Shown here one piece after another: positions 1 to 64,000 of a stretch of DNA of 64,000 nt (position 1 is the first letter of the stretch; every line of letters starts with the position of its first letter). The stretch is from Verrucomicrobiaceae bacterium (GTDB lineage: Bacteria > Verrucomicrobiota > Verrucomicrobiia > Verrucomicrobiales > Verrucomicrobiaceae): contig JAEUHM010000025.1 in the NCBI GenBank assembly GCA_016795485.1, positions 124,001 through 188,000 on the forward strand, written 5' to 3'. The translations under genes and the position numbers were made by a program. The notes under the pieces were generated by a model. The model worked only from the letters and a program-made list of their open reading frames with translations. It had not been told where the DNA came from and ran no database searches.

Positions 1-790
1 GAAGAATCTCCGAGATCAGCTTGTAGCCTTCTTCATTCGGCACAAAACCTGCAGTGGTGAGCGGTGATTTAGCTTTGGCGAATAGCTCACGCGTGGGCGT
101 GAAGAGATCAACATAAGTGAGGTTATGTTTTTTGGCCACGTTTTGGATGGACTGGGCATACAAGATCAGGTTGGCGTTCTGTTGTTCGCCGTTGGGTAGA
201 TCGCGAATCGCTGACTGATTTTCGTATGCGATGGGAGATACCAGCACGAGGCGCGGAGCCTCTTTACCGTTGTATGCCTTGGAAAGCGTGTGGATTACCC
301 AAGCGTCGAGCTCGGCCTCGAAGTTTCCCGCCTTCGATGGTCCATCGAACGACTCATTGAAACCGAAGAAGGCAACGATCGTGTCTGCCTTCAGGAAGGT
401 TAGCCATTGGTCCGGGGTGGGGAAGAAGCCTTTGCCTTTGTGGATCGTTTTGTCCGGATGAAACTTCTCTGCTCCTGGAAATGCCCATTGCGAGACTCTT
501 GAAGGATGCGGACGGAAACCTGGAGTGTCACCCACATGTCCCATGTTCCGAAGGAGCAGATTCTTTTCAGGATACCGAAGGTGCAGTTCGGTCTCGATAC
601 GGCTGTAGTGGACATCTCTCTCGGCAAGACCGTTTCCAATTAATACCACTCGCTCACCATCGTTCGGTGGTGCTACTGTTTGAGTCCTGGCCGCAGTCGC
701 AGTTGGCGGTTCAGCACTGGGCGCGTGAGGCGGCACTGGATCAGCAGCCAACACGGAGAGCGGAAGGACAAGGAGGAGGTTTCTGAACAT
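1..790 (-). CDS. PVC-type SGNH-hydrolase/heme-protein family, N-terminal part (partial)
   Basis: The frame is open from an ATG at 790 to the left edge (263 codons, no stop), so the C-terminus lies outside the window. It starts with a signal peptide (MFRNLLLVLPLSVLAAD), then a Pro/Thr-rich spacer, then an SGNH-like domain. Block I is VVLIGNGLAER, replacing the usual GDS. Further on come LRNMGHVGDT, a block III-like FFGFNESF, and a closing VDLFTPTREL...EEGYKL segment. Planctomycete and verrucomicrobial proteins with this N-terminal domain usually continue into a beta-propeller and a C-terminal CxxCH heme domain. That continuation is expected here but not visible. The SGNH nucleophile Ser is not evident, so esterase activity is doubtful. 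The protein is probably periplasmic. A second PVC-type heme protein without this domain lies at 60536-63292. Confidence 0.85.
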   Translation of the reverse strand, partial: MFRNLLLVLPLSVLAADPVPPHAPSAEPPTATAARTQTVAPPNDGERVVLIGNGLAERDVHYSRIETELHLRYPEKNLLLRNMGHVGDTPGFRPHPSRVSQWAFPGAEKFHPDKTIHKGKGFFPTPDQWLTFLKADTIVAFFGFNESFDGPSKAGNFEAELDAWVIHTLSKAYNGKEAPRLVLVSPIAYENQSAIRDLPNGEQQNANLILYAQSIQNVAKKHNLTYVDLFTPTRELFAKAKSPLTTAGFVPNEEGYKLISEIL

Positions 791-904
791 GGGGCGCAAA
801 TGATGGCGGTTAGAAACGCGGCATCAAGTGTCATTCTCAACACACTGTAGCTCCTCAAAACAGCCCAAAAAGTGTTTCAGAGTAACGGAAAACGGTAAGG
901 CAGG

Positions 905-1234
905 TTACTGAGCGGCTGTTGTAGCCGCTTGCATGGCTAGAGCCTGCTTGTGCGCCCACTTTACGTATTCCATGAGCGCTTCACCTTCATTTGGTGGGAG
1001 CTTGGAGTCTGCTACCATGTCTGGCATGATGTGATGCCACTCTTCTAATGAGTATTTGGCTACGGGTTCGGGTGCGTGGCACCGGACGCATTTAGTCAGG
1101 TAGAGTCTCCGCCCGAGAGTGAGCTTAGCATTCTCAGGCGGAGCTGGTGGGGCAATATAGTTGACGTTCAACGCAGCGCATGAGGCGAGCACCACAAGCA
1201 CTGAAGCGGATAGGACAAATCGGGCTGTGTTCAT
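905..1234 (-). CDS. small c-type cytochrome lipoprotein
   Basis: 109 residues. A hydrophobic N-terminus ends in a lipobox (VLASC, lipidated Cys19). After a Pro-rich linker there is one heme c site, CVRCH at residues 49-53, with Met70 and Met73 (HHIMPDM) as possible sixth ligands. The protein is therefore a membrane-anchored monoheme cytochrome facing the periplasm. Its start lies 21 bases downstream of the stop of the outer-membrane barrel gene, so the two are probably co-transcribed from the promoter region near 2036-2080. Its electron partner is unknown. The fold is inferred from the CxxCH motif and size; the lipobox and heme site are directly visible. Confidence 0.85.
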   Translation of the reverse strand: MNTARFVLSASVLVVLASCAALNVNYIAPPAPPENAKLTLGRRLYLTKCVRCHAPEPVAKYSLEEWHHIMPDMVADSKLPPNEGEALMEYVKWAHKQALAMQAATTAAQ

Positions 1235-1255
1235 TGAACGTTGTCGGGTGGTCGA

Positions 1256-2035
1256 CTAGAAGAAGTAGCCCATGATGAGGCGCACTTGGCTCTCAGGCTC
1301 GCCGTCAACATCGGACACTTGGAAGAGGCCAGCGAGAGTGGCAAAGAAAGAGCCCGCGCCCGGCTGGTTGTTGCCACTGGTGCGGTAGGAAATGTTGGGG
1401 CCAACGAAAAACACGTGGTCACCGGCTTCCGACCATTCTTCAAACTCGACCTCGTGCGTGCCCTCCACGCCAACAAAGAAAGTCGGTGTGATCTGGTAGC
1501 TGGCACCCGCTGTGTTTTCCCAGACTCCGACTCGTTCTGAGTAGTCGCTGCCTTCCCACTCCGCCTCCAAGATGGCGTTGTAGACCAGGGATAGGGGCCC
1601 AAAGTTTTTGTGGAGGATCAATTTGGCCTCCAGAGCAAACTTTTCTGGTCCGATGAGGATCTCACCATAGAGAGCCGATCCGATCCAATCGAGTGTCGGG
1701 TCGGTCATTGTATAGAGAACTTCGGCTCCAGCGGTGCGCCAAGTAGACTCAGAAGCACCATCGCGATCATCGAATCGCCAATCGGACAGATAGGCAGCGA
1801 GGATTAGATCGTCCGTCAGAGAGTATTCGAGCTCGTAGCGGAAATCCCAGACTGCTCCGTTGTCATAGTTCTTGTAGGTAAACCACGGCTCGATCTCCCA
1901 CAGTCCTTTGGGCATACCGCCCGCCTCATAGGAGTATACGAAGCGGCGATTGTAGGCTTGAGCCGAATCGGGAAGGAGACTTAGGCCGAGAATAGCCACC
2001 ACGAGGCAAAGAAGACGCGATTGATTGACAAACAT
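1256..2035 (-). CDS. outer-membrane beta-barrel protein of unknown function
   Basis: 259 residues with a clear signal peptide (cleavage near DSAQA-YNRR). The mature part is rich in alternating aromatic/hydrophobic strands (YELEYSLTDDLILAAYLSDWRF, ending in LIMGYFF). A terminal Phe is typical of BamA-inserted barrels. No enzyme motif is present, and the closest idea is a small DUF-type verrucomicrobial/proteobacterial barrel. It is the first gene of a unit with the cytochrome lipoprotein at 905-1234. The start codon lies at the edge of an inverted repeat (2035-2055) resembling a Fur box, which hints at metal-responsive control of this pair. The barrel and export are read from the sequence; the transported substrate is unknown. 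Confidence 0.8.
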   Translation of the reverse strand: MFVNQSRLLCLVVAILGLSLLPDSAQAYNRRFVYSYEAGGMPKGLWEIEPWFTYKNYDNGAVWDFRYELEYSLTDDLILAAYLSDWRFDDRDGASESTWRTAGAEVLYTMTDPTLDWIGSALYGEILIGPEKFALEAKLILHKNFGPLSLVYNAILEAEWEGSDYSERVGVWENTAGASYQITPTFFVGVEGTHEVEFEEWSEAGDHVFFVGPNISYRTSGNNQPGAGSFFATLAGLFQVSDVDGEPESQVRLIMGYFF

Positions 2036-2080
2036 AATGAGAAGTTATCTCATTAAACTAATGATATTGAATCGCAATAG
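2035..2080 (-). promoter_or_regulatory. Fur-like operator: perfect inverted repeat plus second half-matching box
   Basis: TAATGAGA (2035-2042), five bases, then TCTCATTA (2048-2055) form a perfect 8-bp inverted repeat touching the start codon of the barrel gene. Its core matches the Fur 7-1-7 pattern at most positions. Directly next to it, TAATGATATTGAAT (2059-2072) again resembles a Fur/NATAAT array. Tandem overlapping boxes of this kind are normal at Fur-controlled promoters. No Fur gene is in the window, so the regulator is inferred; a related family member (Zur, PerR) is possible. Confidence 0.45.
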
Positions 2081-2157
2081 CGGTTTTCCCTTATTAGGTC
2101 GTTCGTGATTGCCGAAACCAAGTGCAAGCGGCCCCAACGGTCGGCGTAAATGGCTCC

Positions 2158-3393
2158 ATGCGCTGTTTTTCTGTCCTCCTCGCTGCTACTTTCATGCTTG
2201 GCTCCCTCTGCGGCCAGCAGACTCAACTCCAAAAGAAGGACGTGGCGCTGACGCCCTTGAAGAATCTCAAAACCAAACTTTCCCCAGGCTACACTCTTCC
2301 AATTGTCGATATCAGCGGCGAAACGGCTCGGCAGGTCATTGTGGATCGGGAGGCCGGACAGTATTTGGGGCACCCCACCACGGTGCTCTTGGAGGACAGC
2401 AAGACGATGCTTACGGTCTATCCAAAAGGCCATGGGCGCGGCTCAATCGTCTACAAGCGCTCAAGTGATGCGGGGCTCACCTGGACGGATCGATTGCCCA
2501 CACCCAAGTCGTGGGAGACTTCATTGGAGGTCCCCACACTGCATCGCGTCGTAGATGCTACCGGGAAGAAGCGCATTGTTATGTTCAGCGGGCTATATCC
2601 TATCCGCATGGCCGTGACAGAAGACGACGGCGCTTCGTGGAGTGAACTAAAACCGATAGGAGACTTCGGGGGGGTAGTGACGATGGCCTCAGTCATTGAC
2701 CTGAAGACTCCTGGACACTACCTTGCCTTCTTTCACGACGATGGGCGGTTCATTCGCGGCGGCGACGTTGAGAAATATCGAATCAAAAGCCCCCACGTGC
2801 CAGATTACTCGTCATCGACTGCAAAACCCTGGCGCTTCTGGGTTTACACAAGCTTGTCGAAAGACGGCGGTTTGACTTGGAGCGTCCCGGTGCCCATCGC
2901 CATGCTGCCAGACGCGAACCTGTGCGAGCCAGGTGCCCTGAGATCTCCAGACGGAAAGCAAATCGCTGTTCTGCTGCGTGAGAACAGCCGGAAATACAAC
3001 TCGTTCGTCATTTTCTCCGATGACGAGGGCCTTACCTGGACAGAGCCCAAAGAGCTGCCCGCCGCACTGACGGGCGATCGCCATGTAGCGAAATATGCAC
3101 CCGATGGCCGCCTTTTCATCAGCTTCCGCGATACGACCCATGTCAGCCCCACGAAGGGCGACTGGGTGGGCTGGGTGGGCTCCTACGACGACATTGTGAA
3201 GGGAAGAGAAGGCCAGTACCGAGTCCGCATTATGGACAACACCAAAGGCTCGGACTGCACGTATCCGGGTTTGGAGCTTCTTCCGGACGGAACATTTGTG
3301 ACCACCACATACGGGCACTGGACAGAGAACGAGCCCGCGTATGTCGTGAGTGTCCGCTTCAAACTCGGGGAACTCGATGCCAAGCTCAAGTAG
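2158..3393 (+). CDS. secreted sialidase/BNR-repeat glycosyl hydrolase-like protein
   Basis: 411 residues from the ATG at 2158, chosen because it puts the signal peptide (MRCFSVLLAATFMLGSLCGQ) at the N-terminus. An in-frame ATG at 2122 would add 12 residues in front of it. Four Asp-box motifs (SxDxGxTW type) are visible: SSDAGLTW, TEDDGASW, SKDGGLTW and SDDEGLTW. These define a six-bladed BNR propeller of the exo-sialidase superfamily. Verrucomicrobial relatives are annotated as exo-alpha-sialidases and often act on host or algal glycans. The substrate cannot be read from the sequence, and the catalytic Arg triad was not verified. The last eight bases overlap the end of the convergent gene at 3386. 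Confidence 0.85.
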   Translation: MRCFSVLLAATFMLGSLCGQQTQLQKKDVALTPLKNLKTKLSPGYTLPIVDISGETARQVIVDREAGQYLGHPTTVLLEDSKTMLTVYPKGHGRGSIVYKRSSDAGLTWTDRLPTPKSWETSLEVPTLHRVVDATGKKRIVMFSGLYPIRMAVTEDDGASWSELKPIGDFGGVVTMASVIDLKTPGHYLAFFHDDGRFIRGGDVEKYRIKSPHVPDYSSSTAKPWRFWVYTSLSKDGGLTWSVPVPIAMLPDANLCEPGALRSPDGKQIAVLLRENSRKYNSFVIFSDDEGLTWTEPKELPAALTGDRHVAKYAPDGRLFISFRDTTHVSPTKGDWVGWVGSYDDIVKGREGQYRVRIMDNTKGSDCTYPGLELLPDGTFVTTTYGHWTENEPAYVVSVRFKLGELDAKLK

Positions 3394-3769
3394 CGGCTTG
3401 CCTTTTGGCCAGATATTCTCGCCAAGAAGTACCCACTTCTGGATAGCCCGCGACTGACCGAAGCCACACATAGCCCTCCACAGGATCGTCGTTGGGCAAA
3501 AGTGGGATCATAACCCGCACATACTCACCCACGGCTATGCCCTCCAAAACATCCAAGTGCGCGAGGCAGGCTGCATCGACGTCCCAAACCTCGCCACGGA
3601 TCGACAATCCCTCGTCAGAGACCTCTACCATGCCTGGGAAGCCCCCAAGATCATACATGCGATAGTGCGGAAGCGTCGTTGCCTCTTTGATGAACGTCTG
3701 ACCCGCGAGGTAAAAGTGATTGGTGCATCCACGGAGGAGCGTTCCGTACACGAAGACTCGATGACTCAT
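3386..3769 (-). CDS. gamma-glutamylcyclotransferase-like (AIG2/GGCT fold) protein
   Basis: 127 residues. The N-terminal FVYGTLLRG (YGTL at residues 8-11) is the substrate-binding loop of the GGCT/AIG2 fold. The conserved acidic residue follows in LDVLEGI (Glu76), and GEYVR continues the family pattern. Members form 5-oxoproline from gamma-glutamyl peptides or act on gamma-glutamylamines; the exact substrate is not deducible. The start is placed at 3769 because its ATG overlaps the TGA of the upstream ligase gene (ATGA at 3766-3769), which suggests translational coupling. An ATG at 3784 lies inside the ligase gene and is less likely. Cytoplasmic. Confidence 0.85.
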   Translation of the reverse strand: MSHRVFVYGTLLRGCTNHFYLAGQTFIKEATTLPHYRMYDLGGFPGMVEVSDEGLSIRGEVWDVDAACLAHLDVLEGIAVGEYVRVMIPLLPNDDPVEGYVWLRSVAGYPEVGTSWREYLAKRQAAT

Positions 3770-4452
3770 ACTCGTCGGCTCCACTCTGGCAGTTCATAGC
3801 GGCGCGCGACCAACTCTATCGCTCTGGATGCAATTTTCTGATCAGGTTGCCAAACAACAACTTCCTCAGACAACTCGCGGGCAAGTTGGAGCCAAAAGTC
3901 TTCCCCAACACCCTTGGTAATCAGACTCCCTTGATGCATGAAGCCTGTTTTGGCCCGTCTTTGGGCACCGCCGGCTACTTTTTCACCAAGTTCATTCCTG
4001 ACGTCATGTAGCGCTGGAGCTTGAAAACATGCATCGCCGTCCAGGGTCTCCTGCGCTCCCACCAAACGGTGAGGCGCGCCCTTGAATAACGTCAATACTC
4101 GAGCCAGCGCCCCGTGCACCCATTCGTAAACGTGGCGGGTGCCGAGAGAACCAAGCTCGTCGCCCTCCGGCACGATAAGCGTAAAGGTTGCATCTCGATC
4201 ATGGTAAACGATGCCACCACCAGTGATTCGCTTCACGACCGAAAACTCCGGTCCGATCTCCTGCGGTAGCGCCTCAAGATCAAAACGGATACCAACCGAT
4301 GCCCAACATCCCTCCCAACCATAGAATCGCAGCACTGGGCAATCTGTGAGTTCAAGCAGTGCTTCGTCCCAGGCCATGTTTTCAGTGCCAGAACGTGGCA
4401 AAGGGTCCACCCAAAGCCGAAGCTGCTTCAATTTCAGCATTCGATGAGACAA
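3766..4452 (-). CDS. lipoate-protein ligase / octanoyltransferase (LipM/LplA family)
   Basis: 228 residues of the BPL/LPL catalytic fold, attaching octanoyl or lipoyl groups to E2/GcvH domains. KRITGGGIVYHD (74-85) is the nucleotide/lipoyl loop. ACFQAP...HDV (141-151) and EKVAGGAQRRAK (157-168) give the conserved Lys158 and an active-site-like Cys142. In Bacillus LipM the equivalent Cys forms the acyl-thioester intermediate, so an octanoyl-transferase role like LipM fits better than a pure ATP-dependent LplA. It follows frr by 21 bases and overlaps the GGCT-like gene by 4, so the three appear to be one transcript. The ATG at 4440 is an alternative start. Confidence 0.8.
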   Translation of the reverse strand: MSHRMLKLKQLRLWVDPLPRSGTENMAWDEALLELTDCPVLRFYGWEGCWASVGIRFDLEALPQEIGPEFSVVKRITGGGIVYHDRDATFTLIVPEGDELGSLGTRHVYEWVHGALARVLTLFKGAPHRLVGAQETLDGDACFQAPALHDVRNELGEKVAGGAQRRAKTGFMHQGSLITKGVGEDFWLQLARELSEEVVVWQPDQKIASRAIELVARRYELPEWSRRV

Positions 4453-4473
4453 ATCGTTCGAGCTCTGCAGCGC

Positions 4474-5040
4474 TTAAATCGTCGTGATTTCCTTTTCCTT
4501 CGACACCACGTGCTTTTCGATGTCCGCCACGTGTTTGTCGGTTTGCACCTGCACTTCTTTCTCATCGCGGCGCAAATCATCTTCGGAGATTAGTCCGTCC
4601 TTCTCAGCCTTTTTCAGTGCCTCCAAAGCATCGCGGCGGCAGGCACGCACCCGGACTTTTGCATCTTCAGCAAGTGACTTGATGAGTTTCACCATTTGCT
4701 GGCGGCGCTCGTGGGAAAGCTCAGGAATAGGAATGCGAATCACCTTGCCCTCCACGGCCGGATTTAGCCCGAGCCGGGACTCGCGAAATGCGCGGTCGAT
4801 ATCTTGAATCGTCGAAGGATCAAAAGGCTCCACGCGAATCAACCGCGGCTCTGGCGTGCTGATCGTGCCCAATTGCTTCAGTTTCATGTTCATGCCGTAG
4901 CTGTGCACGTGCACATCGAGGTTCTCGACAAGCGATGGGGAGGCCTTTCCCGTGCGCACCGAAGCAAACTCGTGAATCAAATACTCCACCGCCTTCGTCA
5001 TAGCCTCCTCAGCCTCAAGCAAGATCATTTCAGGTTCCAT
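4474..5040 (-). CDS. frr: ribosome recycling factor
   Basis: 188 residues matching RRF along its whole length: the N-terminal long helix, ASVRTGKASPSLVENLDVHVHSYG, the loop with IRVEPFDPSTIQDIDRA, then AIRE/SRLGLNP, and the C-terminal helices with HERRQQMVKLIK and a KDGLISEDDL turn. It releases mRNA and tRNA from post-termination ribosomes with EF-G. The start at 5040 (MEPEMILLEAEEAM) gives the normal number of residues before RTGKASPS; the ATG at 5067 would add nine residues. pyrH, the usual neighbour, is absent; the downstream partners are the ligase and the cyclotransferase-like gene. Confidence 0.97.
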   Translation of the reverse strand: MEPEMILLEAEEAMTKAVEYLIHEFASVRTGKASPSLVENLDVHVHSYGMNMKLKQLGTISTPEPRLIRVEPFDPSTIQDIDRAFRESRLGLNPAVEGKVIRIPIPELSHERRQQMVKLIKSLAEDAKVRVRACRRDALEALKKAEKDGLISEDDLRRDEKEVQVQTDKHVADIEKHVVSKEKEITTI

Positions 5041-5187
5041 CCGAAAACATCCGCCCTCCCGGGCCAATATTCAACTAATCGTTGACTCAGACGGCGGTTT
5101 GCGGGGCGTCGTGTTAAGTCATTCAAACGAATGACGAAACCAGATTCAGAAGCTGCGTGTGCTACTTACCGATATCCGAAGACTAAA

Positions 5188-8100
5188 CTATGGACCAACG
5201 GGCTGAAGGGTCACAGCGCCTGCTTTCTGAACTACTGGGGAAGTTGGCAGATCCTGAAGGATGAAGTAGCCGACTCCCAGGCCATCTTTCGATGGTGCGG
5301 CGACCGAACCGCTCACGGTGCTAGTGTTTGGTACCACAAGACCGGAGAACGTGAGCGAGCGTGTGGCTCCCCCATCAACAATGCTCGCGGTGCCTGAAAA
5401 CTGGCCCGTGGTTGAGTTGAAGCTGGTGATTTTGAGTTTACCAGGATTCGGATTCACCGGCAGTGAGGCGTTAAACGCAGGAATCGTCACCTTGGCCGTC
5501 GATGCTATGGTGAATGGCAAGTTCAGCTCTGTAGCCCGGGCGGAACCAAGGTTGCCGTATTCAGGATTGCCTACTGTCGGTTCGCCATAGTCGAACACCA
5601 TCTCAGCATTACCTGGTGTGCCTGGCAGTTCCATAACGATCTCACCCACGGGGACTGCAGGCAGTTTGCGAGCAAGGGGTGCGCGATAGAGGCCGCCATT
5701 TACAGTCAACTGGATTGGATTGGTCCACCCATTGTGGTAAAGCTTGCCAACAGTGCCACCGACTGGCGGTGCTGGCTTGCTCCAGGAGAGATCGGCCCAT
5801 TCAATGCCAGCCCCCAAGGTGTCGGGTGCATCCGTGACGATGTGATCGATGTCCTCAGCAACCGAGGCAATACCATGAACAGTACCCTGCTGCTTAGAGC
5901 TGTAGATCGCTTTATAGATCAGGACCTGCCCTTCAGGCCCAAGGGGAGCTGAGCTGGAAGCTGCCGTCCCATCCCCCATTCTAAGAGAAGCACCGGCAAC
6001 ACCAGGGCGGGTCACTTTGATGATTCCCGTTGTGATGCCTTGTGGGATGCCGAGATCTCCTTCGTTTCCAGAGTTGGCAAAGGTGGCTTGCACGTTGTGG
6101 CTACCATAGCGAGAGAGGGCCTCTTTGACGGCACCCTTCTTGGTGCTCCAGATGTTTCGCCAGCCATCGACTCCGGTGGTAAGTGTCCCATCGGTGAGCG
6201 TTCCTTTGAAGTAATGGCCATCAGCAGAGGTGGACAAGAAGTCTGCCTGCAGCGTCAATGGAGCGAGAGGGGCTTTGCGCTTGAAAAGGATCGTCACAGA
6301 CGGTGGGTTTGTGCCGTTGTTGATCTTCCCTTTGCCACTGGTTGCAGTTGTGCCATCGGTCAGTTTGGCGGTGTAATCTCCCGTGGACTTGATGGTAAGA
6401 TCGATCCTGGCTCCCCGTGGCAGCATCGTCGTTTGGCGGTCAGCCAGAGCCACCAAGGTGCCTTGGGCGTTACCTGCGATTGGCGCGATGACCATACTGA
6501 ATGCCTTCGAGGCTTGGGAACCCTTCGCATTTGTGGCAGTGATCCTGATGTTGCTATAGGTCTTCGCCGTGGTTGGGGTTCCACTGATGACACCTGCGTT
6601 GTCGATAGCTAGTCCAGCAGGGAGCCCTGTAGCACTAAACTTGGTGGGCTTTCGGAAGTCACCGCTCTTCACTGCCACAGTAAAGCTATATGGTGCCGAA
6701 ACCTTTCCTCCTGGCGGAATAGGAGCGAGGTCGTCCGCCTGCGATCCAGTCGTAGTCACAAACTCAGGCTTGGTGTCGAGGCGAGCCACACGATGGATCG
6801 GACCAAATGTGGAGCCTTCGGCCACCTGAAGCGCACCGGTACCCGTAAACAGAGCGGGAATCGATACGCGGCAACGATAGTTACCAACTTCACCCGTTGT
6901 GAAGCCTTTGATGACAAGAGCACTTTTAGTGGTGCCGGAATACTTTGGCCCATCAGAAATTGGGCTGCCATCTTTGAACCACTTATACCGGAAGATCGAC
7001 GAACTACTGCCATATGCCTTCATCACAAAGGTTGTAGTGCCGTTATCCGCCAAGAACACTTCCGTTCCTGTCATATCAACGCATGCAGCTTCCGTAGCAG
7101 GAAATCTCCTGAGACTCCCAGTCGCGTCAGCATCATTATTGATTTGGAAGACGTATTTGCTGACGCTCGTCGTTGTGAGTGGAGGTGTTGAATACGATGT
7201 AGCGACTTCATTGTCGACGGTCTCGTCGTGGACCACCGCTGCATCAACAAACTTGGTTCCTTTGAACCATTTGTGGCTGAGTTTTGCACTCGAGAACGGA
7301 CCGGCGGCGCGAGTGGTAAAGCTGGCTGCACTCCCTATTGGTACGATCTGATGCTGGGGATATTGGATCATTCCGATATACTCGTCACTCACCACGCCTC
7401 CAGTGGCGCTTACTTCGACAACGATCAAAAGTCCATGGCTTGCGAACATGGAAACATCCCATCGGAAACTGGATGGAAGAGCGGGGAGGTTGACTCCTGC
7501 CACCGTGGTACCACCAGGAACGAACTGAGGTTCACTTGGCTGACTTCCACCGTAAGACTCGAACTGGAATAGTCTGAATACATCGCCGCCGATTGGGTTA
7601 TATCCATCCAGCTCCACAATTGTCACAGCTCCAGACTGCACTGTCAGTGTGCCAGAACCACGCAATTGATCATGGTGATTGCTGTACACTGGATCTGACA
7701 AATCTTTGGCGAATGTGGCCTCACCAGATAGGGGGGTGCCGATGGCCAAGTCCCGCCGGGCCTTGTAAAAAGGAGCTCCTGCAACATTCCCACTGGCATC
7801 AAGGAACATCCTCGAAATCGATGGAACGTTTATAGCGGCACACCGGATCTGCATTCTTGCGACCGAGGATGCACCCAAAGTTGTATTACCGTTAACATAA
7901 AGTGTGCCCACTGCTCTACCAGCAACATCACCGGGCGAGACCTCTCCATTAATGACGGCAGCTCCTTGTATTACACCCGTTCCGGCAACAATGGAGTCTG
8001 CTCCAGACGAAAAAGATGCCGTAGCCCGGTCACGAGGTGAACCCGTGTCTCCAATACCACCTACACCAATTTGAAGAACGCCCTCGACCAACGTAGTACT

Positions 8101-11100
8101 GCCCGTGTAGTCATTATCCAAGGACAAAGTCGCCCACCCTTCACCAGACTTAACAATGTTTAACGCCGCTGCGGCAGCACCCTGGCCAAGCGAGAAATAA
8201 TGGCTGGGTAGTGTTCCATCTCTGAACATAGCATCCCATTTGACCTCAGTCTGAACCGGCGTGGTCTGGTGAATGGTAAGCGTGCCGACAGTGGAGGCAG
8301 CATTTTCAACAATCTCGGAAGACGTTGCTAGAGCACTACCAACGATTGTTCCGACATTCGTGGCGAGAGGACCATCGCCACCTCTAGTCTGGAGACCTCC
8401 AATAGTGATACTGTTCCCACCAATCTGAAACACAGAGTTAAAGTTCATCACGACCTCGTTCAAGCTGGAGAAGGCGTTGGGATTATCAGCACGGGCAACG
8501 GTAGTCTGATCATGGTTATAGTTTGGATTGTCACTGGTAGTATCCGTCTCCCGGTAAATGTTATCACTAATGACCAAGTCTCCGCTCCATCCCAAATTGT
8601 CGCCCGCGAAACGGTGATAGGTTGTGAATCGACCATTCGACGAGTCATTGGGATTGGGTGCTCCCTCCCGAGTCTGGAGGATTAAGTTGCCGCTGGTGAG
8701 CACACTATCAGAGAATCCTCCAGCATACGTGATATGCACAATCTCACCACCAACGGGTGTTCCGTTGTTGTTGTCGATGTAAGACAAAACCAAGTTGTCG
8801 CCCACAACAATTGGGCCATTAAACCGGAAGTCCATCCCATTGACGGGCTGAAACTGGGCACCAATCCGCTTGGTTTGAGCGGGGTTGTAAGTGATATCGA
8901 TCGGCATGTTGACTTCCCAAACGGATCCAGCGGTCCCCAAGTCAGACTGGATGAACAACTCCGCCTCACCAGCATGCTCATTACTTCCCAGCGTAATGCG
9001 CTTGTTGAAGAGATGGCCAGTGCCGAGAGCATCCGCTTGATTCATGGCATTTACTCGCCCCTGCCGGACAACAAGTCCTCCCGTCCAGTCGGGGATGTTT
9101 TCCCGGAACTCAAGGATGCCCATTCCTTCCTTAATGATATCGCCACTTCCTTCGACATAGCCACCACCCGTGTTGAGTCGGAATGTCTGATTGAGTGTGG
9201 TGTCGATCACTAAGTTGCCATTGATACGCATCGGTCCGTTCCAGTTAACAGTCAGGCGTGGCCCACTCGGCGTGCCCACGGTGAGCGCGTTGTGGCCTTC
9301 GAAAGTGATGAACTCCTCAAAGTTCCATTCGCCACCTCCATTTGCGTTGCCCATCTGAATCATCAGATTGGCACCAGAACGAACGATCGTTCCATCCGCC
9401 CAAGAAATGTTGGAGCCAAACATCGTGGAAGTACCTGCTCCGGCAGATGGGGAATCACCAGCCATGCGAACTGTTCCCTGTCGAATATCAAGCAACCCAC
9501 GGAAGTTGGCTTGCTGAGCATCGTCACCCTCAAAAATCAACTGGCCAGGGCCGGTCTTTATCAGGTCACCGCGATATTGATCCACGCTGAAAACAGAGCG
9601 TTGAATAAACAGGTGACCGTTTGACTCAGCCACGTCGATTACCCCACCGTTGCCACCCAAAGTGAGGCCCCTGGTAGGAGCCAGTTGGCCATTCAAGCCC
9701 GTCCACCTCAACGTGCCACCATTGATGGTGACTTGATCGTTTGTTCCCACGGCAGAGGCAATACCAAGAGCACTCTCATGCGAAATGCTCAGCACTCCTC
9801 CGTTAATGTAGGTCTTACCGCCGAAGTTGTTGATTGGGTTGGTCAGCGTCACGACCCCAGTTGTGCCTTGCTCATTGGGCCCAGTCGTCGATGGGCCACT
9901 GATCGTCAGAGCCATCGGCGACACAGCCCTAATGCTTACATTTGAAGCTGTCACGGTGGCATTATTGCTCATGGTGAACTGCTGACTGCTATCCACCGTT
10001 ACAATCGTAGCGGCGGCAGGAATCCCGGGGCCAATCAAAATCAAACCTTCCTGCAAACCCAAGGTGCTCGCCACACGGACGCGGGGCGAGCCCGCCACAG
10101 TCTCTCCTGCAAGCAGCGATGCAGGTAGAGCGGTCTGCGTTCCAACCACATAGGTTTGATTGGTGCCGTTTCCAGTAACTGGAGGCGAGATATTGAGGTC
10201 TGTGCCATTGACTACAAGAGTGATGACCGTTCCGCTAGCCAAGTTGGGTCCCGCAATCGTCATGCCAGGCAGCAGCCCTTTGGTACTATGAACCACAAGG
10301 CGATTCTGTTGCGCCAACGAGTTGTTGGTAACACCACCTGTGAGTAACGAAGGCATGTTTCCGGGGTGTTGCGCATATCCGACAAGCCCAGAGCCATTGT
10401 CCGAGGATGTCCCCGGTGTGAAGGTGAAACTGCCTGCTCCAATCGTGGCCACCGTAGCATTTGCGGGCACGTTAGGAAGCCTAACAGCCATGCCGATTCT
10501 GAGGCCCGCTGTCAGTGGAAGAGTAACGGTTGAAGTTCCCAACGTCGTAGAAGCACCCGCAAGTGGCACCACACCCGTAACACCAAAAAACGTCTGGGAG
10601 GCTGAAGTTCCGAGAGCAGCAAGACTGATATTGAAGTCTGTGACGTTGCTGCTGTCAGCATCCCTTGCGATGGAGGTTACAATTGCATCAGCCGGTATTT
10701 GGGTCCCAATGATGCCCATGCCAACTTTCATCGCGGCAGTGTTGGACACTTTTGCAAGTGTCTGGTCAAGCGATGTAGAGCCGCCCGTGAAAGTAACTAC
10801 TGGCGTATTGAGCGGATCGTTAGGCGTGGTTACATATACAGCAGATCCATTCACAGCGGAGGTAACGTCGTTGGAGAGCTCCAGGCTAGTAGCGCTCTTA
10901 ACTTGCACAATGGAAGTACCCAAAGGAATCCCTGGGCCAGCGACAACCATGCCCGGAACCACATGACTGGTGAATGCGACATCAATGTGTTTTGGCTGGC
11001 CACCATCTTTCGTCACACCTGCGAGTGTTGCCGGACCGGTCCGAATCGGCACCAACTCCACCGTTTGGTTTGAGAGGGTCTCAGTAGCTGGCAGACTCAT

Positions 11101-14100
11101 CGTTGCGGTGGTTGGACCAGTCACCTGAACGACGACCGCCCCGGCAGGTATCCCAGCGCCTACTAGGCCCTGACCAGGAAGCAATCCGATTGTCGTAGAC
11201 ATCGAAAGCGTGATACTCCCATCCGTCATCCCTACTCCAGTGAGCAAGGAGTTACCGTCCCCAAGACCAGAGTCGATGACCAAGTTACCCTGCCCATACT
11301 GATGGATGATCAGTTCCCTGGTTCCAAATACAATGCCTTGAGCTGCCAGTGCCGTTGTGACCGTGGCATTCGTTGAGATTCTCACCGTGGTTCCGTCCAT
11401 GACTGCATCGACAAATGCCCCGATGGGGATGCCCGTTCCCGAGACGGGCATGCCCACATAGATCCCAGCAGTTGAATCAAGGTTGGTGATCAAATTTGAA
11501 GATGCCGTTACTCGTCCACCGAGAATCTTCGAGCTATTCAAGCGCCCACCCGTGATCGTCTTGTTGGCGTTTGCCGTGTTAGTCGACACCATGATCCCTG
11601 ATTGAGCGACTTGGAGGGTCTGGCCGTTCCCCACGTTGAAGATACTGCTTGCAGGAGCATCAAAGCGAATCGTGTTCACAATCAAACTGCTAGGCAGCGT
11701 TCCGCGGAAACCTGATCCCCCAGCACTTGTAAGGGTGTTCTCCGACACATCCTCCCCGGTCAGCCAAGTCGACACATCGTTCTTGTATTCGTCCAGTGCA
11801 CGATTAAAGGTCCGCACTCGATTGCTAGCCGCACTATCAATCATTGCGAAATCCACTGCGGTCCTCGGGGCGTTGCCAGAAACCGCCCAGGGCATCACGT
11901 GATTCTTAGGATCGGCATGCGCTATTCCTCCGTTGAAGTTGATCCGGATTTCACCGACACCCGCACCTCCAGTGCTGTTGTATGCTGCGAATGCACCAGT
12001 CGCCCCTTCTGCTCGGGTTAGTGCGGTACTGTCTCCACCATTACCCATAGTGAGGAGCATACCGTGGACACCACGAGCCTCCGCTACCATGCTTGTGTTA
12101 CCAGATTGGAAAGCGATGGTGCGGGTACCCGTATTCGTCGAAAGTGAAAGTGTACGATCCGTGACCGTCGTCACGGCAGGATCGAATCCACGAGCGACGA
12201 ATGTGCCACCGTTTGCAGTGAAGTTTCCAGAGTTACCCAATCTGGCCAGCGCTATGGTCCTGTCACTGTTGGAGTGGTCGATGACTAACCGCCCACCCGC
12301 GATGTCTACGTTGTGAGTGTCACTGCCTGGAGCCAAAGTCGAGTCATTGATCGTCGTGCTGTTGTTGATCACCACCGTGCCAAGTCCAACCTTCTGCACT
12401 GTGCCTCCGTTGAATCTGTAATCAAACTCAACGGTGCCACCACTCGTTGCATAAAGGCGTGTCGTTCTACCCAAAGTCAGGGTACCACGACCAGTTCCAT
12501 ACTTCACACTACCAGTGTCATTCAATCCACCAAGTAGAGCAGTCCCTCCGTTACCCGATACAGTCCAGGTGCCCATGTTGAACTGCTGACCACTCCTAGT
12601 CATGAAGACAGCTTGGTTCCCTGCACCGATGTTCAATCCGCCCATGCTGAATCCATGCATTGATGTTCCGCCATTTCCGCTATTCACCACCGTGCCGGAT
12701 GCATTCGTGATAAAGTTTACAGAGTTCGAGTTGCCGAACAGCGGCACGTCTCCTGCGGCTGTGCCAGTAGGTGCTAGGGCAATCCTAGAAATTGCATCTT
12801 TTGTCCAGAACCCAGTACCGTCGTTGCCAACAGCAGTAGGGTCGTAGTTAATGAGCAACGTTCCCTGATCCAATGCCAGTCTTCCCGCCGCGTTATACTG
12901 GCTGTCTAGGGTAAGATTCATGTCTTGGTTCGATGCCATGTGAAGCCGGAACACCTGATTCTCGTTGATGCTCGTATTGGTTACTGTCCGACCACCAACC
13001 ACGGCCTGGCCCACGGGGATGGCATTTCCGTTCAATCCTTTGTCACCCACCTGTCCACGGATTCTTATAAAGCCGTTACCTTCAAACGTAATCAGCCGAG
13101 AGTCGGTGTAGGTAGCGTCCTCGGTGACCAAACTGTTGCCACCGTAAACATCACCGATGATCTGAAGTGACTGATTTCCGGCTACACTGATCCGAGGCCG
13201 TGCTGCTGGGTTCGCATGGCGGACGGAATCAACATTGTCGTAAATGATGTCTCCGTAGAGGTAGTTATTGCCATTGTCTGATCGAAGAATCTGCTGCCCG
13301 TCATTGACCAAGATGCCCACTTCAAGGTTCTCGGGCGCCACAGCAGAGCCCACAATAACCCCGTTCGTCATTCGGAAATCACCCAACCCTTGGACCATGA
13401 TACCGTTATTGCTACCACCAACGCCCAACCCATTTCGGCCAGAACGAACGTACAAAATACCTTCATTCACATAGGTCTTCCCGGAATAGGTGCTCTGAGC
13501 ATCTAACACAACACTCGGTGCACCTACTTTTGTCAGGCCACCACTTCCTGCTATGCGAGATTGAATCTCAAAGTTGTTGGAACCATAAACTCCGTCTGTC
13601 ATCCGCAGCCAATAGTTTTGATTGCTTATGATCGCCTCCCGCGTGCCGAAGTCGAGCGTACCACCTCGGATCAGGGTCGTCAGGTTCATGCTAGGACCCA
13701 CGCCGAATGCCGCTGATGCGAGCATCCCAGAAGCTATCGACAGAGTGGCAGTATCATCCAAATAGAGGGTTGAGACCCAGTTGCCGTTGTAGCTGGTAAG
13801 GTTCGTCCGATCATTAATCGCCGCATTGGTCGTGAGGTTGTGATTGCTCACTGGCCCAAACCTCAGCGAGTTAACACTCGTACTTGTTCGGGTATATTGT
13901 ACTGGGTCAACCAGACTGACGTTGAACCCATTGGCATTAGAGCTCTCCACCAATCCAGAGGTCGGAACGAAATACTCCGAATCATCCAACGGGCGAATGT
14001 AGCCAGCTACACTGTCATAAGTCATAAAATGACTGCCAGTAGCATTCTGAAGATTCCGCCCTTGCGCATAAAGATCAGACGACAGACGCGTATCCTTGTA

Positions 14101-17100
14101 GATCGCGTGCGGGGCTGTCCCACCCAACAAACCAGTGATGACACTCTTGCTCATTCCGCTGGCGCCGCCCACCTGTTCAATACCAGAAGCCAAGTCTGGG
14201 GCAGTATTCAGTTTTACGCGTACACTGTCCCCAACACTCGCCGTCGAGAATGAAGCGGTTGAATCAAACGCCCTAAACCTGAGAACCGAACCAGCGCTCC
14301 GGCTCAATTTGCCGATTGTCAGCGTCAAATTGACATCCGCACCATCGGTATTCCAGAGGTCAATGAAGTTTGAGCCTCCCTGAACAATCAAGCTACCCGC
14401 TCCGCTTGATGCGATCGACTCGGTGTTTGCAACGTCACCACCCATGACACGTAACGTGCCATTCAGAAGCTTGATGATAGCAGCATCGTTGATGCGGTTG
14501 TTGTTGTTTGCGCCAGAGACACCTGAAGTGGCTCCGAGTCTGTCCGTATTGTCCAGCGTCAGCAGAGCATTGCGCTCTAGTCTGATCTCAGTCGTAGAAA
14601 GCAATGCACCCTGCGGGCCCATGAGAGTCGTACCAAACTCTGCCCAGCTCTCTGCTTCTCCCTGATTTTGGTAAGTGATGCCATTCACAGTCACTGCATC
14701 GGACCTAGACGGGACATTGATCGTACCTTGACGAGTCAGATAGGTGTGTCCCGTGTGCACCGCCGAGGATGTAAACCGCAACTCGCGGGAGCCCACTTTG
14801 GAGAATCCGCCAGCTCCGACAATTTCACCAGCGATCATGAGTTTACCTTGCACCTCAGAAACCATGTTGCCTTGAATCGTGGCACCAAGTGAGCCGCCAC
14901 CGACTCCACTCTCGATGTCAAAGATGTTGCTGAATGCGCTGCCGCTTACCTCTATTTGACCACCAATCGTTGTCGCAGGCCCTGGGATGCCTGTACTGTT
15001 AGCATTTAGCTGCAAATAGTTGGCTGCACCCTTTGACTCTGACACACTTCCGTTGAGGAAGATTGGAACCTCATGCCTCATTCCGTTCTGCCGGAAAAAC
15101 TCAAGGCGCGGACCAAAAATAGGACCCGTAGTCGAGTTTGCGTTGTTCACATCCAACTTCGAAGGTGCTCCAAACTCGAGGTTGATGGTTTGGAAGTCAG
15201 AAACAGCTAAGCCGCTCGGCTGCCCCGCAGGTGGAAGGGTGCTGCGCTCAAACCGCACTCTTCCCTCAGAGATATTTAGACCAGAGAATGAGTCAAATAA
15301 CGTATCCCTGAACACAAGATCACCTGTTCCAACTTTGGTGACAATTGCTGGGGCAAAACCACTCTTCTCCAAGCTCGGCGCAACGAAATCGGTAACACCT
15401 TCAAGTGTAGCGCCCGTTTCAACCGTCGTATCATAAGGGGCAAACTCCAAAGCGGACCCATTCAACAAACCACCTGTGCCAATAGTGGCATCTCCAGCAA
15501 CGAGAACCTTCACGGCAGTCCCTGTACCCGAAGTATTCAGAAGAGACCCATTTCCGCCCATTCCTGCTCCCACGATTTCGATGACTTTACGTTCGGTGTC
15601 TGGATCATCGCCGTAGTTTAGATCGGCATCACGAAGATCAACCGTAGCTCCATCACTCACGATGATACGGTTGTCTATGCCTGTCGCTCCAGCTGCACGG
15701 CCGCCGCCCGAGAGGAAAAGTCGTCCTTCCTCAACGAGGATCTCACCAGAAAGGCTGGGTGCGAGGTTCCTGCCTATCGTCCCAACGATTGCATCCGCAA
15801 ACTGAGCTGCTCCCAGAGACAGAGTGCCTTTGCCGGTCTTTCTCAATCCGACAGTGCTAAAGACAGCGCCGTTTAGGTTCAATTGGGGGAATGTGGCACC
15901 GTTGGTTACCGACGGATTTCCAATATTGATCTCAGCACCAGAGTCCAAGATAAATAAACTTCCGCTAATCTGTCCGGTAGCAACACCAGTAGTCCCCGAG
16001 GATAGCAATCGGCCTTGAAGATGAATGTCAGAGCCCATGCTTGTGATCGTCCCGGTGGTGTTCGTAATGTCTAGGCCACCAAGCGGACCCACGTTGATCA
16101 AGGTCCGTCCGTTACCCAACGCGTTACTGTTGGATGCGTTACCAAAGCCCTTCAAAGTCCCTCCATAGACGTTTATGACACCCTGGAAGCCACCATTGTC
16201 GCCGCTGAACGAGATCGTCCGCTGGTTGGTTTCGGCCAACTCGATCACACCATCGCCACCATTCAGCGCTGGCATCGCATAGTCTGCACCAAGGCCAAGG
16301 TCGACGATAAGCTTGCCGTTAACGGTGAGGCCACCCGTGCCGAGTTTTGCGTTGGTGCCCAATCCATCGAAGTTGTTGCCCAAACGCAGCGTGCCCTCAT
16401 TCACGTAAGTTCCTGACGTGTAGTCATTGACTTCTAGGAGCACCAGTTCACCAGCACCAGACTTTGTGAGTGAGACGTTTGAACCTGTGATCAAGGAGCC
16501 GATGGTGAACGGCCGGGCGGTGTTGAACTGATGAACAACGATGTCCCGAATAGCAGGGGCAGTGCCAGCGGCTGTAATGGAACCACCGGATATTTGAACA
16601 TCTGAAGAGCCCACACCCGCAGTGACAAGGATGCCGCCAGAGTCGATAGTGACCGCTCCGCTCATAGTGACAGTGATTGGTGCGCCTGTGTTGAACCGAA
16701 GACTCCCAACAATAGCGCCTCCGGCGAGCGTTCCATCTCCTTGCACGTCCCAATGACTTGTGGCGCCAGAAACGGCACCTGCCGAAGCGACATAACCAGA
16801 GAATGGGAGGATGGGAACGTGCGGAGATGCTGGCGAGGCTGGAGTTGTGTCAACGGTGACACCCCAATCGGTTTTCCCGACAGTCAGATAGCCCCCAACA
16901 ATGCCATTGCGATTCAGCGTTGTGGTAGTGACGGAGCCAGACATCACATCCAACGTAGCACCATTATTTTGTCCCCTCGTAATGGCGCTGACTTGGAGAG
17001 TGCTAGTTCCACTCGTCCGCTCAACATATGAAGCTCCGCGATTCAAAGTTAAACCATTAACGACCTCGGTGTGGCTTCCACCAGTTAAACGAATAATCGT

Positions 17101-20100
17101 GCCGCTTTGGAAGTCGGCGTTATCCTGCCCGCGCGTTCTCACTCCTTGAACGCCAACGTTGCTCGTTCCACCCAGCGTCAGCGCCACTCCGTTTGGCAGC
17201 TTCGTCGTATTGCTGCTGGTGTAGTCAAGCTGAAGCACCCCTCCACCAGCAGTGAACGCGCCACTGTAGCCGCTGTTGTCACCCGCGAGCACCAACACAC
17301 CATTCCCAACATGCGTGATGCTTCCAGAGCCAGTCAGGTTACCTGAAAGTCTCAATGAGGTCGTAATCCCAGGTGTAGCGGGATTGTTTATTACCGCCCA
17401 GCGAGCACCTGCATTGTTAGCTACATTTCCGCTCCAGACGTTCGTGCCTGAAGATGCACCCCAGCCGAAAGCATTTCCATTGGCACCACCACTCAAAGTA
17501 AGTTGCTCGCCTGTTACTGTGACGCCCCGAAGGTCCAAGAACGAACGTATGTCGTCAGATGCCTGAGTGACCACTACGCCTCCTGCAGAGCTACCCAAGG
17601 CGCTGTTATGACTGATGGACAAAGTGCCCCTCTCGATAGTCACCGCTCCGGTGAACAAGTTGTTCCCACTAAGCAGCCAGTTTGATGCCTCTAGTTTCCG
17701 GATGGAGGTCGCTCCGCCAGGACCGTCGGCAATGGCGGGGGCCATCTCATTGAAGTGAGTCACGTATGAAAACTGGCCTGTGCCGAGATTCAGGGTTGCA
17801 GCCACCGTGCCCAAGTTCCCGCCTCGAAGTTGAATCCGCCGCGCACCACTGCCCTCGTAGGCAATCGCTCCCGGATTGGTAAAACGGATCGTGGCGGGGT
17901 TGGAGCCATAGTTTTGGCCACTTGCCCAGAAAGCAGCCGAGGCTTCACCGCTTGAGCCGCTGCCCGCCCCTACAGTAAACAGCCTGTCAGTCGACTGTGA
18001 GTTGAAACCCAAGAACTCGAGTCCACCGCTGCCCGTTTTCGTGCTAATCAATAAGTTTGCAGCAGCGCTAGGTGAGGCACCAATGCTAGAGGCAACACCC
18101 CCATTCGCCAGATAATAGGCTCTGATGCGAGTCGCGCCTACATTGGAACCAACGTCGTTTACGATGGAGGTGGGCCCAGTGTAGGTGTTCTTGTTTGGTA
18201 ATGTCAGGTCGCGGCCTGCATTGGCGTTGGTCGTCAGTTTTACCCCGCCATCACCTTCAATAATGCCGGCATAGGTTGAACTTGCCGATTGCATTGTGAG
18301 AGTGCTTCCACCAGGTCCCAAAGTTACCTTTGAACCCAAGTTGCCAGCAAGAGCTCCAATCGTATCGCTCACACCATAGATGAGCTGGCTAAAGTAGCCT
18401 CCAACCTTCGTTGCCTCAGAGGTATTGAGGGTCACCGTCCCAGTATCAGCAAGCCCCCCCGTGCCATTGATCTCCAGAATACCTGCTGAGATCGTCGTTC
18501 CCAGACCAAGCGTCAGCGGCCCAGTAAATCTCCAGTGGCTGTCCCCGCTCTTGTTGAGGCCCATCTGAGCCCCTGTGACTGCCCCGCTAACGATATTGAC
18601 ACCACTCGTGCTGCTACCCCCAAAAGTAAGCGTCCTCCCGGATTGGTAAGTACCATTGTCAATCGCCGCCTGACTTATATCCTGAGTAATTGAGCCCGCG
18701 ATAGTTAATGTAGCGTCAAGATCATTGTTGATGATTCCTGAGTTTCCTCCTGTTGAGATAACACTTGTGGTGATTGGCAAAACATTGTTCCCAGCAACTC
18801 CACTGTCGAATCTGACGAGGCTACCACCAGATAAGTAGATGTCCCGTGCAACTGCCAGATTGCCCAAGGCACTGAACTGGGAAATTTCCAGAGTGCCGCC
18901 GCTCAACTGCACGTCCCCAGCATAAGAAGGTCGCGACCCAGATAGTCTCCAGTTGCCGCCGCCTGATTTTCTGAGACCAATTTCAGAGTCAATGTAGCTA
19001 ATTATTCCAGAGAAGACGTTGACGTCACGGCTCTCTCCTCCCAGCGCGAACCATCTTGAACCACCGGCTTCATCAAAAAAGCTTTGAAAAATATCACCTG
19101 TCCAGGTGAGGGTTCCAAAGCCATTCGCGGCAAGTGTGGATGCTGGAGTTAAGTACGGACTTAGCAGTAAATCATCAGACGTGACTGTGATAATGGTGCG
19201 ATCCGTCGAGACATTGTCCTTGCCCACATAGTCAAGAGTGCCGGTGGAAACATCCGTTCCAAAAAATACGGACGTGCCCGCACCCAGTGAACTGCTGCTC
19301 CCAGAGTCTGCGAGATGCGTCACCCGAACGACTGCTCCGTTCATGATCACCGAAGCTCCGCTGTAGCTACTGTCGCCAACGTATACCTCTGTCGTTCCCC
19401 CATCAAAGGTCAAATCCCCACCTCCAGAAACTGTAGCGTTATTGATGCCACCACTGGTTAACAGCTGACCAGTACCATCCAAACTGATGCTGCTACCAGA
19501 AACAGCTGCTAACGTAGGCAACGATTGCCGACCAACTACAGCCAATTCACTCCCTGCATTCAAAAAGAGCCTCGTTGAAAGCATTTGGTTCGACACGCTT
19601 GTTGCCAGCGTGCCTCGCTGAACCATCGCGTTGCCGCTCCACGTGCTAACTGGGCGGTAATTTGTGTCTGGCGTATTGATGTCATCATCGAAATCAAAAT
19701 ACTCTAGTTCATTGCTTAGCTTAACAGTGCCTGGTGAGTTGAATATCCAGGTACCGCCTCCGGTGAGCGCACCAAATATTTCATATTCATGACCGGCGGA
19801 GTTTGCTCTGAACTCGACATACGAGTTATTGGCAATCGCTAGAGGACCAGGACCTGAATTGTCACCCACCCAAGAGTTGGTGCTCGAGTCAATTGTTGCA
19901 TTGTCGAAAATAAGTCGGCCAGACTGCGATGTAATCAGTGCCCGCTCAGGACCAGAAATGTACGGATTCGTATTCGGGTTCTCAGGGAGGGACTCGTTGT
20001 TCAGAAATTTCCCATCGCCAAGCATATTGGCGCCAAGTGCTCCAGAAGTGACCGTGCCTGATATTCGCAAGTCGCCCATCCCCTCCTTGATGAGCTCTGC

Positions 20101-23100
20101 ATTTCGCCCTGTTCTTCCGTTGGCACTGTCGCGGACGGGGTTCAGAGTTATGTCCCCACTGATTGTAAGTGTGTTGTAGAGATGGGTTCGGACGAAGGTC
20201 CTTTCGTCTTCGGCAGCGGTTACGATCAAATTGCTGGAGCCAATGGAGCCAGAAAATGAATCTGCACCGATATGCAAAGTCGCCCGAACAGATGGGGACT
20301 CCCCAGAAAGTGCTCCCACCCTCGTGGTGCCAGAGTATGTGTTGTTCCCAAGTAACCAATATTGCCTGTTCGACGACGGGGGAGCTTGGATGAGGAGGCC
20401 GCCAACGCCCAAAATATCATTGGCAAAAACGTTGTGAAAAGCCGTAGTAGCTAAGACGAGAGTGGAATTACTTGATGTCATGTCCACCTTGCTTGAGCTA
20501 GGAACAAAACTTCCATTTGCCAGAACCAGTTTACCCCCTTGCAGTTGGAAACTTCCCAGACTCGTCAAGTCCCTGAGCTCGATGGACGAGTTCGCGCCAC
20601 CTTTAAACACCGTTGAAATGGGGTTTGGCAGCAGGACCGTAGGGATAGGTGGGAAAAAGGGATCAAATACGGGGGCGTCGAAAACCAACGATGATGTGGC
20701 TTGAATAAGGGTTCCCCCTCCAAAGATAGTCAAAGGGTAGGTCATTGAGCCAGTGTCGACTTCGAGTGAACCACCTTTCAGTGCAACGGGTTCTGCTAGG
20801 CCGCCTAGGGAAACAAGCAGTGCTCCAGCCTCAACAGAAGTTCCTCCAAGGGGAGAACCCAAACTGCTCACGGTTTGAGCAACTAAAGTTCCAGCCTGCA
20901 CACTTGTTCGTCCAGTGTACTCGCTGCCTGAAGTAGCTAGGGTAATTGTTCCTTCTCCGATTGATCTCACGGCACCGGTCCCTTTGATGGGACCAGAAAC
21001 GTCGTAAAATCCATCGCGGTAGAAAGTCAGGATTCCGGTATTCACTATGTCAAGCACGGCTGAGGGAGACCGCAGCGCTCCGGTGAATCCACCATTGCCA
21101 ATTTGAACCTCACCGCCGCCAATCACAAACGCTCCTGACTGTTCGTTATCGGAAGTGATCACCAATGTTCCGGGACCCGTTTTAGCGAAACTTGATGGCG
21201 TTACAGAAGCATCCTGTGCCCGCAGATTTAAGAACATCGGGGCATCCTCGTTGAACTGATGAATGAATATCTCGTCGACCGAACTCTGAAATCTTGGGGG
21301 ATTGCCAACATTTGCGGGGCTCGTTGTACCTGTAAGCGTTAGGGACTGCGTGCTACTATCTCGCGTAATGAGGATGCCCCCAGTAGAAATGGTGAACAAT
21401 CCATCAACAGTGAGGGTCTTATTCGCACTTGCACCTGCAAAGTTGAGCGTCCCAACCGTGGGGTTTAAGATTACACTGGAACTAAGGAGCGTAGCATCCA
21501 CATGTTTATCTGACCCAAGGGTGCCAACATATGTCCCAGTGTATTCAGCAATGGTCTGAGTCCCGCCTCCTAATGCTACAGCAGCCCACTTAGACCCATC
21601 ATGAACAGCATAGCCCCCTAAAATACCAGTGGTTGGGCTGTTAGAAAGAGATGTCTGAACAGCACCAAATCCAGCAATGAGTGCTGCTCCCAAGCTCCTT
21701 GTAGGACTCCCAATATCAACGGCACCTCCTACTAGTAGGTTTCTCCGAATCGCATTTGCGCCAGCTCCGAGCGTCACAGTTCCAAGGTTTTCGAGCCTGT
21801 CGCCGCCCACACGAATCACGCCACCATTGAGGAGAAAACCGCCAACATCAGGAATAACACTGCTAACATCTGCAAGTGATCCAAGTCCATTCGCAATGAC
21901 TAGCTCAGTACCCAGTCCGATGGTTGTGCCTCCGCTATAGCTATTTGCACCAGAAACGACTAGTCCCCCTCCCAACAGGACAAGACTTCCGGTTCCAACA
22001 ATTGAACCGGTGAATGCCCCGTGCTGATATCCCCCGCCCTGGGTAAGAGTTAACGATCTACCAGGGGCGGCAAGAGTTCCTAGATTCACAGTGCCAGAAC
22101 CACTGATGGAGCCAATCGTTTCACCAATCGAATTGTCCACTCCGAAAGATAACACTCCTCCGGTTCCAACTGTCAATCTAGTGAAATCAGCAAATGCAGA
22201 GAGTCCCTTGTTCAGTACTAAGGACGCATTCTCTAGATCAACCGCAGGCCCATTTATTTCCGAGTTGCTGTCAGGAATCGTCGTTGCCCCCCCAACGATA
22301 CGAAGCCTTCCAACGTGTTGAAGGCCATCACCAGTGCCGGACCTACCGCCCCCGGAAACAACTGCCGAAGCGAATGATCCATTTGAGTTGAGCAAAGTAA
22401 ATGAACCTCCGCCTAGCTCAACCGTAGCAGACGAAACGCCAGACAGGCTCTGAATCTCGGAATCAAATCCATTCAATGCAAGCCGCCCTGACGCCCCCAA
22501 AGTGATAGAGGAAAGCGGTGCCAAGTTACCTCTTCTCGCATTGGACACAAGGCTTCCGACACCCTCTGCACGACTCAGATAACCCAGTTCGACCGCCCCT
22601 GCGTTTACACTGAGCACTCCCGATGCAGTGTTGGAACCTACTATCTGAAAAGTTCTACTGCCAAGCTTGGTGATCGAGCCGTCTCCCGTAATCGCACCTG
22701 CAAAGGAGTAGTCACTCGAACTTCCCCTGATTACTATACCAGAATTGGCACCCAACAGCTTAAGTTCACCACCCTGCTCACCCAAATAGTTTCCCATCAG
22801 TGCTCCAGGAATACCGGTCCGTGTAGCTGAACGAACGCCGGCACCACCCGCCAGCAAATCTACGATTTCACTGATACTAGTCTCAAACACCGCCAGTGAC
22901 TTGTTGCTTACGTTGATAGAACTCGCACGCGTGCCGTCAAAAGCCAACCCCTCACCAGTAGAGACTGCAAAGGTTCCATTTTCTACCCGGGCGACTCCCT
23001 GAAATCCAGATGACCGATCAGCCTGATATTCAAACCGACCAGTACCCTCTTTGATAACCCATGCTCGGAAATCCACATCCTTTCCATCAATGATACCATG

Positions 23101-26100
23101 AAATACCGAACTGCGGTTATCGCCGCCCATCACCAGTGTACCAACGTTCGCACTCTCCACTTGGGTGGCCAAGTTAACCAAATGGGAGTTCTCCATAAGG
23201 TTAACCACAGAGGAGTTGCCGTTTCCTCCGGACAGGCTGCCGATGCGCTCGAAAGTGTAGAGGTTTGACCCACTAGAAGCGAAATTGATTACTTGGTTGC
23301 CGGTAGATCCCAGCACCAGTTGAGAGTTATCAGAGAATACATTCTGATTCACAAAACGGCCACCTGACTCAAATCCGCCTAGTACAACCTCGCCGCCGTT
23401 GATCACTGTGTCACCGGTGTGCGCTTGATTGCCAAGAAAGATCAATACTCCATTGCCATTTTTGGTAAGTCCGCTTGCCCCATTTGTGTTGCTCTTGAGG
23501 ACGGATGTCGGAATGAACGTGGTGCCGCCAGATCCGTCGATCAGGCCCCTGCTGAACAAAAGTTTATCGCTACCCGAAACCTGGGTGACCCAAGACGATC
23601 CTGTAACAACATCAGAGTTGATGACTTTCATCCCAACTGAGAATGGAAGAGCAGCATTTGGGGTAGAACCCAGCCACACCGGACTGCCAGCTGTGCCACT
23701 ACCTTCCCCTTCACTGCCTGTTCCTTGGACGTTCGACATCGTAAGTCGTCCATCAAGGCTAATCACACTTCCTTCCGCACCTCTCAAATCACCGATTGTT
23801 TCTCCCAAACCACTGACGCTCAAAACTGAGCCAGCTTGCTTCAAGTTCACCGCAACCGTATCACTCAGCGCGTTACCCGCAGCATTTGCTAACGCAAGCG
23901 TACCGCCGTTGATCACTAACGTCCCAGTGAAGGTACTTGCACCAGACAGTGTCGTTGTGCCAAGTCCGTTCTTAGTGACCACGCTGTTTGACGAACCGGA
24001 GATCACTCCAGAAAGAACATTCGTGCCCCCAAGCCCCCCAAACGCTATGGAACCGTCTCCCAGCGTGATATTCCCAGCCCCTTCCAGCAAGCCAACCGCC
24101 TCAGAGCGATCGTTCATCACCAGTTCTGTTCCAGAAGCAAGAACTACGCGCCCAGCGTCCGGCAGCATGTCTGGACGGACAAACAAAGGTGTGTCTACAC
24201 CGAGCAATATGCGCCCGGAATTGACATTAAGCGTGCCAGTAAAGCCATTACCCCCTCCAATGGTGAGGTCGCCGGCACCATTTTTAGTGTAGGAGCCAGC
24301 GCCTGTCATCGCACCCTCAAATGTTGCATTCGAGGCGGTTCCGAACGTAAGCGCCATGCCGGTGGCAACAGACACTTGCGAACCAAAAATGCCCGTCAGG
24401 TCGCCAATCGTTTCGTTTTGATTTATCGCGAGAATAGCGCCCGGAGCGCTCAGATTTACGGGAGCAGTGTTTCCTATGACACCGCCGACTCGGTTCACCG
24501 TAACAGTGCCACCTGAGATATTGAGCGAAGTGAATCCATTGACCGCTCCCGCAAACACCAAGTTTCCGCTCGAAACGTTCACTGCTGATAAATTAGTGGT
24601 CGAGCCCGAAGCAAACGTATGGGTTGCCGTGCTGTTGTAGTTGAACGAGCCATTGAAGGTGTTCGTAGCAGCGGCTCCTGGTGCGAACACGCCAGTACCA
24701 TTGATGGTGAATGGTCCAGAAAACGTATTGTTGCCTGCCATGGTGAGTTTTGCACCATCGCCAATAGTCACTGTAGTTAGCTGGGTATTGTTGCCAGGGG
24801 CGATAAGTTCACCACCAGTCACCTGGACAGCACCATTGAACTCTCCCAACCCAAGCGCAGTGAGGGTGAATATTCCCGTTCCCTTCTTGATGAGCGTGCC
24901 TGTGCCTTTGATCTTATTGCTAAAGGTGGTGTTTGTATTGAGACCACCCGTTGTCAATGTTCCGCCAGCGATAGATACCCAACCGGCCTCACCAGAAGAT
25001 GCACCTGTCGCGAGGGAGCCGATTTCCACATTGCGTGTATTCACATCCAACTTGGCAGATGCATCCGTTCCCATGGAGAAAGCGGAGAAAGGCGGCAAGA
25101 CGTTGTCCGCCCCAGCAATGAGCACACCACGTTCAATCGTTGTTGTGCCCGTGTAATCGTTGGTTCCAATCAGCGTCAACTGCTGTGTCCCCACGTCCAT
25201 CTTGAGATTTCCTGTCCCAGAGATGCCTGAAACGGTAATGGCGTTATTTCTGCGAAAGAGCAGCTCACCAAAGTTCTGAATAGGGCCGCTTCCCAAGCTG
25301 CCGATCGCGCTTCCTACTCCCACCGCACCAGCCCCCACTTGAAGTGTGCCACCGGCGATCACCGTTCCGCCTGTATAGGTGTTGTTCGACGCCAACACCA
25401 GGGTCCCCGCACGAGTTTTCACCAATCCGACTACTGGGCTCAGTGACACCAAAGACAAAGCCGAGTTGTCGACGATCGTGGAGTTAACCGTCATGGTATT
25501 CTGATCAATGTGGAAGAATAGCTCGTTGATACTGGCTCCAGCCCGCAAGGCACTGTTGGTGACGGCCACACTCGATCCGGCGGTAAGAAACGCTGTTCCC
25601 GAGACGGGCTGGATGGCGCGAGCAAAATTGCCCACAGCCATAATGCCGCCGCTCGCCACTGTGAAGGTCGTGCCTGCGGTTTGAGTCATTGTTTGGGCCG
25701 CAGTGGAGAACCGCAAACTGTTCACTGTAGCGTTGCCAGTGTTTCCTGAAAGTGCCGCTGTAATGTTGATGTTGTCAGACGGATTGGTCCAGGTATTGGC
25801 GGCATTGTTTGCTGCTGGTAGTACCAGGGTCGTAATGTTCCCGGCATTGCTGATGGCCCAGTTCGTTGTCGTTCCGCTGGAAGCAGTCGCCCATCCTCCA
25901 AGGATGCCGTTGGTATTGACTGTCGATGTAGTCACGATGTCAACGGTAGGAAAATCAACCACCCCACCACCAGCCAATGTGCGGCTGAGTGCGCCAGCCA
26001 GCAGCTTGCCAGACGAACCTGTCCGGGTGACTTGAGAGAAACCAGCAGCCACTTCAAGACCATTAATGATCTCGTCGTGAGACCCCGTTGCGGGCATCGT

Positions 26101-27057
26101 CAAGTTGAGCACTGCTCGGCTCAATGAGAGCTTCGAAGTGTCTGACAGCTTGCTCGTATTCTGTCCTGCACCTGTGTAAGTCAGACGTAGCGTGCCGCCC
26201 GTGACAGAGGTAGCGCCGCCGAAGGTATTGTTTGCCACCAACGTTGTGAGCGCTGTAGACCGATTTACGATGTTCAAGTTAGTTGTGGCACCGCTAATGA
26301 TTCCGTTGAAGTTGATCGCTCCCGAACTGGTCGAGTTCACGTTAATGTTCCCGGCGCTCACCCCACTGTTAAAGGTTGTTGCACCGGTGTTCATTGCGTT
26401 TACAACAATCGTGCCTGCGGTCACGGTTTCTGAAGTGCCGGATGCACCAATAGTGGTTGCACCGGTACTCCCATTGTTCAAAATCAACTGGCCCCCGGTC
26501 AAATTGATTGACCCGTTCAGGTTTGCAACACCGTTGCCAGCGGTCTGAACTGTTAGCGGCACGGCACCTGTGATGTTCGGATTGACCGTGAGTGTTCTGC
26601 TGGGGCCCACCAGCCAAGACTGCGACGAAGCCAGTTGGATTGCCAGAGTTTGACTATTACTCTTGTTGATCGTCAAGTTAGCCCCGGCAGCCGACAGGTC
26701 GATCCCCGCCGCACCAAGCGTTAGTGTTTGGTTGGAGGCGCCACTCGCATTCGGATTGATGGTTACTGCCCCAGTAGCCGATGGGAGCATTTTGATTCCT
26801 CCGATGGACAGTGTCGAGTTGGCTGTGGTGTTTGAGTTAAAGGTGAGCGCACTGTCCACAAGGCCACTGATGAGCACCGTGTCATCGATGGTTGGAGTCG
26901 CCTTCTCGGCGAAACTAAAAATGCTGTTGAGCCCGTCTCCCCGCCGAATGAGGTAAAAGTCAGCCGCAGTCAGATACACTTGCGAACTCATGAGACACGC
27001 CAAAGAAATGGCGGCTACAGATCGCTTCATGCGGGCGAATGGTTTGAGCGTTGTCAT
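5188..27057 (-). CDS. giant autotransporter-associated beta-strand (PATR) repeat surface protein
   Basis: About 7,289 residues in one uninterrupted frame. The start at 27057 (MTTLKPFARMKRS) gives a signal peptide ending near YLTAAD; the frame is open to 27150, and 27030 is an alternative. Most of the chain consists of PATR units of the form TLxLxGxNxYTGxTxVxxGTLxV, for example near 25380 (NTYTGGTVIAGGTLQV) and 23900 (STFTGTLVINGGTLAL), predicted to build a beta-helix. Four larger modules containing an HQ/HxDQ motif recur, and seven tandem GMxVxGxGIP units occupy about 9930-11520. A closing GTLYVNGNTTL domain is followed by two Ig-like segments (about residues 6560-6750), a putative-Ig segment (LPAGLAIDNAGVISGTPTT, about 6790) and a beta-rich end (GVGYFILQDLP). 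I saw no terminal autotransporter barrel, PEP-CTERM or LPXTG signal, so the anchoring route is unknown. Almost no cysteine occurs before about residue 6,400. Probable role: adhesion, sheath or surface layer (inference). Confidence 0.92.
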   Translation of the reverse strand: MTTLKPFARMKRSVAAISLACLMSSQVYLTAADFYLIRRGDGLNSIFSFAEKATPTIDDTVLISGLVDSALTFNSNTTANSTLSIGGIKMLPSATGAVTINPNASGASNQTLTLGAAGIDLSAAGANLTINKSNSQTLAIQLASSQSWLVGPSRTLTVNPNITGAVPLTVQTAGNGVANLNGSINLTGGQLILNNGSTGATTIGASGTSETVTAGTIVVNAMNTGATTFNSGVSAGNINVNSTSSGAINFNGIISGATTNLNIVNRSTALTTLVANNTFGGATSVTGGTLRLTYTGAGQNTSKLSDTSKLSLSRAVLNLTMPATGSHDEIINGLEVAAGFSQVTRTGSSGKLLAGALSRTLAGGGVVDFPTVDIVTTSTVNTNGILGGWATASSGTTTNWAISNAGNITTLVLPAANNAANTWTNPSDNINITAALSGNTGNATVNSLRFSTAAQTMTQTAGTTFTVASGGIMAVGNFARAIQPVSGTAFLTAGSSVAVTNSALRAGASINELFFHIDQNTMTVNSTIVDNSALSLVSLSPVVGLVKTRAGTLVLASNNTYTGGTVIAGGTLQVGAGAVGVGSAIGSLGSGPIQNFGELLFRRNNAITVSGISGTGNLKMDVGTQQLTLIGTNDYTGTTTIERGVLIAGADNVLPPFSAFSMGTDASAKLDVNTRNVEIGSLATGASSGEAGWVSIAGGTLTTGGLNTNTTFSNKIKGTGTLIKKGTGIFTLTALGLGEFNGAVQVTGGELIAPGNNTQLTTVTIGDGAKLTMAGNNTFSGPFTINGTGVFAPGAAATNTFNGSFNYNSTATHTFASGSTTNLSAVNVSSGNLVFAGAVNGFTSLNISGGTVTVNRVGGVIGNTAPVNLSAPGAILAINQNETIGDLTGIFGSQVSVATGMALTFGTASNATFEGAMTGAGSYTKNGAGDLTIGGGNGFTGTLNVNSGRILLGVDTPLFVRPDMLPDAGRVVLASGTELVMNDRSEAVGLLEGAGNITLGDGSIAFGGLGGTNVLSGVISGSSNSVVTKNGLGTTTLSGASTFTGTLVINGGTLALANAAGNALSDTVAVNLKQAGSVLSVSGLGETIGDLRGAEGSVISLDGRLTMSNVQGTGSEGEGSGTAGSPVWLGSTPNAALPFSVGMKVINSDVVTGSSWVTQVSGSDKLLFSRGLIDGSGGTTFIPTSVLKSNTNGASGLTKNGNGVLIFLGNQAHTGDTVINGGEVVLGGFESGGRFVNQNVFSDNSQLVLGSTGNQVINFASSGSNLYTFERIGSLSGGNGNSSVVNLMENSHLVNLATQVESANVGTLVMGGDNRSSVFHGIIDGKDVDFRAWVIKEGTGRFEYQADRSSGFQGVARVENGTFAVSTGEGLAFDGTRASSINVSNKSLAVFETSISEIVDLLAGGAGVRSATRTGIPGALMGNYLGEQGGELKLLGANSGIVIRGSSSDYSFAGAITGDGSITKLGSRTFQIVGSNTASGVLSVNAGAVELGYLSRAEGVGSLVSNARRGNLAPLSSITLGASGRLALNGFDSEIQSLSGVSSATVELGGGSFTLLNSNGSFASAVVSGGGRSGTGDGLQHVGRLRIVGGATTIPDSNSEINGPAVDLENASLVLNKGLSAFADFTRLTVGTGGVLSFGVDNSIGETIGSISGSGTVNLGTLAAPGRSLTLTQGGGYQHGAFTGSIVGTGSLVLLGGGLVVSGANSYSGGTTIGLGTELVIANGLGSLADVSSVIPDVGGFLLNGGVIRVGGDRLENLGTVTLGAGANAIRRNLLVGGAVDIGSPTRSLGAALIAGFGAVQTSLSNSPTTGILGGYAVHDGSKWAAVALGGGTQTIAEYTGTYVGTLGSDKHVDATLLSSSVILNPTVGTLNFAGASANKTLTVDGLFTISTGGILITRDSSTQSLTLTGTTSPANVGNPPRFQSSVDEIFIHQFNEDAPMFLNLRAQDASVTPSSFAKTGPGTLVITSDNEQSGAFVIGGGEVQIGNGGFTGALRSPSAVLDIVNTGILTFYRDGFYDVSGPIKGTGAVRSIGEGTITLATSGSEYTGRTSVQAGTLVAQTVSSLGSPLGGTSVEAGALLVSLGGLAEPVALKGGSLEVDTGSMTYPLTIFGGGTLIQATSSLVFDAPVFDPFFPPIPTVLLPNPISTVFKGGANSSIELRDLTSLGSFQLQGGKLVLANGSFVPSSSKVDMTSSNSTLVLATTAFHNVFANDILGVGGLLIQAPPSSNRQYWLLGNNTYSGTTRVGALSGESPSVRATLHIGADSFSGSIGSSNLIVTAAEDERTFVRTHLYNTLTISGDITLNPVRDSANGRTGRNAELIKEGMGDLRISGTVTSGALGANMLGDGKFLNNESLPENPNTNPYISGPERALITSQSGRLIFDNATIDSSTNSWVGDNSGPGPLAIANNSYVEFRANSAGHEYEIFGALTGGGTWIFNSPGTVKLSNELEYFDFDDDINTPDTNYRPVSTWSGNAMVQRGTLATSVSNQMLSTRLFLNAGSELAVVGRQSLPTLAAVSGSSISLDGTGQLLTSGGINNATVSGGGDLTFDGGTTEVYVGDSSYSGASVIMNGAVVRVTHLADSGSSSSLGAGTSVFFGTDVSTGTLDYVGKDNVSTDRTIITVTSDDLLLSPYLTPASTLAANGFGTLTWTGDIFQSFFDEAGGSRWFALGGESRDVNVFSGIISYIDSEIGLRKSGGGNWRLSGSRPSYAGDVQLSGGTLEISQFSALGNLAVARDIYLSGGSLVRFDSGVAGNNVLPITTSVISTGGNSGIINNDLDATLTIAGSITQDISQAAIDNGTYQSGRTLTFGGSSTSGVNIVSGAVTGAQMGLNKSGDSHWRFTGPLTLGLGTTISAGILEINGTGGLADTGTVTLNTSEATKVGGYFSQLIYGVSDTIGALAGNLGSKVTLGPGGSTLTMQSASSTYAGIIEGDGGVKLTTNANAGRDLTLPNKNTYTGPTSIVNDVGSNVGATRIRAYYLANGGVASSIGASPSAAANLLISTKTGSGGLEFLGFNSQSTDRLFTVGAGSGSSGEASAAFWASGQNYGSNPATIRFTNPGAIAYEGSGARRIQLRGGNLGTVAATLNLGTGQFSYVTHFNEMAPAIADGPGGATSIRKLEASNWLLSGNNLFTGAVTIERGTLSISHNSALGSSAGGVVVTQASDDIRSFLDLRGVTVTGEQLTLSGGANGNAFGWGASSGTNVWSGNVANNAGARWAVINNPATPGITTSLRLSGNLTGSGSITHVGNGVLVLAGDNSGYSGAFTAGGGVLQLDYTSSNTTKLPNGVALTLGGTSNVGVQGVRTRGQDNADFQSGTIIRLTGGSHTEVVNGLTLNRGASYVERTSGTSTLQVSAITRGQNNGATLDVMSGSVTTTTLNRNGIVGGYLTVGKTDWGVTVDTTPASPASPHVPILPFSGYVASAGAVSGATSHWDVQGDGTLAGGAIVGSLRFNTGAPITVTMSGAVTIDSGGILVTAGVGSSDVQISGGSITAAGTAPAIRDIVVHQFNTARPFTIGSLITGSNVSLTKSGAGELVLLEVNDYTSGTYVNEGTLRLGNNFDGLGTNAKLGTGGLTVNGKLIVDLGLGADYAMPALNGGDGVIELAETNQRTISFSGDNGGFQGVINVYGGTLKGFGNASNSNALGNGRTLINVGPLGGLDITNTTGTITSMGSDIHLQGRLLSSGTTGVATGQISGSLFILDSGAEINIGNPSVTNGATFPQLNLNGAVFSTVGLRKTGKGTLSLGAAQFADAIVGTIGRNLAPSLSGEILVEEGRLFLSGGGRAAGATGIDNRIIVSDGATVDLRDADLNYGDDPDTERKVIEIVGAGMGGNGSLLNTSGTGTAVKVLVAGDATIGTGGLLNGSALEFAPYDTTVETGATLEGVTDFVAPSLEKSGFAPAIVTKVGTGDLVFRDTLFDSFSGLNISEGRVRFERSTLPPAGQPSGLAVSDFQTINLEFGAPSKLDVNNANSTTGPIFGPRLEFFRQNGMRHEVPIFLNGSVSESKGAANYLQLNANSTGIPGPATTIGGQIEVSGSAFSNIFDIESGVGGGSLGATIQGNMVSEVQGKLMIAGEIVGAGGFSKVGSRELRFTSSAVHTGHTYLTRQGTINVPSRSDAVTVNGITYQNQGEAESWAEFGTTLMGPQGALLSTTEIRLERNALLTLDNTDRLGATSGVSGANNNNRINDAAIIKLLNGTLRVMGGDVANTESIASSGAGSLIVQGGSNFIDLWNTDGADVNLTLTIGKLSRSAGSVLRFRAFDSTASFSTASVGDSVRVKLNTAPDLASGIEQVGGASGMSKSVITGLLGGTAPHAIYKDTRLSSDLYAQGRNLQNATGSHFMTYDSVAGYIRPLDDSEYFVPTSGLVESSNANGFNVSLVDPVQYTRTSTSVNSLRFGPVSNHNLTTNAAINDRTNLTSYNGNWVSTLYLDDTATLSIASGMLASAAFGVGPSMNLTTLIRGGTLDFGTREAIISNQNYWLRMTDGVYGSNNFEIQSRIAGSGGLTKVGAPSVVLDAQSTYSGKTYVNEGILYVRSGRNGLGVGGSNNGIMVQGLGDFRMTNGVIVGSAVAPENLEVGILVNDGQQILRSDNGNNYLYGDIIYDNVDSVRHANPAARPRISVAGNQSLQIIGDVYGGNSLVTEDATYTDSRLITFEGNGFIRIRGQVGDKGLNGNAIPVGQAVVGGRTVTNTSINENQVFRLHMASNQDMNLTLDSQYNAAGRLALDQGTLLINYDPTAVGNDGTGFWTKDAISRIALAPTGTAAGDVPLFGNSNSVNFITNASGTVVNSGNGGTSMHGFSMGGLNIGAGNQAVFMTRSGQQFNMGTWTVSGNGGTALLGGLNDTGSVKYGTGRGTLTLGRTTRLYATSGGTVEFDYRFNGGTVQKVGLGTVVINNSTTINDSTLAPGSDTHNVDIAGGRLVIDHSNSDRTIALARLGNSGNFTANGGTFVARGFDPAVTTVTDRTLSLSTNTGTRTIAFQSGNTSMVAEARGVHGMLLTMGNGGDSTALTRAEGATGAFAAYNSTGGAGVGEIRINFNGGIAHADPKNHVMPWAVSGNAPRTAVDFAMIDSAASNRVRTFNRALDEYKNDVSTWLTGEDVSENTLTSAGGSGFRGTLPSSLIVNTIRFDAPASSIFNVGNGQTLQVAQSGIMVSTNTANANKTITGGRLNSSKILGGRVTASSNLITNLDSTAGIYVGMPVSGTGIPIGAFVDAVMDGTTVRISTNATVTTALAAQGIVFGTRELIIHQYGQGNLVIDSGLGDGNSLLTGVGMTDGSITLSMSTTIGLLPGQGLVGAGIPAGAVVVQVTGPTTATMSLPATETLSNQTVELVPIRTGPATLAGVTKDGGQPKHIDVAFTSHVVPGMVVAGPGIPLGTSIVQVKSATSLELSNDVTSAVNGSAVYVTTPNDPLNTPVVTFTGGSTSLDQTLAKVSNTAAMKVGMGIIGTQIPADAIVTSIARDADSSNVTDFNISLAALGTSASQTFFGVTGVVPLAGASTTLGTSTVTLPLTAGLRIGMAVRLPNVPANATVATIGAGSFTFTPGTSSDNGSGLVGYAQHPGNMPSLLTGGVTNNSLAQQNRLVVHSTKGLLPGMTIAGPNLASGTVITLVVNGTDLNISPPVTGNGTNQTYVVGTQTALPASLLAGETVAGSPRVRVASTLGLQEGLILIGPGIPAAATIVTVDSSQQFTMSNNATVTASNVSIRAVSPMALTISGPSTTGPNEQGTTGVVTLTNPINNFGGKTYINGGVLSISHESALGIASAVGTNDQVTINGGTLRWTGLNGQLAPTRGLTLGGNGGVIDVAESNGHLFIQRSVFSVDQYRGDLIKTGPGQLIFEGDDAQQANFRGLLDIRQGTVRMAGDSPSAGAGTSTMFGSNISWADGTIVRSGANLMIQMGNANGGGEWNFEEFITFEGHNALTVGTPSGPRLTVNWNGPMRINGNLVIDTTLNQTFRLNTGGGYVEGSGDIIKEGMGILEFRENIPDWTGGLVVRQGRVNAMNQADALGTGHLFNKRITLGSNEHAGEAELFIQSDLGTAGSVWEVNMPIDITYNPAQTKRIGAQFQPVNGMDFRFNGPIVVGDNLVLSYIDNNNGTPVGGEIVHITYAGGFSDSVLTSGNLILQTREGAPNPNDSSNGRFTTYHRFAGDNLGWSGDLVISDNIYRETDTTSDNPNYNHDQTTVARADNPNAFSSLNEVVMNFNSVFQIGGNSITIGGLQTRGGDGPLATNVGTIVGSALATSSEIVENAASTVGTLTIHQTTPVQTEVKWDAMFRDGTLPSHYFSLGQGAAAAALNIVKSGEGWATLSLDNDYTGSTTLVEGVLQIGVGGIGDTGSPRDRATASFSSGADSIVAGTGVIQGAAVINGEVSPGDVAGRAVGTLYVNGNTTLGASSVARMQIRCAAINVPSISRMFLDASGNVAGAPFYKARRDLAIGTPLSGEATFAKDLSDPVYSNHHDQLRGSGTLTVQSGAVTIVELDGYNPIGGDVFRLFQFESYGGSQPSEPQFVPGGTTVAGVNLPALPSSFRWDVSMFASHGLLIVVEVSATGGVVSDEYIGMIQYPQHQIVPIGSAASFTTRAAGPFSSAKLSHKWFKGTKFVDAAVVHDETVDNEVATSYSTPPLTTTSVSKYVFQINNDADATGSLRRFPATEAACVDMTGTEVFLADNGTTTFVMKAYGSSSSIFRYKWFKDGSPISDGPKYSGTTKSALVIKGFTTGEVGNYRCRVSIPALFTGTGALQVAEGSTFGPIHRVARLDTKPEFVTTTGSQADDLAPIPPGGKVSAPYSFTVAVKSGDFRKPTKFSATGLPAGLAIDNAGVISGTPTTAKTYSNIRITATNAKGSQASKAFSMVIAPIAGNAQGTLVALADRQTTMLPRGARIDLTIKSTGDYTAKLTDGTTATSGKGKINNGTNPPSVTILFKRKAPLAPLTLQADFLSTSADGHYFKGTLTDGTLTTGVDGWRNIWSTKKGAVKEALSRYGSHNVQATFANSGNEGDLGIPQGITTGIIKVTRPGVAGASLRMGDGTAASSSAPLGPEGQVLIYKAIYSSKQQGTVHGIASVAEDIDHIVTDAPDTLGAGIEWADLSWSKPAPPVGGTVGKLYHNGWTNPIQLTVNGGLYRAPLARKLPAVPVGEIVMELPGTPGNAEMVFDYGEPTVGNPEYGNLGSARATELNLPFTIASTAKVTIPAFNASLPVNPNPGKLKITSFNSTTGQFSGTASIVDGGATRSLTFSGLVVPNTSTVSGSVAAPSKDGLGVGYFILQDLPTSPVVQKAGAVTLQPVGP
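9930..11520 (-). repeat. seven tandem GMxVxGxGIPxGxxV repeats inside the giant PATR gene
   Basis: Seven diverged units of about 75 residues follow each other. Their cores read GMPVSGTGIPIG, GQGLVGAGIPAG, GMVVAGPGIPLG, GMGIIGTQIPAD, GMAVRLPNVPAN, GMTIAGPNLASG and GLILIGPGIPAA. Each core is followed by a VxxV...LSxxAT-like strand. They differ from the PATR units before and after them. They interrupt the fourth HQ module: the first unit comes before its IIHQYGQ motif and the other six come after it. Confidence 0.8.
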
Positions 27058-27256
27058 GGCTGTGAGATAGGGAAACGGAGGTCTTGAGAGAGAAAAACTA
27101 TCGAGAAGTCGAAGGCTGGCATGTAACCACGGTCCCCGCTTCCAGGGCAAGCAAAACGAGGGTGGTTCTCATGATCATCTTCGACCATGATGCCCGAGAG
27201 ACGTTCGATTCACCAGTCCGAAGTGAACCCTTGGTAACAGCGCCGTAACAACTCCG

Positions 27257-27276
27257 AAAAAATAAGCCTCAGAGGC
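27257..27276 (-). terminator. putative intrinsic terminator overlapping the stop codon of the MetE-like gene
   Basis: On the minus strand GCCT-CTG-AGGC (stem can extend to GCCTC/GAGGC) is followed two bases later by a run of T (TTATTTTTT). The TGA stop lies inside the hairpin. The stem is short, so efficiency is uncertain. It would separate the SDR-ROK-SIS-MetE operon from the giant PATR gene. Confidence 0.4.
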
Positions 27277-28306
27277 CTCTCTCAGCTCTCACAAGCTGCA
27301 CACCCTTCACCATGTTTTTCAGTTTTTGCCGAGCTGCCCAGCGGGCAGTTTGGCTAAGCCCACAATCAGGGGCAAAAACCAATCGATCAGCTGAGGCATG
27401 CCTTAAGCATTGCCTGACAGAGTCCGCTATGTTCTCAGGACTTTCAATGTAGTAGCTTTTTACATCTACAACGCCTACTGCTACGTCGTAGACCTCGGAC
27501 ATCGGCTTCAATATTTCCAGTTCAGCATACTCCCGATTGGCCATTTCCACGTGCACTTCGTCACAATGAAGCCCTAAGAACGCCGGAAATAGAGGTGCAT
27601 ACTTCCGCCAACCCACCGGATGGCCCTTGAAGTTGCCAAAACAAAGGTGGGTACAAATCCGGGCTCTCCCACGTCCAGAGGCCACAGTTCGGTTAAAAAT
27701 GTCCACAAAGCGGGCCGTGTCCTCCTTGAACCCGTAACAACTCATGCTGGGCTCGTCCACGCAGATCTCCTGGCAGCCCGCCGCCACCAAGTCCGCGATC
27801 TCTTTATTGACGATTGGCAACAATGCCTCCGTGACGTCATACCTGTCCCGGTAGTCGGCACCCGGAATGAGCCTGCCACTGAGTGTATATGGCCCGGGCA
27901 CGGATGCTTTTAGCGTAACTCCACTTTTTGGTGCCAACCGCTTCAACCGCAAAAACTCATCCACCACTCCGAGGCCATGGGGCGCTCTCAATGCCTCAAT
28001 GATCAGGTGTTTTCCGCGCTGATCATGAGCTGGTGGGCCGAATCGCCTCGGACTCGCGGGTTCCAGTGATATGCCTTCGAGGAACCCATAAAATGAAAGA
28101 TTGAAGTCCAAACGGGTCTGCTCGCCGTCAGTTATGACATCCAATCCCGCGTCAAGTTGATCCCCAATGGCCACACGAGCAGCATCATCCTGTAGTTCCT
28201 TAATGTCTTCTGAGCCAAACTCAGACAGGTGATTCGACGCGAACTCAAGCCAGCCGGGAAATGGGTAGCTACCGATAACAGTGGTGCGGAGAGGTTGATT
28301 TTTCAT
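27269..28306 (-). CDS. MetE C-terminal-domain-like zinc methyltransferase
   Basis: 345 residues covering only the C-terminal catalytic half of cobalamin-independent methionine synthase. All four zinc positions are present: His220 and Cys222 in CTHLCFGN, Glu254 in VHVEMA, and Cys315 in FAPDCGLSQ. TDGEQTRLDFN near residue 60 and CVDEPSM near 182 also follow the family. Stand-alone MetE-C proteins transfer methyl groups from various donors, and many have no established substrate. The ATG overlaps the TGA of the SIS gene (ATGA, 28303-28306). It is the last gene of a sugar-type operon, which makes a role other than methionine synthesis plausible. That role is inferred only. Confidence 0.85.
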   Translation of the reverse strand: MKNQPLRTTVIGSYPFPGWLEFASNHLSEFGSEDIKELQDDAARVAIGDQLDAGLDVITDGEQTRLDFNLSFYGFLEGISLEPASPRRFGPPAHDQRGKHLIIEALRAPHGLGVVDEFLRLKRLAPKSGVTLKASVPGPYTLSGRLIPGADYRDRYDVTEALLPIVNKEIADLVAAGCQEICVDEPSMSCYGFKEDTARFVDIFNRTVASGRGRARICTHLCFGNFKGHPVGWRKYAPLFPAFLGLHCDEVHVEMANREYAELEILKPMSEVYDVAVGVVDVKSYYIESPENIADSVRQCLRHASADRLVFAPDCGLSQTARWAARQKLKNMVKGVQLVRAERGL

Positions 28307-29082
28307 AGTCCGAGGTTCGCGTAATAGGCTGACAGGCGGCGACCGTGTTCGTCATAGGCAGCCTCAAAGAGCTCCGTGGCCCTCTCCGTGCCCACCACAG
28401 CGCCCGCCGTGAGCACTTTTGGGGGGTGACCCGCAGCAATGAGCCGCCGCGCCACCTCTGCCTTGACGGCATTCACCAGCAGACATCCACCCACCGTCGA
28501 GCCGGGTGCCACTGGTGTGTCCAAGCCTTCCAACTTCACTATCGCGTCCCCAACAGGAGCCCCTGTGTCCAGAACCAAGTCCGAGAAATCCATCAACTTC
28601 TTTCCTGCGCTATGCCTGGAAGTGCTGGCATTCGCGTGATCAAGACTCACAAGGGCCACCACTCTGACCCCGTGCTTGTGAAACTCTTCCGCCATTTCCA
28701 CCGGAACCACGTTACAGCCGCTAGAAGATACCACCAACGCGCTATCGCCTGACTTGAGGGCAAAGTTGCGCAAAATGCGGGCGGCCAAACCCGAGACGTT
28801 CTCCAAAAACATGGCTTGCCGCTGCCCGTTGGCCCCAACCACAAGGTTATGAAACGTCAGGGACAGCTCTACGATGGGATTAAATCCTGGAAACGAGCCA
28901 TATCGCGGCCACATCTCCTCCACTAGGATTCGTGAGTGGCCGCTGCCAAACACATGCACCATCTGGCCGCGGAGAATCGTCTCAGCAAACCAATCTGCTG
29001 CTTGCTGAATCGCTGGCATCTGGGACCGCACGCAATCCATAAGCCCCTGGCATTTGTTCAAATATTCTTCTGCTGCATTCAT
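28303..29082 (-). CDS. SIS-domain sugar isomerase/deaminase-like protein (UPF0309 type)
   Basis: 259 residues with an N-terminal helix followed by a SIS phosphosugar-binding domain. HVFGSGHSRILVEEM (GSGHS at 46-50) and LVVSSSGCNVVPVEMA are the two Ser/Gly-rich phosphate-binding loops. GNAxS-type features of MurQ are only partly retained (ANASTSRH), so it fits the UPF0309 branch rather than MurNAc-6-phosphate etherase. Such proteins bind or isomerise phosphosugars. Its ROK-kinase neighbour, four bases upstream, would supply a phosphorylated sugar, and its own TGA overlaps the start of the MetE-like gene. The actual substrate is unknown. Cytoplasmic. Confidence 0.85.
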   Translation of the reverse strand: MNAAEEYLNKCQGLMDCVRSQMPAIQQAADWFAETILRGQMVHVFGSGHSRILVEEMWPRYGSFPGFNPIVELSLTFHNLVVGANGQRQAMFLENVSGLAARILRNFALKSGDSALVVSSSGCNVVPVEMAEEFHKHGVRVVALVSLDHANASTSRHSAGKKLMDFSDLVLDTGAPVGDAIVKLEGLDTPVAPGSTVGGCLLVNAVKAEVARRLIAAGHPPKVLTAGAVVGTERATELFEAAYDEHGRRLSAYYANLGL

Positions 29083-29086
29083 AAAG

Positions 29087-30016
29087 TCACTTCGATGACG
29101 AGTTCACCAGCGAGCGGGCAAAATGGACCGCTCCGTAACAACCAGCCCATTCACCGAGTTTCGCCTGGACCACAGGCACGCGATGCCCACCAGGCCTCCA
29201 CTCGCACTTGTCGAGCCACCCATTGAGTGCTGGATGTATTTCCTCCCAGGCATTCGCCACTCCACCGCCAAGCAACACAACTTCGGGGTCAAAAAGATTG
29301 ATCAGCCCCGCAACGGTCACGCCCAGAGCTTTCGTCGAGCGAGCCCACACTTTTTTCGCTTCAACATCGCCCACTTTTGCTGCGGAGAGCAGATCACGTG
29401 TCATCTGGTAGTGTCCACCACTTCGTTGCTCAAGGTAGCCGTTGCCTATGTGATACTCGATACTCCCTGGCATTCCGCAGATGTCCTGAGGGCCATCCAT
29501 GTCGCAAGAAACATGGCCAATGTGGCCCGCACGACCAATGTGGCCCTGGATGAGTTGCCCGCCAGACACGACAGCACCGCCCACTCCAGTGCCGAGAGTC
29601 ATCATCACCACATCCTGCTTCGCTTTGGCAGCGCCCTGCCAAATCTCGCCCATTAAGGCCGCATGAGCATCGTTCAGGCATCCAGCAGGACGTTGCAGAA
29701 AATCACTCCACATCAGCCCCTCTAGGCCATGCAGCTTTCCTGGCATGAACCGAATGCATGTGCCCTGTTTTGCAGCCAAACCAGGAGCAGAGACTCCGAC
29801 AACGTCTGCTTTCCTTCCAGATTCTTCCTCATGCCGAGCGATCAATTGCTTCACGCCTACTGCAAAGGCCGGCAGGTCTCCTTCCGTCTCACCATCACGA
29901 GTCGGCATCATCGCAGTGGCGAGTAACTGCCCGGTTTCCATATCGAATCGGGCCGATTTGATCCGCGTCCCGCCCAAATCAATCCCAATGCCCATGTATG
30001 TTGTCTCGGCAGCCAT
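29087..30016 (-). CDS. ROK-family sugar kinase
   Basis: 309 residues. The ATP-binding GIDLGGTRIK (10-20), the catalytic LNDAHAALMGE (Asp116), LGTGVGGAVV and GRAGHIGHVS are all present. ROK kinases usually carry a CxCGxxGCxE zinc motif after the HxGH segment; here it is degenerate (CDMDGPQDICGMPGSIE), with one Cys of the CxC pair missing and the later Cys replaced by Ser. There is no DNA-binding helix-turn-helix, so this is an enzyme, not a NagC/XylR-type repressor. It lies between the SDR and the SIS gene with gaps of 12 and 4 bases and probably phosphorylates the sugar that the SIS protein handles. Confidence 0.9.
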   Translation of the reverse strand: MAAETTYMGIGIDLGGTRIKSARFDMETGQLLATAMMPTRDGETEGDLPAFAVGVKQLIARHEEESGRKADVVGVSAPGLAAKQGTCIRFMPGKLHGLEGLMWSDFLQRPAGCLNDAHAALMGEIWQGAAKAKQDVVMMTLGTGVGGAVVSGGQLIQGHIGRAGHIGHVSCDMDGPQDICGMPGSIEYHIGNGYLEQRSGGHYQMTRDLLSAAKVGDVEAKKVWARSTKALGVTVAGLINLFDPEVVLLGGGVANAWEEIHPALNGWLDKCEWRPGGHRVPVVQAKLGEWAGCYGAVHFARSLVNSSSK

Positions 30017-30028
30017 GTCTCGTGCATT

Positions 30029-30820
30029 TCAGCCTTCCGCGCTGGTCCAGCCGCCGTCTACGGCCAGCACTTGGCCAGTAATGAAGCGGGCGGCACGCGA
30101 CAATAAAAAAGCGGCTGCCCCGTCCACATCGTCTGGGACACCAATCCTCCCACCATCGAGAGGTTGCTTGCGGGCCACATACTCCATGATCAATTCATTG
30201 TCTCTAGCACGGGCAGACATGGGCGTTTCCACAAGTGCCGGAGCGATGACATTCACTCGTATGTTAGCACTCGCATAACTCGCAGCTGCTGCCTTGCTTA
30301 AACCGATGATACCCGCTTTCGCCGCAGCGTAAGCGTGGCTCCCAAAATACTTCGGTGAGGGAGACCACCCCAGCACGCTGCTCATGTTCAAGATCACGCC
30401 GCCTTCCTGTTGGGCTAGCAATTGCCTCATCACGGCCCTGTTAGAGTACACTACGGAAGACAAGTTCAGCTCCATGGTGTAATCCCAGCCTTCATTGGTC
30501 AATTCATGAAGCGGGCCATCCCCTTTTGATCGCCCACTGCCACCAGCAACATGGTAAAGGCCGTCCACGCGCCCCCATGTTTGAACCGCCATTTTCACGG
30601 CCGCTTCTGCAGTGACAGGATCACCAGCATCGCCCACAATCCCGCGAGCCTTAGCCCCAAGTCGCTCCAAGGCAGCCGCTACGTTCTCTTCTGATCGGCT
30701 GTAAACCACCAGCCTTGCGCCATTCGCAACAAGGAGTTCAGCACCCGACAAGCCCATGCCCGTCGTGCCTCCTGCCACGACGAACACCAAACCATCTACA
30801 TCATAAGCTGAGGACGACAT
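30029..30820 (-). CDS. short-chain dehydrogenase/reductase
   Basis: 263 residues, classical SDR. It has the nucleotide-binding AGGTTGMGLSG (17-25; TGxxxGxG variant), Asp/Gly turn GDAGDP, HVAGGSG in place of NNAG, Ser147/148 in NMSSVLG, and the catalytic Tyr164/Lys168 pair in YAAAK. The C-terminus FITGQVLAVDGGWT is typical. It is the first gene of the operon and presumably oxidises or reduces a sugar or polyol before or after phosphorylation. NAD(H) or NADP(H) preference is not clear. No Shine-Dalgarno sequence is visible upstream. Cytoplasmic. Confidence 0.9.
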   Translation of the reverse strand: MSSSAYDVDGLVFVVAGGTTGMGLSGAELLVANGARLVVYSRSEENVAAALERLGAKARGIVGDAGDPVTAEAAVKMAVQTWGRVDGLYHVAGGSGRSKGDGPLHELTNEGWDYTMELNLSSVVYSNRAVMRQLLAQQEGGVILNMSSVLGWSPSPKYFGSHAYAAAKAGIIGLSKAAAASYASANIRVNVIAPALVETPMSARARDNELIMEYVARKQPLDGGRIGVPDDVDGAAAFLLSRAARFITGQVLAVDGGWTSAEG

Positions 30821-30913
30821 GCTCTCGGAGTATGCCTAGCATAAACGCTAACAGTCCTGCCAGCAGAATAGACTCACTCCATTTTATCAGGCACGATTCA
30901 CCATCCTCATGAG

Positions 30914-31192
30914 CTACCACAGGAAGTGATACTTTTGATTGAGCATCCCCACGATCGCCAGAATGAAGAGAGTCATCAGCAGAACTTCAATGCCTAGCAA
31001 GAGTGACTTTTTGAACTCAAGTTTTTCCCGGCTCGTTGGAACTCGTCGGCGCTTTTTGCCGGCCACTACGAGGTCCAGCGACTCGATACGCTGCTGGATC
31101 TTGCGTTCCTCTACGGTGATGTCTCCATCACGCGCCAGTTCGCTGGCAGTTGGGAACGCTTTGCCTTTTGAGTTGCGGCGTTTGTTGGCCAT
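30914..31192 (-). CDS. small tail-anchored membrane protein
   Basis: 92 residues, not assigned to a family. The first 60 residues are charged and basic (RRNSKGK, ERKIQQRIESLDLVVAGKKRRR). A single membrane helix, LLLGIEVLLMTLFILAIVGM, lies near residues 64-83 with a seven-residue tail. The topology suggests a cytosolic domain with a C-terminal anchor. It follows the coiled-coil gene by 27 bases. Its neighbours are a coiled-coil protein with the same architecture and an ABC-2-like permease, so the three may work together at the membrane. Confidence 0.7.
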   Translation of the reverse strand: MANKRRNSKGKAFPTASELARDGDITVEERKIQQRIESLDLVVAGKKRRRVPTSREKLEFKKSLLLGIEVLLMTLFILAIVGMLNQKYHFLW

Positions 31193-31219
31193 AGGTCGGG
31201 AGAGTTAGAGCGTTGAGGA

Positions 31220-31897
31220 TTAGAAAATGAGTCGGGCAAGGAGCATCAGAACCACCAGCGATGCGACAAGGGGCAAACTGAGACCGAAACCACGACGAAT
31301 CAGCTCTTTCATCGGTTCAGGAGTAGACGGGGCAATCGCTGCATGTGCGGTTGCCAACGCTTCTGCACCCGCACCAACCGCAGACTCCGGTCGCAATGAC
31401 TGGAGCCGCCTTGAACTTTTCAGGTAGTCATCTTCTGCATCGTCAATCGCCGCAAGTGCCCGATCCAATTCCTCTCCCACTTGACTTCGTTGCCATTTTT
31501 CGGGCTGCAAAGATTTCAATACTTCCAGGTGTCGGGTGTAGGCATCGTGCGTGGACGAAAGTTCCTCCACTAACTTCTGAGTCGCATAAAGTTCCCGCTC
31601 GATGCTGATGGTCGCGCGCCCCATTTTTTCGAGAAGATCTCGCTTCCCTGCACCAAATCGGGCTTGCTTCTGACTGATGATCTCCAGTTCCTGCTTGGTG
31701 CGCTCAATTTCTTCCTGCCTCAGACGGAGTTGCAGAAGTTCTTCGTGCGCTTCCTTAACTTGATGATGGACTTCGTCGATAGGAGTCGATGAGGCGCGGG
31801 CGCTGTGGAAGTCGCCATCGTCCTCAAAGATCATGAGGTCGCCCTCAAGTTCTGCCACATCTGTGGCACCAACGGAAGTTGTGGATTTTTTGGCCAT
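31220..31897 (-). CDS. coiled-coil protein with C-terminal membrane anchor
   Basis: 225 residues from the ATG at 31897 (MAKKSTTSVGATDV). An in-frame ATG at 31942 would overlap the end of the permease gene and adds an unlikely extension. Residues about 45-165 are heptad-like and charged (EEIERTKQELEIISQKQ, YATQKLVEELSSTHDAYTRHLEVLKS), predicted coiled coil. A Ser/Ala/Pro linker leads to one hydrophobic helix at the C-terminus (LSLPLVASLVVLMLLARLIF). No known family is recognised. It sits just downstream of the permease and upstream of the small anchored protein; a structural or scaffold role is a guess. Confidence 0.7.
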   Translation of the reverse strand: MAKKSTTSVGATDVAELEGDLMIFEDDGDFHSARASSTPIDEVHHQVKEAHEELLQLRLRQEEIERTKQELEIISQKQARFGAGKRDLLEKMGRATISIERELYATQKLVEELSSTHDAYTRHLEVLKSLQPEKWQRSQVGEELDRALAAIDDAEDDYLKSSRRLQSLRPESAVGAGAEALATAHAAIAPSTPEPMKELIRRGFGLSLPLVASLVVLMLLARLIF

Positions 31898-31928
31898 CGG
31901 AGAGTCGATTGGTAAGGCTCTCCATATA

Positions 31929-33635
31929 TTACACAACACCAAAGTAATCCAGATTTTTTATCCGCTTTTTTGCCAGAAAATATGGCACCCCTCCAAAAAT
32001 TGCGGTCAGCATCGCCAGAGCAACCGCTCCCACACCCATTCGGACGCTTGTAGGAATAGCTTCTGCAGCCCGAAAGACTTGGCTGATTTCGCTCAACGCA
32101 GGCAACATGACCGCCACCATGGACAACGCCAAATATACAAAACTGGCAATCAAGCAGATCGTCCCTCCAAATCCCGACACCACGCGAGCTGGATTTGCCT
32201 CCTTAAAGTTGGGGAAAATCGTCCCAAGACCGAGAGCCAACCCGTTCAGCCCAAGCGCCATCATACACACAGCGCCGAGGAAATAGATGGTGCGATCCAA
32301 TGGCACCTGCAGGGCCCAACAAGAGAGCGCGGTCAATGTAGCGGTCATTGCTCCAGTAGTCACCGTGGCCAGCCAAAGTTTTACACTCAGCACCTTTTCC
32401 AATCGGATAGGCGCAAGGCCCAGCATCCAGATCCGCTGACCTTCGATGCTCACCTGCGGGAAAACGAATCGCGTGGTCAAAGTCGACAACGCAAGAGTGC
32501 ATACCAACAAGTTCAGGTAACTGGTCACGACGGACCAAAATCCATCTCCACTGTCGAAGACGATCCGCCTTAGATTTGACATGTAGAGGAACAAAAGCCC
32601 AAAAATGACCACTGACTGGCCCCACTGAGCGGGCTCACGCGCAAACGTCTGCACATCCTTTAGAATCAGGCTCCGACTGACTCTGCTGAAAGGCAGCCAC
32701 CGCTCCAAACCAAGCCTCGCAATCAGTGAGCGCGCTCGCCGTGTGTCCGCAGCAAGAAGAGACCGGGTCCACGCCTGATAAAAAATGCCGGTAGAGAGTT
32801 CCAAGGTCAGCAGCACAGCAGCCAGAGCCCATGAGAGCAATGTCAGGTTGTAAAACCAAGCGCGCTCCACCTGGCCCCTTCCTGCCGCCAGCACCGCTTC
32901 CGCAACCCATGAACTCGGCAGCATTGGATGAGTAAACGCCTCGGTTTTGCGCAAAATCTGTCCTACCGTCACGGCCATGTCTGTGGGCCGGAATGCTTTC
33001 TCCAAACCCATCAACGAAGTCATCCCAAGAACGGCCAGGGCCACCGCGATGCCAACAAGAACTGGCTTCACGAGCGACCACTTCATCCACCGCATCGTTG
33101 CCAACAACACCCAGGTGCTAAGGTGAGCGGAAACCGCAACAAGACACAAAAGTGCAGGCAACGTGAGCAGGTAAAAGGTGAAGTCGGTATCGAATAGCTG
33201 CTTCACTGCACCCAATAGCGGCGCACTGAGCATGAGCAGCCCCCAACTAGCCAGTAGCATCCCCTCCATCGTCTTCCACAGCACCAAACTCCTGTGAGTG
33301 AGGGGCAAACTCAGGAGCCAACCCGTCTCTTTACGGCGAAACAGCCCCATTCCAGTAATTGTGGCGTTGGAAACAACCAGCATCACGAAAAATGAGAAAA
33401 ACAGCATGTACACGAGACGCTCAGTAAGCATTGGGCCGAGTAAGGGCACCGCCTCGACAAACTTCAGACCTCGACTTACCAATAGGTAGGCAACGACACT
33501 GTAACAGCCAAGAAACGCCGTAATAGTCAGAGCCATCGTCCGGTTGGCAGCCAGCAACTCCCGTGCGCTGCTCCTGAATGCAGCGAGGTGAACCCGGGCA
33601 AGAGCTTTGGTCGCGTGCGCAGTGTTGAGAGCCAT
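31929..33635 (-). CDS. ABC-2-like multi-spanning membrane permease
   Basis: 568 residues with roughly twelve hydrophobic helices in two halves and no ATP-binding motifs. The first half has GMGLFRRKETGWLLSLPLTHRSLVLWKTMEGMLL, resembling the amphipathic coupling region of ABC-2 exporter permeases; the second has VSIEGQRIWMLGLAPIRLEKVLSVK, a similar segment. This two-fold layout fits putative ABC exporter membrane subunits whose ATPase is encoded elsewhere, since none is in the window. The start at 33635 is the first ATG of the frame. The divergent gene, a Sel1-repeat protein, begins 153 bases away. Confidence 0.75.
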   Translation of the reverse strand: MALNTAHATKALARVHLAAFRSSARELLAANRTMALTITAFLGCYSVVAYLLVSRGLKFVEAVPLLGPMLTERLVYMLFFSFFVMLVVSNATITGMGLFRRKETGWLLSLPLTHRSLVLWKTMEGMLLASWGLLMLSAPLLGAVKQLFDTDFTFYLLTLPALLCLVAVSAHLSTWVLLATMRWMKWSLVKPVLVGIAVALAVLGMTSLMGLEKAFRPTDMAVTVGQILRKTEAFTHPMLPSSWVAEAVLAAGRGQVERAWFYNLTLLSWALAAVLLTLELSTGIFYQAWTRSLLAADTRRARSLIARLGLERWLPFSRVSRSLILKDVQTFAREPAQWGQSVVIFGLLFLYMSNLRRIVFDSGDGFWSVVTSYLNLLVCTLALSTLTTRFVFPQVSIEGQRIWMLGLAPIRLEKVLSVKLWLATVTTGAMTATLTALSCWALQVPLDRTIYFLGAVCMMALGLNGLALGLGTIFPNFKEANPARVVSGFGGTICLIASFVYLALSMVAVMLPALSEISQVFRAAEAIPTSVRMGVGAVALAMLTAIFGGVPYFLAKKRIKNLDYFGVV

Positions 33636-33788
33636 GAAATTTTAAAAATCTAACACATGTCGGGAATATATCAGGACCCAATCTCTCGTAAGTGGCACGA
33701 AAAACTTGATTTATTTCACAAATTTCGTCAAAAATGAGCGTTTCGGCCCAATCCGGGTCAAAGGCTCGTCCTTACCATAACCATAACC

Positions 33789-35486
33789 ATGCTCCTAGCC
33801 GCACTTAAACTCCAACTCGTAGCCCTTGCCTCCGTGGCAGGGGTCGACTCTGACACTTTGTCCAGCCCGAAGGTCAAGCCCATCATTGAAACGCTGGAAA
33901 AAGCCGTCAAAGACGCCGGCACGGATGCCGCTAAAACGCAGACTGCACTTCAATCTGCCCTCGATGAAGTGAAGAAGCTCACCGAAGGTTCGACTCCTGA
34001 CAAAGACGCTCTCTACGTCCTTGGTCTGTGGGCTCGCAATGGCCTTCTCAATGCATCCGGCCAACAGGTTCTCGATTTCTATGAGAAAGCAGCCGCCGGT
34101 GCCGATGGTCAAGTCCTCGCCAAGGTCGAGCTTGCTCAGATCCTGCTTCAAAGCTTCCAACAGGATCCTCAGCGCGCCGCACAAGCTCGCACGTTGCTGG
34201 ATGAAGCCGTGGGTGCCAAAAACAATGCCGCTCGGTTCATCAAAGCTAACTTCATGATCAACGGTCAGGCTGGGTACACCGTGGATATCGACGAAGCCAA
34301 GAAGCTCCTCGACGAAGGCAGTGCCGCCGGAGACGGAGCGTGCACCTTTGGTCTCTACCAACTCGTAGGCCGTGGCGTCAGCATCAGCGATGCCGAGGGC
34401 AAGCAGACCGAGAAGATCAAGAAAGACGGCAAGGCAGCTCTTGCGCTCCTTGAGAAGTCAGTGAGCCAGAAGAACCAGAATGCGATGACCGAATACGCTC
34501 AGCGCCTCATGTCCGACAACGATCCTGAGATCAAAAAGGACGTGGCCAAGGCAGTAAGCATGTTCAAAGACGCCGCAGCTTCTGGCAATGGCTTTGCCAA
34601 TCGCCAGCTCGGTATCATGCATGAGCAAGGTGGTGTAGAAGGCGTGGAAAAGGATCCCAAAAAGGCCCTCGACTCGTTTGTTGCAGCTGCAAATGCTAAT
34701 GACCCAGCAGCACTTCTGTGGCTTGGCAATGCATTCCAGTCAGGCTATCCTGCTGGAACCCAAGAGAAGCCTACCGATGAGAAAGACCTCCTGGTAAAGC
34801 GCGATATCGGCAGCTCGCTGACCATGTATCGCCGTGCAGCACTGGGTGGCTCTGCAGAAGCTATCTTCAACGTAGGTGTCTTCTATGAGAGCGGCACACT
34901 GGTTGATCGTGATGCGGAAAAAGCATTCCAACTGTTCCATCGCGCTGCCGTGAACGGACTTCCTGCTGCTATGATGAAAGTGGCATCCGCCTATCAAAAT
35001 GGCGGAGGAGTAGCCCAAGACCCCGTCGCTGCTGAAGGCTGGTACACCACTGCAGCACGCGCTGGCGTTCCTGCGGCTCTTGCCATCGTAGGCCAAATCG
35101 CACTCTCCCGCGGAGACGCCACCAATGCAGTGTCCTACCTTGAAATGGCTGCTGCTGGCGGACTCCCTCAAGCCATGGCCGCTCTGGCTGGAATCTACAA
35201 CCAAGGTGTAGGCTCCATTTCCAAGAGCCCAACCACCGCATGGGTTTGGACCAAGATCACCGAGGAGGCTATCCAAGCCGATAAGAAGCAAGCTGCTGAA
35301 GTAGCCAAGCGCGCTGACGAAATCGCCGCCAAGTTCTCTGCTGCCGAAAAAGCTGCTGCTGAGAAAGCTCTTGGCACTCAGAAGAAGCGCCTGGAAGACC
35401 TTCGTAACGGCGTGAAGGCCGGTGAGGGCTCATCCGCACCTGCTGCTGATACCAAAGGCGGTGCCACCAAGGGCAAAGGAAAATAA
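33789..35486 (+). CDS. Sel1/TPR-like repeat protein
   Basis: 565 residues of helical repeats. Sel1-type units with an AxxLxxxxxxGxGxxxDxxKAxxxxxxAAxxG layout can be followed from about residue 200 to 490 (KALDSFVAAANANDPAALLWLGNAFQSG; KAFQLFHRAAVNGLPAAMMKVASAYQNGGG; WYTTAARAGVPAALAIVG). The N-terminus is hydrophobic but weak as a signal peptide; the C-terminus is Lys/Ala/Gly-rich and disordered. Sel1 proteins are scaffolds for protein interaction. The gene stands alone, with a strong terminator 35 bases downstream. No Shine-Dalgarno sequence is present; a repeat of CCATAA precedes the ATG. Confidence 0.85.
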   Translation: MLLAALKLQLVALASVAGVDSDTLSSPKVKPIIETLEKAVKDAGTDAAKTQTALQSALDEVKKLTEGSTPDKDALYVLGLWARNGLLNASGQQVLDFYEKAAAGADGQVLAKVELAQILLQSFQQDPQRAAQARTLLDEAVGAKNNAARFIKANFMINGQAGYTVDIDEAKKLLDEGSAAGDGACTFGLYQLVGRGVSISDAEGKQTEKIKKDGKAALALLEKSVSQKNQNAMTEYAQRLMSDNDPEIKKDVAKAVSMFKDAAASGNGFANRQLGIMHEQGGVEGVEKDPKKALDSFVAAANANDPAALLWLGNAFQSGYPAGTQEKPTDEKDLLVKRDIGSSLTMYRRAALGGSAEAIFNVGVFYESGTLVDRDAEKAFQLFHRAAVNGLPAAMMKVASAYQNGGGVAQDPVAAEGWYTTAARAGVPAALAIVGQIALSRGDATNAVSYLEMAAAGGLPQAMAALAGIYNQGVGSISKSPTTAWVWTKITEEAIQADKKQAAEVAKRADEIAAKFSAAEKAAAEKALGTQKKRLEDLRNGVKAGEGSSAPAADTKGGATKGKGK

Positions 35487-35521
35487 TCTGAAAAAGGCAG
35501 AATCACGGCCTTAAATACGAG

Positions 35522-35553
35522 CGCCCTCGGAGTATATCCGAGGGCGTTTTTTT
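35522..35553 (+). terminator. strong intrinsic terminator
   Basis: CGCCCTCGG (35522-35530), a seven-base loop and CCGAGGGCG (35538-35546) make a perfect 9-bp stem, followed directly by seven T (35547-35553). It ends the Sel1-repeat transcript. Confidence 0.95.
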
Positions 35554-35646
35554 GGCGATTCCTTGCCGATTGAGGAGTTCAACGACCTGCTTGATTGCAA
35601 CACCAGGCTACGTTTGTTTCCGCCCCCCTTTCTGAATCCCCCCACA

Positions 35647-36816
35647 ATGCCTGAGCATCCCATCCACCTGACCTACACACACCGCATCGTGTTTGGCAGG
35701 AAGGTCTTTGCCCCCGGAAGCAGCGTCATCAACGATCTGCTGTCCAAGGAGCGTGGCAAGCGCGTGCCAAAGGTGCTGGTGTTTGTCGACGATCGAGTAG
35801 AGACGTCCAACCCCAATCTTGCAGCGGAAATACGCGACTACGCAAAAGCACACCCTGATGTGTTGAAGCTAGCAGGCGACATTCTCACAGTGCCTGGTGG
35901 CGAAGACTGCAAAAATGACTTCGGAATCGTCAACTGGTGCTGGGAGCAGATCAACGAGGCCGCCTTGGATCGGCACTCCTACGTGTTTGTCATCGGTGGC
36001 GGTGCCGTCCTCGACCTCGTGTGCTTTGCTGCCTCCACAGCACACCGTGGAATCCGGCATGTGCGCTTTCCGACCACTACCCTAAGCCAGGGCGATGGCG
36101 GTGTGGGAGTAAAGAATGGCGTAAACTTCCAAGGAAAAAAGAACTGGATTGGAACCTTTGCGGTTCCATTTGCCGTCATCAACGACTTCGCCTTCCTAGA
36201 TACACTTCCAGAACGCGAACGCCGCCATGGCATTATCGAAGCTGTCAAAGTAGGCCTGATTCGCGACAAGGTCTTCTTTGAAGAGATCGAGTCCATGGCA
36301 GAAGATCTCGCCGCTCTCAAACCATCCGCACTGGAGCGAGTGGTAACACGGAGTGCTGAACTCCACGTCGAGCACATTGCCACGAATGGCGACCCCTTTG
36401 AGCTTGGTTCTGCACGTCCGCTGGATTTTGGACACTGGGCGGCTCACAAGCTTGAACAGGTGTCGGGATTCAAGATCGCGCACGGTGAAGCAGTGGCCAT
36501 CGGCATGGCCTTGGACCTTGTCTACTCCGCGCGCATCGGTTTGATCGAGCGCGCCACGGCCCGCCGCATTGTTGAGTTGATCGAGAAACTCGGATTCGCC
36601 ACGTACGCCCCGTATTTGATGAGGAGGGCAGAGAACGGAGACAAAGTCATCCTCCAGGGCCTTGAGGAGTTTAGAGAACATCTCGGCGGTGAACTCACCA
36701 TCACGCTTGTGCCAGACATTGGAACCAAAGTCGAAGTGCACGAGATGGACCAGGATCACATCCTGGGCGCGCTGGACGATTTGCGCATTCGCGGCAAGAC
36801 GTGGACTGAGAGTTAG
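35647..36816 (+). CDS. 3-dehydroquinate synthase family protein, EboD-like
   Basis: 389 residues from the ATG at 35647 (MPEHPIHLTYTHR), chosen because the longer frame (from 35563) adds a non-homologous Pro-rich extension. NAD-binding FVIGGGAVLDLV, Lys in GVGVKNGVN, and the zinc ligands Glu (HGIIEAVKVG), His (PLDFGHWAAH) and His (KIAHGEAVAIG) follow the AroB superfamily. The signature GVKNG instead of GGKTG, and FGHWAAHKLE, match the EboD-type group associated with ebo clusters rather than housekeeping AroB. No eboA, B, C, E or F genes are nearby, so it stands alone here. Product may be dehydroquinate or another carbocycle; that is open. Confidence 0.8.
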   Translation: MPEHPIHLTYTHRIVFGRKVFAPGSSVINDLLSKERGKRVPKVLVFVDDRVETSNPNLAAEIRDYAKAHPDVLKLAGDILTVPGGEDCKNDFGIVNWCWEQINEAALDRHSYVFVIGGGAVLDLVCFAASTAHRGIRHVRFPTTTLSQGDGGVGVKNGVNFQGKKNWIGTFAVPFAVINDFAFLDTLPERERRHGIIEAVKVGLIRDKVFFEEIESMAEDLAALKPSALERVVTRSAELHVEHIATNGDPFELGSARPLDFGHWAAHKLEQVSGFKIAHGEAVAIGMALDLVYSARIGLIERATARRIVELIEKLGFATYAPYLMRRAENGDKVILQGLEEFREHLGGELTITLVPDIGTKVEVHEMDQDHILGALDDLRIRGKTWTES

Positions 36817-36881
36817 ACCATCGGACACGGAACAGCGGTTGCATGGCGTGTGTTCCTTGGTCTTCTTCACGTTGTTATCTC

Positions 36882-38894
36882 ATGCTTAAGACAAAAAATC
36901 TCGTTATTGCCGCGATGTTGGCCTGCTCTGCCGTGTTGGCCGATGGGCCCAAGGACAACGTTGCCACTGATGTGCGGCCTGTGCCTCCAGTAGGCATTCC
37001 TGTGCCTGAGCAGATCAAGGGAGAGATCGAGGCCGGAGTAAAGGCATTGCGTGTTGCTATTGATGCTGCGGCAAAGGCCCAGGCTAAGCGAGCAGACTTG
37101 TCAGATTTGCTACCAGACATCGAAGTTTATCACAAGGCAGTGGATTGGGCGCTGCGTCACAATGAGTTTTTCAAGCAGGAAGAGCCAAAAGTCGCGCTGG
37201 AACTCCTGGCAGAGGGCATGGCACGTGCAGAAGCGCTCACAAAAGGAGACGCGCCTTGGACTCGGCAAACGGGCTTAGTCGTGCGCGGCTACAAGTCCAA
37301 GATTGATGGCTCATTCCAACCGTACGGGATGGTCGTTCCGGCAACAGGCTTCGATGGTCCCCGCCGCTTGGATATTTGGTGTCATGGGCGTTTTGAGAAC
37401 ACCTGCGAGCTTGGTTTCATTCAGCAGAGGAGGAAGCAAACGGGCCAAATTGAGCCAAAGGGCGCGCTGGTTTTGCATCCGTTTGGACGGTTTTCATGCG
37501 CCAACAAGTTTGCGGGCGAAATGGATACTTTTGAGGCACTAGAGCATGCGCGGAAGTTTTATCCCATCGATGAAGATCGCATCATGATGCGTGGTTTCAG
37601 CATGGGTGGCGCTGCTGCTTGGCAGTTTGCCACTCACTATGCGGGCGTGTGGTGTGGGGCAAATCCTGGAGCTGGTTTCAGCGAGACACCTGAGTTCCTC
37701 AAGGTGTTCCAAGGTGAAGATGTCGAGAAAGCTCCGTGGTATGAGAAGAAACTCTGGCGCTGGTACAATGCCACAGACTACGCGCTCAACCTCAGCATGT
37801 GCCCAACAGTGGCCTACAGCGGCGAGATCGACAAACAAAAGCAGGCGGCTGACATCATGGAGAAAGCGCTGCTGGCTGAGCAGATGGAAATGGTTCACAT
37901 CATTGGCCCTCAAACCGCGCATAAGATTCATCCAGACTCACTGAAGGAGATTGAGCGGAGACTTGCTGAGATCGCTGCTCTGGGTCGAGATCGTGTGCCA
38001 TCAGATGTGCACTTCACGACCTGGACTCTGCGCTATCCGCAAATGAAATGGGTTCGGATCGACGGGATGCAAGAGCATTGGGAGCGTGCAAGAGTCCATG
38101 CCCAAATCGTGGGCTACAAGCATGTGCTGCTGAAGACAAAAGGAGTGACTGGACTCACATTAGAGATGCCCAGCGGCCATTGTAGCTTCCCACTTTCTGA
38201 GAAACCAGCCGTGCAGATCGACGGTCAGGAGTTTGAAGTCGCTCGGCCTAAGTTGGACAAGTCTTGGAAAGTTCATTTGCAGAGAAAAGGCGACAAATGG
38301 ACCGAAACCTTGACCCCACTTGGCAGTGAAGGCCTCGCCAAGCGTCCAGGCCTGCAAGGTCCAATAGATGATTCCTTCATGAGTGCGTTCCTTTTTGTTA
38401 AGCCCACAGGTCAGCCAATGAATGCGAACAGCGGGAAGTGGGTGGCGGAAGAAATGGCCCACGCCCAGTTCGAGTGGCGGAGGCAGTTCCGCGGAGATGC
38501 TCCTGTGCGTGAAGACAATGCGATATCCGAGGCCGACATAGCCAACAACAACCTCGTGTTGTGGGGTGATCCCTCAAGCAACTCAGTGCTGGCGAAAATC
38601 CTGACCAAACTACCTCTCCAGTGGAGCGCCGAAACGATCCACGCAGGCAAAAAGCAGCATCCGTCCGGAACCAGCATTCCAGTCATGATCTACCCCAACC
38701 CACTCAACCCATCTAAGTATGTGGTGATCAACAGCAGCTTCACCTATCGCGAGTACGATTACCTCAACAATGCACGTCAAGCTCCCAAGCTTCCAGATTG
38801 GGCCGTGCTGGACACAACGATAGGCCGGGACAAGCGAGCGGCCGGAAAAGTGCTGGACGCTGGCTTTTTCGACGAGAAGTGGGCGTGGAAATGA
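36882..38894 (+). CDS. secreted prolyl-oligopeptidase-like serine hydrolase
   Basis: 670 residues from the ATG at 36882, which directly precedes a signal peptide (NLVIAAMLACSAVLADG). The alpha/beta-hydrolase core has nucleophile Ser240 in RGFSMGGAAAW, an acid in YSGEIDKQ and the catalytic His candidate in TAHKIHPDS. Upstream are an all-helical region (residues about 40-130) and the oxyanion-like WCHGRFEN. Related verrucomicrobial and planctomycete proteins are annotated as prolyl oligopeptidase family or acetyl-xylan-esterase-like enzymes; the substrate is unknown. After residue about 370 there is a beta-rich C-terminal domain of unclear origin. It follows the EboD-like gene by 65 bases. Confidence 0.8.
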   Translation: MLKTKNLVIAAMLACSAVLADGPKDNVATDVRPVPPVGIPVPEQIKGEIEAGVKALRVAIDAAAKAQAKRADLSDLLPDIEVYHKAVDWALRHNEFFKQEEPKVALELLAEGMARAEALTKGDAPWTRQTGLVVRGYKSKIDGSFQPYGMVVPATGFDGPRRLDIWCHGRFENTCELGFIQQRRKQTGQIEPKGALVLHPFGRFSCANKFAGEMDTFEALEHARKFYPIDEDRIMMRGFSMGGAAAWQFATHYAGVWCGANPGAGFSETPEFLKVFQGEDVEKAPWYEKKLWRWYNATDYALNLSMCPTVAYSGEIDKQKQAADIMEKALLAEQMEMVHIIGPQTAHKIHPDSLKEIERRLAEIAALGRDRVPSDVHFTTWTLRYPQMKWVRIDGMQEHWERARVHAQIVGYKHVLLKTKGVTGLTLEMPSGHCSFPLSEKPAVQIDGQEFEVARPKLDKSWKVHLQRKGDKWTETLTPLGSEGLAKRPGLQGPIDDSFMSAFLFVKPTGQPMNANSGKWVAEEMAHAQFEWRRQFRGDAPVREDNAISEADIANNNLVLWGDPSSNSVLAKILTKLPLQWSAETIHAGKKQHPSGTSIPVMIYPNPLNPSKYVVINSSFTYREYDYLNNARQAPKLPDWAVLDTTIGRDKRAAGKVLDAGFFDEKWAWK

Positions 38895-38978
38895 GAGCAG
38901 CCGAGAGGCAAAGTTCCCCCTTGAACTGAACGTCCATACTCGTACGCTACCGATAGCAGTCATCTGCGCCATCTCGAC

Positions 38979-39971
38979 ATGGTAAACGATCCTCAGCCAT
39001 CACCCTGGCCGGCTACTCCGGAATCGAAAGTTTCATCCGTGACCCGGACCAGTTGGCTTTCACGCTTTCGGCGCAATAGCGACTCAGCCAACCAAGTGGG
39101 TTTGCTTCCACGAGAAGGCTGGAGGCAGGGAAACCTGCGTTTTTTGGGCGATGTACTTATACCAACGCTATTGAGCCGCCGCCTGCCGGGCCACACAGGA
39201 ATGGAAGTGCCAGGCGCTGCTTCTCATGAAATCGGCATCACTTGGCTTGGACACGCTGCGTTCTTGATCCAAATGGAAGGAGTCAATGTCCTCGTGGACC
39301 CCAACTGGGCGCTCTGGCTTGGACCGGTGAAGCGGATTCGCCACCCTAGCATCTACGCGCATGATTTGCCGCGGATTGATGTCGTGTTGATCACCCACGC
39401 GCACTTTGATCATCTTCACATCCCCAGCCTCAAGCGAATCGCCGAGGGCCAAACGATTATTGTGCCTCGTGGAGTGGGCAGCATCGTGAAGCGGCTCGAC
39501 TTCAATCAAATCGTGGAATTGGATACTTGGCAGCACGCCAACTTCCGTGACCTCAAGGTCACGCTGACTCCCGCCAAGCACTGGGGCGCCCGAATGATCC
39601 ACGATACCCACAGGCATTTCGGAGGCTTCCTCGTGGAGGGTGGCGGGCGGACCGTTTTTCATTGTGGCGACAGCGCTATGTTTGATGGCTTTCAGGAAAT
39701 AGGCCAACGTGCCGACATAAGCACCGCGCTGATGCCCATTGGAGCCTACGATGCGCCAAGCTGCCGTCCGGTTCATATGAATCCAGAAGAGGCACTGGAC
39801 GCTTTTGAGATGCTCGGCGCGGAATGGATGGTGCCGATGCATCACGATACCTTTCCGCTTGGAGGAGAGCCATTGCATGAACCAGCCGAGCGGCTGCGGA
39901 CGGCGGCTGCCTCCAGAGGATTCGGCGACAGAGTGCAGATCCTTTTGGAGGGTCAGTCCCTGCTCTTCTAG
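38979..39971 (+). CDS. metallo-beta-lactamase-fold hydrolase (NAPE-PLD/UlaG-like)
   Basis: 330 residues. The zinc motif THAHFDHLHIP (His140, His142, Asp144, His145) is intact. It is preceded by ITWLGHAAFLIQM and VDPNWA, and followed by PAKHWGAR, VFHCGDSAMFDGF and MPMHHDTF, the pattern of the NAPE-phospholipase D-like branch of MBL proteins. Hydrolysis of a phosphodiester or related ester is likely; the substrate is not readable. uvrB starts two bases after its stop, so the two are probably co-transcribed. The N-terminal 70 residues are basic and not part of the core. Confidence 0.9.
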   Translation: MVNDPQPSPWPATPESKVSSVTRTSWLSRFRRNSDSANQVGLLPREGWRQGNLRFLGDVLIPTLLSRRLPGHTGMEVPGAASHEIGITWLGHAAFLIQMEGVNVLVDPNWALWLGPVKRIRHPSIYAHDLPRIDVVLITHAHFDHLHIPSLKRIAEGQTIIVPRGVGSIVKRLDFNQIVELDTWQHANFRDLKVTLTPAKHWGARMIHDTHRHFGGFLVEGGGRTVFHCGDSAMFDGFQEIGQRADISTALMPIGAYDAPSCRPVHMNPEEALDAFEMLGAEWMVPMHHDTFPLGGEPLHEPAERLRTAAASRGFGDRVQILLEGQSLLF

Positions 39972-39973
39972 CC

Positions 39974-42172
39974 GTGGCCCATTTTCAACTTGCTAGCGAC
40001 TACACTCCACGCGGAGACCAGGGCCAAGCCATAGCCAAACTGGTGAAGTCGCTCCGAGCCGGTAATCGCCACCAGACACTGCTGGGCGTTACTGGATCTG
40101 GCAAAACATTCTCGATGGCCAACGTGATCAAGGAGATTGGCAAACCCGCCCTGATCATGAGCCACAACAAAACGCTCGCTGCCCAACTCTACTCGGAGTT
40201 TAAGAACTTTTTCCCCGAAAATGCGGTGGAGTATTTCGTCAGCTACTTCGATTACTACCAGCCAGAGGCGTACATTCCACGCTCAGACACCTACATCGAG
40301 AAAGACTCGTCCGTGAACGATGAGATCGAGCGCCTGCGTCTCTCCGCCATGGGCGCACTGCTCACACGTGAAGATGTGATCGTTGTTTCGTCGGTGTCTT
40401 GTATCTACGGCTTGGGCTCGCCAGAAGACTACGAGGGAATGATGGTCCACCTCCAAGTGGGTGGACAAATGTCACGCGACCAGTTGCTGACACGCATGGT
40501 GGACATGCTTTACGAACGGAACGACATTCAACTCAAGCGTGGCTCGTTCAGGGCTCGCGGAGATGTAGTGGAAGTCGTACCTGCATGGCTAGACAACGAG
40601 GGGATCCGAATAGAGTTCTTTGGCGATGAGATCGACCGTATCTCAGTGATTGATGTGCTCACCGGCAACGTCACCAACACATTGCCAAGCACGACGCTTT
40701 ACCCGGCCAAGCAGTTCGTGACGCCCATGGAAAAGTTGCGAAAGGCGATTGTGGCAATACGTGAGGAGCTGAGTGGGCGCATTGCTGAGTTCGAGAAGGA
40801 AGGGAAGCTCTTGGAAGCTCAGCGCCTGAAAATGCGGACCGAATATGACATCGAGATGATGCAAGAGATGGGCTTCTGCCAGGGAATCGAGAACTACTCG
40901 CGCCATCTCACCGGACGCGAGCCAGGGTCCACTCCCGGCACGTTGCTGGACTTCTTCCCTCCAGATTTCCTCACCATTCTGGACGAGAGCCACGCCACCG
41001 TGCCCCAGATAGGCGGCATGTACGAAGGCGACCGCTCAAGGAAGACCGTGCTCGTGGAGCATGGTTTCCGCTTGCCTAGTGCTCTCGACAACCGGCCGCT
41101 TCGATTTGAAGAGTTCATGGCTCACACCAGCCAATTGCTCTACGTTTCTGCCACACCAGCCACATTTGAGATGCAAAACAGCGTGGTGGGCAACACGGGC
41201 TACATTCCCCACAAACGAGAGCGCATTGGCACCGAAGAGACAGAGCCTGCAGCACTTCCAGGCGGCCCAAAACCAGTCTTGGCGCGCGTATCACCGTCGT
41301 CTGAGTCCGTGGAACAATTCGATGTCACCACGCCCGGAAAGAGCCTCATCGCGGAGCAGATTATCCGGCCAACCGGGCTACTGGACCCAGTGATCACCCT
41401 CAAGCCATTACGCGGTCAGATTGACGAGACCATGGAGCTCTGCCGCCAGCGGATCGAAGCGGGTGAGCGTGTGTTGGTCACAACATTGACCAAGCGGACA
41501 GCCGAGGACCTCACGGATTACCTCCGCAATCTCAACTTTCGCGTTCGCTATCTGCACAGCGATATTGATGCCATCGAGCGTGTGGAGATCCTCCGCAGCT
41601 TGAGAAATGGCGAGTGTGATGTGCTGGTAGGCATCAATCTTCTCCGAGAGGGCCTGGATCTGCCAGAGGTATCGCTGGTCTGTATCCTAGATGCCGACAA
41701 AGAAGGGTTTCTCCGCAGTCAAACATCGCTTATTCAGACGGCGGGCCGTGCCGCACGCCACGTAAATGGCCACGTGGTGCTCTTTGCGGACATCATCACT
41801 GACAGCATAGCCGCATTGCGCCATATCAGCGAGTATCGCAGGGAAACCCAGACGAAATACAACACCAAGCACGGCATCACGCCACAGTCCGTCAAACGGG
41901 CAGCTCAGGAGAGCCTAAGCTTCTTGAGGAGCAACAAAGAGACATCCGTGCTCAACGAAGCAGGCGACCTGGATGTGGCTGGGGTCATCGCAGAGCTTCA
42001 GCAAGAGATGGCCGAGGCCGCCTCCCGCCTAGAATACGAGCGTGCCGCAATCCTCCGGGATCAGATCAAGGAACTACAGAAACAAACAGGCGGCCTCAAA
42101 GACCTGCCACAAGCAGCGGTGACTTACGAGGCCAAACCCAAAGGCCGCCGCAGCTCCAAACGTCCACGATGA
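39974..42172 (+). CDS. uvrB: UvrABC system protein B (excinuclease helicase subunit) with extra insertion
   Basis: 732 residues starting with GTG at 39974. Walker A GVTGSGKT (38-45), the beta-hairpin region around [21 protein letters not shown], helicase motif [12 protein letters not shown] (391-395), and a C-terminal UVR motif ([21 protein letters not shown]) are all visible. It pairs with UvrA and UvrC in nucleotide excision repair. Oddity: between SATP and EQIIRPTG about 70 residues are present where E. coli UvrB has about 15, an insertion of roughly 54 residues rich in Pro/Glu/Ser. The next gene, sufS, begins 43 bases after the stop. Confidence 0.97.
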
Positions 42173-42215
42173 TTGCCACGCTGCCCACGGTATGCCACGG
42201 TGCGTATCGATTCTA

Positions 42216-43454
42216 ATGACTGCATCTTCTCAACCCGACTGGACTCAGGTCCGCAGCCAGTTCCCTGCCCTTGCCCAGGTGATTCATGACCGCCCATTGA
42301 TCTATTTTGACAACGCTGCCACTTCCCAGAAACCGAACGCCGTCTTGGACGTTCTTCAGCACTACTACCAGTGCGACAATGCCAACGTTCATCGTGGTCT
42401 ACACGAGCTGAGCAATCGCGCCACAGAGGCCTACGAGGGAGCACGAAAAAAGATCGCTCGCTACATCGGTGCAGCATCTGAAGAGGAGATCATCTTCACT
42501 CGCGGCACCACTGAGGCCATCAACCTCGTGGCCCAGAGCTGGGGAAGGAAGAACCTGCGTGCTGGCGATGTGGTTTTGCTCACTGAAATGGAACACCACA
42601 GCAATCTGGTGCCTTGGCAAATTGTAGCCGAACAAACTGGAGCAATCCTGAAGCACGTGCCTGTCACAGATGATGGCCTGCTAGACTTGGATCAATTGGA
42701 ACAATTGCTCACAGAAGAGGTGAAGCTCTTCAGCTTTGTCCACGTCTCCAACTCCCTGGGCACCATCAATCCAGCCAAGGAGCTCTGTGCGAAAGCCAAG
42801 GCTGTCGGAGCGCTGACTTTCCTGGATGGTGCGCAATCTGCTGGCCACATGCCGGTAGACGTGAGAGACATCGGATGTGATTTCTATGCTCTCTCAGGTC
42901 ACAAAATGTGCGGACCCACCGGTATCGGTGCTCTCTGGGGCAAGAAGAGCTTGCTCGACTCCATGCCACCATGGCAGGGCGGCGGTGAGATGATCCTGAA
43001 AGTGGAACTCACCAGAAGTACTTACAAGCCTGTGCCTGCCCGATTTGAAGCTGGCACTCCAGACATTTCAGGTGCGATTGTACTGGGAGCCGCAGTGGAT
43101 TATCTGGAGTCACTGGGTCGTGATCAAATCTGGGCGCATGACAGCGAGTTGACGCGCTATGCTCTGGATCGTCTGACCGAAGTCAAAGGGTTGCGGGTTC
43201 TCGGCCCTCCAAGAGGGCAACAACGCGGTGCCCTTGCGGCCTTCGTGATGGACTCGGCTCATCCGCACGACTTGGTTACTTTTGCCAACAGTCATGGACT
43301 CGCACTACGAGGTGGGCACCATTGCACGCAGCCATTGATGAGACGGTTCAGGGTACCAAGCACATCCCGCGCTAGCTTCTACTTTTACAATACGAAGCAG
43401 GAGATCGATGCGATGATCGAGATTCTGCACGAAGCCAACAAGTTCTTCGGCTAG
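42216..43454 (+). CDS. sufS: cysteine desulfurase, SufS type
   Basis: 412 residues from the ATG at 42216 (MTASSQPDW). It is a class-V aminotransferase fold with the PLP Lys230 in SGHKMCGPTG and the active-site Cys370 in RGGHHCTQP. It releases sulfur from cysteine for Fe-S assembly. The pattern NVHRGLHELSNRATEAYEGAR and RFEAGTP is characteristic of SufS rather than IscS. The sufBCD and sufE genes are not adjacent; an IscA/ErpA-like gene is 16 kb away. A longer frame from 42192 is less likely because it adds residues with no homology. Confidence 0.93.
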   Translation: MTASSQPDWTQVRSQFPALAQVIHDRPLIYFDNAATSQKPNAVLDVLQHYYQCDNANVHRGLHELSNRATEAYEGARKKIARYIGAASEEEIIFTRGTTEAINLVAQSWGRKNLRAGDVVLLTEMEHHSNLVPWQIVAEQTGAILKHVPVTDDGLLDLDQLEQLLTEEVKLFSFVHVSNSLGTINPAKELCAKAKAVGALTFLDGAQSAGHMPVDVRDIGCDFYALSGHKMCGPTGIGALWGKKSLLDSMPPWQGGGEMILKVELTRSTYKPVPARFEAGTPDISGAIVLGAAVDYLESLGRDQIWAHDSELTRYALDRLTEVKGLRVLGPPRGQQRGALAAFVMDSAHPHDLVTFANSHGLALRGGHHCTQPLMRRFRVPSTSRASFYFYNTKQEIDAMIEILHEANKFFG

Positions 43455-43546
43455 CCGTCCGGAGGTTACAAGTTCGTCACTTTTGAAGGGCTCTTGGGCG
43501 CGCCGGGTTAATACCCGATGACGTCAAAAACAACGCGTCCAATCCC

Positions 43547-43870
43547 ATGAAATCAAAGAACACCAAACATGCGGCGCTCACCGCAATGATGACGGGAGCA
43601 ATAATGAGCCTCTGTTCATGCTCCAACCATTACGCTCATTGGCATAAGGCAGGAGCTACGCCAGCCGAGGCGAGAGCTGACTACAACGAGGCGCTCGTGC
43701 GCGGCTCCATCCAGTCCACCAAGACACGTTGGACCCCAGCGTTCGCGGGTGACGGCTATGAGGAACGCATTCCAGACTGCCGTGTCGTGGAGCAGCACAT
43801 GAAGAACCTCGGCTACAAGCGCATAAGTGCCACGTCTTCTCCATGCTGCGATAATCTCGCTGCGAACTAG
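43547..43870 (+). CDS. small putative lipoprotein of unknown function
   Basis: 107 residues, unassigned. A basic start (MKSKNTKH) precedes a hydrophobic stretch ending SLCSCSN, which can serve as a lipobox (lipidated second Cys). The remainder is polar with four further Cys or aromatic pairs (RIPDCRVVEQHM, SSPCCDNLA). It may therefore be an outer- or inner-membrane lipoprotein. Its stop codon and that of rlmN share the sequence CTAG at 43867-43870, so the two genes are convergent and overlap by 4 bases. A short inverted repeat (CGGGT/ACCCG, 43504-43517) lies upstream. Confidence 0.6.
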   Translation: MKSKNTKHAALTAMMTGAIMSLCSCSNHYAHWHKAGATPAEARADYNEALVRGSIQSTKTRWTPAFAGDGYEERIPDCRVVEQHMKNLGYKRISATSSPCCDNLAAN

Positions 43871-44982
43871 GCCGCACCGATTGTTATCCGCTTCTCAGGG
43901 ATAGGCGACTCGATAATGCCCTCTGCGGTCTCCTGCTTCAATCGCAGCTGGCCGCAAGCAGCGGCAATATCGTGTCCCTTCTCCCTACGGAGAGTGGCTA
44001 CAACCCCCGCATTGAGCAGGACGTCCAGAAATGCCTCCTGTCGAGCTTCTGAGGGCCGTTCCCAAGCCAGACCATCCACTGTATTGTAAGGGATGAGATT
44101 GACTTTGGCCCGCAATGGCCGGGCAAGCTTGGCCAAATGGCGAGCTTGATCAAGCGAGTTGTTCACACCTTCAATCAAGATGAACTCAAACGTCAGATGC
44201 TGCTTCCTGAGTTCATACCAGTGCTGCAATGCCTCAAACAATACCTTGAGCGGGTATTTCCGATTTACCGGCATGATCTTGTCACGGACCTCATCCGTGG
44301 CCCCGTGCAACGAGATGGCTAGCCTTACTTGCAACGGGAACTCAGCCAGTTTCCGAATGTTGGGTGCCACGCCGCTTGTGCTGACCGTCATGTGGCGCGC
44401 ACCAATGCCTACCCCTTGTGGCGAGTTGAGTACCGTGACAGCGGTGAGGAGATTAGTAAAGTTAGCAAGTGGCTCTCCCATGCCCATGAATACAAGATTG
44501 TCGATCCGGTCTGCTGCCAGCTCTTCGACCGCGATGACTTGCTCCACGATCTCTCCTGCAGTGAGATTGCGCGTGAAACCAGCCAAACCGCTTGCGCAAA
44601 ACTTACAATCGTAGGCGCACCCGACCTGACTGGAGACGCAAAGGGTCAGGCGATCTGACTTCTCGCCGTAAAGAGCGGGGTTGGCAGGGATCAAAACTGT
44701 CTCCACATAGCGCCCATCCCGCAATTTGAAGAGATATTTTCGTGTCGTGTCTTTTGAGCCAGTCACCGAGGCAAACTCCATGGTCCGAAGCACATAAGCT
44801 TCTGCGAGTTTGGTTCTCAGCACTCGGCTGAGATTGGTCATCTCATCAAAGGAACGGACGCGCCGCTTGAATACCCAGTCGAGAACCTGATTGGCACGAA
44901 AAGCAGGCTCATTCCACACACGGAACTGCCCAACCAGGGATTCCTGGGTAGCTTCTAGCAACGAAGGCAGGTCACCTGGCAT
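43867..44982 (-). CDS. rlmN: 23S rRNA (adenine2503-C2)-methyltransferase RlmN
   Basis: 371 residues, radical-SAM enzyme. The [4Fe-4S] motif CAYDCKFC gives Cys122, Cys126 and Cys129. Cys115 (RLTLCVSSQVG) and Cys343 (AAACGQLR) are the two methyl-transfer cysteines corresponding to E. coli Cys118 and Cys355. NLVFMGMGEPLANF and ISLHGATDEVR follow the family. It methylates A2503 of 23S rRNA (and A37 in some tRNAs). rplS lies 21 bases upstream in the same direction, so co-transcription is likely, consistent with ribosome biogenesis. Confidence 0.97.
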   Translation of the reverse strand: MPGDLPSLLEATQESLVGQFRVWNEPAFRANQVLDWVFKRRVRSFDEMTNLSRVLRTKLAEAYVLRTMEFASVTGSKDTTRKYLFKLRDGRYVETVLIPANPALYGEKSDRLTLCVSSQVGCAYDCKFCASGLAGFTRNLTAGEIVEQVIAVEELAADRIDNLVFMGMGEPLANFTNLLTAVTVLNSPQGVGIGARHMTVSTSGVAPNIRKLAEFPLQVRLAISLHGATDEVRDKIMPVNRKYPLKVLFEALQHWYELRKQHLTFEFILIEGVNNSLDQARHLAKLARPLRAKVNLIPYNTVDGLAWERPSEARQEAFLDVLLNAGVVATLRREKGHDIAAACGQLRLKQETAEGIIESPIPEKRITIGAA

Positions 44983-45003
44983 GATCCTGCCGAAGCGATA
45001 AGA

Positions 45004-45381
45004 TTAGGCGCTTGCTGCGGCAGCCTCACCCTGCTGGGAGAGGTCTTTCACAGACATAGCTTCCTTGCCAAGACGGCCACGAAGGTAGTGGAGGCGGTTA
45101 CGGCGGACTTTACCGTGCTTGACCACCTCAATCTTTGCCACACGTGGACTATGAAGTGGGAAAACACGCTCGACGCCCTCACCGTAGGAAATCTTGCGCA
45201 CAGTGAATGCCTGATTGAGACCGCTGCCTTTACGGGCGATCACGATGCCTGCGAACAACTGGATACGCTCTTTATCGCCCTCGATAACACGAGTGTGAAC
45301 TTTGATCGAATCTCCAACACGAAAGTCTGGACGGTCGGACTTCAGTTGCTCTGACTCAATTTTGGTGATGACGCTGCTCAT
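45004..45381 (-). CDS. rplS: 50S ribosomal protein L19
   Basis: 125 residues with the full bL19 pattern: [55 protein letters not shown] and [15 protein letters not shown], with an Ala-rich tail. It sits at the 30S-50S interface. In many bacteria it follows trmD; here the upstream gene is a GlsB-type protein and the downstream gene is rlmN. A putative terminator (45506-45528) precedes it, so it has its own promoter in 45382-45505; I cannot place it confidently. Confidence 0.97.
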
Positions 45382-45505
45382 GGCTGCAAGGTGCGGAAAG
45401 GTTGATTAAAGGTCTTTACCCACCAAGACAGGGGGCGGGCAAGGGGTCGGCAATAGACACCTTCCCCTGGTTTTGGCAACCTGTTTTTGCCTTTCTCAAG
45501 TCCCG

Positions 45506-45528
45506 AAAAAATCCCAGCCTCAGGAGGC
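45506..45528 (-). terminator. putative intrinsic terminator overlapping the glsB-like stop codon
   Basis: On the minus strand GCCTC-CT-GAGGC (or GCCT-CCTG-AGGC), then five bases, then six T (45511-45506). The TGA stop is inside the hairpin. The stem is short, so confidence is moderate. Confidence 0.4.
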
Positions 45529-45795
45529 GGCTCCACCGTCTGACTTTTTCTTGAGGGCTTTCCAGAGCACCAGGACGATAACCGAACCGATAGTGGCGAT
45601 GGCAATACTCCGAATATTGAATCCATCGACGTTGTTCCAGCCCAGAAGCTTCTCCCCGAGCGTCCCACCCACAATGCCTCCACAAATGCCGATAAAGATG
45701 GTCCTCAGGAAGCCGTCCGGGTCGTCACCGGGGGTGAAAAACTTCCCCAACGCACCTGCAATGAGCCCAACGAAGATCCAAGCGATGATTCCCAT
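45520..45795 (-). CDS. GlsB/YeaQ/YmgE-family membrane stress protein
   Basis: 91 residues from 45795 (MGIIAWIFVGLIAGALGKFFTPG), the usual start of the family; the longer frame from 45834 adds 13 residues. Three membrane helices, GFLRTIFIGICGGIVGG and a Lys-rich end follow the transglycosylase-associated (PF04226) pattern. Members are small inner-membrane proteins linked to general or acid stress. The stop lies in the hairpin at 45517-45528. It stands in front of rplS in the same direction. Confidence 0.85.
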   Translation of the reverse strand: MGIIAWIFVGLIAGALGKFFTPGDDPDGFLRTIFIGICGGIVGGTLGEKLLGWNNVDGFNIRSIAIATIGSVIVLVLWKALKKKSDGGAAS

Positions 45796-45849
45796 AAGTG
45801 CGATTAGACTAAGCTCCCAGCAAACCTTCCGCAAGGTGGTAAATGATCG

Positions 45850-46473
45850 CTACAGGCGCGCTTTCACCGCCCGGACCTCACTTGCAATATCTGCTGCCTG
45901 CAGGAACGCCGACACAATGACCACTCGACGAGCTCCGGCGGCAAGGATTTGGTCCAATCGCTGGGGATTGACCCCGCCAATACAAAAAATGGGAACCTGG
46001 ACCCGACGATGAACTTCCGAGATGTCATCCAAGCCTATCGGCACGTAGTCCGGCTTGGTTCCCGTAGCGAACAAGGGGCCAAATCCAATGTAATCGGCAC
46101 CTTCTTCCACTGCAGCCTCCGCTTGGGAAAGGCTGTGAGTGCTTTTGCCGACAAAACAGGCGTCCCCCACCACATCTCTTGCCCTCGCCACCGACTGATC
46201 GTCCTGCCCGACATGAACGCCCTCCGCGCCCAACTTGGCGGCTATTTCCGGGTGGTCATTGATAACGAGTGGTACCTGTCCGGCCCTTGTCACCGGGAGC
46301 ATGGCCTCAGCTAGAGGCACGATTTGGTCAATTGGCAGCTTTTTGGCCCGTAATTGCACCAAATCAACGCCGCCCGTCACAAGGTCGGCGGTCACTCTCG
46401 CCACATCCTTGGGCTCCACGTAGCCCAAGTCGACGATACCGTACAGCTTGAAGTCTGAAATCCTTGATCTCAA
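45850..46473 (-). CDS. thiE: thiamine-phosphate synthase
   Basis: 207 residues, TIM barrel. VDLVQLRAKK, VPLVINDHPEIAAKLGAEGVHVGQDD, GKSTHSLSQA, DYIGFGPLFATGTKPD and CIGGVNP match ThiE, which couples HMP-pyrophosphate and HET-phosphate to thiamine phosphate. The diphosphate-binding Asp residues are retained. The gene starts three bases after the ECF sigma factor stop, so the two are in one transcript. No other thiamine gene is in the window. A GlsB-like gene follows 54 bases downstream. Confidence 0.92.
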   Translation of the reverse strand: MRSRISDFKLYGIVDLGYVEPKDVARVTADLVTGGVDLVQLRAKKLPIDQIVPLAEAMLPVTRAGQVPLVINDHPEIAAKLGAEGVHVGQDDQSVARARDVVGDACFVGKSTHSLSQAEAAVEEGADYIGFGPLFATGTKPDYVPIGLDDISEVHRRVQVPIFCIGGVNPQRLDQILAAGARRVVIVSAFLQAADIASEVRAVKARL

Positions 46474-46476
46474 ATC

Positions 46477-47145
46477 CTAAAGCATGGTCCCTTCGAGGGC
46501 CTTTACCTCTTTCTTCACCAAGTTGCCCACGCGGTGCTTGGCTAGGTAGACTTGGGCAGCGTTGATCCCCAAAACTTCGGAGGTCTTTTTCACTCCCCAT
46601 CCTTTGAGCACGTAGCAATCAAAGATTTGAAACTGCCGAGGCGAGACACGCGACTTCACTCGCTCAAGGGCGGCGGCAAAGATGTTGTCCTTCCATTCCT
46701 TGTCCCACATCTTGTCCAACTGGCCTTCCTTCTCCTGGGCGATCTTGTCTAGGATGACGCTGGTGTTGTCTTCAGTGTAGGCGTCTCCCTGATCGGCGAG
46801 GGAGGGTTGGCGCTTGCGGGCGCGGAACTGGTCCAAAATGCGCCACCGGGTCATTTGTAGCAACCAGGCCTTAAAGGAGCCGGCCCTGGGGTCGTACTGG
46901 CCGCGTTGCACCTGCCGGGCGATGGCAATGATCGTCTCTTGGACCACATCGAAGGCTTCTTCACGTGTGAGACCACTTTTCGTGGCTACTGAATAAACCA
47001 AACGCCAATACGTCTGGTAGAACTCATTCCATGTTCGCTGATCTTCCCAATCGTTGAGACGTTCAATCAAACTTTTGCGCGTCTTCTCCCAAAGGACGCG
47101 CTCCTTCTTTGCGTCTTCGCTTTCTGGAAGTGAATCCGGTTCCAT
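46477..47145 (-). CDS. ECF-type RNA polymerase sigma factor
   Basis: 222 residues from 47145 (MEPDSLPES); 47163 is an alternative. Region 2 is FYQTYWRLVYSVATKSGLTREEAFDVVQETIIAIARQ with the -10-contacting SFKAWLLQMTRWRILDQFR, and region 4 is RVSPRQFQIFDCYVLKGWGVKKTSEVLGINAAQVYLAKHRV, an HTH. The linker between them is long (about 60 residues, including EDNTSVILDKIAQEKEG). No anti-sigma factor is adjacent; thiE follows three bases downstream, an unusual pairing. Its promoter faces the alpha-2-macroglobulin gene, which starts 140 bases away on the other strand, so mutual control is possible. Confidence 0.92.
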   Translation of the reverse strand: MEPDSLPESEDAKKERVLWEKTRKSLIERLNDWEDQRTWNEFYQTYWRLVYSVATKSGLTREEAFDVVQETIIAIARQVQRGQYDPRAGSFKAWLLQMTRWRILDQFRARKRQPSLADQGDAYTEDNTSVILDKIAQEKEGQLDKMWDKEWKDNIFAAALERVKSRVSPRQFQIFDCYVLKGWGVKKTSEVLGINAAQVYLAKHRVGNLVKKEVKALEGTML

Positions 47146-47285
47146 GGGGGTTGTGATCTGCAAGGCTAATGGCGGCTCCAGCTTCCCTGAGCCCGGTGGT
47201 GAATCAACTCGCTGAATCTCCTATCGTCAAACACTGTATTCATGTGCTATCCTCGCTCCTCAAACCTGTTTCTTTCGTCAAATCT

Positions 47286-50200
47286 ATGAAGACGATTCTT
47301 CTCTCCCTCCTGGTCATCACCACGTGCGTTCTGCATGCAGACGCTGCCAGCAAGTCCAAAACCTCCAAATCCAAAAAGTCGTCAAAAACGACCGTGGAGA
47401 AAAAGGAACCTGAGATACCTGCCAAGAAAACACTCTCTGCGGAAATGTCAGTTAATCCGCGGGAGTTTGGCCCTGGAGCAACTCTGGAGGTTCGCTTCCC
47501 GACACCCATCATTCCTGAGTCAGCAGTGGGCTCGTTCGCTCAGCAGTCTCCCATCATTGTCGTGCCTCCACTGGCTGGGAAGTTTGAGTGGACTAGTACA
47601 CGGAGTGGCATCTACCGATTGGAAGAAGCGCCAAAGTTCCACAGCAGCTACCGTTTCGAGCTACGAGAGGGAGTTGTGGACACCGAAGGCACCTCTTATC
47701 GGGCGGAGAAACTCAAAGATGTAAACACCGAGCGCTTTCGCATCGTCGAGCAATATCCCAAATGGTACAGCAAGGACAATATCTCACGCACACCTTCCTT
47801 CTTGCTTGAGTTTAACGACAATGTGCAACCTGACGTCGTCAAGGGCAGCATGGCGTTCAAGTGCGAAGAAAACAAAGCTCGGATTCAGGCAAATGTCCGT
47901 CTGGCCACTGGGGCTGACTTCAAGCGCTACTACACCGACCCACAAAAGACCTGGGAGGAGCAGGTGGCCAAAAAGCCGGTGGCACTCGCCCCTGATGCTA
48001 TCCGGGCGAGCGCCATCATCGTGCAACCTGCAGAACCACTGCCGCCTGGCAAAGATTGGATCTTGGATATTGCCACGACCATCACCAATGCGAGCGGTTC
48101 GTCCACTCTTGCGGCGGGCGATGCCATCAAAGTCGGCACCGTCGTGCCATTCACCCTCCGCTATGTGGAATCACACAGCCCGTTCGATGAACCTCGTTAC
48201 CTAACCATCGGATTCAGCCGTAGTCTTCTGGGGACAGATCAAGATAAAGCTGCCCGGCTACTCGAACTCAGCTCTCTGATCAAAATCGCCCCCCAACCTG
48301 CCAATTTGAAGTATGAGATGAGCGGCTCAGCAGTCACCTTGAATGGCGACTTCTCGCTCGAACAGAAGTATGAACTCTCCATCGGGAGCTCACTTCAATC
48401 AGGCGATGGTCTTGGCCTTCCAGGAGGCTCTAAAGAGGTCGCTCAGTTTCAGGCCAACCCACCTTACGTTGCAGCTCCCGCCTACATCAATGCCCAGCTT
48501 TCCACTGGTAAAGGAGACTTTGAACTCGCAGCAGCAAACGTCTCCGCAGTGACCATCCGCGCCCGAGCCTTCAGCGGCGTGGAGCTTCTGCGCGCAGTGG
48601 ACATGTACCAAGCCTACCTCAACGCTGACAATGGGGAAACTGATCCAAAGAAGCGCTACGAGCCAACACCTCTCGATGACTACCCTGGCACAACGATCTA
48701 CGAGAAGACGCTGACATTTAACAAACCCCTGGATACCAGCAGCGTATTCAACTTGAACTGGCGCGAGGTGCTAGGCACTCGTCCAACCGCACCTTTGCTC
48801 CTCGAGGTCGAGGGTACAGCGATGAAAGGAGCACCGGGAGGCACAACGGCCATTGCTCAGTGTTTGGTGCAGTTCACTGACATCGGTTTGTTTGTGAAAG
48901 ACAACTTCAAAAGCACGACGGTATTTGCTGTTTCGCTCTCCACTGGCCAACCATTGGCCGACGTGCGCCTGACACTGGTTGATAGCCAGCACAAGCTTCT
49001 AGGCTATGGGCAGACAGACGCGAGCGGTGCAGTCACCATCTCAGGCGGAGAAGCTGCCTACGTGATGGCTGAGAAGGGCCAGGATGCCACGGCCATGCCT
49101 GCGGGTGAAGATGCCTATGACACACGGATGTCTCTCTGGAGCTTCGACTTCAACACCACTTGGACATCGCCTTGGGTGAAAAACCACAAGTGTTTCCTCT
49201 TCTCCGACCGGCCGATTTACAAACCGGGCGATACCGCCCACTTCAAGGGGCTAGTCCGAGTCACAAGTGGAGACGAACTTCGTCTTCCTGGCAAGGCGGT
49301 GACGGCACAAATGGCACTCCGCGACCCAGACTATCGTGTCATTGCTGAACGCGAGATCACTTTCAGTGCTAATGGGACATGGACGAGTAGCGAGGCGCTT
49401 CCAGCCCTGGGTGCTACCGGTTGGTATCACCTTAACATCAAGTTTCCGAACAAACGTGACACCGACGACGAGAGTGAAGACGCTTCCCTCGCCATACTAG
49501 TCGACGAATACCGGCCCAATACTTTCGAAGTAAAGCTGGACGGCTCGAAGGCCAAGATTGATCCAGAGCGCATTAAGGTTCCGTTGTCAGCGAGCTACTT
49601 GATGGGCAAGCCATTGAGCAAAGCCGCCGTGCATTGGAGCGCCATGCGCACCATCGGCTTCACTCCGCCGTCCAAATGGAGTCGCTTCCACTTTGGCGAT
49701 GCTCCTCGCTGGGCGCATTACGCGGAAGATCGTGACCCCGAGCAAAGCACCAGTACGGATGACGATGAACCCATCTGGGATGCTGCGGGTGAACTCACTA
49801 TCAACGACGATGGTACTGCCGAAGTTGAGTTGCCCACTCCGCCAGCTCATAGCGCAGGTCTTCCGCAGACCGTGGACATTGAGGCTGAAGTCGTGGATGT
49901 GAATCAGCAAACGATCGTCGCAACGTCATCCGTTCATGTCCCAGGTGCCCCAGTGCTGGTGGGCGTCAAGGGGCCCGAATACTACGCAAGTGCAGGGCAA
50001 GTCACCCGGATCGCAGCTATCGCACTCAGCCCAAACGGCAAAAGCCACACAGCAGAAGTAGCTGCCACCATCAGGATCGAGCGCCAAACTTACAATACAG
50101 TGCGCACCGAGACAGCGGGAGGCGGAACCACTGTAAAGCATCAAGTGATTCTTACTCCGGAGCTTGAGCAGCCAATCACTCTGAAGCCTGGAGCGAATGG

Positions 50201-53195
50201 CGGGCCTGCTGAAGCTGCGGTCGATTTTACTCCCAAGTTTGGCGGCACCTACTTCGTGACCGTTAGCCTTCCTGGAGAGAATCCAGTGATCGCTCGCGAT
50301 TTCTTCTACTCGCTCGGTGGCGGAGAATATCCTTGGGCCGTCAATGACGGTGCACGGATCGAGCTCATGGCCGACAAAGCGGAGTTCGAAGCAGGAGAAA
50401 CGGCCAACATCCTCGTTAAAAGCGCCATATCAGGAGATGCAATCATCACCGTGGAGCGCAACTCCGTGCATCAGCACTTCAGAGCTCACATCGCTCCAGA
50501 GTCGCCCATGATCAAGGTTCCAGTCACCGATGCGGATGCGCCCAACATTTATGTGAGTGTCACGCTCGTGCGGGGCGCCAACAACAGCCCACAAGCCGTC
50601 AAGATGCCTGAGTTTCGTTATGGTTACTGTGAGTTGAAGGTTCGATCACAAGCAAACGTGCTTAAGGTGGCGTTGGCACCAGAGAAAAGTCCTGTTCTAC
50701 CCGGTGAGCAGGTCAATGTCACTGGCACCATCACCGACAACTCTGGCAAACCCGTAACCGGAGCCGATGTCACGGTTTGGGCCGTGGATGACGGCGTACT
50801 CAGCCTTGTAGACTATAAGCTACCTGATCCACACGAGTTTTTCCACTCTCCTGCACCCCTAGCCATCCGCAGCTATAGCAGCTTTGACACCTTGCTCACC
50901 GAAGACGCCGAGAAGCGCTATCGTGGAAACAAGGGCTTCGTCATCGGAGGTGGGGATGACCCATCTCTCTCTGGCAATCTCTCTGAGCTCGCTGCGAGAA
51001 AAAACTTCGTCGCAACTGCCCTCTGGAGTGCATCGCTCACCACAGACGCCGCTGGCAAGGTGAATGCCAGTTTCCGTGCGCCGGACAACCTGAGCCGTTT
51101 CCGCCTCATGGCCATCGTAGCCAGTGAAGCCACACGTTTTGGCAGTGCAGAAAGCGCGGTCGTGATCAACAAGCCCCTCATGCTTGAGCCCGCGATGCCA
51201 CGTTTTGCTCGACTTGATGATGAGTTCATCGCCAAAGGCATCCTGCATAACACGACACTCCATTCGGGCACCGTACAGGTAACGTTGAAGTTGGACGACC
51301 ACGCGGAGTTCATCACCCAACCCAAGCCATTCATTTTGACTGCACTTGCCACTGAAAAGGACAAGCCGAATGGCAAAGCCTGGACGCGCAATGTGGCACT
51401 GAAGGCCAATGAAACCACCTCTGTCGAGTTTCCCGTGCGGATGAGCAAACTGGGCGCACTCAAGTGGACGTGGACCGCCGCCACAAGTCAGTGGTCAGAT
51501 GCCAAGGCGCTCGCCGATAAAGTGGAGAGCACGATGCAAATCGAGCACCCTGCCCCTGAGAATCGCGAAATCGTTTACCTGCGGCTGGATGGGAAAGCCC
51601 TGCCGGAGAATCTCATCAAGTCAGTGTCACCGGTCGTGCTGGAAGGAGAAGGCACGCTCAACATCACGGCCTCTATGTCCCAGATTTACGATGTCCGGGA
51701 TGCACTCGACTACGTGCTGCAGTATCCCTACGGATGTGTGGAGCAGACTTCGTCCTCTACCCTGCCCTGGCTAGCTCTGGCACCTTACGCTGAGTTGTTC
51801 CAAGACCAAATCAAGCCCGGCAAGTCCAAAGAAGCCATTCAGCGTGGAGTGGATCGTCTTTTGCAAATGGTCACTGACCGCGGCGGCCTCGGCTACTGGC
51901 CGGGAGCAGAGGAACCCTCTCTTTGGGGCAGTGCCTACGGCGGATTTGTCCTTCTCAAAGCCCGCGATGCAGGTGCGAATGTGCCCAAAGAGGTGATCGA
52001 GGAACTCACTGACTATCTGAGCAAGGAACTCCGCCACCTTGAGGATGAACGTAGCCCGTACATCCTGACGGACGCTTGCATGGCCGCATACACTCTTGCA
52101 CGGGCAGGTAAAGCAGAACCCGCTTACCACACTTTATTGTTTAGCCACCGGCAGATGCTGCCTACTCGCGGGAAACTCTTCCTCGCACTCGCTATGCTGG
52201 TAGCCAAGGAAGATGAGAACCGTGTGCGCGCCCTCGTTGGACTGCCCCTGCTCCCCGTCAATGGCAAGCCGGGCACGGTTCCTGGTAACAGTGGCCTTAC
52301 GTCCCGCTACACCTTCAACGATTGGTTTGGCGACCAAATCAACACGGCCCTCCGCCTCATCATCTGCACCCACCTGGGCATCAAAGAAGAGGCGCAAGCA
52401 GCCGTGGACAAGATCCTAGCCAGCCGGAATGCCCATGGTGAGTGGGGCAATACCTTCGTCAACGCGTGGACCCTCCAAGCCATGGCCGCATATGAACGCA
52501 GCATCGCCACAAAACCGGAACCACTCAGCATCGATCTGGCGTGGGGCGAGAATCAATTGAAGTTAGATCTGGCTAAACCGTCCACTGTGGCCAAAGGCGG
52601 CTTCATTCTCTCCCAAGCACTCTCTTCTCAGGCGCTAAAAGCCACCATCCCACCCGAGCGGAATGCCATTCTGCGAGTCGAAGCCCGCTCCTGGTCCAAA
52701 TTGAAGGAGTTTGGAGGTGCCAACAACGGTTACGGCCTCACCCGCAGCTACCATAAGCTCAATCCAGACGGCACGCTTGGAACTATCGAGGACCTGAAGG
52801 TCGGTGACCAAGTTCTTGTCCGACTGGACATCCAAACTCCGGGAGAAGACCGCTATTTGGCCATCAATGACCCGCTCCCTGGTGTTCTTGAGGCGATCAA
52901 CCCAGAGTTCAAGACTCAGAACGGCGATGTGAATCCCGTGGGCGATGGCGAGGAGTGGTTCTGTGACCACCGTGAACTCCGCACCGACCGCGCTCTGTTC
53001 TTTACCGACTTCTCCCCTGGCAAAGGCAACTTTACCCTTGCCTACCAGGCCCGGGTCATCGCCGAGGGCGAAATGATCGCCCCTTCAGCCCATATTGAGG
53101 CCATGTATCAGCCTTCCAGAAACGGTCTCAGCGCCACCCAACGCCTCCGGACCCTGCCCAATCCGAAAGGTAAACAAGTAGCTGGGAAGAACTAA
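47286..53195 (+). CDS. alpha-2-macroglobulin family protein with thioester
   Basis: 1,969 residues from 47286 (MKTILLSLLVITTCVLHADAA), a type-I-like signal peptide rather than a lipobox. After a Lys/Ser-rich segment come MG domains (CFLFSDRPIYKPGDTAHF about residue 640), the A2M signature VWAVDDGVLSLVDY (about 1,165) and the thioester YGCVEQTSSS with Cys1484 and Gln1487. The helical thioester domain and a receptor-binding-like C-terminal region follow. Bacterial A2Ms trap proteases or attackers in the periplasm. The usual partner, penicillin-binding protein PbpC, is missing here. The exact start could be 47169, but the ATG at 47286 fits the signal peptide. Chain is intact and of full family length. 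Confidence 0.93.
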   Translation: MKTILLSLLVITTCVLHADAASKSKTSKSKKSSKTTVEKKEPEIPAKKTLSAEMSVNPREFGPGATLEVRFPTPIIPESAVGSFAQQSPIIVVPPLAGKFEWTSTRSGIYRLEEAPKFHSSYRFELREGVVDTEGTSYRAEKLKDVNTERFRIVEQYPKWYSKDNISRTPSFLLEFNDNVQPDVVKGSMAFKCEENKARIQANVRLATGADFKRYYTDPQKTWEEQVAKKPVALAPDAIRASAIIVQPAEPLPPGKDWILDIATTITNASGSSTLAAGDAIKVGTVVPFTLRYVESHSPFDEPRYLTIGFSRSLLGTDQDKAARLLELSSLIKIAPQPANLKYEMSGSAVTLNGDFSLEQKYELSIGSSLQSGDGLGLPGGSKEVAQFQANPPYVAAPAYINAQLSTGKGDFELAAANVSAVTIRARAFSGVELLRAVDMYQAYLNADNGETDPKKRYEPTPLDDYPGTTIYEKTLTFNKPLDTSSVFNLNWREVLGTRPTAPLLLEVEGTAMKGAPGGTTAIAQCLVQFTDIGLFVKDNFKSTTVFAVSLSTGQPLADVRLTLVDSQHKLLGYGQTDASGAVTISGGEAAYVMAEKGQDATAMPAGEDAYDTRMSLWSFDFNTTWTSPWVKNHKCFLFSDRPIYKPGDTAHFKGLVRVTSGDELRLPGKAVTAQMALRDPDYRVIAEREITFSANGTWTSSEALPALGATGWYHLNIKFPNKRDTDDESEDASLAILVDEYRPNTFEVKLDGSKAKIDPERIKVPLSASYLMGKPLSKAAVHWSAMRTIGFTPPSKWSRFHFGDAPRWAHYAEDRDPEQSTSTDDDEPIWDAAGELTINDDGTAEVELPTPPAHSAGLPQTVDIEAEVVDVNQQTIVATSSVHVPGAPVLVGVKGPEYYASAGQVTRIAAIALSPNGKSHTAEVAATIRIERQTYNTVRTETAGGGTTVKHQVILTPELEQPITLKPGANGGPAEAAVDFTPKFGGTYFVTVSLPGENPVIARDFFYSLGGGEYPWAVNDGARIELMADKAEFEAGETANILVKSAISGDAIITVERNSVHQHFRAHIAPESPMIKVPVTDADAPNIYVSVTLVRGANNSPQAVKMPEFRYGYCELKVRSQANVLKVALAPEKSPVLPGEQVNVTGTITDNSGKPVTGADVTVWAVDDGVLSLVDYKLPDPHEFFHSPAPLAIRSYSSFDTLLTEDAEKRYRGNKGFVIGGGDDPSLSGNLSELAARKNFVATALWSASLTTDAAGKVNASFRAPDNLSRFRLMAIVASEATRFGSAESAVVINKPLMLEPAMPRFARLDDEFIAKGILHNTTLHSGTVQVTLKLDDHAEFITQPKPFILTALATEKDKPNGKAWTRNVALKANETTSVEFPVRMSKLGALKWTWTAATSQWSDAKALADKVESTMQIEHPAPENREIVYLRLDGKALPENLIKSVSPVVLEGEGTLNITASMSQIYDVRDALDYVLQYPYGCVEQTSSSTLPWLALAPYAELFQDQIKPGKSKEAIQRGVDRLLQMVTDRGGLGYWPGAEEPSLWGSAYGGFVLLKARDAGANVPKEVIEELTDYLSKELRHLEDERSPYILTDACMAAYTLARAGKAEPAYHTLLFSHRQMLPTRGKLFLALAMLVAKEDENRVRALVGLPLLPVNGKPGTVPGNSGLTSRYTFNDWFGDQINTALRLIICTHLGIKEEAQAAVDKILASRNAHGEWGNTFVNAWTLQAMAAYERSIATKPEPLSIDLAWGENQLKLDLAKPSTVAKGGFILSQALSSQALKATIPPERNAILRVEARSWSKLKEFGGANNGYGLTRSYHKLNPDGTLGTIEDLKVGDQVLVRLDIQTPGEDRYLAINDPLPGVLEAINPEFKTQNGDVNPVGDGEEWFCDHRELRTDRALFFTDFSPGKGNFTLAYQARVIAEGEMIAPSAHIEAMYQPSRNGLSATQRLRTLPNPKGKQVAGKN

Positions 53196-53218
53196 TCCAC
53201 CGGGCCTACCATCGTGCT

Positions 53219-53258
53219 GGACGTGAGGGAAATGGTTTTCACCTTGATTCCCTCGTCC
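53219..53258 (+). promoter_or_regulatory. stem-loop in the leader of the small basic protein gene
   Basis: GGAC, a GT bulge, GAGGGAA (53225-53231), a 16-base loop, TTCCCTC (53248-53254) and GTCC pair in an 11-bp stem with one bulge; GGT/ACC inside the loop can pair too. No T-run follows, so it is not a simple terminator. It lies 43 bases upstream of the small basic protein start and could be a leader structure or processing site. Confidence 0.5.
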
Positions 53259-53301
53259 CGCACGGCACTCTAGGCGTTCACTTCATCCAAAATATCGACT
53301 C

Positions 53302-53562
53302 ATGGGTCAGCAACTCAACAAAACCATCAAGCGCCGCCGCCGGAAACTCTACCTTGCCCGCAAAAAGGCCCGCATTAAGGCCGGACAAGGTCGGATCTCC
53401 GCTGGCCGGACCAAAGCAGCCACTGGAGCCGCCAAGAAAGCTATCAAAAAACCTGCCGCTAAGAAAGCTGCGGTGAAGAAGAAGCCTGAAGCCGAAGCAG
53501 TGGAGGAAATCGCCGTTGAGGCAGCCGCTCCTGAAGCAGCAGAACCCACCGCAGGTGAGTAA
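53302..53562 (+). CDS. small basic Lys/Ala-rich protein (Verrucomicrobia type)
   Basis: 86 residues. The N-terminal half is strongly basic (KTIKRRRRKLYLARKKARIKAG). The C-terminal half switches from (K/A)-repeats, such as AAKKAIKKPAAKKAAVKKK, to an acidic Glu/Ala/Pro tail. Proteins of this kind are annotated as small basic proteins in Verrucomicrobia and Chlamydiae; RNA or DNA binding is presumed, and I do not assign a specific function. It has its own strong bidirectional terminator and a stem-loop leader, which suggests a separately and strongly expressed gene. It may be ribosome-associated (inference). Confidence 0.75.
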   Translation: MGQQLNKTIKRRRRKLYLARKKARIKAGQGRISAGRTKAATGAAKKAIKKPAAKKAAVKKKPEAEAVEEIAVEAAAPEAAEPTAGE

Positions 53563-53600
53563 CCAACTGCTCTAGCAGCCAAATCGTATCCATTCTTCCA

Positions 53601-53629
53601 AAAGGCGGGCAGCAAAGCCCGCCTTTTTT
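53601..53629. terminator. bidirectional intrinsic terminator
   Basis: AAAGGCGGGC (53601-53610), a six-base loop and GCCCGCCTTT (53617-53626) form a perfect 10-bp stem with T on the plus strand and A before it, so it works both ways. It ends the small basic protein transcript and the convergent repeat-protein gene that stops at 53640. Confidence 0.9.
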
Positions 53630-53639
53630 ATGGAATCGC

Positions 53640-56600
53640 TCACTTCAGCAGCACCAACTCCGTCTTGTTGCCATCACCGGTAATGTAGACCGCTGTGCTT
53701 CCATCCGCTCCGACGCAACTTCCTAAGCCACGGCCCCGTGCTCCGCTGGTGTCTGGCACGGGCTTGAGGCCGATACTCTTAATGATGCCGAGCGGCGTGT
53801 TGTTGGTGCTGTAGCGATCGCCTTTCCGCAGGCGCAAGACGGGAAGTCGCTCCACCGAGCCTGCGGTGCCTGCCAGCGTGTTTCCCGTCCAAAGCGCTTG
53901 ATTGGTGCTGGCGGGGCAGTTGGTCAGCGTGGTAAGCACGGCGTAGTCGCCTGAGGCTGGATTGACCTCCACAGCGAGGATTCTGCCGATTTTGGCGGGT
54001 GACACTCCATCCCGGACGTGGCTGCCAAGGGTTAGTGTCAAAAAGCGCCCGAAGGCTGGTGTGTTTGCGCTGGTCATGTCTTGCCGCAGTGCCAGAACTA
54101 GGTTGTTAGGCGCGCTGGTGCCTGCTCCGTTCACCTCCAGCAGATATACGCTCTGAGTGCTCTGCACAGGCCACCACGCGATGATCTTCTTCACGGTGAA
54201 ATTGAAAAAGGGATCGAGTGTGCTGCCCTTGCGCAACATCAGCACATTGCCAGCATACACTGCTTCATTGGTTGCGGACGCGGTGCCGGTCAGCGTGGCC
54301 TTGTAGAGAGCTGATCCGACCAACGACGTCACTCCTGGGATGCTGCCCACCTTCACCACTCCGTTCTCCGGACCAACCATGTCAGGTGCCGCGCCGCCCA
54401 CGCCAACGATGCCAAAAAACAGGTTGCCCGCAGTCTCAAGGCTTTGCAAAACCGTGCGCGTGCCCGTCGAGGAGACATGCCCGGAGACGAAGTGTATGAC
54501 CGATCCACTGCTGCTGCTCACAAGGGGTGTGAACTGCCCAAAGTTGCCAACTAGCCCGGTAGCATTGATGAAACTATTAGCCCCTTCTCGCAGGATGAAG
54601 CTCTCCAAGCCTCCAGCGTGTGACATCGTGAGAACACCGCTATCATTCACCGCCGTCACCCCTGCGGGCGGGTTCGATTTGAGCTGGTAGCTCATGACCA
54701 CCCTATCCCTGTCTCGGCTCTGGGTGATGGACGGCATCGAGACGAACACCGCATTGGCAAATCCAGGCACAGGCTGGCCCAGGCGGTGGACAGGCGTCAC
54801 GTTGGCACCTGTGTCCATTAGCAGCAACTTATTGTTAGCACCAGTGATGCCTGTTCCGCTGACCGTTGCCTGGAAGAGGCCACGTCCCATCTGGTTAAAG
54901 ATATGAGAACCGAGCCCAGCGACTTTCGCATTGGCTGGCAGGCCCGCACCCAGCGCACTGAGGTCATCCGCCTTCTGCATGACGAGATCCGCAACCGAGA
55001 AACCGGGCGCTAGTGCAAAGATCGCAGAGTTTCTGCCTCCAGATGAACCTGCACCTGTGAGCGAGCTGTCCCACATCAGGGCCCCTATCGGATTGATAAC
55101 CGTTAAACCTGCCGCTCCAAACGTCAGGTCCACTCCCCCAGGCGCGGGGAGCCCCGTCTTTGCTACCGAACGCAGATTGTTGCCATACAGAACAAGGCGC
55201 TGCTCGCCCTGGCGAGCGATAAGCACTTGCTCGTGCACTGGGTCGAACAGCACTATGAAGTTTGCATCGCTGGCAGTGACGCCGAGGACGCTATGGGCGG
55301 GAGAAATAGTTCCCGTCGTGCCAGTGACGCCATTCCCCAAAGTCACAGCTCCATCCACGAGACCACTGTTCCAAGTCGGTGAAATGACGGCATAGTGCCC
55401 GTTGGCGAGGCCTACTACCCGCTCCCCTACCCGATCAAGCACGCCAAACCCCACCAATGAGTTTGACTCACTCACGATGCCTTTCACACCGGAGGTGCCA
55501 CTGCCCCAGGTGGCGGCGCCTGAGTCGGCGCGTAGGAAAACCGAGTCATGGGTTGGACTCGCGACCACGTAGTTTCCATTCGCCAGTACGGTGACGCCGC
55601 CGCTGCCCAAGCGATCACCCGCTGTGGCACCAACGAGGGAGATCGCCTCGGAGATCACACCCTTGATTCCGGTTTTGCCATTCCCAAAAGTCACGGCCCC
55701 AACGTCAGCCGTGTTTGGATCTGGGAGGTCCCATTCGATGGTTACGACCACATAGTTTCCATTGGGTAGTGGCTGGATGAGCGCGTCGTCGAGGTCTCCT
55801 GCGGTAGATCCCAACAATGAGTTTCCGGGCGTCACCAAGCCCTTCGTTCCAGTGGCTCCATTGCAAAAAGTAATCGCGCCGCAGTCCACAAGCGTGGAGG
55901 GGTGTTGCCAGCGGTCTGATACCACCACATAGTTCCCATTGGTGAGCGCTACCGCACCCTCTGCACCCACCTGATCACCACTCAATTTGCCCACCAGCGA
56001 GTTGCCCTGCGATACCGCTCCTCTGATCCCAGTTTTGCCGTTACCAAACGTCACCGCTCCTACATCTGAGACTGAGGTGGCAGGGTTGCTCCAACTGTCA
56101 CTCACCACCACGTAGTTGCCGTTGGTCAGAGGCACACCGTCTGCGCCCACACGGTCATTCGTTGACTGCCCTACCAAAGCGCGATCACCCAGCAGAGTTC
56201 CCACTTCTCCGCTGCTGCCATTGCACCACATCGCCGCCCCGGCGTCCACCACACCATCATGGTCCCACTCCGGCGCTAGCACAACGTAGTTTCCATTGGT
56301 CAGGACAAGCGGCAGCGAATCCCCAAGTAAATCTGATGCCGTCTGACCAATGAGGGAGTTAGTAGCACTCACGGGCCCCTTCACGCCCGCCGTTCCACTG
56401 CACCAGGTGATGGCTCCGACGTCCGCCTTGATCGGTGCCACCTGATCAAAAAAACGGGAGAGCACCAAATAGTTCCCATTTGCCAGTTCCAGCCCACCAG
56501 CGCCCACCCGATCAAAGGCGCTAGTACCGATCAATGAGTTGCCAGCGCTGATGGTTCCGGACAAGCCTGTTGTGCCATTACAGAACGTCACCGCTCCCGC

Positions 56601-57488
56601 GAACGCGATGGCGGGCGAGGGCTGACTCCAATTTTGAGAAATGACCACATAGTTTCCATTTTTCAAAGCTCGGACCGTCCCTACAGAGTCATTCGCGGAG
56701 CTTCCCATCAGCGACTTGGCCGTGGAGATCGTGCCAGTGATGCCAGCCACCCCGTCCCCCCACGTCACAGCGCCCGTATCCAAAGTAGCACCATTATCAC
56801 AAAACGGCGTGCTCACCACATAATTGCCATTCGTCAGTGCGGTGACCGTGGAAAACGAGAAATCGCTGCTCTTCCCACCCACCAGAGAGTTGCTCGCATT
56901 CACGGTGCCTACTCGGCCAGTGCTTCCGTCACACAACGTTGCAGCGCCCGCATCGACCGTTCCCACATTGTTCCATAGAGTGCTCAAGACCACGTAATTT
57001 CCATTCGCCAGAACTGTCACAAAACCATTCCCCACCAGATCCACAGCGTTAGTGCCCGTTAGGGAGTTGGCGCTGGAAATCACCACGCTCGGCGCACCGA
57101 ACCCGGTCTCTGCGTGTCCCCAAGTCACCGCACCCACATCCGCTGTGCCACCATTGTTCCAAAGCGGACTCACCACCACGAAGTTGCCATTTCTCAGCAA
57201 GGCCACCCCCGCTGAACCCACACTGTCGTTGCTGCTGCTTCCAGTCAGCGTACTGATCAGCGTACCATCATGCCGATAAAGGCTCACCATGCCCACATTG
57301 GTCAGCGCGGGAGACGGTTGGTCAAAACCAGGGTCCAAAACCACGAAGTTTCCATTCGGAAGCAAAAGCGTACTACTCCCAAAAGCCGCACTGCCCGCCG
57401 GCCCCGTGATCACCGTCTGAGACGCGGCGTGAAGAGATGGCGTGAGCAGCACAGCACAAAGGCAAATCAGGATCAGGGCCGTTCTCAT
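53640..57488 (-). CDS. secreted repeat protein with twelve NGNYVV repeats
   Basis: 1,282 residues from the ATG at 57488 (MRTALILICLCAVLLTPSLHAAS), a signal peptide; 57596 would add 36 residues. Residues about 35-740 are twelve repeats of about 60 residues with the core LxNGNYVVxSxxWxNxxxxDxGAVTW, ending NSLVGxxxxDxVG, a pattern known as DUF5650 in Pfam. The rest (about 540 residues) is a beta-rich region of NEAVYxGNVLML and NQALWTGN type repeats, possibly a propeller, with no catalytic motif. No membrane anchor, PEP-CTERM or barrel is seen, so it may be released or bound at the surface. Function unknown. Confidence 0.8.
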   Translation of the reverse strand: MRTALILICLCAVLLTPSLHAASQTVITGPAGSAAFGSSTLLLPNGNFVVLDPGFDQPSPALTNVGMVSLYRHDGTLISTLTGSSSNDSVGSAGVALLRNGNFVVVSPLWNNGGTADVGAVTWGHAETGFGAPSVVISSANSLTGTNAVDLVGNGFVTVLANGNYVVLSTLWNNVGTVDAGAATLCDGSTGRVGTVNASNSLVGGKSSDFSFSTVTALTNGNYVVSTPFCDNGATLDTGAVTWGDGVAGITGTISTAKSLMGSSANDSVGTVRALKNGNYVVISQNWSQPSPAIAFAGAVTFCNGTTGLSGTISAGNSLIGTSAFDRVGAGGLELANGNYLVLSRFFDQVAPIKADVGAITWCSGTAGVKGPVSATNSLIGQTASDLLGDSLPLVLTNGNYVVLAPEWDHDGVVDAGAAMWCNGSSGEVGTLLGDRALVGQSTNDRVGADGVPLTNGNYVVVSDSWSNPATSVSDVGAVTFGNGKTGIRGAVSQGNSLVGKLSGDQVGAEGAVALTNGNYVVVSDRWQHPSTLVDCGAITFCNGATGTKGLVTPGNSLLGSTAGDLDDALIQPLPNGNYVVVTIEWDLPDPNTADVGAVTFGNGKTGIKGVISEAISLVGATAGDRLGSGGVTVLANGNYVVASPTHDSVFLRADSGAATWGSGTSGVKGIVSESNSLVGFGVLDRVGERVVGLANGHYAVISPTWNSGLVDGAVTLGNGVTGTTGTISPAHSVLGVTASDANFIVLFDPVHEQVLIARQGEQRLVLYGNNLRSVAKTGLPAPGGVDLTFGAAGLTVINPIGALMWDSSLTGAGSSGGRNSAIFALAPGFSVADLVMQKADDLSALGAGLPANAKVAGLGSHIFNQMGRGLFQATVSGTGITGANNKLLLMDTGANVTPVHRLGQPVPGFANAVFVSMPSITQSRDRDRVVMSYQLKSNPPAGVTAVNDSGVLTMSHAGGLESFILREGANSFINATGLVGNFGQFTPLVSSSSGSVIHFVSGHVSSTGTRTVLQSLETAGNLFFGIVGVGGAAPDMVGPENGVVKVGSIPGVTSLVGSALYKATLTGTASATNEAVYAGNVLMLRKGSTLDPFFNFTVKKIIAWWPVQSTQSVYLLEVNGAGTSAPNNLVLALRQDMTSANTPAFGRFLTLTLGSHVRDGVSPAKIGRILAVEVNPASGDYAVLTTLTNCPASTNQALWTGNTLAGTAGSVERLPVLRLRKGDRYSTNNTPLGIIKSIGLKPVPDTSGARGRGLGSCVGADGSTAVYITGDGNKTELVLLK
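55265..57380 (-). repeat. twelve tandem NGNYVV/NGNFVV units in the repeat protein
   Basis: Twelve diverged copies of about 180 bases, read from residue about 37 on. Copy 1 is NGNFVVLDP, copy 2 NGNFVVVSP, copies 3-11 mainly NGNYVV (copy 6 NGNYLV), and copy 12 is NGHYAVISP. Between cores, G-A-V/I-T-W/F and NSLxG are retained. Confidence 0.85.
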
Positions 57489-57634
57489 AAGATGAAAAAT
57501 TTCGCAGCTTCCATCATGCCACAGTTTTCCACCTTGCGGGAAGATTTTGCGAGACTTTGGATCTGGTTTCACAAAGAACTCAGAAACGCAGTTCACGAGG
57601 AAGGCGACAAAAAGAGAATCAACGATGCAGAATG

Positions 57635-57650
57635 CAGACTACACAGTCTG
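57635..57650 (-). other. hairpin containing the gltX stop codon
   Basis: On the minus strand CAGACT-GTGT-AGTCTG, a perfect 6-bp stem with a 4-base loop in which the TAG stop begins. No T-run follows directly (TTTTT lies about 22 bases on), so it is not a canonical terminator. It may be an mRNA 3' end structure or chance. Confidence 0.35.
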
Positions 57651-58955
57651 TAACGTGCGCTCAATACGTCTCAGCGAGCTGTCCTTGCCCACCAGATCAA
57701 GGATCGTGGTCACTCCGGGGCCGCGATTTTGACCGGTGAGGGCAAAACGAAGCAATGGCATCAAGGCCCCGGCTTTTACGCTCTGGGCGGCAGCGGTTTT
57801 CTCCAGCGCATCGTGGAGACTGGTTTCATCCCACTGGTTCATGGAGGCAAACGTCTCTGCGGCGGCTTGCAGCAGTGCTTTGTTCTCGGTTTTGGCATTT
57901 AGCTTGGTGACGACTTCAGCCTCGTACGGATAATCTTCGTTAAAGAAGTAGTGCGTCCAGCCTTTGAGTTCGCCAAGCAGGCTGATCTTTTCCCTCACGC
58001 TGTAGACAGCGCGAGCGGCCATGTCCTCATTTTGAATGCTGAACCCTTCTTTCACAAGAAACGGGCGAGCGAGAGCATAGAGTTCGTCTTGAGGCAGTTC
58101 ACGGAGGTACTGAGCATTGAACCAGACGGCTTTCTTCTCATCAAAGCGCGCATTGGCGCTGTGGATTTGCTTCGGGTCAAATAGCGTGGCCATTTCTCTA
58201 GCCGAAAGCTTCTCTGTCTCGGCTTTTGGCGTCCAACCGAGCATGCAGAGATAATTGAAAACGGCTTGCGGCAGATAACCTGCATCCATGTAGCTCACCA
58301 CAGACGCTCCTTGATCGCGCTTGCTCATCTTGGTGCCATCTGGATTGAGAATCAGCGGGATATGCGCATACACTGGTGGTGTTTTTCCAAAGGCATGGAA
58401 GAGATCGATGTGCTTCCAGGTGTTAGACAGATGATCTTCTCCTCGAATGACATGCGTGATGCCCATCTCGATGTCATCCACGACATTAACGAAGTGAAAG
58501 ATGTAACTGCCATCTGGACGACGGAGCGTCATATCTGGCTCTTCGGTTCCCGCTAGGGCGACATCGCCACACACGAGGTCCGGGATGGTAATGGGCTCAC
58601 GGCTGAACTTGAAGCGCACCGCACCGTTTTCTTCAGTGTAGACTCTATCGGCTGCTTCCAACTGGGCAAGGTAAGCGTCGTAGATGCCTTTTCGTTGGCT
58701 CTGATAATAGGGGCCGCGATCACCGCCAACTTCGGGGCCTTCATCCCAATCTAGGCCTAACCAGCGGAGTCCGTCTAGAATAGCAGCCATGGCTTCTGGC
58801 GTGTTGCGGGCCTCGTCGGTATCCTCAATGCGGAGGATGAACTTTCCTCCCTGGTTCCCGGCATAGAGCCAGTTGAACAATGCTGTGCGAGCCCCGCCGA
58901 CGTGAAGATAGCCGGTGGGGGATGGCGCAAAACGAACCCGAACTTGATTTGACAT
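57639..58955 (-). CDS. gltX: glutamyl-tRNA synthetase
   Basis: 438 residues of class-I synthetase. HVGG at 18-21 (the HIGH motif) and KMSKR at 209-213 (KMSKS) are intact, and the anticodon-binding helical domain fills the C-terminus. RFAPSPTGYLHVGGART, FHFVNVVDDIEMGITHVIRGEDH and the KAEK region follow GluRS. It is somewhat shorter than many GluRS (about 470-500), with the C-terminal end compact. It charges tRNA-Glu; whether it also misacylates tRNA-Gln cannot be decided from this gene. Divergent from mogA with 57 bases between the starts. Confidence 0.97.
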   Translation of the reverse strand: MSNQVRVRFAPSPTGYLHVGGARTALFNWLYAGNQGGKFILRIEDTDEARNTPEAMAAILDGLRWLGLDWDEGPEVGGDRGPYYQSQRKGIYDAYLAQLEAADRVYTEENGAVRFKFSREPITIPDLVCGDVALAGTEEPDMTLRRPDGSYIFHFVNVVDDIEMGITHVIRGEDHLSNTWKHIDLFHAFGKTPPVYAHIPLILNPDGTKMSKRDQGASVVSYMDAGYLPQAVFNYLCMLGWTPKAETEKLSAREMATLFDPKQIHSANARFDEKKAVWFNAQYLRELPQDELYALARPFLVKEGFSIQNEDMAARAVYSVREKISLLGELKGWTHYFFNEDYPYEAEVVTKLNAKTENKALLQAAAETFASMNQWDETSLHDALEKTAAAQSVKAGALMPLLRFALTGQNRGPGVTTILDLVGKDSSLRRIERTLQTV

Positions 58956-59012
58956 AGGCCCGTGATTCTGGCGTGGATTTTCGCTCCATGCTATGGCTGA
59001 TTTCGCCCCTCA

Positions 59013-59489
59013 ATGAACATTGGCATCATCACTATCTCAGACCGCGCGGCGGCTGGCATCTATGAGGACTTCGGCGGTCCAGCATTACGAGAAGCAGCCG
59101 CCGGTTACGGCTGGCGCGTCCTGGCAGAAGCGATCGTGCCTGATGAGAAAGTCCAGATCCAGGAGACCATCCGTTCCTTTGCCTCTCAGGGATGTGGATT
59201 GATTCTCACCACTGGCGGCACTGGCATCACCGAGCGCGATGTCACTCCAGAAGCCATCCGCGGCATCATGCGTGTAGAGGTTCCGGGTTTTGGTGAAGTG
59301 ATGCGCCTGAAGAGCTTCGATGCTCTGCCAAATGCCATTCTCAGCCGAGGGCTGGCCGCTGTGGTGGATCGAAGCCTTGTGCTGGCTCTCCCAGGAAAGC
59401 CTGCGGGTGCCGTGGAGTGCCTGGGTCACGTGCGCGGAGCGCTGGATCACGCAGTGAAGCTGGCGCAAAAGGTGCCGACGAGCTGCTAG
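59013..59489 (+). CDS. mogA: molybdopterin adenylyltransferase (MogA/MoaB family)
   Basis: 158 residues. The MPT-binding TTGGTGITERDVTPEA (GGTG at 68-71, Asp76) and the ISDRAAAG N-terminal loop identify the MogA/MoaB fold, which adenylates molybdopterin before metal insertion. LPGKPAGAVECLGHV is the second conserved segment. The MogA/MoaB distinction rests on similarity and is not certain. No other Mo-cofactor gene is nearby. It begins a plus-strand series with the IscA-like gene, 64 bases downstream. Confidence 0.9.
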   Translation: MNIGIITISDRAAAGIYEDFGGPALREAAAGYGWRVLAEAIVPDEKVQIQETIRSFASQGCGLILTTGGTGITERDVTPEAIRGIMRVEVPGFGEVMRLKSFDALPNAILSRGLAAVVDRSLVLALPGKPAGAVECLGHVRGALDHAVKLAQKVPTSC

Positions 59490-59553
59490 GCCATGCTGCA
59501 CTTCCGCGCATAGCTGCGTCTGGATTTTCATTCCTGTAGCGTTATCATCTTCT

Positions 59554-59931
59554 GTGACCGCAACCGCCCCATCCCAACCTCAGATCAAAATCGGCAACGA
59601 GAAGCTCATCAAAGTGCTTCAAGGTGCCGCTGACAAGCTAACGGGTCTGCTCACGCGTCAGGGCAAGGCAGAGTTTGGTGCACTACGGATCGCCGTGGTG
59701 GGCGGCGGATGTTCAGGGCTGCAATACAAAATGGATCTCGTCGATGGGCCGGCCAATCGCGACATCATGGTGAACTCGGGCGGTGTGCGGGTCGTGATTG
59801 ATCCCAAAAGTGCTCTGTTTGTCTCTGGTTCGGAACTGGACTACAGCGATGACCTCCAGAGCGGTGGTTTCAAAGTGAAGAATCCCAACGCAGTGGTCAC
59901 TTGCTCGTGTGGCGAGAGTTTCTCTGCTTAG
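59554..59931 (+). CDS. IscA/ErpA-type iron-sulfur assembly protein
   Basis: 125 residues beginning with GTG at 59554 (VTATAPSQPQ). The HesB-fold Fe-S ligands are present: Cys53 in GGGCSGLQY and Cys117/Cys119 in TCSCGESF. Such A-type carriers pass Fe-S clusters to target enzymes. The N-terminal ten residues are outside the core. Eight bases downstream starts the HscB-like gene, so the two look like an operon related to Fe-S maturation; sufS lies 16 kb away at 42216. Whether it is an IscA, SufA or ErpA orthologue cannot be told. Confidence 0.92.
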   Translation: MTATAPSQPQIKIGNEKLIKVLQGAADKLTGLLTRQGKAEFGALRIAVVGGGCSGLQYKMDLVDGPANRDIMVNSGGVRVVIDPKSALFVSGSELDYSDDLQSGGFKVKNPNAVVTCSCGESFSA

Positions 59932-59939
59932 TAAGCTGC

Positions 59940-60500
59940 ATGGATAACGCGTTTGCCGCACTCGGGCTGGAACCCCGGCTCAGCCTTGACGAAGAAAGCA
60001 TTCGTGCGGCGTATCTTGAGCGATCAAAGACGGCATTGGAAGACGACCAACAGGTCCTCAATGAAGCGCTCCAGCTTCTATTGCCTCCTGACCGCCGGGT
60101 GAAGCACCTCATGGATATCAGTGCACCCGCTGAGGCTAAAGCCTGGCGCACCGTCCCTTTATCCGATGACTATATGCGGCTATTTGGGGTCGTGGGAAAT
60201 GCACGCCAACAGGCTGACCCGATCTTGAAGAAAGCAGAGACAAGCCAGTCAGCACTCGCTCGGGCGTTGTTGGCCCCACAGATCTTGAAAGTCCGCGATC
60301 AAGCCGAGGAAGCCGCTTCACAGTTGGAATCCGCACTGGAATCGGAACTCACCAAACTCCCTGATCTAGACGCAAAGCTCGCAGGAGGGCAAGCATCAGC
60401 GCCCTGGTCAGAAGTTGCCGAAGTTCAGGCTCGCCTTGCCTATTTGCTCAAATGGCAGGCACAAATCCGCGAGTCGCTCATGCGCCTCCAGCCGGGCTGA
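59940..60500 (+). CDS. HscB-like co-chaperone with degenerate J domain
   Basis: 186 residues from 59940 (MDNAFAALGL). The J-like N-terminus (FAALGLEPRLSLDEESIRAAYLERSK, then VLNEALQLLLPPDRRVKHLMDI) has the right helices, but the HPD tripeptide that activates Hsp70 is not present at the expected place. The C-terminal domain is helical and coiled (EEAASQLESALESELTKL), similar to the HscB C-terminus that holds the scaffold protein. Its eight-base spacing from the IscA-like gene supports an Fe-S role. It may be a J-like protein that does not stimulate Hsp70 in the usual way. A longer start at 59901 overlaps the previous gene. Confidence 0.65.
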   Translation: MDNAFAALGLEPRLSLDEESIRAAYLERSKTALEDDQQVLNEALQLLLPPDRRVKHLMDISAPAEAKAWRTVPLSDDYMRLFGVVGNARQQADPILKKAETSQSALARALLAPQILKVRDQAEEAASQLESALESELTKLPDLDAKLAGGQASAPWSEVAEVQARLAYLLKWQAQIRESLMRLQPG

Positions 60501-60535
60501 AAGCCCACCGTTTCGCCAGCGTAGTGGCTTGAACT

Positions 60536-63292
60536 ATGCCCCGCTGGTTCACCACGTTCCTCTGCCTCACGCTAGCCGCCAGCGCTCAGTTGGCCAACTT
60601 ACCACCCGACCTCTACTGGCTAACAAGCGATGCATTACTCACCAAGAGCTTTGAGCACGATGGAAAGCTCCTCATGGGCATCCTCTTCGTTGCGTCTCAC
60701 CACGATGGCGTTGAGATCAAGATCAATGACAAGCTCGTCACTGTGGCAAACAAGAACACGCACGCCACAAGCCACGATGTGACCCGTCTGGTTCGTGAAG
60801 GTAAGAACACCATCTCCGCGTCACGCGGCCCAGTGGCTGTATTGCTTGAACTCAATGGCGACACGAACAAGAAGCGTTGGATACGATCTGACAAGACTTG
60901 GACAGGTAGCACCGCAGCCGAAAGCATAGCTCTCAACACACCAGACAATCCTTTTGACCTGAAAAAGACCTTTGATGCCTACAACTCATGGCAACTCGCC
61001 AAGCCTGGGGCACAGTCTACCGCCACTCCCGTCTCCGAGATCACCGTGCCTCCGGGCTTCCGAGTCGAACTGATCCGATCCGCTGAAACGGGAGAAGACT
61101 CCTGGGTCTCGATGGCATTCGACCCCAGTGGACGCATCACTTTGGGGCGCGAGAAGAAAGGGCTCCTGCGTCTAACTGTCAGCGGAGGTGGTGAGCAGAA
61201 GATGGAAGTCATCGAAGACTCACTGCTTGAGTGTCGAGGACTCGTTTACGCTCATGGCGCGCTGTATGCCAACGCAAACAACTCCAAAACTCTCTACAAA
61301 CTGCGCGATCTGGATGGAGATGGACTATTTGAGGAAAAAACCGAGCTGATGACCACCGGAGGAGGTGTCGGACACGGTCGGAATCACATTAAACTCGGCC
61401 CTGACGGTGACATCTACGTCGTGCACGGAAACAACGTCTTACTCCCAGAAAACATCTCGCCTAAGTCGCCGCTAAGAAACTACTTTAACGATCAACTGAT
61501 ACCTAACCCATGGGACGGTAGCATGTTCGATGGCAATGTGGAACTTCCCGCCGGGCATGTCTTGCGTGTGTCCACAGATGGCAAAGAAAGGACATTGATC
61601 GCTGGAGGCTTGAGAAACCCACTGGACATTGCATTTCATCGCTCTGGGGCCCTCTTCACCTTTGATGCTGACATGGAGCGCGATGTAGGAACGCATTTCT
61701 ACATGCCGACCCGTGTGCTGCAGATCGTGCCAGGAGCAGACTACGGCTGGAGGCGAGGAACAGGCCGCTGGCCTTCTTGGTATGCGGATTGCGTTCCGTC
61801 AGTAGTGGATATTGGCTTGTCATCGCCGACTGCGGTCTTCTTTGGCTACGGATCAGCATTTCCCAAGCAATACGAGGAAGCGCTCTACATTTGTGACTGG
61901 TCCTATGGCCGTTTGATCGCCGTTCACATGGAGAAGCGTGGTCAGAGGTATGTTGGAGTGCAGGAGACATTCGCAACTGGACGACCTCTGAACCTCACAG
62001 ACGGTGCCATTGGGCCGGACGGCGCGCTTTGGTTCATCACAGGCGGCCGCGGCACTCAGAGCGGTCTCTACCGCATCAGTTTTCACGGCGAAAAAGACAC
62101 CATTCACCCAGTTACATCCCCCCCGGCAAGCAAAGTAGACCGCACGGCTCTCCATGCCACGAGGATGGCGATGGAAGAGCAACCTGCCGCAATCAAGGTG
62201 AACAAAGAAGCGAGTTGGGAGAACATCATGGCATGCTTAGCGGCCGCCCGAGTCGGAAATGACTCACAAAGGCAAGCCGCAGTCCGGTCGGCTTCAGAAT
62301 GGCTAACCAACAACGATCCAGAGATCATCCTCGCCGCACTTCGTGTAATGGAGATTGCCTCGGCTCGCGGATGTAAGTTTGAGATACCCCCTGCACTTCC
62401 AACACTCTTTCCTCACAAGGACGCGCGGGTAAGTCGGGAAACATGCAAATGGCTGGTGCACTTTGGTGACGCCTCCATCATCGACAAAGCGACACAACAC
62501 CTGAAGACCCTCACTGCTTCCGAAGACTTAGTGTATTATCCGTTCATTCTCCGTTACTTGAAGTCAGGATGGACTCAGGAGTCGTGGCGCATCGCTTTCA
62601 ATGCGCTGAACCAAGCGGAGAAGCTCAATGGTGCCAGCACCTATTTCAAAGTCATCGCTGACACACGAAGCGAACTCGCCGCATATCTTCCACCGAGTGA
62701 AGCGGTAGCACTCGCGGGCGTCATTCATCCACCGAAACCAGCACCGCTTCTGCCAACAGCACTTCCTGGGCACTCCTTCCGTCAGTGGAAAGTCTCAGAC
62801 TTGGAGCCCGTGCTTGCACAAGTGAAGTCTGGGAGATCGTATGAAAAAGCAAAGGCCGCATTGATCAGCTCCCAATGTGTCTTTTGTCACAAGGTCAGCG
62901 ATGACCCTTCCCTTCCAGCAGGAGTCTTCGGCCCCGATTTGATTCAAGTAAGAAGCCGATTCAGTTCTAAAGATCTACTCATGCACATCCTTGAACCCTC
63001 AGTCGTCATCGACGAGAAGTTCCGCAGCGTTACCATTACCAAGACGGATGGAGCCATTGTCTCGGGCGCACTTGAATCCGAGGATGACGAGCGAATTGTC
63101 TTGAAGCCAAATCCACTTGTTCCAGACGTCGTAGAGACGGCCAAAGCGCAAATCAGTGCACGTAAGGTCAGTGAGGTATCGCCGATGCCCGCTGGACTCC
63201 TGAACGCTCTCAATCAAGACCAAATCCTTGACCTCCTTGCTTGGTTTGAAGCGGGCGGAGACTCGAAATCAGCAGTTTGGAAAAAACCTTAG
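60536..63292 (+). CDS. PVC-type heme-binding beta-propeller protein
   Basis: 918 residues with a signal peptide (PRWFTTFLCLTLAASAQ). Residues about 30-150 form a carbohydrate-binding-like beta domain; about 165-490 a glucose/sorbosone dehydrogenase-like propeller (TVPPGFRVELIRSAETGEDSWVSMAFDPSGR, GGGVGHGRNHIKLGPDGDIYV, LRNPLDIAFHRSG, PGADYGWRRGTGRWP); then a HEAT-like helical region; finally a C-terminal cytochrome-like domain with CVFCH (Cys781, Cys784, His785) and a family end (GALESEDDERIVLK). It is the standard architecture of planctomycete/verrucomicrobial heme proteins thought to oxidise sugars or polymers in the periplasm. It differs from the gene at the left edge by lacking an SGNH domain. 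Substrate unknown. Confidence 0.93.
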   Translation: MPRWFTTFLCLTLAASAQLANLPPDLYWLTSDALLTKSFEHDGKLLMGILFVASHHDGVEIKINDKLVTVANKNTHATSHDVTRLVREGKNTISASRGPVAVLLELNGDTNKKRWIRSDKTWTGSTAAESIALNTPDNPFDLKKTFDAYNSWQLAKPGAQSTATPVSEITVPPGFRVELIRSAETGEDSWVSMAFDPSGRITLGREKKGLLRLTVSGGGEQKMEVIEDSLLECRGLVYAHGALYANANNSKTLYKLRDLDGDGLFEEKTELMTTGGGVGHGRNHIKLGPDGDIYVVHGNNVLLPENISPKSPLRNYFNDQLIPNPWDGSMFDGNVELPAGHVLRVSTDGKERTLIAGGLRNPLDIAFHRSGALFTFDADMERDVGTHFYMPTRVLQIVPGADYGWRRGTGRWPSWYADCVPSVVDIGLSSPTAVFFGYGSAFPKQYEEALYICDWSYGRLIAVHMEKRGQRYVGVQETFATGRPLNLTDGAIGPDGALWFITGGRGTQSGLYRISFHGEKDTIHPVTSPPASKVDRTALHATRMAMEEQPAAIKVNKEASWENIMACLAAARVGNDSQRQAAVRSASEWLTNNDPEIILAALRVMEIASARGCKFEIPPALPTLFPHKDARVSRETCKWLVHFGDASIIDKATQHLKTLTASEDLVYYPFILRYLKSGWTQESWRIAFNALNQAEKLNGASTYFKVIADTRSELAAYLPPSEAVALAGVIHPPKPAPLLPTALPGHSFRQWKVSDLEPVLAQVKSGRSYEKAKAALISSQCVFCHKVSDDPSLPAGVFGPDLIQVRSRFSSKDLLMHILEPSVVIDEKFRSVTITKTDGAIVSGALESEDDERIVLKPNPLVPDVVETAKAQISARKVSEVSPMPAGLLNALNQDQILDLLAWFEAGGDSKSAVWKKP

Positions 63293-63314
63293 CTCTACAC
63301 GGGCACAATGGCGA

Positions 63315-64000
63315 TCAGCGTACTTCTGGCCCACCGAAGTTGAAGCCAACTTGCGCCCAGACCGAATGCTCTTCTCCGAACACATTACTGTGATCAAAGT
63401 TGTATTGGAGACGCAGCATCAGGTTTCGTCCGCCACCTATGTTTGTACCTGGTTGAATGCCGCTCAGCATGTTGCGCGCTCCGACATACCACGTGATGCC
63501 AGGGCTAATGCGGAATCGCTCATCCAGACCCGCAGAGTCGATTCCTTGCACCCACTCGCCGCGCAATCCAAGCTCCAACCCACAGTTCCAGCCATAACGA
63601 ACATCCGTGTAAAAGGCAGCTTCGGTCAATGAGGCACGGCGTACTGCCCTATCATGCTCCTCTTCATCATCGTGGTCGCCGTGTTCGTCATGATGAGCGC
63701 GCTCATGAGCGTGATCTTCATGTTCTTCTTCGTGGTGGTGCTCTTCCTCACCTGGGAGATGCCCACTAACTGCACCCAGCCGTCTCAACATCGCCTCTGT
63801 GCGCCAACGGAAGTAATCGCCTCCCGGTTCAAACCCATTCTCGCGCCACTGGTATTCAAAATGAACCCCATAAATGGCGCTCTGGCGTCCCCAGGCATTG
63901 TCACCCCACGCGCCAGAGATTCCTGCTCGGAACTGGTGGAAGTCGTTGTAGAAAAACACGTTCGTCCAATTTGCTGTCGTGAGCAGATCGTTGAATAGCG
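63315..64000 (-). CDS. outer-membrane beta-barrel protein with His-rich loop (partial)
   Basis: C-terminal part of a gene that enters from the right edge (frame open from 64000 to the stop at 63315, about 228 residues). Aromatic beta-strands (QFRAGISGAWGDNAW, YGVHFEYQW, GIQPGTNIGGGRNLMLRLQYNF) with a terminal aromatic-rich strand (HSVWAQVGFNFG) suggest a barrel. A loop near the middle is packed with His and acidic residues (EEHHHEEEHEDHAHERAHHDEH). This could bind Zn, Ni, Co or Cu, and resembles barrels in metal-import regulons. Metal uptake is inferred only. The N-terminus, signal peptide and family cannot be seen. Confidence 0.75.
   Translation of the reverse strand, partial: LFNDLLTTANWTNVFFYNDFHQFRAGISGAWGDNAWGRQSAIYGVHFEYQWRENGFEPGGDYFRWRTEAMLRRLGAVSGHLPGEEEHHHEEEHEDHAHERAHHDEHGDHDDEEEHDRAVRRASLTEAAFYTDVRYGWNCGLELGLRGEWVQGIDSAGLDERFRISPGITWYVGARNMLSGIQPGTNIGGGRNLMLRLQYNFDHSNVFGEEHSVWAQVGFNFGGPEVR

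Follow-up and report, generated by a model that had tools for sequence, protein, structure and literature searches.

A recurrent C-terminal domain occupies the PEP-CTERM position on a conserved giant PATR protein of a Verrucomicrobiaceae bacterium

The window (the whole 64,000-nucleotide stretch of DNA from a Verrucomicrobiaceae bacterium analysed here) contains a minus-strand gene for a 7,289-residue PATR protein, whose C-terminal domain, the GYF tail, recurs on many other large proteins of the family and stands on orthologous passengers where tail-less relatives carry a PEP-CTERM tag. We favour the reading, at a probability of roughly 0.6, that the tail is an exchangeable C-terminal export or anchoring module of a conserved giant surface or extracellular protein. 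The features of the gene and its product are as follows (all on the minus strand).

5188..27057, minus strand: giant PATR protein gene, 7,289 aa plus stop (open reading frame and orthologues)
26962..27057, minus strand: signal peptide, aa 1-32, MTTLKPFARMKRSVAAISLACLMSSQVYLTAA (predicted by reading the sequence)
7414..26961, minus strand: PATR / beta-helical passenger, aa 33-6548 (profile matches; co-linear with orthologues)
7414..7467, minus strand: junction motif FRWDVSMFASHGLLIVVE, aa 6531-6548, the last part in common with the PEP-CTERM-ended orthologues
6862..7047, minus strand: Ig-like domain, aa 6671-6732 (Ig_3, E=1.4e-4, below the curated cut-off)
6475..6771, minus strand: He_PIG-like domain, aa 6763-6861 (placed by alignment with paralogues)
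5191..6474, minus strand: GYF tail domain, aa 6862-7289, an uncatalogued C-terminal module
6151..6480, minus strand: tail barrel 1, 8-stranded, predicted, aa 6860-6969 (structure model)
5191..6150, minus strand: tail barrels 2 and 3, predicted, ending GVGYFILQ...GAVTLQPVGP (second model from the relative L082)

The gene occupies a single frame that is open from 27150 to the stop codon at 5188-5190, with its first in-frame ATG at 27057 and an alternative start at ATG 27030; across 5188-27057 each of the other five frames has 171-501 stops and the coding frame has none over 7,289 codons. The gene sequence was taken from a 61-contig assembly, and from the assembly only. The first-pass annotation had described an intact frame of about 7,289 codons that begins with a signal peptide, and both descriptions are borne out: the frame runs from 27057 to 5188, the same coordinates, and the N-terminus reads as a signal peptide when judged by its sequence. 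Its suggestion of strong selection also holds, in that purifying selection is seen on a pair of orthologues. There are orthologues in 17 other tail-bearing genomes of the family, mostly of 6,000-8,900 aa; L172 and L173 are co-linear with the window protein (32% over about 5,150 aa), as are L174, L175 and L180. L172 and L173 are close orthologues of one another, and the dN/dS between them (rather than for the window gene itself) is 0.114 over 6,607 codons, an approximate value because dS is near saturation. Every block of their alignment is constrained, including the last two, which contain the tail (dN 0.30 and 0.16 versus dS 1.89 and 1.15). The co-linear orthologues and this low ratio show that the giant gene is real, conserved and maintained.

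The size of 7,289 aa is by itself unexceptional, as PATR frames of 13,713 and 12,432 aa and a PEP-CTERM frame of 14,657 aa are present in tail-less relatives, and giant genes in general have already been described in the PVC group (PMC5177795, PMC11573180). Most of the ten tail-less relatives searched have more PATR matches than the window genome, with frames of 10,000-14,657 aa. PATR-like and PEP-CTERM proteins have been seen in the Akkermansia proteome, where they were labelled autotransporters (PMC4960237); we infer that those autotransporters are PATR proteins. The giant is flanked by housekeeping genes (RRF, lipoate ligase, MetE-like, SIS and ROK). Elsewhere the window encodes a 2,008-aa bacterial alpha-2-macroglobulin-like protein with bMG3, MG2, A2M and bMG10 domains (47169-53195, plus strand) and a 1,318-aa protein made up largely of DUF5650 repeats (53640-57596, minus strand; PF18888, 602 bits, 11 stretches).

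The PATR repeats previously noted in the giant protein are confirmed by two profiles, both over cut-off: TIGR02601 (E=1.4e-43, 146 bits, cut-off 19.85) matches 15 stretches in the first half of the protein and three in the second, and PF12951 (88 bits in the first half, cut-off 27) matches 16 and three, respectively. An iterated model finds 30 PATR units between aa 192 and 6480. The orthologue alignments skip a segment at window positions 10240-11223 (minus strand, aa ~5279-5606) that contains several repeats of ~60 aa with the pattern GMxVxGxGIPxGTxVxxV; units like these lie near the N-termini of orthologues L174, L175 and L180. Beyond the passenger, the Ig-like and GVGYF-type sequences attributed to the protein's end are both there, the Ig_3 match being a weak one, and PF05345 matches six of 15 paralogues at the He_PIG-like position, with no match to the window copy itself. 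The final residues are GLGVGYFILQ...GAVTLQPVGP. The annotation's statement that this end has neither a PEP-CTERM tag nor a translocating barrel stands: sequence, Pfam and NCBIfam give no PEP motif, TM helix or basic cluster at the C-terminus, and the PF03797 barrel has no match there and none over cut-off anywhere in the genome. A classical autotransporter (T5aSS) was rejected on this missing C-terminal PF03797 translocator barrel.

The last 460 aa of the giant match 13 further proteins of the same genome, and the tail is common to at least 16 other large proteins there, among them PATR giants of 5,187 and 7,650 aa and a PATR protein of 2,917 aa; other PATR proteins of the window genome end in PEP-CTERM. 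It forms a single domain of some 350-430 aa, with Ig-like or He_PIG domains before it in most cases, and from a reading of the paralogues its end has the consensus GxGYFLLPxxP...SPILSGxVxL at the stop. The regions N-terminal to it are unlike one another. Scans of the giant protein and 15 tails found no Pfam or NCBIfam model for the tail, and a search limited to open-licence PMC papers found no description of it. A scan of 84,980 species with a constructed consensus alignment (made for search use only) gave 24 loci with the tail, all titled Verrucomicrobia or taxa within, a result that does not bound the family because the search patterns favour close relatives; the cultured species Brevifollis gellanilyticus (strain NBRC 108608) is one of the carriers. 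A survey of the phylum also finds the tail across several classes and orders. Of 78 non-redundant proteins whose C-terminus is complete, 65 have the tail within 10 aa of that end and 72 within 35 aa. The exceptions include L099 and L102 (593-594 aa), in which the domain comes straight after the signal peptide and is followed by about 150 residues, and L183, in which 453 aa follow it. The C-terminal position is therefore not obligatory, and the idea that it might be was dropped. Two architectural variants were also seen: a propeller-like repeat insert (IYWTT...VDGTGV) splits the tail domain of the 5,187-aa protein (contig C2; L010 / L024) into two matched pieces, and two orthologues of the giant, L248 (G399) and L250 (G393), have two complete tail domains in tandem.

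The clearest indication of what the tail may do comes from the ends of orthologous passengers. With aa 5719-6600 of the window protein as query, the passenger was detected in 23 genomes. In all 18 tail-positive ones, the window genome included, the orthologous passenger ends in the tail (the tail match ends 3-7 aa before the stop in those measured), whereas the seven orthologues of the five tail-negative genomes all have a PEP-CTERM end, as do two more distant ones. The seven stop 19-30 aa beyond the match, just past a WDxSxF...GIL.VV motif. L207, from the tail-less genome G394, illustrates the junction: it is orthologous to the window gene, matching L173 at 45% over 5,321 aa and the window protein at 32% over 4,871 aa and 42% over 918 aa, and the alignment is shared up to WDxSLFNSQGILVVV, after which L207 has VPEPGRMMLLVLGASALLFRRRRTS and a stop where the others have Ig-like domains and the tail. 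A second passenger family has a like junction, with L176 ending in the tail and L200 in PEP-CTERM; their shared sequence stops 26 aa before the end of L200. Because of shared ancestry the 25 orthologues amount to about two independent swap events and not 25; the midpoint-rooted passenger tree requires at least two changes and has the PEP-ended forms basal. Since tail-bearing and tail-less genomes carry the two different ends at the same point, the tail probably has a part in sorting or anchoring comparable to that of PEP-CTERM, as judged from substitution, position and distribution, and since it sits exactly at its relatives' PEP-CTERM position it is probably a second, undescribed way of exporting or anchoring very large surface proteins in these bacteria. 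The first-pass annotation had taken the C-terminus to give no clue to the route, a view that this recurrent module, at the PEP-CTERM position of the tail-less genomes' orthologues, no longer permits.

The tail is present in 29 of 59 genomes of the family, mostly with 14 to at least 34 matches each and in four genomes with one to three; tail-rich (14 to at least 34) and tail-less genomes occur within one GTDB genus. On a UvrB tree of the hosts the tail-less genomes form three clades and three changes of the tail are required, two of which well-supported branches make unavoidable, so the pattern is clade-wise and wholesale rather than one of scattered single losses. The PATR giants of tail-less genomes end in PEP-CTERM (L196, L200, L201, L204, L206, L207 and L210) or in an autotransporter-type barrel (L194, L205 and L211), and a PF03797 search confirmed barrels at the giant ends for G407:C21, G409:C7 and G407:C8. 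Tail-less genomes tend to have more autotransporter barrels (0-11) than tail-positive genomes (0-3, mostly 0), in raw counts that ignore kinship. Thus the swap, the second passenger family, the C-terminal position, the distribution and the PEP-CTERM or barrel ends in tail-less genomes all support the module reading. Against it stand L099, L102 and L183, the small number of swap events (about two), the retention of PEP-CTERM proteins in tail-positive genomes, a PEP-ended paralogue of the passenger (G436b) in one such genome, and the failure of the searches described next to find a partner gene. The annotation had proposed looking for a secretion gene that co-occurs with the tail; neither the PF04575 search nor the neighbours of 47 tail loci yielded such a partner, these neighbours having no secretion gene in common and the recurrent ones reading as DUF1501- and sulfatase-like families. 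Pfam and NCBIfam scans of the giant protein and 15 tails found no Por secretion CTD (T9SS cargo), and SprA (PF14349) matched none of the 59 genomes but gave no match in the control genomes either.

AlphaFold2 models the window tail as all beta (pLDDT 77, pTM 0.81); its model of the last two-thirds of the L082 tail has pLDDT 83 and pTM 0.85. Foldseek finds no match at E<=0.001 for either model. VIA-align places tail residues 1-110 with 8-stranded soluble barrels (fHbp, Z 10.4; HphA, 9.7; the de novo barrel 6czj, 10.4), finds the same barrel fold in the second part (fHbp, Z 7.6) and small barrel domains at Z below 6 in the third. The short strands and these fold matches suggest that the tail is three soluble barrels and not a membrane pore. 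Three such barrels would suit a binding domain equally well, and the main rival to the module reading, which we consider rather unlikely, is that the tail binds a ligand or matrix (exopolysaccharide, for example) and so keeps the protein attached to the surface by adhesion, with export that uses no tail-specific machine. Its predicted fold is in common with the binding proteins fHbp, TbpB and HphA, its N-terminal placement in L099 and L102 would fit such a role, and so would its Ig-like and He_PIG neighbours, domains that are typical of adhesive proteins. Adhesion alone, however, leaves unexplained the replacement of PEP-CTERM at one junction, the copy number of dozens or none, and the C-terminal position in 72 of 78 proteins.

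It is improbable that the tail is a lineage-specific expansion with no part in sorting, in which recombination added an Ig-tail cassette to the ends of large genes and PEP-CTERM was displaced. Several PATR genes do extend past the end of their contig, as expected of repeat-rich genes that recombine, and the tail is duplicated in tandem in G393 and G399, but the tail-containing blocks of L172 and L173 are still constrained and orthologues in 18 genomes have kept the tail. (L045 and L048, at the ends of contigs C35 and C36, are PATR proteins whose last 45 residues, SAPWKVAFAIGAVGFSQD...YTGNL, are the same, marking a segment of PATR gene that is repeated at an assembly break.) It is very improbable that a divergent type XI (Slam) secretion system handles the tail as cargo: the best fold matches of both models include the T11SS cargo barrels fHbp, HphA, hemophilin, TbpB and HpuA, but the fold is generic because de novo barrels and avidin match too, and PF04575 (Slam/DUF560) has no match at E<=0.01 in the window genome, its two matches over cut-off elsewhere being split between a tail-positive and a tail-negative genome, so that a T11SS translocon for the tail in the window genome was rejected.

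If the tail is an export or anchoring module, the protein would consist of a signal peptide, a PATR-type beta-helical passenger of about 6,500 residues, a short Ig-like spacer and the three-barrel tail. Sec would carry the chain to the periplasm, the passenger would fold as a beta-helix, and the folded tail might be read at or beyond the outer membrane by a putative component; such reading would deliver or retain the passenger at the surface, which is the job of PEP-CTERM and exosortase on the orthologous passengers. We suggest only tentatively, at somewhat less than even odds, that the tail is recognised by an undescribed verrucomicrobial system for export or anchoring at the outer membrane, one that can handle proteins of >700 kDa and is separate from exosortase and from the type 5, 9 and 11 systems. 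The swap of a catalogued sorting tag for an uncatalogued domain on the same passenger makes surface export of giants testable, and a profile of the tail would allow annotation of dozens of proteins per genome whose ends are now unnamed.

Among known systems, the PATR autotransporters (PF12951 plus PF03797) resemble the giant in having a signal peptide and a PATR passenger. Giant PATR proteins with autotransporter barrels do occur in tail-less relatives, whereas the window giant is without a PF03797 barrel. The C-terminal domains of T9SS cargo are, like the tail, beta-rich, C-terminal and present on large secreted proteins, but the tail matches nothing in Pfam or NCBIfam. T11SS/Slam cargo barrels (fHbp, HphA, TbpB) have in common with the predicted tail fold a C-terminal, 8-stranded soluble beta-barrel; the tail differs in its three tandem barrels, in having no sequence match to them, and in the absence of a PF04575 translocon from the window genome. 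The PEP-CTERM/exosortase system (TIGR02595, PF07589; Haft 2006, PMC1569441) differs in form, its tag being about 24 aa long (motif, TM helix and basic cluster) and the tail about 350-430 aa of predicted beta-barrels that lack a TM helix and for which no processing enzyme is known. Both, however, are C-terminal sequences on signal-peptide proteins, are present in many copies or none per genome, are appended to proteins that are otherwise unlike, and stand at the same position on orthologous passengers.
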